From Auricularia sp. M13 (lineage: Eukaryota; Basidiomycota; Agaricomycetes; Auriculariales; Auriculariaceae), in NCBI GenBank assembly GCA_037042915.1, contig CM073196.1:1-64000 (forward strand): a stretch of 64,000 nucleotides of DNA, given 5' to 3'. The position numbers were made by a program, and so were the translations under genes. This document shows, in pieces, positions 1 to 64,000 of the stretch. The notes beneath the pieces were generated by a model. It was not told the DNA's origin. It ran no database searches and saw only the letters and a list, made by a program, of their open reading frames with translations. Numbering within the stretch: position 1 is the stretch's first letter; each line of letters opens with the position of its first letter.

Positions 1-1456
1 GAATTTTTCGTCGCAGATCAGACATGCGGCATCACGATCGCCGAGAAAGACAGGGCACGCTTCCAATCGGCTTAGCTGACGAGACCAAGTCGGAAGAACG
101 TATTCAGCCCCGGTTGAGTGTGACTTCCTTTCTCCTGGCCAAAGGTCGGGCGATCGGACTATCGGCAGAGTCCTTTTGCCTTCTGCCAGCCAAACACAGC
201 CGATCGGTGGGCAGACCGACAGGCTCCTGAGCCGCGCACCCCCAAACCCCCAAATCGAGGCCAGTCCGACAGCGTCGCGGGTTTCGGATTCTGCGATTTT
301 GTGCCTTTTCCCTGGATATGAGCCCCCAGTGTCCCGACATGGTGCGCAGAGAAGTTTCAGGCCTCGACGAGCGCCAGGGACAAGCGAGACCCAGTTCGGC
401 ATCTGCACAAGTCTCACGATCTGCCTTCCTGTGCACTTCAGCTCTCAGGCATATGGATGTCTCAGTCAAAACTCAAGATCGGCAGGGTTCGATCTTTTGG
501 CGCTTCCATCGGCAGTCGTCCAGCACGCCGGGAAGACTCCGGAAGGTAACCTCGGCAGGGACTCTGCGGCAGGGTCTCGCCCATTTCGGATTTTGTCGCG
601 TCGGCGGAAATTGCGCGTTGCCATGACGGCGCACTGCATCGCGAAGGTACCATCGCGTAGACCTCGGCGAGAGCTCCACGGAGATATGGGTGTCCGACGA
701 GTCGGGGTCCAACTGGGGTCGTAATTGGCTCTTGTCGGTCCCTCGTCCATCATTTGTCCATCATTTGTTGGTGATCGGTCGGCCTTCAGGTGTGGAATGT
801 GTTTGCACTTCGTCCCGCGGTTTCAGCTGCACTCCTCGTCGAGATACGGCTCCTTGTCGACGCCTTGTCCATCATTTGTCCATCATTTGTCGGGTATTTG
901 TTGGGCTCTCGTCCAGAATGCGTTCGCTCGTCGTCCGCGAGTTTAGCTGCTCCCCTCGCGGAGATACGGCTCCTTGTCCGGGTTTCGTGACATCGGCAGG
1001 TATTCCGGCTTGCTTTGGCAACGGACGGCCAGGTAGCGACACCATCGCGTAGCCACGATCGTCAGCCTTCCGGAGATATATGGGTGTCGGGGTGTCTGCT
1101 CTCATTTGGAGTCCCTGGAAGCTCTTGACGGTCTCTTGTCGGACAAATGATGGACAAATCACGGACAAGTGATGGACAAATGATGGGCAAGTGATGGACA
1201 AGGCCAAACGCGCTTTGCACGCAGAGTGCCGTGGGGCTCGCAAAATTCCGGCACCAACCCTCAATCGAACTGCCGGGCCCAACATAATTTTGCGAGTCAG
1301 CGCCAAGCCCCCTTCCTCGTTTCCGTGGCGCAGGAACCTTTTGGATCTCATACCATGAGATCCGGGCGACATATTAATATCTTCCGGGACCTCGCCCACT
1401 CGCAGCGGCGCGACCGGTGCACCGATTCGCACGGTTGAAACTGTTCCGGGGAGCTG
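1..1456. repeat. Copy 1 of the satellite, shortened and rearranged
   Basis: Counting units from the gaattttt motif, this copy is about 1456 bp, roughly 100 bp shorter than its neighbours. Most of the loss lies between about 400 and 480, where parts of the standard unit are missing and the remaining pieces are joined differently. It also carries scattered single-base differences that the interior copies lack, for example near 52, 147 and 722. It is either a real array edge or a poor consensus at a contig end. Confidence 0.8.
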
Positions 1457-2203
1457 GAATTTTCTCGTCGCAGATCAGACATGCGGCATCACGATCGCCG
1501 AGAAAGACGGGCACGCTTCCAATCGGCTTAGCTGACGAGACCAAGTCGGAAGAACGTATTCAGCCCCGGTTGAGTGTGACTTCCTTTCTCCTGGCCAAAG
1601 GTCGAGGACGATCGGACTATCGGCAGAGTCCTTTTGCCTTCTGCCAGCCAAACACAGCCGATCGGTGGGCAGACCGACAGGCTCCCTGAGCCGCGCACCC
1701 CCAAACCCCCAAATCGAGGCCAGTCCGACAGCGTCGGCGGGCTTCGGATTCTGCGATTTTGTGCCTTTTCCCCTGGATATGAGCCCCCAGTGTCCCGACA
1801 TGGTGCGCAGAGAAGTTTCAGGCCTCGACGAGCGCCAGGGACAAGCGAGACCCAGTTCGGCATCTGCAAATCCTGCGGCAGAGTGCGATCAGGTCTGGAC
1901 ACGGTCCCTGCAGATCCAAGGCTTCCTGTGCATCGGATCGGCGTCTTCGGCAGCTCTCAGGTCATATATGGATGTCTCTGACTCGGTCCCACAAGTCTCA
2001 CGATCTGCCTTCGGCACTTCACAGCGCAGTCAAAACTCGATCGGCAGGGTTCGTATTTTGGCGCCGGCCATCGGATGGTCGTCCAGCACGCCGGGAAGAC
2101 TCCGGAAGGTAACCTCGGCAGGGTCTGCGGTCGCCCATTTCGGATTTTGTCGCGTCGGCGGAAATTGCGCGTTGCCATGACGGCGCACTGCATCGCGAAG
2201 GGT

Positions 2204-2294
2204 ACCATCGCGTAGACCTCGGCGAGAGCTCCACGGAGATATATGGGTGTCCGACGATCGGGGTCCAACTGGGGTCGCAATTGGCTCTTGTCGG
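2204..2294. repeat. Paralogous block A1 inside the satellite unit
   Basis: This block matches block A2 (2599-2700) at an offset of 395-406 bp. Shared landmarks are accatcgcgtag (2204 and 2599), gagatatatgggtgtc (2236 and 2631) and ctcttgtcgg (2285 and 2691). Between the landmarks the two blocks have diverged, so the duplication predates amplification of the 1561-bp unit. The same pair is present in the other copies. Confidence 0.75.
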
Positions 2295-2300
2295 TCCCTC

Positions 2301-2447
2301 GTCCATCATTTGTCCATCATTTGTTGGTGATCGGTCGGCCTTCAGGTGTGGAATGTGTTTGCACTTCGTCCCGCGGTTTCAGCTGCACTCCTCGTCGAGA
2401 TACGGCTCCTTGTCGACGCCTTGTCCATCATTTGTCCATCATTTGTC
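2301..2447. repeat. 11-mer doublets (TCCATCATTTG) in the satellite unit
   Basis: Two short doublets of tccatcatttg lie at 2301-2324 and 2421-2447, about 120 bp apart. They are reverse complements of the 11-mer block at 2700-2760. Every copy I read carries them. Confidence 0.85.
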
Positions 2448-2535
2448 GGGTATTTGTTGGGCTCTCGTCCAGAATGCGTTCGCTCGTCGTCCCGCGAGTT
2501 TAGCTGCTCCCCTCGCGGAGATACGGCTCCTTGTC
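2367..2535. repeat. 48-bp direct duplication, 121 bp apart, in the satellite unit
   Basis: The stretch at 2367-2414, from cgtcccgcgg to gagatacggctccttgtc, recurs at 2488-2535 with a few mismatches. The final 18 bases are identical in both. Together with blocks A1 and A2 it shows that the unit was itself assembled from smaller repeats. Confidence 0.8.
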
Positions 2536-2598
2536 CGGGTTTCGTGACATCGGCAGGTATTCCGGCTTGCTTTGGCAACGGACGGCCGAGGTAGCGAC

Positions 2599-2700
2599 AC
2601 CATCGCGTAGCCACGATCGTCAGCCTTCCGGAGATATATGGGTGTCGGGGTGTCTGCTCTCATTTGGAGTCCCTGGAAGCTCTTGACGGTCTCTTGTCGG
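2599..2700. repeat. Paralogous block A2 inside the satellite unit
   Basis: This is the partner of A1 (2204-2294), in the same orientation and order of landmarks. It runs directly into the reversed 11-mer block, whereas A1 runs into the forward 11-mer doublet. The two blocks therefore end on the same motif in opposite orientation. Confidence 0.75.
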
Positions 2701-2760
2701 ACAAATGATGGACAAATCACGGACAAGTGATGGACAAATGATGGGCAAGTGATGGACAAG
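2700..2760. repeat. 11-bp minisatellite, 5.5 copies, inverted relative to the doublets
   Basis: The consensus is ACAAATGATGG, with variants ACAAATCACGG, ACAAGTGATGG and GCAAGTGATGG, arranged in perfect 11-bp phase. It is the reverse complement of the tccatcatttg doublets at 2301-2447, so each unit can in principle pair with itself over 16-17 bp stretches across 250-400 bp. The block is retained in all copies. Confidence 0.9.
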
Positions 2761-2900
2761 GCCAAACGCGCTTTGCACGCAGAGTGCCGTGGGGCTCGCA
2801 AAATTCCGGCACCAACCCTCAATCGAACTGCCGGGCCCAACATAATTTTGCGAGTCAGCGCCAAGCCCCCTTCCTCGTTTCCGTGGCGCAGGAACCTTTT

Positions 2901-2921
2901 GGATCTCATACCATGAGATCC
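2901..2921. repeat. Perfect hairpin, 9-bp arms and 3-base loop, in each satellite unit
   Basis: GGATCTCAT and ATGAGATCC are exact reverse complements separated by ACC. The element is present once per unit, about 8 bp before the AT palindrome. It is not followed by a T run, so it does not look like a bacterial-type terminator. A binding site or a fold-back is possible, but its function is unknown. Confidence 0.85.
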
Positions 2922-2928
2922 GGGCGAC

Positions 2929-2938
2929 ATATTAATAT
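2929..2938. repeat. 10-bp perfect palindrome ATATTAATAT in each satellite unit
   Basis: This is a self-complementary AT-only decamer in an otherwise GC-rich unit. The same palindrome at the right end of the array (51324-51332) is where the satellite sequence breaks off. Confidence 0.85.
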
Positions 2939-5900
2939 CTTCCGGGACCTCGGCCCACTCGCAGCGGCGCGACCGGTGCACCGATTCGCACGGTTGAAAC
3001 TGTTCCGGGGAGCTGGAATTTTTCTCGTCGCAGATCAGACATGCGGCATCACGATCGCCGAGAAAGACGGGCACGCTTCCAATCGGCTTAGCTGACGAGA
3101 CCAAGTCGGAAGAACGTATTCAGCCCCGGTTGAGTGTGACTTCCTTTCTCCTGGCCAAAGGTCGAGGACGATCGGACTATCGGCAGAGTCCTTTTGCCTT
3201 CTGCCAGCCAAACACAGCCGATCGGTGGGCAGACCGACAGGCTCCCTGAGCCGCGCACCCCCAAACCCCCAAATCGAGGCCAGTCCGACAGCGTCGGCGG
3301 GCTTCGGATTCTGCGATTTTGTGCCTTTTCCCCTGGATATGAGCCCCCAGTGTCCCGACATGGTGCGCAGAGAAGTTTCAGGCCTCGACGAGCGCCAGGG
3401 ACAAAGCGAGACCCAGTTCGGCATCTGCAAATCCTGCGGCAGAGTGCGATCAGGTCTGGACACGGTCCCTGCAGATCCAAGGCTTCCTGTGCATCGGATC
3501 GGCGTCTTCGGCAGCTCTCAGGTCATATATGGATGTCTCTGACTCGGTCCCACAAGTCTCACGATCTGCCTTCGGCACTTCACAGCGCAGTCAAAACTCG
3601 ATCGGCAGGGTTCGTATTTTGGCGCCGGCCATCGGATGGTCGTCCAGCACGCCGGGAAGACTCCGGAAGGTAACCTCGGCAGGGTCTGCGGTCGCCCATT
3701 TCGGATTTTGTCGCGTCGGCGGAAATTGCGCGTTGCCATGACGGCGCACTGCATCGCGAAGGGTACCATCGCGTAGACCTCGGCGAGAGCTCCACGGAGA
3801 TATATGGGTGTCCGACGATCGGGGTCCAACTGGGGTCGCAATTGGCTCTTGTCGGTCCCTCGTCCATCATTTGTCCATCATTTGTTGGTGATCGGTCGGC
3901 CTTCAGGTGTGGAATGTGTTTGCACTTCGTCCCGCGGTTTCAGCTGCACTCCTCGTCGAGATACGGCTCCTTGTCGACGCCTTGTCCATCATTTGTCCAT
4001 CATTTGTCGGGTATTTGTTGGGCTCTCGTCCAGAATGCGTTCGCTCGTCGTCCCGCGAGTTTAGCTGCTCCCCTCGCGGAGATACGGCTCCTTGTCCGGG
4101 TTTCGTGACATCGGCAGGTATTCCGGCTTGCTTTGGCAACGGACGGCCGAGGTAGCGACACCATCGCGTAGCCACGATCGTCAGCCTTCCGGAGATATAT
4201 GGGTGTCGGGGTGTCTGCTCTCATTTGGAGTCCCTGGAAGCTCTTGACGGTCTCTTGTCGGACAAATGATGGACAAATCACGGACAAGTGATGGACAAAT
4301 GATGGGCAAGTGATGGACAAGGCCAAAACGCGCTTTGCACGCAGAGTGCCGTGGGGCTCGCAAAATTCCGGCACCAACCCTCAATCGAACTGCCGGGCCC
4401 AACATAATTTTGCGAGTCAGCGCCAAGCCCCCCTTCCTCGTTTCCGTGGCGCAGGAACCTTTTGGATCTCATACCATGAGATCCGGGCGACATATTAATA
4501 TCTTCCGGGACCTCGGCCCACTCGCAGCGGCGCGACCGGTGCACCGATTCGCACGGTTGAAACTGTTCCGGGGAGCTGGAATTTTTCTCGTCGCAGATCA
4601 GACATGCGGCATCACGATCGCCGAGAAAGACGGGCACGCTTCCAATCGGCTTAGCTGACGAGACCAAGTCGGAAGAACGTATTCAGCCCCGGTTGAGTGT
4701 GACTTCCTTTCTCCTGGCCAAAGGTCGAGGACGATCGGACTATCGGCAGAGTCCTTTTGCCTTCTGCCAGCCAAACACAGCCGATCGGTGGGCAGACCGA
4801 CAGGCTCCCTGAGCCGCGCACCCCCAAACCCCCCAAATCGAGGCCAGTCCGACAGCGTCGGCGGGCTTCGGATTCTGCGATTTTGTGCCTTTTCCCCTGG
4901 ATATGAGCCCCCAGTGTCCCGACATGGTGCGCAGAGAAGTTTCAGGCCTCGACGAGCGCCAGGGACAAAGCGAGACCCAGTTCGGCATCTGCAAATCCTG
5001 CGGCAGAGTGCGATCAGGTCTGGACACGGTCCCTGCAGATCCAAGGCTTCCTGTGCATCGGATCGGCGTCTTCGGCAGCTCTCAGGTCATATATGGATGT
5101 CTCTGACTCGGTCCCACAAGTCTCACGATCTGCCTTCGGCACTTCACAGCGCAGTCAAAACTCGATCGGCAGGGTTCGTATTTTGGCGCCGGCCATCGGA
5201 TGGTCGTCCAGCACGCCGGGAAGACTCCGGAAGGTAACCTCGGCAGGGTCTGCGGTCGCCCATTTCGGATTTTGTCGCGTCGGCGGAAATTGCGCGTTGC
5301 CATGACGGCGCACTGCATCGCGAAGGGTACCATCGCGTAGACCTCGGCGAGAGCTCCACGGAGATATATGGGTGTCCGACGATCGGGGTCCAACTGGGGT
5401 CGCAATTGGCTCTTGTCGGTCCCTCGTCCATCATTTGTCCATCATTTGTTGGTGATCGGTCGGCCTTCAGGTGTGGAATGTGTTTGCACTTCGTCCCGCG
5501 GTTTCAGCTGCACTCCTCGTCGAGATACGGCTCCTTGTCGACGCCTTGTCCATCATTTGTCCATCATTTGTCGGGTATTTGTTGGGCTCTCGTCCAGAAT
5601 GCGTTCGCTCGTCGTCCCGCGAGTTTAGCTGCTCCCCTCGCGGAGATACGGCTCCTTGTCCGGGTTTCGTGACATCGGCAGGTATTCCGGCTTGCTTTGG
5701 CAACGGACGGCCGAGGTAGCGACACCATCGCGTAGCCACGATCGTCAGCCTTCCGGAGATATATGGGTGTCGGGGTGTCTGCTCTCATTTGGAGTCCCTG
5801 GAAGCTCTTGACGGTCTCTTGTCGGACAAATGATGGACAAATCACGGACAAGTGATGGACAAATGATGGGCAAGTGATGGACAAGGCCAAAACGCGCTTT

Positions 5901-8900
5901 GCACGCAGAGTGCCGTGGGGCTCGCAAAATTCCGGCACCAACCCTCAATCGAACTGCCGGGCCCAACATAATTTTGCGAGTCAGCGCCAAGCCCCCTTCC
6001 TCGTTTCCGTGGCGCAGGAACCTTTTGGATCTCATACCATGAGATCCGGGCGACATATTAATATCTTCCGGGACCTCGGCCCACTCGCAGCGGCGCGACC
6101 GGTGCACCGATTCGCACGGTTGAAACTGTTCCGGGGAGCTGGAATTTTTCTCGTCGCAGATCAGACATGCGGCATCACGATCGCCGAGAAAGACGGGCAC
6201 GCTTCCAATCGGCTTAGCTGACGAGACCAAGTCGGAAGAACGTATTCAGCCCCGGTTGAGTGTGACTTCCTTTCTCCTGGCCAAAGGTCGAGGACGATCG
6301 GACTATCGGCAGAGTCCTTTTGCCTTCTGCCAGCCAAACACAGCCGATCGGTGGGCAGACCGACAGGCTCCCTGAGCCGCGCACCCCCAAACCCCCAAAT
6401 CGAGGCCAGTCCGACAGCGTCGGCGGGCTTCGGATTCTGCGATTTTGTGCCTTTTCCCCTGGATATGAGCCCCCAGTGTCCCGACATGGTGCGCAGAGAA
6501 GTTTCAGGCCTCGACGAGCGCCAGGGACAAAGCGAGACCCAGTTCGGCATCTGCAAATCCTGCGGCAGAGTGCGATCAGGTCTGGACACGGTCCCTGCAG
6601 ATCCAAGGCTTCCTGTGCATCGGATCGGCGTCTTCGGCAGCTCTCAGGTCATATATGGATGTCTCTGACTCGGTCCCACAAGTCTCACGATCTGCCTTCG
6701 GCACTTCACAGCGCAGTCAAAACTCGATCGGCAGGGTTCGTATTTTGGCGCCGGCCATCGGATGGTCGTCCAGCACGCCGGGAAGACTCCGGAAGGTAAC
6801 CTCGGCAGGGTCTGCGGTCGCCCATTTCGGATTTTGTCGCGTCGGCGGAAATTGCGCGTTGCCATGACGGCGCACTGCATCGCGAAGGGTACCATCGCGT
6901 AGACCTCGGCGAGAGCTCCACGGAGATATATGGGTGTCCGACGATCGGGGTCCAACTGGGGTCGCAATTGGCTCTTGTCGGTCCCTCGTCCATCATTTGT
7001 CCATCATTTGTTGGTGATCGGTCGGCCTTCAGGTGTGGAATGTGTTTGCACTTCGTCCCGCGGTTTCAGCTGCACTCCTCGTCGAGATACGGCTCCTTGT
7101 CGACGCCTTGTCCATCATTTGTCCATCATTTGTCGGGTATTTGTTGGGCTCTCGTCCAGAATGCGTTCGCTCGTCGTCCCGCGAGTTTAGCTGCTCCCCT
7201 CGCGGAGATACGGCTCCTTGTCCGGGTTTCGTGACATCGGCAGGTATTCCGGCTTGCTTTGGCAACGGACGGCCGAGGTAGCGACACCATCGCGTAGCCA
7301 CGATCGTCAGCCTTCCGGAGATATATGGGTGTCGGGGTGTCTGCTCTCATTTGGAGTCCCTGGAAGCTCTTGACGGTCTCTTGTCGGACAAATGATGGAC
7401 AAATCACGGACAAGTGATGGACAAATGATGGGCAAGTGATGGACAAGGCCAAAACGCGCTTTGCACGCAGAGTGCCGTGGGGCTCGCAAAATTCCGGCAC
7501 CAACCCTCAATCGAACTGCCGGGCCCAACATAATTTTGCGAGTCAGCGCCAAGCCCCCTTCCTCGTTTCCGTGGCGCAGGAACCTTTTGGATCTCATACC
7601 ATGAGATCCGGGCGACATATTAATATCTTCCGGGACCTCGGCCCACTCGCAGCGGCGCGACCGGTGCACCGATTCGCACGGTTGAAACTGTTCCGGGGAG
7701 CTGGAATTTTTCTCGTCGCAGATCAGACATGCGGCATCACGATCGCCGAGAAAGACGGGCACGCTTCCAATCGGCTTAGCTGACGAGACCAAGTCGGAAG
7801 AACGTATTCAGCCCCGGTTGAGTGTGACTTCCTTTCTCCTGGCCAAAGGTCGAGGACGATCGGACTATCGGCAGAGTCCTTTGCCTTCTGCCAGCCAAAC
7901 ACAGCCGATCGGTGGGCAGACCGACAGGCTCCCTGAGCCGCGCACCCCCAAACCCCCAAATCGAGGCCAGTCCGACAGCGTCGGCGGGCTTCGGATTCTG
8001 CGATTTTGTGCCTTTTCCCCTGGATATGAGCCCCAGTGTCCCGACATGGTGCGCAGAGAAGTTTCAGGCCTCGACGAGCGCCAGGGACAAAGCGAGACCC
8101 AGTTCGGCATCTGCAAATCCTGCGGCAGAGTGCGATCAGGTCTGGACACGGTCCCTGCAGATCCAAGGCTTCCTGTGCATCGGATCGGCGTCTTCGGCAG
8201 CTCTCAGGTCATATATGGATGTCTCTGACTCGGTCCCACAAGTCTCACGATCTGCCTTCGGCACTTCACAGCGCAGTCAAAACTCGATCGGCAGGGTTCG
8301 TATTTTGGCGCCGGCCATCGGATGGTCGTCCAGCACGCCGGGAAGACTCCGGAAGGTAACCTCGGCAGGGTCTGCGGTCGCCCATTTCGGATTTTGTCGC
8401 GTCGGCGGAAATTGCGCGTTGCCATGACGGCGCACTGCATCGCGAAGGGTACCATCGCGTAGACCTCGGCGAGAGCTCCACGGAGATATATGGGTGTCCG
8501 ACGATCGGGGTCCAACTGGGGTCGCAATTGGCTCTTGTCGGTCCCTCGTCCATCATTTGTCCATCATTTGTTGGTGATCGGTCGGCCTTCAGGTGTGGAA
8601 TGTGTTTGCACTTCGTCCCGCGGTTTCAGCTGCACTCCTCGTCGAGATACGGCTCCTTGTCGACGCCTTGTCCATCATTTGTCCATCATTTGTCGGGTAT
8701 TTGTTGGGCTCTCGTCCAGAATGCGTTCGCTCGTCGTCCCGCGAGTTTAGCTGCTCCCCTCGCGGAGATACGGCTCCTTGTCCGGGTTTCGTGACATCGG
8801 CAGGTATTCCGGCTTGCTTTGGCAACGGACGGCCGAGGTAGCGACACCATCGCGTAGCCACGATCGTCAGCCTTCCGGAGATATATGGGTGTCGGGGTGT

Positions 8901-11900
8901 CTGCTCTCATTTGGAGTCCCTGGAAGCTCTTGACGGTCTCTTGTCGGACAAATGATGGACAAATCACGGACAAGTGATGGACAAATGATGGGCAAGTGAT
9001 GGACAAGGCCAAAACGCGCTTTGCACGCAGAGTGCCGTGGGGCTCGCAAAATTCCGGCACCAACCCTCAATCGAACTGCCGGGCCCAACATAATTTTGCG
9101 AGTCAGCGCCAAGCCCCCTTCCTCGTTTCCGTGGCGCAGGAACCTTTTGGATCTCATACCATGAGATCCGGGCGACATATTAATATCTTCCGGGACCTCG
9201 GCCCACTCGCAGCGGCGCGACCGGTGCACCGATTCGCACGGTTGAAACTGTTCCGGGGAGCTGGAATTTTTCTCGTCGCAGATCAGACATGCGGCATCAC
9301 GATCGCCGAGAAAGACGGGCACGCTTCCAATCGGCTTAGCTGACGAGACCAAGTCGGAAGAACGTATTCAGCCCCGGTTGAGTGTGACTTCCTTTCTCCT
9401 GGCCAAAGGTCGAGGACGATCGGACTATCGGCAGAGTCCTTTTGCCTTCTGCCAGCCAAACACAGCCGATCGGTGGGCAGACCGACAGGCTCCCTGAGCC
9501 GCGCACCCCCAAACCCCCCAAATCGAGGCCAGTCCGACAGCGTCGGCGGGCTTCGGATTCTGCGATTTTGTGCCTTTTCCCCTGGATATGAGCCCCCAGT
9601 GTCCCGACATGGTGCGCAGAGAAGTTTCAGGCCTCGACGAGCGCCAGGGACAAAGCGAGACCCAGTTCGGCATCTGCAAATCCTGCGGCAGAGTGCGATC
9701 AGGTCTGGACACGGTCCCTGCAGATCCAAGGCTTCCTGTGCATCGGATCGGCGTCTTCGGCAGCTCTCAGGTCATATATGGATGTCTCTGACTCGGTCCC
9801 ACAAGTCTCACGATCTGCCTTCGGCACTTCACAGCGCAGTCAAAACTCGATCGGCAGGGTTCGTATTTTGGCGCCGGCCATCGGATGGTCGTCCAGCACG
9901 CCGGGAAGACTCCGGAAGGTAACCTCGGCAGGGTCTGCGGTCGCCCATTTCGGATTTTGTCGCGTCGGCGGAAATTGCGCGTTGCCATGACGGCGCACTG
10001 CATCGCGAAGGGTACCATCGCGTAGACCTCGGCGAGAGCTCCACGGAGATATATGGGTGTCCGACGATCGGGGTCCAACTGGGGTCGCAATTGGCTCTTG
10101 TCGGTCCCTCGTCCATCATTTGTCCATCATTTGTTGGTGATCGGTCGGCCTTCAGGTGTGGAATGTGTTTGCACTTCGTCCCGCGGTTTCAGCTGCACTC
10201 CTCGTCGAGATACGGCTCCTTGTCGACGCCTTGTCCATCATTTGTCCATCATTTGTCGGGTATTTGTTGGGCTCTCGTCCAGAATGCGTTCGCTCGTCGT
10301 CCCGCGAGTTTAGCTGCTCCCCTCGCGGAGATACGGCTCCTTGTCCGGGTTTCGTGACATCGGCAGGTATTCCGGCTTGCTTTGGCAACGGACGGCCGAG
10401 GTAGCGACACCATCGCGTAGCCACGATCGTCAGCCTTCCGGAGATATATGGGTGTCGGGGTGTCTGCTCTCATTTGGAGTCCCTGGAAGCTCTTGACGGT
10501 CTCTTGTCGGACAAATGATGGACAAATCACGGACAAGTGATGGACAAATGATGGGCAAGTGATGGACAAGGCCAAAACGCGCTTTGCACGCAGAGTGCCG
10601 TGGGGCTCGCAAAATTCCGGCACCAACCCTCAATCGAACTGCCGGGCCCAACATAATTTTGCGAGTCAGCGCCAAGCCCCCCTTCCTCGTTTCCGTGGCG
10701 CAGGAACCTTTTGGATCTCATACCATGAGATCCGGGCGACATATTAATATCTTCCGGGACCTCGGCCCACTCGCAGCGGCGCGACCGGTGCACCGATTCG
10801 CACGGTTGAAACTGTTCCGGGGAGCTGGAATTTTTCTCGTCGCAGATCAGACATGCGGCATCACGATCGCCGAGAAAGACGGGCACGCTTCCAATCGGCT
10901 TAGCTGACGAGACCAAGTCGGAAGAACGTATTCAGCCCCGGTTGAGTGTGACTTCCTTTCTCCTGGCCAAAGGTCGAGGACGATCGGACTATCGGCAGAG
11001 TCCTTTTGCCTTCTGCCAGCCAAACACAGCCCGATCGGTGGGCAGACCGACAGGCTCCCTGAGCCGCGCACCCCAAACCCCCAAATCGAGGCCAGTCCGA
11101 CAGCGTCGGCGGGCTTCGGATTCTGCGATTTTGTGCCTTTTCCCTGGATATGAGCCCCCAGTGTCCCGACATGGTGCGCAGAGAAGTTTCAGGCCTCGAC
11201 GAGCGCCAGGGACAAAGCGAGACCCAGTTCGGCATCTGCAAATCCTGCGGCAGAGTGCGATCAGGTCTGGACACGGTCCCTGCAGATCCAAGGCTTCCTG
11301 TGCATCGGATCGGCGTCTTCGGCAGCTCTCAGGTCATATATGGATGTCTCTGACTCGGTCCCACAAGTCTCACGATCTGCCTTCGGCACTTCACAGCGCA
11401 GTCAAAACTCGATCGGCAGGGTTCGTATTTTGGCGCCGGCCATCGGATGGTCGTCCAGCACGCCGGGAAGACTCCGGAAGGTAACCTCGGCAGGGTCTGC
11501 GGTCGCCCATTTCGGATTTTGTCGCGTCGGCGGAAATTGCGCGTTGCCATGACGGCGCACTGCATCGCGAAGGGTACCATCGCGTAGACCTCGGCGAGAG
11601 CTCCACGGAGATATATGGGTGTCCGACGATCGGGGTCCAACTGGGGTCGCAATTGGCTCTTGTCGGTCCCTCGTCCATCATTTGTCCATCATTTGTTGGT
11701 GATCGGTCGGCCTTCAGGTGTGGAATGTGTTTGCACTTCGTCCCGCGGTTTCAGCTGCACTCCTCGTCGAGATACGGCTCCTTGTCGACGCCTTGTCCAT
11801 CATTTGTCCATCATTTGTCGGGTATTTGTTGGGCTCTCGTCCAGAATGCGTTCGCTCGTCGTCCCGCGAGTTTAGCTGCTCCCCTCGCGGAGATACGGCT

Positions 11901-14900
11901 CCTTGTCCGGGTTTCGTGACATCGGCAGGTATTCCGGCTTGCTTTGGCAACGGACGGCCGAGGTAGCGACACCATCGCGTAGCCACGATCGTCAGCCTTC
12001 CGGAGATATATGGGTGTCGGGGTGTCTGCTCTCATTTGGAGTCCCTGGAAGCTCTTGACGGTCTCTTGTCGGACAAATGATGGACAAATCACGGACAAGT
12101 GATGGACAAATGATGGGCAAGTGATGGACAAGGCCAAACGCGCTTTGCACGCAGAGTGCCGTGGGGCTCGCAAAATTCCGGCACCAACCCTCAATCGAAC
12201 TGCCGGGCCCAACATAATTTTGCGAGTCAGCGCCAAGCCCCCTTCCTCGTTTCCGTGGCGCAGGAACCTTTTGGATCTCATACCATGAGATCCGGGCGAC
12301 ATATTAATATCTTCCGGGACCTCGGCCCACTCGCAGCGGCGCGACCGGTGCACCGATTCGCACGGTTGAAACTGTTCCGGGAGCTGGAATTTTTCTCGTC
12401 GCAGATCAGACATGCGGCATCACGATCGCCGAGAAAGACGGGCACGCTTCCAATCGGCTTAGCTGACGAGACCAAGTCGGAAGAACGTATTCAGCCCCGG
12501 TTGAGTGTGACTTCCTTTCTCCTGGCCAAAGGTCGAGGACGATCGGACTATCGGCAGAGTCCTTTTGCCTTCTGCCAGCCAAACACAGCCGATCGGTGGG
12601 CAGACCGACAGGCTCCCTGAGCCGCGCACCCCCAAACCCCCAAATCGAGGCCAGTCCGACAGCGTCGGCGGGCTTCGGATTCTGCGATTTTGTGCCTTTT
12701 CCCCTGGATATGAGCCCCCAGTGTCCCGACATGGTGCGCAGAGAAGTTTCAGGCCTCGACGAGCGCCAGGGACAAAGCGAGACCCAGTTCGGCATCTGCA
12801 AATCCTGCGGCAGAGTGCGATCAGGTCTGGACACGGTCCCTGCAGATCCAAGGCTTCCTGTGCATCGGATCGGCGTCTTCGGCAGCTCTCAGGTCATATA
12901 TGGATGTCTCTGACTCGGTCCCACAAGTCTCACGATCTGCCTTCGGCACTTCACAGCGCAGTCAAAACTCGATCGGCAGGGTTCGTATTTTGGCGCCGGC
13001 CATCGGATGGTCGTCCAGCACGCCGGGAAGACTCCGGAAGGTAACCTCGGCAGGGTCTGCGGTCGCCCATTTCGGATTTTGTCGCGTCGGCGGAAATTGC
13101 GCGTTGCCATGACGGCGCACTGCATCGCGAAGGGTACCATCGCGTAGACCTCGGCGAGAGCTCCACGGAGATATATGGGTGTCCGACGATCGGGGTCCAA
13201 CTGGGGTCGCAATTGGCTCTTGTCGGTCCCTCGTCCATCATTTGTCCATCATTTGTTGGTGATCGGTCGGCCTTCAGGTGTGGAATGTGTTTGCACTTCG
13301 TCCCGCGGTTTCAGCTGCACTCCTCGTCGAGATACGGCTCCTTGTCGACGCCTTGTCCATCATTTGTCCATCATTTGTCGGGTATTTGTTGGGCTCTCGT
13401 CCAGAATGCGTTCGCTCGTCGTCCCGCGAGTTTAGCTGCTCCCCTCGCGGAGATACGGCTCCTTGTCCGGGTTTCGTGACATCGGCAGGTATTCCGGCTT
13501 GCTTTGGCAACGGACGGCCGAGGTAGCGACACCACCATCGCGTAGCCACGATCGTCAGCCTTCCGGAGATATATGGGTGTCGGGGTGTCTGCTCTCATTT
13601 GGAGTCCCTGGAAGCTCTTGACGGTCTCTTGTCGGACAAATGATGGACAAATCACGGACAAGTGATGGACAAATGATGGGCAAGTGATGGACAAGGCCAA
13701 AACGCGCTTTGCACGCAGAGTGCCGTGGGGCTCGCAAAATTCCGGCACCAACCCTCAATCGAACTGCCGGGCCCAACATAATTTTGCGAGTCAGCGCCAA
13801 GCCCCCTTCCTCGTTTCCGTGGCGCAGGAACCTTTTGGATCTCATACCATGAGATCCGGGCGACATATTAATATCTTCCGGGACCTCGGCCCACTCGCAG
13901 CGGCGCGACCGGTGCACCGATTCGCACGGTTGAAACTGTTCCGGGAGCTGGAATTTTTCTCGTCGCAGATCAGACATGCGGCATCACGATCGCCGAGAAA
14001 GACGGGCACGCTTCCAATCGGCTTAGCTGACGAGACCAAGTCGGAAGAACGTATTCAGCCCCGGTTGAGTGTGACTTCCTTTCTCCTGGCCAAAGGTCGA
14101 GGACGATCGGACTATCGGCAGAGTCCTTTTGCCTTCTGCCAGCCAAACACAGCCGATCGGTGGGCAGACCGACAGGCTCCCTGAGCCGCGCACCCCCAAA
14201 CCCCCAAATCGAGGCCAGTCCGACAGCGTCGGCGGGCTTCGGATTCTGCGATTTTGTGCCTTTTCCCCTGGATATGAGCCCCCAGTGTCCCGACATGGTG
14301 CGCAGAGAAGTTTCAGGCCTCGACGAGCGCCAGGGACAAAGCGAGACCCAGTTCGGCATCTGCAAATCCTGCGGCAGAGTGCGATCAGGTCTGGACACGG
14401 TCCCTGCAGATCCAAGGCTTCCTGTGCATCGGATCGGCGTCTTCGGCAGCTCTCAGGTCATATATGGATGTCTCTGACTCGGTCCCACAAGTCTCACGAT
14501 CTGCCTTCGGCACTTCACAGCGCAGTCAAAACTCGATCGGCAGGGTTCGTATTTTGGCGCCGGCCATCGGATGGTCGTCCAGCACGCCGGGAAGACTCCG
14601 GAAGGTAACCTCGGCAGGGTCTGCGGTCGCCCATTTCGGATTTTGTCGCGTCGGCGGAAATTGCGCGTTGCCATGACGGCGCACTGCATCGCGAAGGGTA
14701 CCATCGCGTAGACCTCGGCGAGAGCTCCACGGAGATATATGGGTGTCCGACGATCGGGGTCCAACTGGGGTCGCAATTGGCTCTTGTCGGTCCCTCGTCC
14801 ATCATTTGTCCATCATTTGTTGGTGATCGGTCGGCCTTCAGGTGTGGAATGTGTTTGCACTTCGTCCCGCGGTTTCAGCTGCACTCCTCGTCGAGATACG

Positions 14901-17900
14901 GCTCCTTGTCGACGCCTTGTCCATCATTTGTCCATCATTTGTCGGGTATTTGTTGGGCTCTCGTCCAGAATGCGTTCGCTCGTCGTCCCGCGAGTTTAGC
15001 TGCTCCCCTCGCGGAGATACGGCTCCTTGTCCGGGTTTCGTGACATCGGCAGGTATTCCGGCTTGCTTTGGCAACGGACGGCCGAGGTAGCGACACCATC
15101 GCGTAGCCACGATCGTCAGCCTTCCGGAGATATATGGGTGTCGGGGTGTCTGCTCTCATTTGGAGTCCCTGGAAGCTCTTGACGGTCTCTTGTCGGACAA
15201 ATGATGGACAAATCACGGACAAGTGATGGACAAATGATGGGCAAGTGATGGACAAGGCCAAAACGCGCTTTGCACGCAGAGTGCCGTGGGGCTCGCAAAA
15301 TTCCGGCACCAACCCTCAATCGAACTGCCGGGCCCAACATAATTTTGCGAGTCAGCGCCAAGCCCCCTTCCTCGTTTCCGTGGCGCAGGAACCTTTTGGA
15401 TCTCATACCATGAGATCCGGGCGACATATTAATATCTTCCGGGACCTCGGCCCACTCGCAGCGGCGCGACCGGTGCACCGATTCGCACGGTTGAAACTGT
15501 TCGGGGAGCTGGAATTTTTCTCGTCGCAGATCAGACATGCGGCATCACGATCGCCGAGAAAGACGGGCACGCTTCCAATCGGCTTAGCTGACGAGACCAA
15601 GTCGGAAGAACGTATTCAGCCCCGGTTGAGTGTGACTTCCTTTCTCCTGGCCAAAGGTCGAGGACGATCGGACTATCGGCAGAGTCCTTTGCCTTCTGCC
15701 AGCCAAACACAGCCGATCGGTGGGCAGACCGACAGGCTCCCTGAGCCGCGCACCCCCAAACCCCCAAATCGAGGCCAGTCCGACAGCGTCGGCGGGCTTC
15801 GGATTCTGCGATTTTGTGCCTTTTCCCCTGGATATGAGCCCCCAGTGTCCCGACATGGTGCGCAGAGAAGTTTCAGGCCTCGACGAGCGCCAGGGACAAA
15901 GCGAGACCCAGTTCGGCATCTGCAAATCCTGCGGCAGAGTGCGATCAGGTCTGGACACGGTCCCTGCAGATCCAAGGCTTCCTGTGCATCGGATCGGCGT
16001 CTTCGGCAGCTCTCAGGTCATATATGGATGTCTCTGACTCGGTCCCACAAGTCTCACGATCTGCCTTCGGCACTTCACAGCGCAGTCAAAACTCGATCGG
16101 CAGGGTTCGTATTTTGGCGCCGGCCATCGGATGGTCGTCCAGCACGCCGGGAAGACTCCGGAAGGTAACCTCGGCAGGGTCTGCGGTCGCCCATTTCGGA
16201 TTTTGTCGCGTCGGCGGAAATTGCGCGTTGCCATGACGGCGCACTGCATCGCGAAGGGTACCATCGCGTAGACCTCGGCGAGAGCTCCACGGAGATATAT
16301 GGGTGTCCGACGATCGGGGTCCAACTGGGGTCGCAATTGGCTCTTGTCGGTCCCTCGTCCATCATTTGTCCATCATTTGTTGGTGATCGGTCGGCCTTCA
16401 GGTGTGGAATGTGTTTGCACTTCGTCCCGCGGTTTCAGCTGCACTCCTCGTCGAGATACGGCTCCTTGTCGACGCCTTGTCCATCATTTGTCCATCATTT
16501 GTCGGGTATTTGTTGGGCTCTCGTCCAAATGCGTTCGCTCGTCGTCCCGCGAGTTTAGCTGCTCCCCCTCGCGGAGATACGGCTCCTTGTCCGGGTTTCG
16601 TGACATCGGCAGGTATTCCGGCTTGCTTTGGCAACGGACGGCCGAGGTAGCGACACCATCGCGTAGCCACGATCGTCAGCCTTCCGGAGATATATGGGTG
16701 TCGGGGTGTCTGCTCTCATTTGGAGTCCCTGGAAGCTCTTGACGGTCTCTTGTCGGACAAATGATGGACAAATCACGGACAAGTGATGGACAAATGATGG
16801 GCAAGTGATGGACAAGGCCAAACGCGCTTTGCACGCAGAGTGCCGTGGGGCTCGCAAAATTCCGGCACCAACCCTCAATCGAACTGCCGGGCCCAACATA
16901 ATTTTGCGAGTCAGCGCCAAGCCCCCTTCCTCGTTTCCGTGGCGCAGGAACCTTTTGGATCTCATACCATGAGATCCGGGCGACATATTAATATCTTCCG
17001 GGACCTCGGCCCACTCGCAGCGGCGCGACCGGTGCACCGATTCGCACGGTTGAAACTGTTCCGGGAGCTGGAATTTTTCTCGTCGCAGATCAGACATGCG
17101 GCATCACGATCGCCGAGAAAGACGGGCACGCTTCCAATCGGCTTAGCTGACGAGACCAAGTCGGAAGAACGTATTCAGCCCCGGTTGAGTGTGACTTCCT
17201 TTCTCCTGGCCAAAGGTCGAGGACGATCGGACTATCGGCAGAGTCCTTTTGCCTTCTGCCAGCCAAACACAGCCGATCGGTGGGCAGACCGACAGGCTCC
17301 CTGAGCCGCGCACCCCCAAACCCCCAAATCGAGGCCAGTCCGACAGCGTCGGCGGGCTTCGGATTCTGCGATTTTGTGCCTTTTCCCCTGGATATGAGCC
17401 CCCAGTGTCCCGACATGGTGCGCAGAGAAGTTTCAGGCCTCGACGAGCGCCAGGGACAAAGCGAGACCCAGTTCGGCATCTGCAAATCCTGCGGCAGAGT
17501 GCGATCAGGTCTGGACACGGTCCCTGCAGATCCAAGGCTTCCTGTGCATCGGATCGGCGTCTTCGGCAGCTCTCAGGTCATATATGGATGTCTCTGACTC
17601 GGTCCCACAAGTCTCACGATCTGCCTTCGGCACTTCACAGCGCAGTCAAAACTCGATCGGCAGGGTTCGTATTTTGGCGCCGGCCATCGGATGGTCGTCC
17701 AGCACGCCGGGAAGACTCCGGAAGGTAACCTCGGCAGGGTCTGCGGTCGCCCATTTCGGATTTTGTCGCGTCGGCGGAAATTGCGCGTTGCCATGACGGC
17801 GCACTGCATCGCGAAGGGTACCATCGCGTAGACCTCGGCGAGAGCTCCACGGAGATATATGGGTGTCCGACGATCGGGGTCCAACTGGGGTCGCAATTGG

Positions 17901-20900
17901 CTCTTGTCGGTCCCTCGTCCATCATTTGTCCATCATTTGTTGGTGATCGGTCGGCCTTCAGGTGTGGAATGTGTTTGCACTTCGTCCCGCGGTTTCAGCT
18001 GCACTCCTCGTCGAGATACGGCTCCTTGTCGACGCCTTGTCCATCATTTGTCCATCATTTGTCGGGTATTTGTTGGGCTCTCGTCCAGAATGCGTTCGCT
18101 CGTCGTCCCGCGAGTTTAGCTGCTCCCCTCGCGGAGATACGGCTCCTTGTCCGGGTTTCGTGACATCGGCAGGTATTCCGGCTTGCTTTGGCAACGGACG
18201 GCCGAGGTAGCGACACCATCGCGTAGCCACGATCGTCAGCCTTCCGGAGATATATGGGTGTCGGGGTGTCTGCTCTCATTTGGAGTCCCTGGAAGCTCTT
18301 GACGGTCTCTTGTCGGACAAATGATGGACAAATCACGGACAAGTGATGGACAAATGATGGGCAAGTGATGGACAAGGCCAAAACGCGCTTTGCACGCAGA
18401 GTGCCGTGGGGCTCGCAAAATTCCGGCACCAACCCTCAATCGAACTGCCGGGCCCAACATAATTTTGCGAGTCAGCGCCAAGCCCCCTTCCTCGTTTCCG
18501 TGGCGCAGGAACCTTTTGGATCTCATACCATGAGATCCGGGCGACATATTAATATCTTCCGGGACCTCGGCCCACTCGCAGCGGCGCGACCGGTGCACCG
18601 ATTCGCACGGTTGAAACTGTTCCGGGGAGCTGGAATTTTTCTCGTCGCAGATCAGACATGCGGCATCACGATCGCCGAGAAAGACGGGCACGCTTCCAAT
18701 CGGCTTAGCTGACGAGACCAAGTCGGAAGAACGTATTCAGCCCCGGTTGAGTGTGACTTCCTTTCTCCTGGCCAAAGGTCGAGGACGATCGGACTATCGG
18801 CAGAGTCCTTTTGCCTTCTGCCAGCCAAACACAGCCGATCGGTGGGCAGACCGACAGGCTCCCTGAGCCGCGCACCCCCAAACCCCCCAAATCGAGGCCA
18901 GTCCGACAGCGTCGGCGGGCTTCGGATTCTGCGATTTTGTGCCTTTTCCCCTGGATATGAGCCCCCAGTGTCCCGACATGGTGCGCAGAGAAGTTTCAGG
19001 CCTCGACGAGCGCCAGGGACAAAGCGAGACCCAGTTCGGCATCTGCAAATCCTGCGGCAGAGTGCGATCAGGTCTGGACACGGTCCCTGCAGATCCAAGG
19101 CTTCCTGTGCATCGGATCGGCGTCTTCGGCAGCTCTCAGGTCATATATGGATGTCTCTGACTCGGTCCCACAAGTCTCACGATCTGCCTTCGGCACTTCA
19201 CAGCGCAGTCAAAACTCGATCGGCAGGGTTCGTATTTTGGCGCCGGCCATCGGATGGTCGTCCAGCACGCCGGGAAGACTCCGGAAGGTAACCTCGGCAG
19301 GGTCTGCGGTCGCCCATTTCGGATTTTTTGTCGCGTCGGCGGAAATTGCGCGTTGCCATGACGGCGCACTGCATCGCGAAGGGTACCATCGCGTAGACCT
19401 CGGCGAGAGCTCCACGGAGATATATGGGTGTCCGACGATCGGGGTCCAACTGGGGTCGCAATTGGCTCTTGTCGGTCCCTCGTCCATCATTTGTCCATCA
19501 TTTGTTGGTGATCGGTCGGCCTTCAGGTGTGGAATGTGTTTGCACTTCGTCCCGCGGTTTCAGCTGCACTCCTCGTCGAGATACGGCTCCTTGTCGACGC
19601 CTTGTCCATCATTTGTCCATCATTTGTCGGGTATTTGTTGGGCTCTCGTCCAGAATGCGTTCGCTCGTCGTCCCGCGAGTTTAGCTGCTCCCCTCGCGGA
19701 GATACGGCTCCTTGTCCGGGTTTCGTGACATCGGCAGGTATTCCGGCTTGCTTTGGCAACGGACGGCCGAGGTAGCGACACCATCGCGTAGCCACGATCG
19801 TCAGCCTTCCGGAGATATATGGGTGTCGGGGTGTCTGCTCTCATTTGGAGTCCCTGGAAGCTCTTGACGGTCTCTTGTCGGACAAATGATGGACAAATCA
19901 CGGACAAGTGATGGACAAATGATGGGCAAGTGATGGACAAGGCCAAAACGCGCTTTGCACGCAGAGTGCCGTGGGGCTCGCAAAATTCCGGCACCAACCC
20001 TCAATCGAACTGCCGGGCCCAACATAATTTTGCGAGTCAGCGCCAAGCCCCCTTCCTCGTTTCCGTGGCGCAGGAACCTTTTGGATCTCATACCATGAGA
20101 TCCGGGCGACATATTAATATCTTCCGGGACCTCGGCCCACTCGCAGCGGCGCGACCGGTGCACCGATTCGCACGGTTGAAACTGTTCCGGGAGCTGGAAT
20201 TTTTCTCGTCGCAGATCAGACATGCGGCATCACGATCGCCGAGAAAGACGGGCACGCTTCCAATCGGCTTAGCTGACGAGACCAAGTCGGAAGAACGTAT
20301 TCAGCCCCGGTTGAGTGTGACTTCCTTTCTCCTGGCCAAAGGTCGAGGACGATCGGACTATCGGCAGAGTCCTTTTGCCTTCTGCCAGCCAAACACAGCC
20401 GATCGGTGGGCAGACCGACAGGCTCCCTGAGCCGCGCACCCCCAAACCCCCAAATCGAGGCCAGTCCGACAGCGTCGGCGGGCTTCGGATTCTGCGATTT
20501 TGTGCCTTTTCCCCTGGATATGAGCCCCCAGTGTCCCGACATGGTGCGCAGAGAAGTTTCAGGCCTCGACGAGCGCCAGGGACAAAGCGAGACCCAGTTC
20601 GGCATCTGCAAATCCTGCGGCAGAGTGCGATCAGGTCTGGACACGGTCCCTGCAGATCCAAGGCTTCCTGTGCATCGGATCGGCGTCTTCGGCAGCTCTC
20701 AGGTCATATATGGATGTCTCTGACTCGGTCCCACAAGTCTCACGATCTGCCTTCGGCACTTCACAGCGCAGTCAAAACTCGATCGGCAGGGTTCGTATTT
20801 TGGCGCCGGCCATCGGATGGTCGTCCAGCACGCCGGGAAGACTCCGGAAGGTAACCTCGGCAGGGTCTGCGGTCGCCCATTTCGGATTTTGTCGCGTCGG

Positions 20901-23900
20901 CGGAAATTGCGCGTTGCCATGACGGCGCACTGCATCGCGAAGGGTACCATCGCGTAGACCTCGGCGAGAGCTCCACGGAGATATATGGGTGTCCGACGAT
21001 CGGGGTCCAACTGGGGTCGCAATTGGCTCTTGTCGGTCCCTCGTCCATCATTTGTCCATCATTTGTTGGTGATCGGTCGGCCTTCAGGTGTGGAATGTGT
21101 TTGCACTTCGTCCCGCGGTTTCAGCTGCACTCCTCGTCGAGATACGGCTCCTTGTCGACGCCTTGTCCATCATTTGTCCATCATTTGTCGGGTATTTGTT
21201 GGGCTCTCGTCCAGAATGCGTTCGCTCGTCGTCCCGCGAGTTTAGCTGCTCCCCTCGCGGAGATACGGCTCCTTGTCCGGGTTTCGTGACATCGGCAGGT
21301 ATTCCGGCTTGCTTTGGCAACGGACGGCCGAGGTAGCGACACCATCGCGTAGCCACGATCGTCAGCCTTCCGGAGATATATGGGTGTCGGGGTGTCTGCT
21401 CTCATTTGGAGTCCCTGGAAGCTCTTGACGGTCTCTTGTCGGACAAATGATGGACAAATCACGGACAAGTGATGGACAAATGATGGGCAAGTGATGGACA
21501 AGGCCAAAACGCGCTTTGCACGCAGAGTGCCGTGGGGCTCGCAAAATTCCGGCACCAACCCTCAATCGAACTGCCGGGCCCAACATAATTTTGCGAGTCA
21601 GCGCCAAGCCCCCTTCCTCGTTTCCGTGGCGCAGGAACCTTTTGGATCTCATACCATGAGATCCGGGCGACATATTAATATCTTCCGGGACCTCGGCCCA
21701 CTCGCAGCGGCGCGACCGGTGCACCGATTCGCACGGTTGAAACTGTTCCGGGAGCTGGAATTTTTCTCGTCGCAGATCAGACATGCGGCATCACGATCGC
21801 CGAGAAAGACGGGCACGCTTCCAATCGGCTTAGCTGACGAGACCAAGTCGGAAGAACGTATTCAGCCCCGGTTGAGTGTGACTTCCTTTCTCCTGGCCAA
21901 AGGTCGAGGACGATCGGACTATCGGCAGAGTCCTTTTGCCTTCTGCCAGCCAAACACAGCCGATCGGTGGGCAGACCGACAGGCTCCCTGAGCCGCGCAC
22001 CCCCAAACCCCCAAATCGAGGCCAGTCCGACAGCGTCGGCGGGCTTCGGATTCTGCGATTTTGTGCCTTTTCCCTGGATATGAGCCCCCAGTGTCCCGAC
22101 ATGGTGCGCAGAGAAGTTTCAGGCCTCGACGAGCGCCAGGGACAAAGCGAGACCCAGTTCGGCATCTGCAAATCCTGCGGCAGAGTGCGATCAGGTCTGG
22201 ACACGGTCCCTGCAGATCCAAGGCTTCCTGTGCATCGGATCGGCGTCTTCGGCAGCTCTCAGGTCATATATGGATGTCTCTGACTCGGTCCCACAAGTCT
22301 CACGATCTGCCTTCGGCACTTCACAGCGCAGTCAAAACTCGATCGGCAGGGTTCGTATTTTGGCGCCGGCCATCGGATGGTCGTCCAGCACGCCGGGAAG
22401 ACTCCGGAAGGTAACCTCGGCAGGGTCTGCGGTCGCCCATTTCGGATTTTGTCGCGTCGGCGGAAATTGCGCGTTGCCATGACGGCGCACTGCATCGCGA
22501 AGGGTACCATCGCGTAGACCTCGGCGAGAGCTCCACGGAGATATATGGGTGTCCGACGATCGGGGTCCAACTGGGGTCGCAATTGGCTCTTGTCGGTCCC
22601 TCGTCCATCATTTGTCCATCATTTGTTGGTGATCGGTCGGCCTTCAGGTGTGGAATGTGTTTGCACTTCGTCCCGCGGTTTCAGCTGCACTCCTCGTCGA
22701 GATACGGCTCCTTGTCGACGCCTTGTCCATCATTTGTCCATCATTTGTCGGGTATTTGTTGGGCTCTCGTCCAGAATGCGTTCGCTCGTCGTCCCGCGAG
22801 TTTAGCTGCTCCCCTCGCGGAGATACGGCTCCTTGTCCGGGTTTCGTGACATCGGCAGGTATTCCGGCTTGCTTTGGCAACGGACGGCCGAGGTAGCGAC
22901 ACCATCGCGTAGCCACGATCGTCAGCCTTCCGGAGATATATGGGTGTCGGGGTGTCTGCTCTCATTTGGAGTCCCTGGAAGCTCTTGACGGTCTCTTGTC
23001 GGACAAATGATGGACAAATCACGGACAAGTGATGGACAAATGATGGGCAAGTGATGGACAAGGCCAAAACGCGCTTTGCACGCAGAGTGCCGTGGGGCTC
23101 GCAAAATTCCGGCACCAACCCTCAATCGAACTGCCGGGCCCAACATAATTTTGCGAGTCAGCGCCAAGCCCCCTTCCTCGTTTCCGTGGCGCAGGAACCT
23201 TTTGGATCTCATACCATGAGATCCGGGCGACATATTAATATCTTCCGGGACCTCGGCCCACTCGCAGCGGCGCGACCGGTGCACCGATTCGCACGGTTGA
23301 AACTGTTCCGGGAGCTGGAATTTTTCTCGTCGCAGATCAGACATGCGGCATCACGATCGCCGAGAAAGACGGGCACGCTTCCAATCGGCTTAGCTGACGA
23401 GACCAAGTCGGAAGAACGTATTCAGCCCCGGTTGAGTGTGACTTCCTTTCTCCTGGCCAAAGGTCGAGGACGATCGGACTATCGGCAGAGTCCTTTGCCT
23501 TCTGCCAGCCAAACACAGCCGATCGGTGGGCAGACCGACAGGCTCCCTGAGCCGCGCACCCCCAAACCCCCAAATCGAGGCCAGTCCGACAGCGTCGGCG
23601 GGCTTCGGATTCTGCGATTTTGTGCCTTTTCCCCTGGATATGAGCCCCCAGTGTCCCGACATGGTGCGCAGAGAAGTTTCAGGCCTCGACGAGCGCCAGG
23701 GACAAAGCGAGACCCAGTTCGGCATCTGCAAATCCTGCGGCAGAGTGCGATCAGGTCTGGACACGGTCCCTGCAGATCCAAGGCTTCCTGTGCATCGGAT
23801 CGGCGTCTTCGGCAGCTCTCAGGTCATATATGGATGTCTCTGACTCGGTCCCACAAGTCTCACGATCTGCCTTCGGCACTTCACAGCGCAGTCAAAACTC

Positions 23901-26900
23901 GATCGGCAGGGTTCGTATTTTGGCGCCGGCCATCGGATGGTCGTCCAGCACGCCGGGAAGACTCCGGAAGGTAACCTCGGCAGGGTCTGCGGTCGCCCAT
24001 TTCGGATTTTGTCGCGTCGGCGGAAATTGCGCGTTGCCATGACGGCGCACTGCATCGCGAAGGGTACCATCGCGTAGACCTCGGCGAGAGCTCCACGGAG
24101 ATATATGGGTGTCCGACGATCGGGGTCCAACTGGGGTCGCAATTGGCTCTTGTCGGTCCCTCGTCCATCATTTGTCCATCATTTGTTGGTGATCGGTCGG
24201 CCTTCAGGTGTGGAATGTGTTTGCACTTCGTCCCGCGGTTTCAGCTGCACTCCTCGTCGAGATACGGCTCCTTGTCGACGCCTTGTCCATCATTTGTCCA
24301 TCATTTGTCGGGTATTTGTTGGGCTCTCGTCCAGAATGCGTTCGCTCGTCGTCCCGCGAGTTTAGCTGCTCCCCTCGCGGAGATACGGCTCCTTGTCCGG
24401 GTTTCGTGACATCGGCAGGTATTCCGGCTTGCTTTGGCAACGGACGGCCGAGGTAGCGACACCATCGCGTAGCCACGATCGTCAGCCTTCCGGAGATATA
24501 TGGGTGTCGGGGTGTCTGCTCTCATTTGGAGTCCCTGGAAGCTCTTGACGGTCTCTTGTCGGACAAATGATGGACAAATCACGGACAAGTGATGGACAAA
24601 TGATGGGCAAGTGATGGACAAGGCCAAACGCGCTTTGCACGCAGAGTGCCGTGGGGCTCGCAAAATTCCGGCACCAACCCTCAATCGAACTGCCGGGCCC
24701 AACATAATTTTGCGAGTCAGCGCCAAGCCCCCCTTCCTCGTTTCCGTGGCGCAGGAACCTTTTGGATCTCATACCATGAGATCCGGGCGACATATTAATA
24801 TCTTCCGGGACCTCGGCCCACTCGCAGCGGCGCGACCGGTGCACCGATTCGCACGGTTGAAACTGTTCCGGGGAGCTGGAATTTTTCTCGTCGCAGATCA
24901 GACATGCGGCATCACGATCGCCGAGAAAGACGGGCACGCTTCCAATCGGCTTAGCTGACGAGACCAAGTCGGAAGAACGTATTCAGCCCCGGTTGAGTGT
25001 GACTTCCTTTCTCCTGGCCAAAGGTCGAGGACGATCGGACTATCGGCAGAGTCCTTTTGCCTTCTGCCAGCCAAACACAGCCGATCGGTGGGCAGACCGA
25101 CAGGCTCCCTGAGCCGCGCACCCCCAAACCCCCAAATCGAGGCCAGTCCGACAGCGTCGGCGGGCTTCGGATTCTGCGATTTTGTGCCTTTTCCCCTGGA
25201 TATGAGCCCCCAGTGTCCCGACATGGTGCGCAGAGAAGTTTCAGGCCTCGACGAGCGCCAGGGACAAAGCGAGACCCAGTTCGGCATCTGCAAATCCTGC
25301 GGCAGAGTGCGATCAGGTCTGGACACGGTCCCTGCAGATCCAAGGCTTCCTGTGCATCGGATCGGCGTCTTCGGCAGCTCTCAGGTCATATATGGATGTC
25401 TCTGACTCGGTCCCACAAGTCTCACGATCTGCCTTCGGCACTTCACAGCGCAGTCAAAACTCGATCGGCAGGGTTCGTATTTTGGCGCCGGCCATCGGAT
25501 GGTCGTCCAGCACGCCGGGAAGACTCCGGAAGGTAACCTCGGCAGGGTCTGCGGTCGCCCATTTCGGATTTTGTCGCGTCGGCGGAAATTGCGCGTTGCC
25601 ATGACGGCGCACTGCATCGCGAAGGGTACCATCGCGTAGACCTCGGCGAGAGCTCCACGGAGATATATGGGTGTCCGACGATCGGGGTCCAACTGGGGTC
25701 GCAATTGGCTCTTGTCGGTCCCTCGTCCATCATTTGTCCATCATTTGTTGGTGATCGGTCGGCCTTCAGGTGTGGAATGTGTTTGCACTTCGTCCCGCGG
25801 TTTCAGCTGCACTCCTCGTCGAGATACGGCTCCTTGTCGACGCCTTGTCCATCATTTGTCCATCATTTGTCGGGTATTTGTTGGGCTCTCGTCCAGAATG
25901 CGTTCGCTCGTCGTCCCGCGAGTTTAGCTGCTCCCCTCGCGGAGATACGGCTCCTTGTCCGGGTTTCGTGACATCGGCAGGTATTCCGGCTTGCTTTGGC
26001 AACGGACGGCCGAGGTAGCGACACCATCGCGTAGCCACGATCGTCAGCCTTCCGGAGATATATGGGTGTCGGGGTGTCTGCTCTCATTTGGAGTCCCTGG
26101 AAGCTCTTGACGGTCTCTTGTCGGACAAATGATGGACAAATCACGGACAAGTGATGGACAAATGATGGGCAAGTGATGGACAAGGCCAAAACGCGCTTTG
26201 CACGCAGAGTGCCGTGGGGCTCGCAAAATTCCGGCACCAACCCTCAATCGAACTGCCGGGCCCAACATAATTTTGCGAGTCAGCGCCAAGCCCCCTTCCT
26301 CGTTTCCGTGGCGCAGGAACCTTTTGGATCTCATACCATGAGATCCGGGCGACATATTAATATCTTCCGGGACCTCGGCCCACTCGCAGCGGCGCGACCG
26401 GTGCACCGATTCGCACGGTTGAAACTGTTCCGGGGAGCTGGAATTTTTCTCGTCGCAGATCAGACATGCGGCATCACGATCGCCGAGAAAGACGGGCACG
26501 CTTCCAATCGGCTTAGCTGACGAGACCAAGTCGGAAGAACGTATTCAGCCCCGGTTGAGTGTGACTTCCTTTCTCCTGGCCAAAGGTCGAGGACGATCGG
26601 ACTATCGGCAGAGTCCTTTTGCCTTCTGCCAGCCAAACACAGCCGATCGGTGGGCAGACCGACAGGCTCCCTGAGCCGCGCACCCCCAAACCCCCAAATC
26701 GAGGCCAGTCCGACAGCGTCGGCGGGCTTCGGATTCTGCGATTTTGTGCCTTTTCCCTGGATATGAGCCCCCAGTGTCCCGACATGGTGCGCAGAGAAGT
26801 TTCAGGCCTCGACGAGCGCCAGGGACAAAGCGAGACCCAGTTCGGCATCTGCAAATCCTGCGGCAGAGTGCGATCAGGTCTGGACACGGTCCCTGCAGAT

Positions 26901-29900
26901 CCAAGGCTTCCTGTGCATCGGATCGGCGTCTTCGGCAGCTCTCAGGTCATATATGGATGTCTCTGACTCGGTCCCACAAGTCTCACGATCTGCCTTCGGC
27001 ACTTCACAGCGCAGTCAAAACTCTCGATCGGCAGGGTTCGTATTTTGGCGCCGGCCATCGGATGGTCGTCCAGCACGCCGGGAAGACTCCGGAAGGTAAC
27101 CTCGGCAGGGTCTGCGGTCGCCCATTTCGGATTTTGTCGCGTCGGCGGAAATTGCGCGTTGCCATGACGGCGCACTGCATCGCGAAGGGTACCATCGCGT
27201 AGACCTCGGCGAGAGCTCCACGGAGATATATGGGTGTCCGACGATCGGGGTCCAACTGGGGTCGCAATTGGCTCTTGTCGGTCCCTCGTCCATCATTTGT
27301 CCATCATTTGTTGGTGATCGGTCGGCCTTCAGGTGTGGAATGTGTTTGCACTTCGTCCCGCGGTTTCAGCTGCACTCCTCGTCGAGATACGGCTCCTTGT
27401 CGACGCCTTGTCCATCATTTGTCCATCATTTGTCGGGTATTTGTTGGGCTCTCGTCCAGAATGCGTTCGCTCGTCGTCCCGCGAGTTTAGCTGCTCCCCT
27501 CGCGGAGATACGGCTCCTTGTCCGGGTTTCGTGACATCGGCAGGTATTCCGGCTTGCTTTGGCAACGGACGGCCGAGGTAGCGACACCATCGCGTAGCCA
27601 CGATCGTCAGCCTTCCGGAGATATATGGGTGTCGGGGTGTCTGCTCTCATTTGGAGTCCCTGGAAGCTCTTGACGGTCTCTTGTCGGACAAATGATGGAC
27701 AAATCACGGACAAGTGATGGACAAATGATGGGCAAGTGATGGACAAGGCCAAACGCGCTTTGCACGCAGAGTGCCGTGGGGCTCGCAAAATTCCGGCACC
27801 AACCCTCAATCGAACTGCCGGGCCCAACATAATTTTGCGAGTCAGCGCCAAGCCCCCTTCCTCGTTTCCGTGGCGCAGGAACCTTTTGGATCTCATACCA
27901 TGAGATCCGGGCGACATATTAATATCTTCCGGGACCTCGGCCCACTCGCAGCGGCGCGACCGGTGCACCGATTCGCACGGTTGAAACTGTTCCGGGGAGC
28001 TGGAATTTTTCTCGTCGCAGATCAGACATGCGGCATCACGATCGCCGAGAAAGACGGGCACGCTTCCAATCGGCTTAGCTGACGAGACCAAGTCGGAAGA
28101 ACGTATTCAGCCCCGGTTGAGTGTGACTTCCTTTCTCCTGGCCAAAGGTCGAGGACGATCGGACTATCGGCAGAGTCCTTTTGCCTTCTGCCAGCCAAAC
28201 ACAGCCGATCGGTGGGCAGACCGACAGGCTCCCTGAGCCGCGCACCCCCAAACCCCCAAATCGAGGCCAGTCCGACAGCGTCGGCGGGCTTCGGATTCTG
28301 CGATTTTGTGCCTTTTCCCCTGGATATGAGCCCCCAGTGTCCCGACATGGTGCGCAGAGAAGTTTCAGGCCTCGACGAGCGCCAGGGACAAAGCGAGACC
28401 CAGTTCGGCATCTGCAAATCCTGCGGCAGAGTGCGATCAGGTCTGGACACGGTCCCTGCAGATCCAAGGCTTCCTGTGCATCGGATCGGCGTCTTCGGCA
28501 GCTCTCAGGTCATATATGGATGTCTCTGACTCGGTCCCACAAGTCTCACGATCTGCCTTCGGCACTTCACAGCGCAGTCAAAACTCGATCGGCAGGGTTC
28601 GTATTTTGGCGCCGGCCATCGGATGGTCGTCCAGCACGCCGGGAAGACTCCGGAAGGTAACCTCGGCAGGGTCTGCGGTCGCCCATTTCGGATTTTGTCG
28701 CGTCGGCGGAAATTGCGCGTTGCCATGACGGCGCACTGCATCGCGAAGGGTACCATCGCGTAGACCTCGGCGAGAGCTCCACGGAGATATATGGGTGTCC
28801 GACGATCGGGGTCCAACTGGGGTCGCAATTGGCTCTTGTCGGTCCCTCGTCCATCATTTGTCCATCATTTGTTGGTGATCGGTCGGCCTTCAGGTGTGGA
28901 ATGTGTTTGCACTTCGTCCCGCGGTTTCAGCTGCACTCCTCGTCGAGATACGGCTCCTTGTCGACGCCTTGTCCATCATTTGTCCATCATTTGTCGGGTA
29001 TTTGTTGGGCTCTCGTCCAGAATGCGTTCGCTCGTCGTCCCGCGAGTTTAGCTGCTCCCCTCGCGGAGATACGGCTCCTTGTCCGGGTTTCGTGACATCG
29101 GCAGGTATTCCGGCTTGCTTTGGCAACGGACGGCCGAGGTAGCGACACCATCGCGTAGCCACGATCGTCAGCCTTCCGGAGATATATGGGTGTCGGGGTG
29201 TCTGCTCTCATTTGGAGTCCCTGGAAGCTCTTGACGGTCTCTTGTCGGACAAATGATGGACAAATCACGGACAAGTGATGGACAAATGATGGGCAAGTGA
29301 TGGACAAGGCCAAAACGCGCTTTGCACGCAGAGTGCCGTGGGGCTCGCAAAATTCCGGCACCAACCCTCAATCGAACTGCCGGGCCCAACATAATTTTGC
29401 GAGTCAGCGCCAAGCCCCCCTTCCTCGTTTCCGTGGCGCAGGAACCTTTTGGATCTCATACCATGAGATCCGGGCGACATATTAATATCTTCCGGGACCT
29501 CGGCCCACTCGCAGCGGCGCGACCGGTGCACCGATTCGCACGGTTGAAACTGTTCCGGGGAGCTGGAATTTTTCTCGTCGCAGATCAGACATGCGGCATC
29601 ACGATCGCCGAGAAAGACGGGCACGCTTCCAATCGGCTTAGCTGACGAGACCAAGTCGGAAGAACGTATTCAGCCCCGGTTGAGTGTGACTTCCTTTCTC
29701 CTGGCCAAAGGTCGAGGACGATCGGACTATCGGCAGAGTCCTTTTGCCTTCTGCCAGCCAAACACAGCCGATCGGTGGGCAGACCGACAGGCTCCCTGAG
29801 CCGCGCACCCCCAAACCCCCAAATCGAGGCCAGTCCGACAGCGTCGGCGGGCTTCGGATTCTGCGATTTTGTGCCTTTTCCCTGGATATGAGCCCCCAGT

Positions 29901-32900
29901 GTCCCGACATGGTGCGCAGAGAAGTTTCAGGCCTCGACGAGCGCCAGGGACAAAGCGAGACCCAGTTCGGCATCTGCAAATCCTGCGGCAGAGTGCGATC
30001 AGGTCTGGACACGGTCCCTGCAGATCCAAGGCTTCCTGTGCATCGGATCGGCGTCTTCGGCAGCTCTCAGGTCATATATGGATGTCTCTGACTCGGTCCC
30101 ACAAGTCTCACGATCTGCCTTCGGCACTTCACAGCGCAGTCAAAACTCGATCGGCAGGGTTCGTATTTTGGCGCCGGCCATCGGATGGTCGTCCAGCACG
30201 CCGGGAAGACTCCGGAAGGTAACCTCGGCAGGGTCTGCGGTCGCCCATTTCGGATTTTGTCGCGTCGGCGGAAATTGCGCGTTGCCATGACGGCGCACTG
30301 CATCGCGAAGGGTACCATCGCGTAGACCTCGGCGAGAGCTCCACGGAGATATATGGGTGTCCGACGATCGGGGTCCAACTGGGGTCGCAATTGGCTCTTG
30401 TCGGTCCCTCGTCCATCATTTGTCCATCATTTGTTGGTGATCGGTCGGCCTTCAGGTGTGGAATGTGTTTGCACTTCGTCCCGCGGTTTCAGCTGCACTC
30501 CTCGTCGAGATACGGCTCCTTGTCGACGCCTTGTCCATCATTTGTCCATCATTTGTCGGGTATTTGTTGGGCTCTCGTCCAGAATGCGTTCGCTCGTCGT
30601 CCCGCGAGTTTAGCTGCTCCCCTCGCGGAGATACGGCTCCTTGTCCGGGTTTCGTGACATCGGCAGGTATTCCGGCTTGCTTTGGCAACGGACGGCCGAG
30701 GTAGCGACACCATCGCGTAGCCACGATCGTCAGCCTTCCGGAGATATATGGGTGTCGGGGTGTCTGCTCTCATTTGGAGTCCCTGGAAGCTCTTGACGGT
30801 CTCTTGTCGGACAAATGATGGACAAATCACGGACAAGTGATGGACAAATGATGGGCAAGTGATGGACAAGGCCAAAACGCGCTTTGCACGCAGAGTGCCG
30901 TGGGGCTCGCAAAATTCCGGCACCAACCCTCAATCGAACTGCCGGGCCCAACATAATTTTGCGAGTCAGCGCCAAGCCCCCTTCCTCGTTTCCGTGGCGC
31001 AGGAACCTTTTGGATCTCATACCATGAGATCCGGGCGACATATTAATATCTTCCGGGACCTCGGCCCACTCGCAGCGGCGCGACCGGTGCACCGATTCGC
31101 ACGGTTGAAACTGTTCCGGGAGCTGGAATTTTCTCGTCGCAGATCAGACATGCGGCATCACGATCGCCGAGAAAGACGGGCACGCTTCCAATCGGCTTAG
31201 CTGACGAGACCAAGTCGGAAGAACGTATTCAGCCCCGGTTGAGTGTGACTTCCTTTCTCCTGGCCAAAGGTCGAGGACGATCGGACTATCGGCAGAGTCC
31301 TTTTGCCTTCTGCCAGCCAAACACAGCCGATCGGTGGGCAGACCGACAGGCTCCCTGAGCCGCGCACCCCCAAACCCCCAAATCGAGGCCAGTCCGACAG
31401 CGTCGGCGGGCTTCGGATTCTGCGATTTTGTGCCTTTTCCCCTGGATATGAGCCCCCAGTGTCCCGACATGGTGCGCAGAGAAGTTTCAGGCCTCGACGA
31501 GCGCCAGGGACAAAGCGAGACCCAGTTCGGCATCTGCAAATCCTGCGGCAGAGTGCGATCAGGTCTGGACACGGTCCCTGCAGATCCAAGGCTTCCTGTG
31601 CATCGGATCGGCGTCTTCGGCAGCTCTCAGGTCATATATGGATGTCTCTGACTCGGTCCCACAAGTCTCACGATCTGCCTTCGGCACTTCACAGCGCAGT
31701 CAAAACTCGATCGGCAGGGTTCGTATTTTGGCGCCGGCCATCGGATGGTCGTCCAGCACGCCGGGAAGACTCCGGAAGGTAACCTCGGCAGGGTCTGCGG
31801 TCGCCCATTTCGGATTTTGTCGCGTCGGCGGAAATTGCGCGTTGCCATGACGGCGCACTGCATCGCGAAGGGTACCATCGCGTAGACCTCGGCGAGAGCT
31901 CCACGGAGATATATGGGTGTCCGACGATCGGGGTCCAACTGGGGTCGCAATTGGCTCTTGTCGGTCCCTCGTCCATCATTTGTCCATCATTTGTTGGTGA
32001 TCGGTCGGCCTTCAGGTGTGGAATGTGTTTGCACTTCGTCCCGCGGTTTCAGCTGCACTCCTCGTCGAGATACGGCTCCTTGTCGACGCCTTGTCCATCA
32101 TTTGTCCATCATTTGTCGGGTATTTGTTGGGCTCTCGTCCAGAATGCGTTCGCTCGTCGTCCCGCGAGTTTAGCTGCTCCCCTCGCGGAGATACGGCTCC
32201 TTGTCCGGGTTTCGTGACATCGGCAGGTATTCCGGCTTGCTTTGGCAACGGACGGCCGAGGTAGCGACACCATCGCGTAGCCACGATCGTCAGCCTTCCG
32301 GAGATATATGGGTGTCGGGGTGTCTGCTCTCATTTGGAGTCCCTGGAAGCTCTTGACGGTCTCTTGTCGGACAAATGATGGACAAATCACGGACAAGTGA
32401 TGGACAAATGATGGGCAAGTGATGGACAAGGCCAAAACGCGCTTTGCACGCAGAGTGCCGTGGGGCTCGCAAAATTCCGGCACCAACCCTCAATCGAACT
32501 GCCGGGCCCAACATAATTTTGCGAGTCAGCGCCAAGCCCCCTTCCTCGTTTCCGTGGCGCAGGAACCTTTTGGATCTCATACCATGAGATCCGGGCGACA
32601 TATTAATATCTTCCGGGACCTCGGCCCACTCGCAGCGGCGCGACCGGTGCACCGATTCGCACGGTTGAAACTGTTCCGGGAGCTGGAATTTTTCTCGTCG
32701 CAGATCAGACATGCGGCATCACGATCGCCGAGAAAGACGGGCACGCTTCCAATCGGCTTAGCTGACGAGACCAAGTCGGAAGAACGTATTCAGCCCCGGT
32801 TGAGTGTGACTTCCTTTCTCCTGGCCAAAGGTCGAGGACGATCGGACTATCGGCAGAGTCCTTTTGCCTTCTGCCAGCCAAACACAGCCGATCGGTGGGC

Positions 32901-35900
32901 AGACCGACAGGCTCCCTGAGCCGCGCACCCCCAAACCCCCAAATCGAGGCCAGTCCGACAGCGTCGGCGGGCTTCGGATTCTGCGATTTTGTGCCTTTTC
33001 CCCTGGATATGAGCCCCCAGTGTCCCGACATGGTGCGCAGAGAAGTTTCAGGCCTCGACGAGCGCCAGGGACAAAGCGAGACCCAGTTCGGCATCTGCAA
33101 ATCCTGCGGCAGAGTGCGATCAGGTCTGGACACGGTCCCTGCAGATCCAAGGCTTCCTGTGCATCGGATCGGCGTCTTCGGCAGCTCTCAGGTCATATAT
33201 GGATGTCTCTGACTCGGTCCCACAAGTCTCACGATCTGCCTTCGGCACTTCACAGCGCAGTCAAAACTCGATCGGCAGGGTTCGTATTTTGGCGCCGGCC
33301 ATCGGATGGTCGTCCAGCACGCCGGGAAGACTCCGGAAGGTAACCTCGGCAGGGTCTGCGGTCGCCCATTTCGGATTTTGTCGCGTCGGCGGAAATTGCG
33401 CGTTGCCATGACGGCGCACTGCATCGCGAAGGGTACCATCGCGTAGACCTCGGCGAGAGCTCCACGGAGATATATGGGTGTCCGACGATCGGGGTCCAAC
33501 TGGGGTCGCAATTGGCTCTTGTCGGTCCCTCGTCCATCATTTGTCCATCATTTGTTGGTGATCGGTCGGCCTTCAGGTGTGGAATGTGTTTGCACTTCGT
33601 CCCGCGGTTTCAGCTGCACTCCTCGTCGAGATACGGCTCCTTGTCGACGCCTTGTCCATCATTTGTCCATCATTTGTCGGGTATTTGTTGGGCTCTCGTC
33701 CAGAATGCGTTCGCTCGTCGTCCCGCGAGTTTAGCTGCTCCCCTCGCGGAGATACGGCTCCTTGTCCGGGTTTCGTGACATCGGCAGGTATTCCGGCTTG
33801 CTTTGGCAACGGACGGCCGAGGTAGCGACACCATCGCGTAGCCACGATCGTCAGCCTTCCGGAGATATATGGGTGTCGGGGTGTCTGCTCTCATTTGGAG
33901 TCCCTGGAAGCTCTTGACGGTCTCTTGTCGGACAAATGATGGACAAATCACGGACAAGTGATGGACAAATGATGGGCAAGTGATGGACAAGGCCAAACGC
34001 GCTTTGCACGCAGAGTGCCGTGGGGCTCGCAAAATTCCGGCACCAACCCTCAATCGAACTGCCGGGCCCAACATAATTTTGCGAGTCAGCGCCAAGCCCC
34101 CTTCCTCGTTTCCGTGGCGCAGGAACCTTTTGGATCTCATACCATGAGATCCGGGCGACATATTAATATCTTCCGGGACCTCGGCCCACTCGCAGCGGCG
34201 CGACCGGTGCACCGATTCGCACGGTTGAAACTGTTCCGGGAGCTGGAATTTTTCTCGTCGCAGATCAGACATGCGGCATCACGATCGCCGAGAAAGACGG
34301 GCACGCTTCCAATCGGCTTAGCTGACGAGACCAAGTCGGAAGAACGTATTCAGCCCCGGTTGAGTGTGACTTCCTTTCTCCTGGCCAAAGGTCGAGGACG
34401 ATCGGACTATCGGCAGAGTCCTTTTGCCTTCTGCCAGCCAAACACAGCCGATCGGTGGGCAGACCGACAGGCTCCCTGAGCCGCGCACCCCCAAACCCCC
34501 AAATCGAGGCCAGTCCGACAGCGTCGCGGGCTTCGGATTCTGCGATTTTGTGCCTTTTCCCTGGATATGAGCCCCCAGTGTCCCGACATGGTGCGCAGAG
34601 AAGTTTCAGGCCTCGACGAGCGCCAGGGACAAAGCGAGACCCAGTTCGGCATCTGCAAATCCTGCGGCAGAGTGCGATCAGGTCTGGACACGGTCCCTGC
34701 AGATCCAAGGCTTCCTGTGCATCGGATCGGCGTCTTCGGCAGCTCTCAGGTCATATATGGATGTCTCTGACTCGGTCCCACAAGTCTCACGATCTGCCTT
34801 CGGCACTTCACAGCGCAGTCAAAACTCGATCGGCAGGGTTCGTATTTTGGCGCCGGCCATCGGATGGTCGTCCAGCACGCCGGGAAGACTCCGGAAGGTA
34901 ACCTCGGCAGGGTCTGCGGTCGCCCATTTCGGATTTTGTCGCGTCGGCGGAAATTGCGCGTTGCCATGACGGCGCACTGCATCGCGAAGGGTACCATCGC
35001 GTAGACCTCGGCGAGAGCTCCACGGAGATATATGGGTGTCCGACGATCGGGGTCCAACTGGGGTCGCAATTGGCTCTTGTCGGTCCCTCGTCCATCATTT
35101 GTCCATCATTTGTTGGTGATCGGTCGGCCTTCAGGTGTGGAATGTGTTTGCACTTCGTCCCGCGGTTTCAGCTGCACTCCTCGTCGAGATACGGCTCCTT
35201 GTCGACGCCTTGTCCATCATTTGTCCATCATTTGTCGGGTATTTGTTGGGCTCTCGTCCAGAATGCGTTCGCTCGTCGTCCCGCGAGTTTAGCTGCTCCC
35301 CTCGCGGAGATACGGCTCCTTGTCCGGGTTTCGTGACATCGGCAGGTATTCCGGCTTGCTTTGGCAACGGACGGCCGAGGTAGCGACACCATCGCGTAGC
35401 CACGATCGTCAGCCTTCCGGAGATATATGGGTGTCGGGGTGTCTGCTCTCATTTGGAGTCCCTGGAAGCTCTTGACGGTCTCTTGTCGGACAAATGATGG
35501 ACAAATCACGGACAAGTGATGGACAAATGATGGGCAAGTGATGGACAAGGCCAAAACGCGCTTTGCACGCAGAGTGCCGTGGGGCTCGCAAAATTCCGGC
35601 ACCAACCCTCAATCGAACTGCCGGGCCCAACATAATTTTGCGAGTCAGCGCCAAGCCCCCTTCCTCGTTTCCGTGGCGCAGGAACCTTTTGGATCTCATA
35701 CCATGAGATCCGGGCGACATATTAATATCTTCCGGGACCTCGGCCCACTCGCAGCGGCGCGACCGGTGCACCGATTCGCACGGTTGAAACTGTTCCGGGG
35801 AGCTGGAATTTTTCTCGTCGCAGATCAGACATGCGGCATCACGATCGCCGAGAAAGACGGGCACGCTTCCAATCGGCTTAGCTGACGAGACCAAGTCGGA

Positions 35901-38900
35901 AGAACGTATTCAGCCCCGGTTGAGTGTGACTTCCTTTCTCCTGGCCAAAGGTCGAGGACGATCGGACTATCGGCAGAGTCCTTTTGCCTTCTGCCAGCCA
36001 AACACAGCCGATCGGTGGGCAGACCGACAGGCTCCCTGAGCCGCGCACCCCCAAACCCCCAAATCGAGGCCAGTCCGACAGCGTCGGCGGGCTTCGGATT
36101 CTGCGATTTTGTGCCTTTTCCCTGGATATGAGCCCCCAGTGTCCCGACATGGTGCGCAGAGAAGTTTCAGGCCTCGACGAGCGCCAGGGACAAGCGAGAC
36201 CCAGTTCGGCATCTGCAAATCCTGCGGCAGAGTGCGATCAGGTCTGGACACGGTCCCTGCAGATCCAAGGCTTCCTGTGCATCGGATCGGCGTCTTCGGC
36301 AGCTCTCAGGTCATATATGGATGTCTCTGACTCGGTCCCACAAGTCTCACGATCTGCCTTCGGCACTTCACAGCGCAGTCAAAACTCGATCGGCAGGGTT
36401 CGTATTTTGGCGCCGGCCATCGGATGGTCGTCCAGCACGCCGGGAAGACTCCGGAAGGTAACCTCGGCAGGGTCTGCGGTCGCCCATTTCGGATTTTGTC
36501 GCGTCGGCGGAAATTGCGCGTTGCCATGACGGCGCACTGCATCGCGAAGGGTACCATCGCGTAGACCTCGGCGAGAGCTCCACGGAGATATATGGGTGTC
36601 CGACGATCGGGGTCCAACTGGGGTCGCAATTGGCTCTTGTCGGTCCCTCGTCCATCATTTGTCCATCATTTGTTGGTGATCGGTCGGCCTTCAGGTGTGG
36701 AATGTGTTTGCACTTCGTCCCGCGGTTTCAGCTGCACTCCTCGTCGAGATACGGCTCCTTGTCGACGCCTTGTCCATCATTTGTCCATCATTTGTCGGGT
36801 ATTTGTTGGGCTCTCGTCCAGAATGCGTTCGCTCGTCGTCCCGCGAGTTTAGCTGCTCCCCTCGCGGAGATACGGCTCCTTGTCCGGGTTTCGTGACATC
36901 GGCAGGTATTCCGGCTTGCTTTGGCAACGGACGGCCGAGGTAGCGACACCATCGCGTAGCCACGATCGTCAGCCTTCCGGAGATATATGGGTGTCGGGGT
37001 GTCTGCTCTCATTTGGAGTCCCTGGAAGCTCTTGACGGTCTCTTGTCGGACAAATGATGGACAAATCACGGACAAGTGATGGACAAATGATGGGCAAGTG
37101 ATGGACAAGGCCAAAACGCGCTTTGCACGCAGAGTGCCGTGGGGCTCGCAAAATTCCGGCACCAACCCTCAATCGAACTGCCGGGCCCAACATAATTTTG
37201 CGAGTCAGCGCCAAGCCCCCTTCCTCGTTTCCGTGGCGCAGGAACCTTTTGGATCTCATACCATGAGATCCGGGCGACATATTAATATCTTCCGGGACCT
37301 CGGCCCACTCGCAGCGGCGCGACCGGTGCACCGATTCGCACGGTTGAAACTGTTCCGGGGAGCTGGAATTTTCTCGTCGCAGATCAGACATGCGGCATCA
37401 CGATCGCCGAGAAAGACGGGCACGCTTCCAATCGGCTTAGCTGACGAGACCAAGTCGGAAGAACGTATTCAGCCCCGGTTGAGTGTGACTTCCTTTCTCC
37501 TGGCCAAAGGTCGAGGACGATCGGACTATCGGCAGAGTCCTTTTGCCTTCTGCCAGCCAAACACAGCCGATCGGTGGGCAGACCGACAGGCTCCCTGAGC
37601 CGCGCACCCCCAAACCCCCAAATCGAGGCCAGTCCGACAGCGTCGGCGGGCTTCGGATTCTGCGATTTTGTGCCTTTTCCCCTGGATATGAGCCCCCAGT
37701 GTCCCGACATGGTGCGCAGAGAAGTTTCAGGCCTCGACGAGCGCCAGGGACAAAGCGAGACCCAGTTCGGCATCTGCAAATCCTGCGGCAGAGTGCGATC
37801 AGGTCTGGACACGGTCCCTGCAGATCCAAGGCTTCCTGTGCATCGGATCGGCGTCTTCGGCAGCTCTCAGGTCATATATGGATGTCTCTGACTCGGTCCC
37901 ACAAGTCTCACGATCTGCCTTCGGCACTTCACAGCGCAGTCAAAACTCGATCGGCAGGGTTCGTATTTTGGCGCCGGCCATCGGATGGTCGTCCAGCACG
38001 CCGGGAAGACTCCGGAAGGTAACCTCGGCAGGGTCTGCGGTCGCCCATTTCGGATTTTGTCGCGTCGGCGGAAATTGCGCGTTGCCATGACGGCGCACTG
38101 CATCGCGAAGGGTACCATCGCGTAGACCTCGGCGAGAGCTCCACGGAGATATATGGGTGTCCGACGATCGGGGTCCAACTGGGGTCGCAATTGGCTCTTG
38201 TCGGTCCCTCGTCCATCATTTGTCCATCATTTGTTGGTGATCGGTCGGCCTTCAGGTGTGGAATGTGTTTGCACTTCGTCCCGCGGTTTCAGCTGCACTC
38301 CTCGTCGAGATACGGCTCCTTGTCGACGCCTTGTCCATCATTTGTCCATCATTTGTCGGGTATTTGTTGGGCTCTCGTCCAGAATGCGTTCGCTCGTCGT
38401 CCCGCGAGTTTAGCTGCTCCCTCGCGGAGATACGGCTCCTTGTCCGGGTTTCGTGACATCGGCAGGTATTCCGGCTTGCTTTGGCAACGGACGGCCGAGG
38501 TAGCGACACCATCGCGTAGCCACGATCGTCAGCCTTCCGGAGATATATGGGTGTCGGGGTGTCTGCTCTCATTTGGAGTCCCTGGAAGCTCTTGACGGTC
38601 TCTTGTCGGACAAATGATGGACAAATCACGGACAAGTGATGGACAAATGATGGGCAAGTGATGGACAAGGCCAAAACGCGCTTTGCACGCAGAGTGCCGT
38701 GGGGCTCGCAAAATTCCGGCACCAACCCTCAATCGAACTGCCGGGCCCAACATAATTTTGCGAGTCAGCGCCAAGCCCCCTTCCTCGTTTCCGTGGCGCA
38801 GGAACCTTTTGGATCTCATACCATGAGATCCGGGCGACATATTAATATCTTCCGGGACCTCGGCCCACTCGCAGCGGCGCGACCGGTGCACCGATTCGCA

Positions 38901-41900
38901 CGGTTGAAACTGTTCCGGGGAGCTGGAATTTTTCTCGTCGCAGATCAGACATGCGGCATCACGATCGCCGAGAAAGACGGGCACGCTTCCAATCGGCTTA
39001 GCTGACGAGACCAAGTCGGAAGAACGTATTCAGCCCCGGTTGAGTGTGACTTCCTTTCTCCTGGCCAAAGGTCGAGGACGATCGGACTATCGGCAGAGTC
39101 CTTTTGCCTTCTGCCAGCCAAACACAGCCGATCGGTGGGCAGACCGACAGGCTCCCTGAGCCGCGCACCCCCAAACCCCCAAATCGAGGCCAGTCCGACA
39201 GCGTCGGCGGGCTTCGGATTCTGCGATTTTGTGCCTTTTCCCCTGGATATGAGCCCCCAGTGTCCCGACATGGTGCGCAGAGAAGTTTCAGGCCTCGACG
39301 AGCGCCAGGGACAAAGCGAGACCCAGTTCGGCATCTGCAAATCCTGCGGCAGAGTGCGATCAGGTCTGGACACGGTCCCTGCAGATCCAAGGCTTCCTGT
39401 GCATCGGATCGGCGTCTTCGGCAGCTCTCAGGTCATATATGGATGTCTCTGACTCGGTCCCACAAGTCTCACGATCTGCCTTCGGCACTTCACAGCGCAG
39501 TCAAAACTCGATCGGCAGGGTTCGTATTTTGGCGCCGGCCATCGGATGGTCGTCCAGCACGCCGGGAAGACTCCGGAAGGTAACCTCGGCAGGGTCTGCG
39601 GTCGCCCATTTCGGATTTTGTCGCGTCGGCGGAAATTGCGCGTTGCCATGACGGCGCACTGCATCGCGAAGGGTACCATCGCGTAGACCTCGGCGAGAGC
39701 TCCACGGAGATATATGGGTGTCCGACGATCGGGGTCCAACTGGGGTCGCAATTGGCTCTTGTCGGTCCCTCGTCCATCATTTGTCCATCATTTGTTGGTG
39801 ATCGGTCGGCCTTCAGGTGTGGAATGTGTTTGCACTTCGTCCCGCGGTTTCAGCTGCACTCCTCGTCGAGATACGGCTCCTTGTCGACGCCTTGTCCATC
39901 ATTTGTCCATCATTTGTCGGGTATTTGTTGGGCTCTCGTCCAGAATGCGTTCGCTCGTCGTCCCGCGAGTTTAGCTGCTCCCTCGCGGAGATACGGCTCC
40001 TTGTCCGGGTTTCGTGACATCGGCAGGTATTCCGGCTTGCTTTGGCAACGGACGGCCGAGGTAGCGACACCATCGCGTAGCCACGATCGTCAGCCTTCCG
40101 GAGATATATGGGTGTCGGGGTGTCTGCTCTCATTTGGAGTCCCTGGAAGCTCTTGACGGTCTCTTGTCGGACAAATGATGGACAAATCACGGACAAGTGA
40201 TGGACAAATGATGGGCAAGTGATGGACAAGGCCAAAACGCGCTTTGCACGCAGAGTGCCGTGGGGCTCGCAAAATTCCGGCACCAACCCTCAATCGAACT
40301 GCCGGGCCCAACATAATTTTGCGAGTCAGCGCCAAGCCCCCTTCCTCGTTTCCGTGGCGCAGGAACCTTTTGGATCTCATACCATGAGATCCGGGCGACA
40401 TATTAATATCTTCCGGGACCTCGGCCCACTCGCAGCGGCGCGACCGGTGCACCGATTCGCACGGTTGAAACTGTTCCGGGAGCTGGAATTTTTCTCGTCG
40501 CAGATCAGACATGCGGCATCACGATCGCCGAGAAAGACGGGCACGCTTCCAATCGGCTTAGCTGACGAGACCAAGTCGGAAGAACGTATTCAGCCCCGGT
40601 TGAGTGTGACTTCCTTTCTCCTGGCCAAAGGTCGAGGACGATCGGACTATCGGCAGAGTCCTTTTGCCTTCTGCCAGCCAAACACAGCCGATCGGTGGGC
40701 AGACCGACAGGCTCCCTGAGCCGCGCACCCCAAACCCCCAAATCGAGGCCAGTCCGACAGCGTCGGCGGGCTTCGGATTCTGCGATTTTGTGCCTTTTCC
40801 CCTGGATATGAGCCCCCAGTGTCCCGACATGGTGCGCAGAGAAGTTTCAGGCCTCGACGAGCGCCAGGGACAAAGCGAGACCCAGTTCGGCATCTGCAAA
40901 TCCTGCGGCAGAGTGCGATCAGGTCTGGACACGGTCCCTGCAGATCCAAGGCTTCCTGTGCATCGGATCGGCGTCTTCGGCAGCTCTCAGGTCATATATG
41001 GATGTCTCTGACTCGGTCCCACAAGTCTCACGATCTGCCTTCGGCACTTCACAGCGCAGTCAAAACTCGATCGGCAGGGTTCGTATTTTGGCGCCGGCCA
41101 TCGGATGGTCGTCCAGCACGCCGGGAAGACTCCGGAAGGTAACCTCGGCAGGGTCTGCGGTCGCCCATTTCGGATTTTGTCGCGTCGGCGGAAATTGCGC
41201 GTTGCCATGACGGCGCACTGCATCGCGAAGGGTACCATCGCGTAGACCTCGGCGAGAGCTCCACGGAGATATATGGGTGTCCGACGATCGGGGTCCAACT
41301 GGGGTCGCAATTGGCTCTTGTCGGTCCCTCGTCCATCATTTGTCCATCATTTGTTGGTGATCGGTCGGCCTTCAGGTGTGGAATGTGTTTGCACTTCGTC
41401 CCGCGGTTTCAGCTGCACTCCTCGTCGAGATACGGCTCCTTGTCGACGCCTTGTCCATCATTTGTCCATCATTTGTCGGGTATTTGTTGGGCTCTCGTCC
41501 AGAATGCGTTCGTTCGCTCGTCGTCCCGGAGTTTAGCTGCTCCCCTCGCGGAGATACGGCTCCTTGTCCGGGTTTCGTGACATCGGCAGGTATTCCGGCT
41601 TGCTTTGGCAACGGACGGCCGAGGTAGCGACACCATCGCGTAGCCACGATCGTCAGCCTTCCGGAGATATATGGGTGTCGGGGTGTCTGCTCTCATTTGG
41701 AGTCCCTGGAAGCTCTTGACGGTCTCTTGTCGGACAAATGATGGACAAATCACGGACAAGTGATGGACAAATGATGGGCAAGTGATGGACAAGGCCAAAC
41801 GCGCTTTGCACGCAGAGTGCCGTGGGGCTCGCAAAATTCCGGCACCAACCCTCAATCGAACTGCCGGGCCCAACATAATTTTGCGAGTCAGCGCCAAGCC

Positions 41901-44900
41901 CCCTTCCTCGTTTCCGTGGCGCAGGAACCTTTTGGATCTCATACCATGAGATCCGGGCGACATATTAATATCTTCCGGGACCTCGGCCCACTCGCAGCGG
42001 CGCGACCGGTGCACCGATTCGCACGGTTGAAACTGTTCCGGGAGCTGGAATTTTTCTCGTCGCAGATCAGACATGCGGCATCACGATCGCCGAGAAAGAC
42101 GGGCACGCTTCCAATCGGCTTAGCTGACGAGACCAAGTCGGAAGAACGTATTCAGCCCCGGTTGAGTGTGACTTCCTTTCTCCTGGCCAAAGGTCGAGGA
42201 CGATCGGACTATCGGCAGAGTCCTTTTGCCTTCTGCCAGCCAAACACAGCCGATCGGTGGGCAGACCGACAGGCTCCCTGAGCCGCGCACCCCCAAACCC
42301 CCAAATCGAGGCCAGTCCGACAGCGGGCGGGCTTCGGATTCTGCGATTTTGTGCCTTTTCCCTGGATATGAGCCCCCAGTGTCCCGACATGGTGCGCAGA
42401 GAAGTTTCAGGCCTCGACGAGCGCCAGGGACAAAGCGAGACCCAGTTCGGCATCTGCAAATCCTGCGGCAGAGTGCGATCAGGTCTGGACACGGTCCCTG
42501 CAGATCCAAGGCTTCCTGTGCATCGGATCGGCGTCTTCGGCAGCTCTCAGGTCATATATGGATGTCTCTGACTCGGTCCCACAAGTCTCACGATCTGCCT
42601 TCGGCACTTCACAGCGCAGTCAAAACTCGATCGGCAGGGTTCGTATTTTGGCGCCGGCCATCGGATGGTCGTCCAGCACGCCGGGAAGACTCCGGAAGGT
42701 AACCTCGGCAGGGTCTGCGGTCGCCCATTTCGGATTTTGTCGCGTCGGCGGAAATTGCGCGTTGCCATGACGGCGCACTGCATCGCGAAGGGTACCATCG
42801 CGTAGACCTCGGCGAGAGCTCCACGGAGATATATGGGTGTCCGACGATCGGGGTCCAACTGGGGTCGCAATTGGCTCTTGTCGGTCCCTCGTCCATCATT
42901 TGTCCATCATTTGTTGGTGATCGGTCGGCCTTCAGGTGTGGAATGTGTTTGCACTTCGTCCCGCGGTTTCAGCTGCACTCCTCGTCGAGATACGGCTCCT
43001 TGTCGACGCCTTGTCCATCATTTGTCCATCATTTGTCGGGTATTTGTTGGGCTCTCGTCCAGAATGCGTTCGCTCGTCGTCCCGCGAGTTTAGCTGCTCC
43101 CCTCGCGGAGATACGGCTCCTTGTCCGGGTTTCGTGACATCGGCAGGTATTCCGGCTTGCTTTGGCAACGGACGGCCGAGGTAGCGACACCATCGCGTAG
43201 CCACGATCGTCAGCCTTCCGGAGATATATGGGTGTCGGGGTGTCTGCTCTCATTTGGAGTCCCTGGAAGCTCTTGACGGTCTCTTGTCGGACAAATGATG
43301 GACAAATCACGGACAAGTGATGGACAAATGATGGGCAAGTGATGGACAAGGCCAAAACGCGCTTTGCACGCAGAGTGCCGTGGGGCTCGCAAAATTCCGG
43401 CACCAACCCTCAATCGAACTGCCGGGCCCAACATAATTTTGCGAGTCAGCGCCAAGCCCCCTTCCTCGTTTCCGTGGCGCAGGAACCTTTTGGATCTCAT
43501 ACCATGAGATCCGGGCGACATATTAATATCTTCCGGGACCTCGGCCCACTCGCAGCGGCGCGACCGGTGCACCGATTCGCACGGTTGAAACTGTTCCGGG
43601 AGCTGGAATTTTTCTCGTCGCAGATCAGACATGCGGCATCACGATCGCCGAGAAAGACGGGCACGCTTCCAATCGGCTTAGCTGACGAGACCAAGTCGGA
43701 AGAACGTATTCAGCCCCGGTTGAGTGTGACTTCCTTTCTCCTGGCCAAAGGTCGAGGACGATCGGACTATCGGCAGAGTCCTTTTGCCTTCTGCCAGCCA
43801 AACACAGCCGATCGGTGGGCAGACCGACAGGCTCCCTGAGCCGCGCACCCCCAAACCCCCAAATCGAGGCCAGTCCGACAGCGTCGGCGGGCTTGGATTC
43901 TGCGATTTTGTGCCTTTTCCCCTGGATATGAGCCCCCAGTGTCCCGACATGGTGCGCAGAGAAGTTTCAGGCCTCGACGAGCGCCAGGGACAAGCGAGAC
44001 CCAGTTCGGCATCTGCAAATCCTGCGGCGGCAGAGTGCGATCAGGTCTGGACACGGTCCCTGCAGATCCAAGGCTTCCTGTGCATCGGATCGGCGTCTTC
44101 GGCAGCTCTCAGGTCATATATGGATGTCTCTGACTCGGTCCCACAAGTCTCACGATCTGCCTTCGGCACTTCACAGCGCAGTCAAAACTCGATCGGCAGG
44201 GTTCGTATTTTGGCGCCGGCCATCGGATGGTCGTCCAGCACGCCGGGAAGACTCCGGAAGGTAACCTCGGCAGGGTCTGCGGTCGCCCATTTCGGATTTT
44301 GTCGCGTCGGCGGAAATTGCGCGTTGCCATGACGGCGCACTGCATCGCGAAGGGTACCATCGCGTAGACCTCGGCGAGAGCTCCACGGAGATATATGGGT
44401 GTCCGACGATCGGGGTCCAACTGGGGTCGCAATTGGCTCTTGTCGGTCCCTCGTCCATCATTTGTCCATCATTTGTTGGTGATCGGTCGGCCTTCAGGTG
44501 TGGAATGTGTTTGCACTTCGTCCCGCGGTTTCAGCTGCACTCCTCGTCGAGATACGGCTCCTTGTCGACGCCTTGTCCATCATTTGTCCATCATTTGTCG
44601 GGTATTTGTTGGGCTCTCGTCCAGAATGCGTTCGCTCGTCGTCCCGCGAGTTTAGCTGCTCCCCTCGCGGAGATACGGCTCCTTGTCCGGGTTTCGTGAC
44701 ATCGGCAGGTATTCCGGCTTGCTTTGGCAACGGACGGCCGAGGTAGCGACACCATCGCGTAGCCACGATCGTCAGCCTTCCGGAGATATATGGGTGTCGG
44801 GGTGTCTGCTCTCATTTGGAGTCCCTGGAAGCTCTTGACGGTCTCTTGTCGGACAAATGATGGACAAATCACGGACAAGTGATGGACAAATGATGGGCAA

Positions 44901-47900
44901 GTGATGGACAAGGCCAAAACGCGCTTTGCACGCAGAGTGCCGTGGGGCTCGCAAAATTCCGGCACCAACCCTCAATCGAACTGCCGGGCCCAACATAATT
45001 TTGCGAGTCAGCGCCAAGCCCCCCTTCCTCGTTTCCGTGGCGCAGGAACCTTTTGGATCTCATACCATGAGATCCGGGCGACATATTAATATCTTCCGGG
45101 ACCTCGGCCCACTCGCAGCGGCGCGACCGGTGCACCGATTCGCACGGTTGAAACTGTTCCGGGGAGCTGGAATTTTTCTCGTCGCAGATCAGACATGCGG
45201 CATCACGATCGCCGAGAAAGACGGGCACGCTTCCAATCGGCTTAGCTGACGAGACCAAGTCGGAAGAACGTATTCAGCCCCGGTTGAGTGTGACTTCCTT
45301 TCTCCTGGCCAAAGGTCGAGGACGATCGGACTATCGGCAGAGTCCTTTTGCCTTCTGCCAGCCAAACACAGCCGATCGGTGGGCAGACCGACAGGCTCCC
45401 TGAGCGCGCACCCCCAAACCCCCAAATCGAGGCCAGTCCGACAGCGTCGGCGGGCTTCGGATTCTGCGATTTTGTGCCTTTTCCCTGGATATGAGCCCCC
45501 AGTGTCCCGACATGGTGCGCAGAGAAGTTTCAGGCCTCGACGAGCGCCAGGGACAAAGCGAGACCCAGTTCGGCATCTGCAAATCCTGCGGCAGAGTGCG
45601 ATCAGGTCTGGACACGGTCCCTGCAGATCCAAGGCTTCCTGTGCATCGGATCGGCGTCTTCGGCAGCTCTCAGGTCATATATGGATGTCTCTGACTCGGT
45701 CCCACAAGTCTCACGATCTGCCTTCGGCACTTCACAGCGCAGTCAAAACTCGATCGGCAGGGTTCGTATTTTGGCGCCGGCCATCGGATGGTCGTCCAGC
45801 ACGCCGGGAAGACTCCGGAAGGTAACCTCGGCAGGGTCTGCGGTCGCCCATTTCGGATTTTGTCGCGTCGGCGGAAATTGCGCGTTGCCATGACGGCGCA
45901 CTGCATCGCGAAGGGTACCATCGCGTAGACCTCGGCGAGAGCTCCACGGAGATATATGGGTGTCCGACGATCGGGGTCCAACTGGGGTCGCAATTGGCTC
46001 TTGTCGGTCCCTCGTCCATCATTTGTCCATCATTTGTTGGTGATCGGTCGGCCTTCAGGTGTGGAATGTGTTTGCACTTCGTCCCGCGGTTTCAGCTGCA
46101 CTCCTCGTCGAGATACGGCTCCTTGTCGACGCCTTGTCCATCATTTGTCCATCATTTGTCGGGTATTTGTTGGGCTCTCGTCCAGAATGCGTTCGCTCGT
46201 CGTCCCGCGAGTTTAGCTGCTCCCCTCGCGGAGATACGGCTCCTTGTCCGGGTTTCGTGACATCGGCAGGTATTCCGGCTTGCTTTGGCAACGGACGGCC
46301 GAGGTAGCGACACCATCGCGTAGCCACGATCGTCAGCCTTCCGGAGATATATGGGTGTCGGGGTGTCTGCTCTCATTTGGAGTCCCTGGAAGCTCTTGAC
46401 GGTCTCTTGTCGGACAAATGATGGACAAATCACGGACAAGTGATGGACAAATGATGGGCAAGTGATGGACAAGGCCAAAACGCGCTTTGCACGCAGAGTG
46501 CCGTGGGGCTCGCAAAATTCCGGCACCAACCCTCAATCGAACTGCCGGGCCCAACATAATTTTGCGAGTCAGCGCCAAGCCCCCCTTCCTCGTTTCCGTG
46601 GCGCAGGAACCTTTTGGATCTCATACCATGAGATCCGGGCGACATATTAATATCTTCCGGGACCTCGGCCCACTCGCAGCGGCGCGACCGGTGCACCGAT
46701 TCGCACGGTTGAAACTGTTCCGGGAGCTGGAATTTTTCTCGTCGCAGATCAGACATGCGGCATCACGATCGCCGAGAAAGACGGGCACGCTTCCAATCGG
46801 CTTAGCTGACGAGACCAAGTCGGAAGAACGTATTCAGCCCCGGTTGAGTGTGACTTCCTTTCTCCTGGCCAAAGGTCGAGGACGATCGGACTATCGGCAG
46901 AGTCCTTTTGCCTTCTGCCAGCCAAACACAGCCGATCGGTGGGCAGACCGACAGGCTCCCTGAGCCGCGCACCCCCAAACCCCCAAATCGAGGCCAGTCC
47001 GACAGCGTCGGCGGGCTTTGGATTCTGCGATTTTGTGCCTTTTCCCCTGGATATGAGCCCCCAGTGTCCCGACATGGTGCGCAGAGAAGTTTCAGGCCTC
47101 GACGAGCGCCAGGGACAAAGCGAGACCCAGTTCGGCATCTGCAAATCCTGCGGCAGAGTGCGATCAGGTCTGGACACGGTCCCTGCAGATCCAAGGCTTC
47201 CTGTGCATCGGATCGGCGTCTTCGGCAGCTCTCAGGTCATATATGGATGTCTCTGACTCGGTCCCACAAGTCTCACGATCTGCCTTCGGCACTTCACAGC
47301 GCAGTCAAAACTCGATCGGCAGGGTTCGTATTTTGGCGCCGGCCATCGGATGGTCGTCCAGCACGCCGGGAAGACTCCGGAAGGTAACCTCGGCAGGGTC
47401 TGCGGTCGCCCATTTCGGATTTTGTCGCGTCGGCGGAAATTGCGCGTTGCCATGACGGCGCACTGCATCGCGAAGGGTACCATCGCGTAGACCTCGGCGA
47501 GAGCTCCACGGAGATATATGGGTGTCCGACGATCGGGGTCCAACTGGGGTCGCAATTGGCTCTTGTCGGTCCCTCGTCCATCATTTGTCCATCATTTGTT
47601 GGTGATCGGTCGGCCTTCAGGTGTGGAATGTGTTTGCACTTCGTCCCGCGGTTTCAGCTGCACTCCTCGTCGAGATACGGCTCCTTGTCGACGCCTTGTC
47701 CATCATTTGTCCATCATTTGTCGGGTATTTGTTGGGCTCTCGTCCAGAATGCGTTCGCTCGTCGTCCCGCGAGTTTAGCTGCTCCCTCGCGGAGATACGG
47801 CTCCTTGTCCGGGTTTCGTGACATCGGCAGGTATTCCGGCTTGCTTTGGCAACGGACGGCCGAGGTAGCGACACCATCGCGTAGCCACGATCGTCAGCCT

Positions 47901-49850
47901 TCCGGAGATATATGGGTGTCGGGGTGTCTGCTCTCATTTGGAGTCCCTGGAAGCTCTTGACGGTCTCTTGTCGGACAAATGATGGACAAATCACGGACAA
48001 GTGATGGACAAATGATGGGCAAGTGATGGACAAGGCCAAAACGCGCTTTGCACGCAGAGTGCCGTGGGGCTCGCAAAATTCCGGCACCAACCCTCAATCG
48101 AACTGCCGGGCCCAACATAATTTTGCGAGTCAGCGCCAAGCCCCCTTCCTCGTTTCCGTGGCGCAGGAACCTTTTGGATCTCATACCATGAGATCCGGGC
48201 GACATATTAATATCTTCCGGGACCTCGGCCCACTCGCAGCGGCGCGACCGGTGCACCGATTCGCACGGTTGAAACTGTTCCGGGGAGCTGGAATTTTTCT
48301 CGTCGCAGATCAGACATGCGGCATCACGATCGCCGAGAAAGACGGGCACGCTTCCAATCGGCTTAGCTGACGAGACCAAGTCGGAAGAACGTATTCAGCC
48401 CCGGTTGAGTGTGACTTCCTTTCTCCTGGCCAAAGGTCGAGGACGATCGGACTATCGGCAGAGTCCTTTTGCCTTCTGCCAGCCAAACACAGCCGATCGG
48501 TGGGCAGACCGACAGGCTCCCTGAGCCGCGCACCCCCAAACCCCCAAATCGAGGCCAGTCCGACAGCGTCGGCGGGCTTTGGATTCTGCGATTTTGTGCC
48601 TTTTCCCTGGATATGAGCCCCCAGTGTCCCGACATGGTGCGCAGAGAAGTTTCAGGCCTCGACGAGCGCCAGGGACAAAGCGAGACCCAGTTCGGCATCT
48701 GCAAATCCTGCGGCAGAGTGCGATCAGGTCTGGACACGGTCCCTGCAGATCCAAGGCTTCCTGTGCATCGGATCGGCGTCTTCGGCAGCTCTCAGGTCAT
48801 ATATGGATGTCTCTGACTCGGTCCCACAAGTCTCACGATCTGCCTTCGGCACTTCACAGCGCAGTCAAAACTCGATCGGCAGGGTTCGTATTTTGGCGCC
48901 GGCCATCGGATGGTCGTCCAGCACGCCGGGAAGACTCCGGAAGGTAACCTCGGCAGGGTCTGCGGTCGCCCATTTCGGATTTTGTCGCGTCGGCGGAAAT
49001 TGCGCGTTGCCATGACGGCGCGCTGCATCGCGAAGGGTACCATCGCGTAGACCTCGGCGAGAGCTCCACGGAGATATATGGGTGTCCGACGATCGGGGTC
49101 CAACTGGGGTCGCAATTGGCTCTTGTCGGTCCCTCGTCCATCATTTGTCCATCATTTGTTGGTGATCGGTCGGCCTTCAGGTGTGGAATGTGTTTGCACT
49201 TCGTCCCGCGGTTTCAGCTGCACTCCTCGTCGAGATACGGCTCCTTGTCGACGCCTTGTCCATCATTTGTCCATCATTTGTCGGGTATTTGTTGGGCTCT
49301 CGTCCAGAATGCGTTCGCTCGTCGTCCCGCGAGTTTAGCTGCTCCCCTCGCGGAGATACGGCTCCTTGTCCGGGTTTCGTGACATCGGCAGGTATTCCGG
49401 CTTGCTTTGGCAACGGACGGCCGAGGTAGCGACACCATCGCGTAGCCACGATCGTCAGCCTTCCGGAGATATATGGGTGTCGGGGTGTCTGCTCTCATTT
49501 GGAGTCCCTGGAAGCTCTTGACGGTCTCTTGTCGGACAAATGATGGACAAATCACGGACAAGTGATGGACAAATGATGGGCAAGTGATGGACAAGGCCAA
49601 ACGCGCTTTGCACGCAGAGTGCCGTGGGGCTCGCAAAATTCCGGCACCAACCCTCAATCGAACTGCCGGGCCCAACATAATTTTGCGAGTCAGCGCCAAG
49701 CCCCCTTCCTCGTTTCCGTGGCGCAGGAACCTTTTGGATCTCATACCATGAGATCCGGGCGACATATTAATATCTTCCGGGACCTCGGCCCACTCGCAGC
49801 GGCGCGACCGGTGCACCGATTCGCACGGTTGAAACTGTTCCGGGGAGCTG

Positions 49851-51332
49851 GAATTTTTCTCGTCGCAGATCAGACATGCGGCATCACGATCGCCGAGAAA
49901 GACGGGCACGCTTCCAATCGGCTTAGCTGACGAGACCAAGTCGGAAGAACGTATTCAGCCCCGGTTGAGTGTGACTTCCTTTCTCCTGGCCAAAGGTCGA
50001 GGACGATCGGACTATCGGCAGAGTCCTTTTGCCTTCTGCCAGCCAAACACAGCCGATCGGTGGGCAGACCGACAGGCTCCCTGAGCCGCGCACCCCAAAC
50101 CCCCAAATCGAGGCCAGTCCGACAGCGTCGCGGGCTTCGGATTCTGCGATTTTGTGCCTTTTCCCCTGGATATGAGCCCCCAGTGTCCCGACATGGTGCG
50201 CAGAGAAGTTTCAGGCCTCGACGAGCGCCAGGGACAAGCGAGACCCAGTTCGGCATCTGCAAATCCTGCGGCAGAGTGCGATCAGGTCTGGACACGGTCC
50301 CTGCAGATCCAAGGCTTCCTGTGCATCGGATCGGCGTCTTCGGCAGCTCTCAGGTCATATATGGATGTCTCTGACTCGGTCCCACAAGTCTCACGATCTG
50401 CCTTCGGCACTTCACAGCGCAGTCAAAACTCGATCGGCAGGGTTCGTATTTTGGCGCCGGCCATCGGATGGTCGTCCAGCACGCCGGGAAGACTCCGGAA
50501 GGTAACCTCGGCAGGGTCTGCGGTCGCCCATTTCGGATTTTGTCGCGTCGGCGGAAATTGCGCGTTGCCATGACGGCGCACTGCATCGCGAAGGGTACCA
50601 TCGCGTAGACCTCGGCGAGAGCTCCACGGAGATATATGGGTGTCCGACGATCGGGGTCCAACTGGGGTCGCAATTGGCTCTTGTCGGTCCCTCGTCCATC
50701 ATTTGTCCATCATTTGTTGGTGATCGGTCGGCCTTCAGGTGTGGAATGTGTTTGCACTTCGTCCCGCGGTTTCAGCTGCACTCCTCGTCGAGATACGGCT
50801 CCTTGTCGACGCCTTGTCCATCATTTGTCCATCATTTGTCGGGTATTTGTTGGGCTCTCGTCCAGAATGCGTTCGCTCGTCGTCCCGCGAGTTTAGCTGC
50901 TCCCCTCGCGGAGATACGGCTCCTTGTCCGGGTTTCGTGACATCGGCAGGTATTCCGGCTTGCTTTGGCAACGGACGGCCGAGGTAGCGACACCATCGCG
51001 TAGCCACGATCGTCAGCCTTCCGGAGATATATGGGTGTCGGGGTGTCTGCTCTCATTTGGAGTCCCTGGAAGCTCTTGACGGTCTCTTGTCGGACAAATG
51101 ATGGACAAATCACGGACAAGTGATGGACAAATGATGGGCAAGTGATGGACAAGGCCAAAACGCGCTTTGCACGCAGAGTGCCGTGGGGCTCGCAAAATTC
51201 CGGCACCAACCCTCAATCGAACTGCCAGGCCCAACATAATTTTGCGAGTCAGCGCCAAGCCCCCCTTCCTCGTTTCCGTGGCGCAGGAACCTTTTGGATC
51301 TCATACCATGAGATCCGGGCGACATATTAATA
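49851..51332. repeat. Last satellite copy (copy 33), truncated by ~78 bp
   Basis: This copy follows the unit consensus until gacatattaata, ending at 51332, and then switches abruptly to the 74-bp minisatellite. Only about 78 bp of the unit are missing. The break falls inside the AT palindrome. This copy also has a private substitution at 51227 (G to A). Confidence 0.9.
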
Positions 51333-51695
51333 GGGCAGTTGATGGGGGATCAAAAGGGCCCCGCACACAGAGGTCCGACTTTTTCATAGCCGCAGTCAAC
51401 TCCATCAGAGGGCAGTTGATGGGGGATCAAAAGGGCCCCTCACACAGAGGTCCGACTTTTTCATAGGGAGACACAAACCCATCAGAGGGCTGTTGATGGA
51501 CACTGAGGGTGCCGCACACAGAGGTCCGACTTTTTCATAGGGAGACACAAACCCATCAGAGGGCTGTTGATGGAGACCGAGGGTGCCGCACACAGAGGTC
51601 CGACTTTTTCATAGGGAGACACAAACCCATCAGAGGGCTGTTGATGGAGACCGAGGGTGCCACACACAGAGGTCCGACTTTTTTATAGGGAGACT
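51333..51695. repeat. 74-bp minisatellite, about five copies
   Basis: Successive units begin near 51403, 51480, 51554 and 51628 with catcagagggc, and contain cacacagaggtccgac followed by ttttcatagggagac. The first unit (from 51333) is partial and directly abuts the truncated megasatellite. The first two units share a gggggatcaaaagggcccc variant in their middle, while the later three carry a gagggtgccgcacac type, so two sub-types are present. No coding function is apparent. Confidence 0.93.
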
Positions 51696-51724
51696 CAGAC
51701 AATGGCCAGCAGGACAGTGCAAGG

Positions 51725-51751
51725 TTGGTAGGTAGGTAGGTAGATAGGTAC
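51725..51751. repeat. (GGTA)n microsatellite
   Basis: This is an imperfect run of GGTA tetramers with one GATA interruption, lying between the 74-bp minisatellite and the next repeat cluster. Confidence 0.85.
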
Positions 51752-51849
51752 AGGAATTGTGACCCTATGCAGACAAGTGAACAGGAGATGATACTACCTG
51801 GTGCAACTTAGCCATCTGAGGCTGTATGTATGGAAGGCAGGATATCCAA

Positions 51850-51945
51850 GCCTGTGCAGACCAGGCAGGAGTTCTTGTGCAGGCCAGGCAGGAAGTCCTA
51901 GCCTGTGCAGGCCAGGCAAGATTTCCTGCCTGGTATGCCTGGAAC
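51850..51945. repeat. Three copies of a GTGCAGGCCAGGCAGGA-type repeat
   Basis: Related motifs of about 24-27 bp begin near 51853, 51877 and 51901 (gtgcagaccaggcagga, gtgcaggccaggcagga, gtgcaggccaggcaaga). A fourth, reversed half-motif (cctgcctgg) lies near 51925-51933. The purpose is unknown. Confidence 0.75.
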
Positions 51946-51954
51946 CCCCTCTAT

Positions 51955-51984
51955 AACCTAACCTAACCTAACCTAACCTAACCC
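51955..51984. repeat. Interstitial telomere-like tract (CCTAA)n
   Basis: About five head-to-tail AACCT units end in one AACCC. Read on the minus strand this is TTAGG repeats with a single TTAGGG. Filamentous fungi normally use TTAGGG, so this is a degenerate or variant telomere-like tract. CCTAA on the plus strand is the orientation expected at a left chromosome end, which would place the megasatellite on the telomere side. Confidence 0.7.
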
Positions 51985-53230
51985 TGGCACGTTTTCCCGA
52001 TGTGTCACGCTGTTCACTCTAATTCCCTCGCAAGGGCAACCAGCCCGCATATGCCGCTCGGGATTGCGTTTGAGTTCACCACGTTTATACTGCTCTGAAC
52101 AGCGCAAAAATCAGCGAAACGGATGCTGCAACTGGGAAGGCAAGACATTGTCGCGAACACAGCACGTACCGCTATGACACAGCGCGTCATTACCAGCTCT
52201 CCGCGTCAACCAGTCCTCCCGCGCCGCGTAGCGTACTCGCCCCGCGCGCTCCAAAGCCTCTTCGTCACCCACTCAACCAGCGCCTCATCGTGCTTCATCG
52301 TGTCGCCGCTAGTGCTAATCGGCACCGAGCCCGCGAATCATCGATGGCCCAGCAAGCACTTCGCGCGAGCTCGCCCGCTCGTCCGGGTCGGCGCGACGAA
52401 GGACGCGACGCGCTGTTCCTGGTCGCGCAGCACCAAGTGCTCGTTGGCAAGCTCATCTTTCAGCAGCCTGAAGCGCGGCTTCCCAGTCGTTACGTGTCGC
52501 AGTTCCCCTGCGATGCAGCGCGTCAGCACACGAACGCGTGCGAATGCGGGGAGCAGAACGAAGGAGAAGCCGCAACGTCGAGTACTGCTCGCGAGCACGC
52601 GGCTGCCGCGGCGCGCGCAGTCAAGGGTGCGCTCCGAACGAGCGACCGAGGGCAGATACAAAACAGAGCTCACCTCAAGAAGTTGCTGCTGAACTTGTCC
52701 GAGCGCGCGAGGCTGCTGGGAAAGTCACGGACGAGCTTGCTGATCCGCGCGAGGGGGCCCGTCGTCCTTCGAGTATCGCGGCCCGCTCGCCAGAAGTCGC
52801 CGCCACTTCTGAGCTCGAAGAACTGCAAGGGCGTGAGCGACTGAACTGCGTGCGAGAGACAGCGTGATGTGATCTGCAGCGTAGAAAGCGCGAGCAGCGC
52901 GCTGGTGTGGAAGCGACGAAGGGCGGCTGCGGGGGAAGCACGGATGGAGTGTGTGCTCCACGCACGCTGCACCCCGCCGCGCCCTGACCTCAGCCCAGAA
53001 GTGATACGACGTGTCTGCGCGTAACGCCGCTGCAGCTGGCGCGCTGCAGCAGACAACGCGACGCCCAAGCGCAAAGCTCGAGGCAAACGGACGCGCCAGA
53101 CTACAGAAGCAAGAGGCACACTCACCCAGCACGCCGCGCGCCACATGTCGGTCGTCGGGCCACCATGTCACGCCAGCTATGACTTGAAGGAATCCGTATA
53201 TCGCGTCTGCAGCAAGAGTGAGCTAGCGTA
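51985..53230. other. GC-rich stretch with no supported gene
   Basis: Frames on both strands are long but overlap each other, have low-complexity Arg/Ala/Ser composition and show no recognisable domain. One plus-strand piece (52679-52867) reads as a possible coiled coil containing AAELVRAREAAGKVTDELAD and later SELEELQGRERLN. It is too short and isolated to call a gene. Confidence 0.5.
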
Positions 53231-53274
53231 GCATGAAAGACGAGCGGGCATGAAAGACGAGCGAGCTTGAAAGC
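53231..53274. repeat. 17-bp tandem repeat, about 2.5 copies
   Basis: GCATGAAAGACGAGCGG is followed immediately by a near copy and then a degenerate half copy (gcttgaaagc). The surrounding DNA is non-coding. Confidence 0.75.
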
Positions 53275-54974
53275 AAACAGCGATGCAAGCGGACGCGCGC
53301 AAACAGAACAGAGCTACGCGCCACAGACGCGAAGCCGCGGCCAGCGCGGGCAAATGGAAACAGCCCGTGAGCGCTCGCGGAACGGGACGGTGTCCGCGCG
53401 CAAACCAAGCCGGCGAACTGCCAGTGACTTCGAAAGGCAGGTTGGCCCGAAAAATCGAGCGCAGCCAGCACAGAATGCGCGTACGGGAGGGCGCACAGGG
53501 ACGTGACGCGAGCCAGAGCTGCACGCGCACGCGGGATGCAAATGGCGCGGGGATACTGGAACAGCAGTGGCGCATGTCCCGGCGCAGGTAAACAGGAATG
53601 GCACGGCGCCCGGGGACGAATTGCACCACTACGCATGAGCTGCGCGCGTCTCGAGCGCGGGCTTGGGCGTGGATGTGGGCAACACGTTAATGGGCACGGC
53701 GTGCGCAGACGAGGCACGCGCACGACGTTGGCGCGCGCGGGATCTTAGCGGGAATGGGGAAGGAATTCTCTGGCGCAAAATAAACGTCGCGTGCGCGGCA
53801 AGGCGGGTGTGGATGACGACAAAGGCTGGGCGAGGGGCGCGGGAGCCAGGCAACATACCGCGCGGGAGGACAGGGACACGTGCACGCTGGCAGGACGCGC
53901 GCGCACACATGGCGCCAATCGCCTTGCAAGACGCAAGACACGCTGTAGGCGGGCGAGACGAGGAGCGCGGTCGGCCCCAGCATCGGACGCAGTGTTCGGC
54001 TCGCTGCTTGGCACGCAGCACCACCGCTCTGACGTACGCGCTGCGCGTGCTGCGCCGACGCCAAGGCGAGGCGAGCTGACGCTGATGAAGGCAGGCTGAG
54101 CCGTCCACGCACTCTCGCCGCGCCAGTGGAAATGGAAAAGAAAATAAAAGGACGATACTTACGAGGTCAGATTAGAACTTCAATATTGGCACGTCCGCAT
54201 GACCCTTTCACGAGCCGGGAGTGCGCTGTGTCTAGTGGCCGCTGCTGACCTCGGGCCATTCGTCGTCCGAGTCGCTCGTCGCTGGCGAGCTCAGGCTGTG
54301 CGCGTTCCAGGTGCCGCTCAGAGAGCACTGAATTCTGCAAAATAATGCAGGTCAACTATGCAAAGCAAAGCACGCAGACGTTGGCCGGTGATGCGCGCGA
54401 TCTGGAATTGAAGACCAGGAGCGCGTAAATCGTCTGTATGGCCGTCAGATCGCGCGCTCGGAGCCAGAACAGCTGCAACGCACCGTGACCGTGGGCACAT
54501 GGGTGGACGTTCGATCGCTCGCAAGCGGTGGTCACGGCGAGAAGAGAACTTGAAGAGCTGCACCGCGCTTTGCAACTCCGCTCCAGTTCTCTGCTTTCGC
54601 CAATGCGCTGTCGCGCACTTCGCTTTGTCAGTGCTTTGCGCCGCATAGGCAATTTTTAAATCTTCACATGAAGGCCAAATCAATTGCGTGACTGGTATCG
54701 CAGGTTACAGTTCGACTGCCAACACAACCTGCAGGCTCAATGAACCTACGACCTTGCGCTGAATCCAGTCTTCCGCTCGAGCCCACCGTTTATTAAGCAC
54801 GAAGTCATATATATATCAGCTGCTCCGCCGCAGGTCGGACTCTCAGAGTCAGAGAAGTATGTAGAGAACGGGAATATATGGAACGCCGGCCGCGGAACTA
54901 CTGAGGAGAAGTAGAACAGCGGCAGGAAGACCATCACGCCGGTCGGTTCGGGAATCCTGCATCGCGCGCGGTCC
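53275..54974. other. Gene-poor GC-rich stretch
   Basis: I see no supported gene. The multiple overlapping frames have the Arg/Ala/Pro-rich composition expected of random GC-rich DNA. A plus-strand fragment at 54532-54659 reads ARRELEELHRALQLR and ends at a stop. It resembles a coiled coil and could be debris of an old gene, perhaps related to the fragment near 52679-52867, but nothing links them firmly. Confidence 0.45.
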
Positions 54975-55961
54975 GCGGAGGAAGAGGCAGCTACGGATGA
55001 AGCGGTGAGCAGTAATTACGATGCGGGGGACAAAGAGCATCGAGGGGCAGATCCAGGTGCGTGCGGGCACGGAGGAAATAGTGAAGCAACCCGCGCGCGC
55101 GCGCGCGTGGAATCCACAAATAATCAGTTCCGGGGGAGTAGCGATCATGTGGCGAGTATTCGAGTATGAAGGGAAAATATTGCACATCACAATGGGCGCT
55201 ATTTCGTCGCGTGGATAGACGAGTGCGCGTCGATATTCGCCAATCGCATTGTCGAGTGCGTCACGAGAACTCGAGATTGAAGTGAATCTGAGTGGCGTGA
55301 GTCACGTGTTTTCAGAAGAGATAAGTTCGCAACGCTGAAGTCAACCATAACATAGCACATCCAGAAGCGCGGTCGGCCACTCTAGCGTGTACATATGCAG
55401 CGCGAGCCCAAGGTCTCAGCGTTTGCTGGAGGTGCAGCTGCCAGTGCAGGGGCCGAGAATCGCGGGATGATAGCATCGAGGAGCAGACGCGTGCGAGGAA
55501 GCAATGGTGTAGCAATCAGTGCCGGCGCGGGAGACCAACAGAGGGGATGAAGGGCAGATTGCACCGGTACCTGTGGCGAGGAACCGACGAGCCTGCGCAA
55601 GATCTTAAGCATCGAAAGCGGATGAGCGACAAGGGCGCGAACGCGCGATGTCACGGTGCGGCTAAGTGAGGGACGTCTAAAGCGCGCGGACGGGCGAAGA
55701 GCCTGCGCGAGATTCGCAAGCTACTATATCCGACCGCGAGAACTGGAGAACTACGACACATCGCGCACAGCTGGCAGGAACTCCGATGTGTACTTATATG
55801 AATCGCGCGTGCGACAGCTCGAGGTCGAAGGTGTTCGCTCGCGCGAGCAGCAGCGGCGGATGAAGGTGTGTTGATGCAGCTACGGATTAAGCTGCAAGAA
55901 GCGCCCAGGAAGGGATCAGGAATCGCGGGGAGAAGCATGCGAGGAGCAGGCGCGGGCGAGG
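54975..55961. repeat. Decayed dispersed repeat, three degenerate pieces
   Basis: Three stretches share wording. Around 54978-55060 there is gcagctacggatgaagc followed by gagcatcgaggggcag. At 55456-55498 there is gaatcgcgggatgatagc followed by gaggagcagacgcgtgcg. At 55878-55961 there is gcagctacggattaagc followed by gaatcgcggggagaagc and gaggagcaggcgcgg. The spacing is about 450 bp. They may be remnants of one element or of a decayed tandem array. A (CG)n run lies at 55091-55106. Confidence 0.5.
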
Positions 55962-56297
55962 CGAGAGAAGGCGTCGTGCAGGGGGCGCGATAGGCACGCG
56001 GTCGGGGTCGCGCGAGGCACGCGGAGGCCACGTGAGCGAGCGAGTCGAGTCGAGAGCGCCCTAATTGCGAGCGAGACTGGGGCGAGCTGAATTCGTAGCA
56101 ATATGTGACGAGAGCAACGATTTTCATAAGTAAGAAATACGAATGGAAGCGGCGGGGCGGAGGGGCGGGAGCGGAGAGCGGAGTCGGCGGCAATCCGGGC
56201 GGGGTACGGTTCTCCTCGTCGCCAGCAAGCCCGAAGAAGTCCAGACACCGCCGAGGTGCTCTGCCACACGCTCCTTTAACCCAGCCAGCCAGCCGCT
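55962..56297 (+). promoter_or_regulatory. Upstream region of the membrane-protein gene
   Basis: This interval directly precedes the predicted start codon at 56298. It is GC-rich and becomes pyrimidine-rich close to the start (ctcctttaacccagccagcc), as in many basidiomycete promoters. I see no clear TATA box in its last 200 bp. The exact transcription start cannot be placed. Confidence 0.35.
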
Positions 56298-59200
56298 ATG
56301 CCTGGCATCTGGCGCCCCCACCATGTATCCGTCGCCGTCGTTGCCCGCCAAGGTGCGCGCACGGCCCGCCGTCTAGCCCTAGCAGAAGCTGATGCACCAG
56401 CGCCGCAGGCACCGACGTCCCGACGCAGACTACCACCCCCTCGACGGCCCCGGCTACCACCCCGTGCGTGTCCTGCCCTGCCCTGGAACATCTGCAGCCC
56501 GGCGCTGGCGCTGACATATCGCCCGCCTTTACAGGACGACGCCGCCGGCGACGACGACGCCGCGCACGACGCCCACTCCCACGCCCACGCCCACCCCGAC
56601 GCCGTCCGACACCCAGTCCGCGTCCACGCCGAGCACAACGTGCGTCCTTTCTGTTGTCTCCGTGCCGCTGATGATCACCGCGTGCTCACCCGCCCTGGTT
56701 CTGCGTGCGCAGCCCGCCGCCGACGACGACCGACTCGCAGACGCTGCCGCCCTCCCAGACGCCCGGCTCCACGCTCACCGTGCCCGGCCCAGACGGCGGC
56801 TTCACCACCTCGATTGTCTTTGGCGACGACCCGGGCGGCGTCGGCAGTAACCCCTCTGGCGGCGCCGGACTGCCCGATAATAACAATGGCGGAGGCGGTA
56901 GCAAGGGGTTTTGGAATAATAAGGGCGCCGTTGCGGGCGTATTTTGTGAGTTTTGTTTCGCATTTTTTGCCCAGTCTGCCGTCCATCGCCTCTCGCCCCT
57001 GCTGCCTCTACCGCTCGCCATCCCAACCTCCCTTGCTCGCGCGCCAGCCATCCTTGCGCGCCCACTCCGCCCCTGCGCCTGGCCCGGGCCTCACCGTTCC
57101 CCCACTCACCGTCGACGTCGGCCTCCGTTTCCGGCTCAGCCGCGAGCACTGGGCTTCGCGCACACTGCTCGCGCGCATCGCTGTGCACACCGCCAGCACG
57201 GCGTCCGTCCATGCTCCACGCTCCACGCTCCGTGATACCTGTCCGCCGCCCCACCTATGATCATCGCCCGCCCTTCTTCGCTGTTTCATCTGCGCGCGCG
57301 TCTGGGCCTATGCACCCGCCCGTGCTTCGCTCCCCGCGCCGCGGGCTAGCAACGGGCAGACTTTCTGCGCGCACTCGATGCGCAGAAGACTGCGGCGTTG
57401 CAGGCTCGCAACGGGTAGACGTTGTCCAGACATCGGTCGCGTGACGATCTGCACTGCGCCCTGAGGATCCTGGGACGTGCTCGTCGCATGGTGTGACAGA
57501 CTCGCGCGCAGGCGCCCAAATGTCTGCGAAGCCGCTAGCTGCCCATCCCGCGGGCTGCGCTCCCATGACGACTGCTCGCGCGTGCGCGGTTACCCCGTTC
57601 GCGCCGCTGTGGCTGCTACGAAGACGCCGCCTGCCGCTTGACGTTCTCGCGCGTCCTTCTCGTTCGCCCCCACGCGCGACTTACGGCGCTTACGCCTCCC
57701 CGTCCTCCTTTCGTTCTTCTTTCGTCCTTCCTCCTTCGCCCCGGCTGGCTCGTCATGGCGCAGCACCAGCACAGCGCGCGCGCGCTACTCCATGCCTCAA
57801 CGCAGGGCGCGAAGTGGAAGCGCAACGGGACCGAGTGCGCCAGCAGCTTCGGTCCGCGTGGAGTGCCTGGGTCGCGAAGGCGCTAGGCGCGCAGCTGCTG
57901 GCGGACGAACGGGACGGTGGGCGCAAGCAGACCCAGCCTGCGAAGACGCCAGGCGGGCCATGTTGTAGTCCAGCGGGCCGCCCCGAGCCTATCGCGCGCA
58001 GGCGGTACGCAAGCCCGTGCTGCTCTTCGGCCGCGCGCATGTGTCACTTTGCATGTGCCCGGCCCCGCCGTCGATTTCCCCGCGCGCGCGCACTCTCGCG
58101 GGGCGTGGTGGCCCTGCGAGGCTGCGAACGAACAGATGGGCGTGGGCGCGGCGCGTGCTGCGAGCTGGTCAAGTCGCAGTCCAGCGGGGCGTGGGCGCGA
58201 GCAGGTTTGACACGGGCCCACGCGCGCTGGCGAAGGCACTCGGCGCGAGCTCAGTCCGGAAGGCGGAAGGCGCCACCAGCTGCGGCCCGCAGATGTGCAC
58301 TTGTCGCTGCCTCGACGGCAAGGCGATAAGCGGGCATGATTGAAGTCCAGCGCGAGCGGGTACGGTCCGCGCTCGCGCATGCTGGAGTGCCTGTGCCGCG
58401 AGCCTGCGCTGCTCTTCTCAGCTCGCCGGTGCCGACCCGCGCGCGTTCCCGCTCTGCACGCTCTTGTGAGGCGCAATTTGTCCCACGAACGATTGGATAC
58501 ACTCGCGTGGGCGCCGCAGCACGACGCGACGGCGATGCCGCGAGTTGGCGACGTCGAGTGAACGGGACGCAGGGCACGAGCAGGCGCCGTCGCGTCTGCG
58601 CTCTGTCGTTCGTTCACGTCGCGCTGCGCCGACGTGCACCCTCGGACTGCGCGCTCGACTTTGCATCCGCCATGCGCGCGCAGCTCGAGTCAAGTCCGTT
58701 ACAAGCTCGCGGCGGTCCGACGTCGCCCGGCGCTGCTCGTAGCTGCGCGTACTTTGCCCATTGTCTGTCGCCACCAACCAGCACCACGCATTCGTAGTAG
58801 CTTCACGCGCATATGCGCCGCTTCCTATCCTTCCTCGACCCGCCGTCAGCATTCTTCATTGCCCTTTCCGCCCGCGCTGCATCACGCTGACTGACACCTT
58901 CCCGCAGCCCTCGCCGGCCTCGCCGCGCTCGCCGTCGTCATCGCGATCCTGACCAACTGCATCCGCCGCTCGCGCGCCAAGCGGTACGACCGCGATCTGG
59001 CCGCTGCAGTGTCCACACCCGTTGTCGCGTACCAAGACGAGGATGGCGGGGACGAGCCGCGGTACCCGCTTCCCAAAGACTCGTACGACATGCACGAGTT
59101 CGGGCCGCCCGCCGCGCAGCAGTACGGCGGGCACCCGTACGCGAACCCCGGCGCGGCGGGCATGGCGGGCATGGGCGCCGCGGCGTACTGGAACCAGCAC

Positions 59201-60146
59201 CACCCGCAGCAACCGCACCAACAGGATTACGGCTACAACGGCGGAGGATACGGCCCGCAGCAGGGCGGATACGTGCAGCCACAGAGCACGGGGATGAGCT
59301 ACCCGTACAGCGACACGAGCGGGTCGTCGTACCCGAGCACGTACTCGGACCCGCGCTACCAGCAGTACCAGCAGCCGTACGCCGACCCGCGGTACAACCA
59401 GCCGCCCGCTCCGCCGGCGGCTGCGGCGTACCCCGAGCCGCGCGGGGCGTACCAGCAGATGCAGCGCCAGGAGCAGCTGAACCGCGCGCTGAGCCAGCGC
59501 AGTGCCGCGCCGACGTACCAGAGCGCCGGGTGGACGCAGCAGCAGCTGCAGGAGCCGCCGCAGAGCTCGCCCGGCCTCGCCGGGCTCGTCGCTGCTGCTG
59601 GGTTGGCCGCGTCGTCGTCGACTACGCCGCCGCCGCCGCATCGTGCGTTGCTTTGCCTTTTTCCTTTGTCTTCTCAAAGCTGACTCGTTTTTCTTTTTGA
59701 TGTTGATGTGGATGCAGCATCGAACTCGCCGCCGCCCGCAGACGTGAAGGTGCATCCTGATGCACAACAGCAGCAGCAGCCGGGCAACACGAGCGAGGGC
59801 GAGCTACCGAACCCGTTCCGCCGCTCGCACGAGAGCGCGAGCTATGAATGGGGCGACGACGACGACTATGCCGGCGCGCAGGGCGGGCGGGTGCTCAAGG
59901 TGCGTTTAGTGTTTTGCTCCTCCCTTCCCTTCCACTTCCTTCGTCGCGGCTGTCGCCGCCCTTTTTTCTTCCTCTCTGCGTCGCTGCCTAGCTTCGGTCC
60001 GCGCCCCACCTCCCGTTCGCTGCCTTTCTCCGTCGGCGCCGCCCTGCACTCTTCGCTTACCTTCCCTTCGTTCGCTTCTTTTCCCTCTCCTTCACTTCAA
60101 GTACGGCTTGCTGACGCACATGCCCGCGCAGGTCGCGAACGAGTAA
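56298..60146 (+). CDS. Thr/Pro-rich single-pass membrane protein (SKG6/Mid2-like type), 7 exons
   Basis: Predicted exons are 56298-56352, 56409-56463, 56535-56639, 56713-56945, 58908-59642, 59718-59899 and 60132-60146, giving 459 aa; every junction is GT-AG and phase-consistent. Residues about 19-110 are Thr/Pro-rich (TTTP, TPTPTP), as in O-mannosylated wall or surface domains. NNKGAVAGVF, around residues 140-149, leads into one hydrophobic segment (about 143-164, GLAALAVVIAIL) followed by basic CIRRSRAKRY. The remaining C-terminus is Tyr/Gln/Pro-rich and acidic near the end (GDDDDYAG), and the last exon gives VANE. There is no strong N-terminal signal peptide, so the membrane segment may act as a signal anchor. 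Similar mucin-like proteins are common in Agaricomycetes; their roles, perhaps wall sensing or polarity, are not established here. The weakest points are the first junction and the last acceptor: AG at 60101 is an in-frame alternative. Confidence 0.8.
56946..58907 (+). other. Unusually long intron (1962 bp) of the membrane-protein gene
   Basis: The donor GTGAGT lies directly after the conserved KGAVAGVF codons. The acceptor cccgcag is preceded by two overlapping CTGAC branch-type motifs. The split codon (T plus CC) restores the frame straight into the membrane segment. The other introns of this gene are 56-75 bp, except the last (232 bp). The interior is GC-rich and holds overlapping low-complexity frames, none convincing as a nested gene. 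Loosely repeated motifs recur: gtccagcg near 57967, 58178 and 58344, and ggagtgcctg near 57860 and 58384. They suggest an old insertion or tandem expansion. Confidence 0.75.
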
Positions 60147-60375
60147 AACGGCGCGCGAGGAGGGATGCACTGTCTGTTGTTGGACTATTCTTGCTGTCTG
60201 TCTGCCGCTTCGACCTCCGCATTTACCCTTTGTTTATTGCGCTAGTTTGGCTCGCTACTGACTTGTGTCTCGTTCTCGTTCGCTTATGGGGAATATATCT
60301 TGTGCTAGTTCGTTTTTGGTGTGCGTGCGTGCGTGCGCAGTGCAATGCTGGATGCCAGGGTGAGATTACAGCGAC

Positions 60376-61841
60376 TCAGAGCTGTGGGCTAATATCTAAG
60401 CGCTTTCCAGCGCAGAGTCTGCAAAGAAGACCGATCCAAACCGGGTCGGTGCTGATGCTTATGCTCGGTGCAGCCAGCAGAAGTTCCAATGCTGCTTGAG
60501 GCCGCACAGGAGGTCTGCTCCGCCTGACAATAGGCACCCAAACGGCGAGGACAAAGTCTCTGTTGGATCGATCAGCGTCCATTCGAATCGTACAGAGATT
60601 CGGCGCGCACGGTGCATGATTTTTCTTAAACGCCGCAAGCATAGTGGCACCCAACTGGCGTTTTGCGTGGTCAGAGTCTAGTTTGAAGAGGATGTCCACG
60701 AGCAATCGTGCGGCGTCTGGGTACAACTGCGATATATCGTAGTGTTTCCTATGACCTTGATGCGGCGCGCTGCAGTTTGCGGCGAGGCAGTTGCAGGTCT
60801 CGCCGATTGTGTGCCTCCGCTCGAGCAAGGTTTTGAGATGGCTGGAGAAGCTGTGCTCCTGTGGACCAGTGGAAACGAGTACTTGCCACAGTCCAAATGC
60901 TGCTTCCTTGAAGAACATGCAGTTGATATGAAGACCGCAGAGCCTGGCGGCAATTCCGTGTCAGCATCATTATTCGTGACGGTGTAAATTGATGCCGCAC
61001 CGAAAGCGCACGGGCGTTTTGCTCTCAACGCGGTCGAGAACCTCGTCCCAGGGCACCTCACCGCGGCTTTCAAGTGTGCTCCTGATATCTTGGTCTCCGG
61101 CCGCCATTAAAATGTCGTTGAGCCGCTAGCATGGATAGTTCACCTCCGAGAATAACACAATCCGAACCACAAACTGTACCTGGAGAGATGTTCGCGCTAG
61201 TGGTGCGTAATATGTCCTTGTGTCCTCGTCGAAGAATTGAAATGCTGGGATTCCAACGTCGAATCTTAACTGTATATCCTGTAAAACGCCACACACGCGC
61301 TCGAGCGTCGCGCCGTCACGGTCGAGCTGATTTGCAATTTCAGTCTGTTCCTGTCTACAGCTATGTATCAGCATCTCGAAGTCGTAATGGGAGGGAGGGA
61401 AACAAACGCCTGGGACAGCCCCAGGTACAGTTGAATGACATTGATCTGCTCGATGAGATGCTGGCGCAGTGCGTCAACATCTTTCTTGCTACCCAGGATA
61501 CTCCACGCGGCGCTTCCCCAGTGCTTCTGCCAGGTTGAGCCTGAGAAATACGCTTCCGCACGCTTGATCTTCTGCAGGATGCTACGCAGCACGTCGTGAC
61601 AGCGCGCGAGTGCAGCACGAAGGCCGTTTATGACGTCGGGCCTCAGCGTTTTGCGCCGTCGATCAACGAAGGTTTGTATGCTCTGCAGGGCGTCGATGAA
61701 GATGTCGACATCTGCGGTGAGCGACCGAATTTCAGCGCAAGCGCCGGTGGCGTCGTCGAGTGCCGCGCGGAGCTGCCACGCAAGTTGCAGGACGGTCACG
61801 ATGTCGCCGAAGGAGCCGAATGTAAAGGATGCCGACATCAT
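60376..61841 (-). CDS. Protein with GSFGD-type helical N-terminal domain, 4 exons
   Basis: The predicted exons, in transcript order, are 61841-61408, 61360-61180, 61125-61001 and 60943-60376, giving about 435 aa; all junctions are GT-AG and phase-consistent. The start MMSASFTFGSFGD opens a helical domain (about residues 1-145) like the N-termini of large Agaricomycete families that often continue into ubiquitin-like or STAND-type domains. Such families are often linked to signalling or heterokaryon-type recognition, but no such role can be shown here. The second and third exons include TLERVCGVLQDIQLRFDVG and ESRGEVPWDEVLDRVESKTP. The C-terminus has a Cys-rich CNCLAANC and no domain I recognise. 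The first intron has two acceptors (61361 or 61355). If the third intron is not spliced, the protein stops at 60970 with 256 aa; the CTGAC branch site and phase fit favour splicing. The last about 50 residues are the least certain. Confidence 0.55.
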
Positions 61842-62226
61842 CCACGGCTCCCTCAGGTGCGGGGCAAGTGAGAGCACTTCGGTGCTGATCCGCAACCCAG
61901 TAGGCTTTATATGTGCACAGCAAGGGTTGCGGTTCGCGCAGCGTTCTGAATTCCGCCGCTGAATTGGCACTCGATAGGACAGAACCCGAGCAGCACTTGG
62001 ACAGGCGCTGAGCACTGCTTCGCACGCAATCAAACTGAATACAGTGCGCCGGTTGAACGTTGAACACTGGCAATTGCGGCTCACGAGAGCTCGCCTCAAT
62101 CGCCTGATTGGTCTCTTGCAAGACCAGCGATCCCGCGCCATCCTCGCACGTCCAGAGACGAGTGTGTCAACGCGAGGATGAATGTGTGACAGACTGCGGT
62201 GCCTTTGAACAACTTCACCGTCGACT
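61842..62226 (-). promoter_or_regulatory. Upstream region of the GSFGD-domain gene
   Basis: About 385 bp lie between the start codon at 61841 and the likely edge of the LTR. The minus-strand frame stays open upstream of the chosen ATG, but the extra residues are low in quality and the family starts with the short Met-Ser-Ser-Phe-like lead, so I treat them as untranslated. No clear TATA box is visible. Confidence 0.35.
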
Positions 62227-62553
62227 TGTGAGAGCTCGCTACGTCGGAGCGAGATCACGCGAGGTCGAGGTCGTGCGAGGTCGAGGCGAGGCAGCGAGAG
62301 TGCAAAGAGAAATCTAAGCGGTGTTGCAAGCGTACTGTAACTACAAATGAGACTGAGGAATATATACAATCGGACGAGGGACAGGAGAGATCAGGCGGAA
62401 TGAGAATATGAGAGTACGGACCGAGATATAGTGTACATGGATAACGGGATCATCGGAAGAGGTCATCGCGAACGGGACTGATGACGGGGAGCACGGGGCG
62501 TGCGAGGCGGGCGTCGGGAGCCGGGTGATGCGTGCGGGGACCGTGCCATCACA
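62227..62553 (-). repeat. 3' LTR of the Ty3/Gypsy element
   Basis: The right boundary (62553) is set by the polypurine tract just outside it and the TGTGATGG start on the minus strand. The left boundary is uncertain: TGTGA at 62227, TGTGA at 62185 and TGTAA at 62336 would all give a TG...CA LTR with a 5-bp terminal inverted repeat. A TATATATT box at 62360-62367 implies transcript start near 62330, so the LTR should extend left of 62336; I prefer 62227. The host-side flank that would carry the target-site duplication is at 62222-62226 under that choice. Confidence 0.6.
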
Positions 62554-64000
62554 GTATCCCCCTCTTGCGGCGAGGATCCGGTGGAGGATCCTGCAAGCCA
62601 GCGCGAGGTTTGGCCTTGCGTCCGGAGCGCGTCGTGGTGACGGGTGGGACGACGTATTGTGTGCGCTGAGATACGGAGCGGACAGGCGGAGGGGTGGGAA
62701 TGCGGGCGGGCTCGATGCGTCTGACGGGCTGAGAGTCGACGGGCAAGGCGTCTGCTGCGGCGGGCGAGACGGAGCGTGGCGTGCGAACGTCGTCTGAGGC
62801 GTGCGAGGGCGCGTCGGGAATGGATGCGTGGATGAGTTCACCGACGAACGCGTGCGGGCGCGGAATAGACGGATGACGACGGTGGAAACGCTCGATGAGT
62901 TCGTTGCAGCGGCGCGGCAGGTCAGAGAAAGGCACCCAGGAGCGCTCGGACTCGGGCAGGTCGGCCCAGTTGACGAGATAGTCGACGCGGCGTCCGATGC
63001 GGCGGCAATCGACGATGTCGTCCACAATTGGCACCAACCCGTTCTCCTCGTCATCGAGATGAATGGGTGCGAAGCGGGGCGCGGGGGAACGGTCAGGAAT
63101 TACAGACGGATCTTCAAAGGGTTCTAGAAGTGAGACGTGAAATACGGGATGTAAACGAGACATAGAAGCGGGGAGACGTAGCCTATATACGAGAGGAGAG
63201 TATTTCTTGATAATCTTGTATGGACCGATGCGGCGGTAATCGAGTTTGTCGGATGGACGAGTTGTTTTGATGTTGCAGCGGCGAAGCCAGACGAGATCAT
63301 TTTCTTGGAAGTCGGGAGGCGGAATACGATGGCGGTTGGCGAAGAGCGAGTACATATCTTGAGCGTGCTGGATTTCGGCCTTGAGTTCGGCTTGGATGGT
63401 GGCGAGACGTTTAGCGAGAGATTCGGCGGACGGGTTGCTGGCGGGCACAGAGAACGAAGGAGTGAACGAAGGGTGGAAACCGTAGTTGGCAAAGAATGGT
63501 GAGACGTTGGTCGAAGAGTTGCGAAGATTGTTGAACGAGAATTCGGCGAGCGGCAAGTAATCGACCCAGTCGTCCTGCTGATACGAAACGTAGGCGCGGA
63601 GAGTTGCTTCGATTGTCTGGTTCGTGCGCTCGGTTTGACCGTCGGACTGCGGGTGGTACGCGGTCGACGTGTTGGACTTGATACCGAGGTGCGAGAGAAG
63701 TGCGCGCCAGAATTGAGAGACGAAGATTGGGCCGCGGTCTGAGACGATGGACTGCGGCAGTCCGTGAAGCCTGAAGATGTGAGTAACAAAAAGACGAGCT
63801 AAATCTTCAGCGGTAATGGACTCGACGGTGGGAATGAGGTGGCAAAGCTTGGTCATGCGATCACACACCACGAGGATAGAGTCGCAGCCGTGCGAGAGTG
63901 GCAGCTTGACGATGAGATCCACTGAGATCGACGACCAGGGCATCGCCGGAATGGGCAGCGGTTGCAGAAGGCCATACGGCGGGTGGCGCTCAGATTTGGT
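62549..64000 (-). CDS. pol: Pol C-terminus: integrase core plus chromodomain (partial)
   Basis: The frame is open to the right edge of the window, so the protein begins outside it. Numbering from the Met at 63943, the integrase catalytic residues are Asp9 (SVDLIVKLP), Asp69 (VSDRGPIF) and Glu105 (HPQSDGQTE), a D,D(35)E arrangement. The GPY/F-like region follows around residues 237-275 (YRRIGPYKI, LHPVFHVSLL). A chromodomain spans about 303-358, with DYLVNWADLPESERSWVPF. The tail is Pro-rich. Chromodomain integrases of this type direct insertion toward particular chromatin states. The stop codon overlaps the LTR edge by a few bases. Confidence 0.92.
   Translation of the reverse strand, partial: TKSERHPPYGLLQPLPIPAMPWSSISVDLIVKLPLSHGCDSILVVCDRMTKLCHLIPTVESITAEDLARLFVTHIFRLHGLPQSIVSDRGPIFVSQFWRALLSHLGIKSNTSTAYHPQSDGQTERTNQTIEATLRAYVSYQQDDWVDYLPLAEFSFNNLRNSSTNVSPFFANYGFHPSFTPSFSVPASNPSAESLAKRLATIQAELKAEIQHAQDMYSLFANRHRIPPPDFQENDLVWLRRCNIKTTRPSDKLDYRRIGPYKIIKKYSPLVYRLRLPASMSRLHPVFHVSLLEPFEDPSVIPDRSPAPRFAPIHLDDEENGLVPIVDDIVDCRRIGRRVDYLVNWADLPESERSWVPFSDLPRRCNELIERFHRRHPSIPRPHAFVGELIHASIPDAPSHASDDVRTPRSVSPAAADALPVDSQPVRRIEPARIPTPPPVRSVSQRTQYVVPPVTTTRSGRKAKPRAGLQDPPPDPRRKRGIL
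62554..62566 (-). other. Polypurine tract of the Ty3/Gypsy element
   Basis: On the minus strand the sequence AAGAGGGGGATAC lies directly before the LTR. In this family the tract primes plus-strand DNA synthesis. It overlaps the last codons of pol. Confidence 0.7.

Follow-up and report, generated by a model that had tools for sequence, protein, structure and literature searches.

A homogeneous 51-kb satellite at a chromosome end, with a fixed 3' terminus joined to GG in unrelated flanks

The window analyzed here, a stretch of 64,000 bp at the start of a 4.55-Mb scaffold, is occupied up to position 51332 by 33 near-identical head-to-tail units of one type (type A), 1558-1565 bp apart. The hairpin sequence GGATCTCATACCATGAGATCC matches the window 33 times at this same spacing and the array has its inner end at 51332, which bears out the initial annotation of a homogeneous 51-kb megasatellite of some 33 head-to-tail copies. 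Because the scaffold begins inside unit 1, leaving this unit partial, the copy number of 33 is a lower bound for the array. In units 2-33, 38 of 1593 alignment columns are variable, nearly all of them through indels, and substitutions relative to the consensus total 5. Each of these units carries 0-8 differences, as opposed to 239 in the noisy first unit, and the scaffold edge is therefore taken to be poorly polished. The 51-kb repeat is a genuine satellite at a chromosome end, in a genome that is probably fungal. The features of the window are collected in Table 1; the rest of the genome was searched with patterns shorter than the whole unit.

Table 1. Position and strand of the features identified in the window
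Feature	Position	Strand
Type-A array, 33 units (first partial), 5' side to the scaffold end, 3' side inward	1..51332	+
Innermost (last) unit, 1560 bp, anchoring the array to the chromosome	49773..51332	+
Nested 121-bp duplication with TTGTCCATCAT 11-mers (last unit)	50676..50928	+
Inverted 11/22-mer array, ATGATGGACAA type (last unit)	51091..51152	+
Terminal hairpin GGATCTCAT-ACC-ATGAGATCC; fold common to the tail families, with differing stem sequences	51296..51316	+
Conserved tail GGCGACATATTAATA, at which the element has its fixed 3' end	51318..51332	+
Target-derived GG at the joint, the flank reading CAGAGG|GCAGTTG in its native copies	51333..51334	+
Second end-attaching element, 5'-truncated	51333..51983	+
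74-bp repeats of the second element	51361-51694	+
28-bp repeats of the second element	51835-51932	+
3' tail of the second element, CTCTATAA(CCTAA)n, telomere C-strand repeats; TAACC x6	51954-51983	+
Flanking Gypsy-type polyprotein fragment (rve, SH3_Tf2-1, chromodomain), outside the array	62549..64000	-

The rich inner layout previously described for the unit is present: 11-mer arrays run in both directions, the AT palindrome ATATTAATAT occurs 32 times, and the hairpin and 121-bp duplication are there as well. Positions 47500-64000, a stretch spanning more than two units, contain no Rfam match and no tRNA was detected in the window; an rDNA, tRNA or other Rfam origin was rejected on these grounds, in agreement with the earlier view of the unit as non-rDNA. 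A coding unit was rejected at the Pfam level, no domain above the cut-off being found in the 10 unit ORFs tested, and the unit remains, as first proposed, without a recognizable gene. RIP-like decay was also discarded: units from the C4-left and C5-right ends differ by 27 transitions and 33 transversions, revealing no transition bias, and CpG is not depleted in the units. The unit is a possible source of non-coding RNA.

Arrays or pieces of the family lie at 9 of the 28 scaffold ends. Related arrays at other ends carry their own, end-specific variants, and the C4-right array sits between other sequence and the telomere. These observations argue against an assembly artifact or a centromeric array, a reading that could appeal to the scaffold starting inside an array with a noisy first unit and that we find scarcely credible. 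Of 57 tail sites lying no more than 100 kb from a scaffold end, at 12 ends in all, 55 are directed inward, with the 3' end of the unit toward the chromosome body; this count includes many tandem type-B joints, and counting by cluster gives 12 of 13, both outward sites being located at C5-left. The suggestion of a subtelomeric satellite is thus upheld by arrays at scaffold ends, by their inward polarity and by the one array that is followed by a telomere. The telomeres of this genome are TTAGG ends, a TERT-like sequence is present, and the canonical (TTAGGG)4 has no match in the genome. For two basidiomycetes, the telomeres are given as TTAGGGG and TTAGGG (PMC9503964, PMC8865532).

Inner array edges and truncated copies stop at one and the same nucleotide, the last of the tail GGGCGACATANTAA[T/G]A, which follows the hairpin. 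In loci L001-L040 and the window, all 22 non-tandem tail edges, adjoining 21 distinct flanks, are followed by GG, whereas tandem joints read TC (59), TG (18) or GG (15). Every one of the 59 joints leading into a type-A start reads TC, a dinucleotide that types B and C do not keep; set against the GG of the edges, this suggests that array units are copied from one another, not newly attached. A genome-wide search for GGCGACATANTAAKANNV, which leaves out edges with T as the third base, returned 26 matches, 25 of them with GG and the remaining one an interior site, while the reversed control pattern matched once. The single exception among edges, L051, reads GA. As a base rate, GG precedes 7.7-8.7% of the positions in the units, and AGG precedes 1.1-1.6%.

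For 20 of the 41 distinct flanks, native copies could be located, and in all 20 GG is present at the joint in at least some copies (about 24 of 84 for L052, 21 of 26 for L002), with AGG in 14 of the 20; edges with GG were picked for this comparison, so it establishes only that GG belongs to the target, and the GG rule stands on the GGCGACATANTAAKANNV and edge counts. The set comprised 59 boundaries with 54 distinct flanks, from which 15 boundaries and 13 flanks in viral contigs were dropped to yield the 41 flanks. The 15 viral loci were retrieved with a 17-place tail pattern; their flanks are absent among the other loci, and they were treated as chance matches, a viral origin being rejected. 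In the flank of L030, TTAACCTAACCC lies 12 bases past the tail end.

The flanks beyond the tails are unrelated or older DNA, joined at GG. Older copies lying beneath newer ones are 5'-truncated, with two 47-bp steps at one place, and no intact single copy was recognized with its 5' start adjoining foreign DNA. Three features had been missed by the initial annotation: a mobile-element-like 3' end that is precise and adjoins many unrelated flanks, the sharing of this end by sister families, and a layered history of additions at chromosome ends. Single units of C2, C3 and C4-left share 99.4-99.7% identity, a homogeneity that counts in favor of the element proposed below. Within groups, single units taken from different ends resemble one another at 98.5-99.7%, as might be expected of an ordinary subtelomeric satellite homogenized by unequal exchange, its common edge inherited through duplication of subtelomeres. 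One inherited edge would not, however, place 22 edges against 21 distinct flanks, nor would edge inheritance provide a common tail end to sister families with different bodies and different hairpins, and we give this explanation little credence.

Conservation of the hairpin was assessed across these families. For the four distinct stems, each in its commonest form, 31 of the 32 inner pairs are standard, a degree of pairing reached by 2 of 20,000 shuffles, and five of the eight hairpin pairs show two to four pair types. Counting all 13 hairpin forms, 100 of 104 pairs are standard; these forms are 13 of 21 rows; excluded were rows with a shifted form or with changes beyond the stem, a variant of the loop, a form carrying a deletion, one that lacks the hairpin and a blank row. 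The commonest type-B form (26 copies) breaks one pair, the fully paired B form being rarer (2 copies), and three more of the 13 forms each break one pair. The type-B hairpin is shorter, and types C and E share one stem, which was counted once. The single-strand fold predicted for type C is a different hairpin, and that of family E is weakly better than shuffles. From the sequences, differing stems that are kept paired suggest a recognized single-stranded fold. As a separate observation, the terminal hairpin is compatible with a non-coding RNA.

A fixed 3' terminus composed of the hairpin and GGGCGACATANTAAKA, its joining to GG of unrelated or older sequence and its inward orientation lead us to propose, at slightly under an even chance, that eroded or broken chromosome ends receive the unit as a non-coding, non-autonomous element, probably through reverse transcription, and that it is then amplified by recombination or rolling circle. 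An RNA template would have the tail as its 3' end and a hairpin to which a reverse transcriptase may bind, and the 3'-OH of a worn end, reading ...CC or ...CCT on the complementary strand, would prime synthesis. Later erosion would trim the 5' side of the element, and one anchored copy could give rise to a homogeneous array through recombination or rolling-circle copying.

The main rival dispenses with reverse transcription: the hairpin-tail would be a break or nick site, and the uncapped end would be linked, via short microhomology or by break-induced replication, to DNA that begins exactly there. GG or AGG at the joints is compatible with such DNA-level end capture, array homogeneity is what break-induced or rolling-circle copying would be expected to produce, and the copies of family D at C2, C7 and C9, which have long shared upstream DNA, could be duplicated chromosome termini. 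Microhomology repair may start anywhere, however, and would not be expected to give a single fixed start nucleotide at 22 of 22 edges, while the paired state of differing stems suggests a recognized single-stranded fold; we hold end capture to be the less likely of the two, if worth serious consideration. Helitrons have a 3' CTRR end and insert between A and T. The 3' terminal hairpin, the tandem arrays and the TC with which type-A units begin after the tail would suit a rolling-circle transposon of the Helitron or Helentron-like kind, its tandem products becoming the satellite. Against this stand the lack of a CTRR end, a flank beginning with GG and not T, the loss of TC in types B and C, variable 5' ends and a polarity tied to chromosome ends, which make such an origin quite improbable.

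Addition by reverse transcription would call for an enzyme. Among the best 150 of 348 RVT_1 candidates, none is situated in the 15 kb upstream of a tail (67 tail sites, compared by eye), and no reverse transcriptase was found tied to the satellite tails; the one coding partner encountered is a Gypsy-like pol, decayed, which precedes a D tail in two places. A bolder proposal, which we consider doubtful, is that structured non-coding RNAs with at least four hairpin stems serve as a back-up beside TTAGG telomeres and a TERT-like gene, being copied onto uncapped ends at CC(T) by a reverse transcriptase acting in trans, possibly telomerase itself, with satellite arrays as a by-product.

Several known systems offer comparison. 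HeT-A, TART and TAHRE lie with their 3' end inward and lose their 5' side by erosion, HeT-A having poly(A) at its 3' joint. Like these Drosophila elements, the satellite family forms arrays at chromosome ends, and it shares with HeT-A a uniform polarity. Unlike HeT-A, it has a structured 3' hairpin and no poly(A) at the joint, where the tail is followed by GG, and the A units tested contain no recognized Gag ORF; TTAGG ends and a TERT-like sequence in the same genome set it apart from all three. HeT-A is described as having no reverse transcriptase of its own, and insertion as taking place at the 3'-OH of the DNA end, endonuclease being dispensable (PMC4700185). Fungal elements at chromosome ends include MoTeR1 and MoTeR2 of Magnaporthe oryzae and FoTeR of Fusarium oxysporum, and telomere tracts are reported to separate MoTeR copies, with several TAACCC after FoTeR 3' ends (PMC7367193, PMC12857005). 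MoTeRs are portrayed as head-to-tail, MoTeR2 as a non-autonomous element of ~1.7 kb with ends common to MoTeR1, and uniform MoTeR arrays are attributed to D-loop or rolling-circle copying (PMC7367193). These elements lie in telomere repeats, whereas none of the 114 tail ends of the satellite family (92 tandem, 22 edges) is directly followed by such repeats, and no reverse transcriptase partner was found. Subtelomeric satellites and telomere-associated repeats also form homogeneous tandem arrays near telomeres; the present family differs in having a joint rule at a fixed 3' terminus and a conserved fold.

Among the literature matches listed, no title or abstract deals with a basidiomycete telomeric retroposon or a comparable satellite. 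With its conserved 3' fold, simple GG joint rule and legible layered history, such a non-coding family would allow end healing, erosion and the birth of satellites to be tested within a single genome, and it suggests a route by which a mobile element can seed a megasatellite.

Endonuclease-deficient Penelope-like elements (Athena, Coprina) attach to chromosome ends and have C-strand telomere repeats at their 3' joint. The satellite differs from them in that its tail is not telomeric. The 74-bp element adjoining the window array resembles them in its (CCTAA)n tail: in four copies, each with a different flank, its 3' joint carries C-strand telomere repeats.

The window opens the 4.55-Mb scaffold C4, one of the 14 that make up a 52.1-Mb assembly, and the 51-kb array of 33 near-identical units reported there by the initial annotation is real so far as the sequence allows us to judge: 33 units lie head to tail at a spacing of 1558-1565 bp, and copies 2-33 carry five substitutions in total against their consensus, with 38 of 1593 columns variable, nearly all through indels. 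Copy 1 is incomplete and, with 239 differences, noisy, which marks the scaffold edge as poorly polished; the array length is a lower bound.

The inner edges of the satellite family, where a non-tandem tail meets other DNA, all end at one site, the hairpin being followed by GGGCGACATANTAA[T/G]A and then by GG and the flank. In the window and 40 loci fetched irrespective of GG (L001-L040), GG stands at 22 of 22 such edges, representing 21 distinct flanks; a later locus (L051) holds one GA edge. The 92 tandem joints read TC (59), TG (18) or GG (15), and type-A units, which form the window array, start with TC at every joint (59). A genome-wide tail pattern, with the two joint bases free and a third base other than T, returned 26 sites, GG in 25 and the remaining one interior; a reversed control pattern matched once. 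Because type-A units carry TC at this place, the GG derives from the target. Native flanks lacking the tail were located elsewhere for 20 of 41 distinct flanks; in all 20, GG occupies the joint in some or all of these native copies, and in 14 it is AGG; within the unit, GG precedes 7.7-8.7% of positions and AGG 1.1-1.6%. The window joint falls in a 74-bp repeat with the native form CAGAGG/GCAGTTG (slash, joint). Outer edges, where read, vary: the unit is entered at position 934 on C1 and at position 1373 on C2.

Types A-E, sister families with different bodies and the same 3' tail, present four distinct stems. Taking the commonest form of each stem, 31 of 32 inner pairs (eight per stem) are standard, with two to four pair types at five of the eight positions, a level matched by 2 of 20,000 column shuffles; across 13 hairpin forms, 100 of 104 pairs are standard. 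Single-strand folds of A, B, C and D beat shuffles (z -3.9 to -2.7) and that of E does so weakly (-1.7); the fold predicted for type C is a different hairpin. Since the stems are few and their register was set visually on the loop, the conserved pairing is support for a kept fold and not proof of it.

Locations and sequences of features in the assembly (C, scaffold; L, fetched locus)
Feature	Location	Sequence or detail
Type-A array	window 1-51332	
Stem A		GGATCTCAT/ATGAGATCC
Stem B		GGATTGAT or GGCTTGAT/ATCAAGCC
Stem C and E		GTCCTGAT/ATCAGGAT
Stem D		TTTCTTTGAT/ATCAAAGAAA
74-bp-repeat element	window 51333-51983; C1:1081-1083.6k; C5 right (L036); C6 near 936.5k (L047)	(CCTAA)n 3' tail
Terminal 5-base telomere repeat	C5:1-290 (L011); C2 right (L022); C4 right (L023)	(CCTAA)n/(TTAGG)n
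Interior CCTAA runs (examples)	C1:2341246-2341339; C1:9013727-9013815	
Mid-scaffold gap	C2:2592338-2592437 (L004:2339-2438)	100 N; satellite copies oppositely oriented across it
Coding frames	C7:9233-21444	between C tail and D tail
Second copy of coding frames	C2:77564-78264	99% over 700 bases
TERT-like sequence	C10:1566422-1566771	PF12009
132-bp minisatellite	L005:2663-5579 (C2:2609.7-2612.6k)	22 copies

Edges often overlie an older element truncated at GG; examples are type-A sequence following CAGG/CCTCG, CAGG/GTTCG and TTGG/GCTCTC, and two 47-bp steps are stacked at C7:33.4 kb. In the one case examined closely (L041), the lost 5' part of the older copy is absent outside the newer copy within 9.5 kb. 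Of the 57 tail sites lying no more than 100 kb from an end, 55 face inward (12 ends; 12 of 13 by cluster), both outward-facing tails being at C5 left. The other 10 of 67 tail sites lie farther in, and C2 accounts for five of these, no more than 165 kb from its gap; there, interior arrays flank the gap on both sides and the second starts right at it, so C2 is a scaffold join, right or wrong, of two former ends and may represent two chromosomes.

We infer a mechanism of reverse transcription, in which an RNA ending ...UUAA(U/G)A, its hairpin held by the reverse transcriptase, would be primed from the 3' end of an eroded chromosome (...CC or ...CCT), which would account for the fixed 3' terminus, the inward orientation and the loss of 5' sequence. 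At the window, the 74-bp element with its (CCTAA)n tail would have attached to the chromosome and eroded, after which an A element would have attached at a GG of the remnant and been amplified; the four copies read of the 74-bp family have four different flanks. Array growth would be a second step, via recombination or rolling circle, and PMC7367193 proposes the same kind of copying for uniform MoTeR arrays. Capture of DNA at a break site with structure would leave a similar picture; an RNA route is favoured by the single-nucleotide precision of the edges and by the pairing in the stems.

The behaviour of the family resembles that of telomeric retroposons, but neither the poly(A) joint that defines HeT-A of Drosophila nor the telomere tracts at the joint that define MoTeR and FoTeR (of Magnaporthe oryzae and Fusarium oxysporum) are present at the joints tested, and it is therefore assigned to neither group. 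The listed results of searches over part of the literature include no such element in a basidiomycete.

The 21-base hairpin has 164 genome matches (43 plus, 121 minus) and a 26-base subtype pattern 86, with copies at C3 right, C4 left and right, C5 right, C7 left and right, C13 left and in the C2 interior; BLAST of fetched ends added C9 right, C10 right and C11 right (a short piece). The last 500 bases contain the family at 9 of 28 scaffold ends (C11 right, 190 bp only), TTAGG/CCTAA repeats terminate three (C5 left, C2 right, C4 right) and 16 have neither. C4 right runs from chromosome through arrays and other elements to telomere (C4:4534701-4541999 lying outside the sequence read). TTAGG repeats are typical of arthropods and would be unusual for a fungus; four TTAGGG units in tandem had no match in the genome, and C5 left has in addition two CCCTAA units at the inner border of its repeat. 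A 20-base CCTAA pattern gave 422 genome matches, overlapping within runs; many of the listed places lie in scaffold interiors, both orientations occur, and some are in arrays with interruptions. Such interior runs are interstitial telomere repeats and perhaps the tails of elements that attach to ends.

On C7, broken frames on the strand of the tails match RNase H (PF17919, PF17917), Integrase_H2C2 (PF17921) and rve (PF00665), and three of the six frames there have no match. Apart from the second copy, the rest of the 25 matches reach at most 76%, and D tails differ in their 3' flanks. An autonomous relative is one possibility for this coding sequence; a Gypsy element present at an end by chance is another. 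The TERT-like sequence comprises two matches above cut-off, each with one in-frame TGA.

Comparing one unit per array, those of C4 left, C3 right and C2 are 99.4-99.7% identical to one another and those of C5 right, C4 right outer and C7 left 98.5-98.9%, with 95.4-96.3% between these two type-A groups. Type C (C4 right inner, 1578 bp) is 83-85% identical to type-A units; type B (C7 right, C10 right, C13 left; 1150-1153 bp) stands at ~80% and shares no more than the first ~900 bases. Being homogeneous inside and distinct between groups, arrays seem to have been copied locally, and at times to have moved between ends. The A unit has eight CCATCA/TGATGG motifs, type C 10 and type B six, against two in the 12-kb flank (window 52001-64000); the motif may be a protein-binding site. 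The minisatellite on C2, upstream of an A-type tail, carries the unit's 11-mer TTGTCCATCAT.
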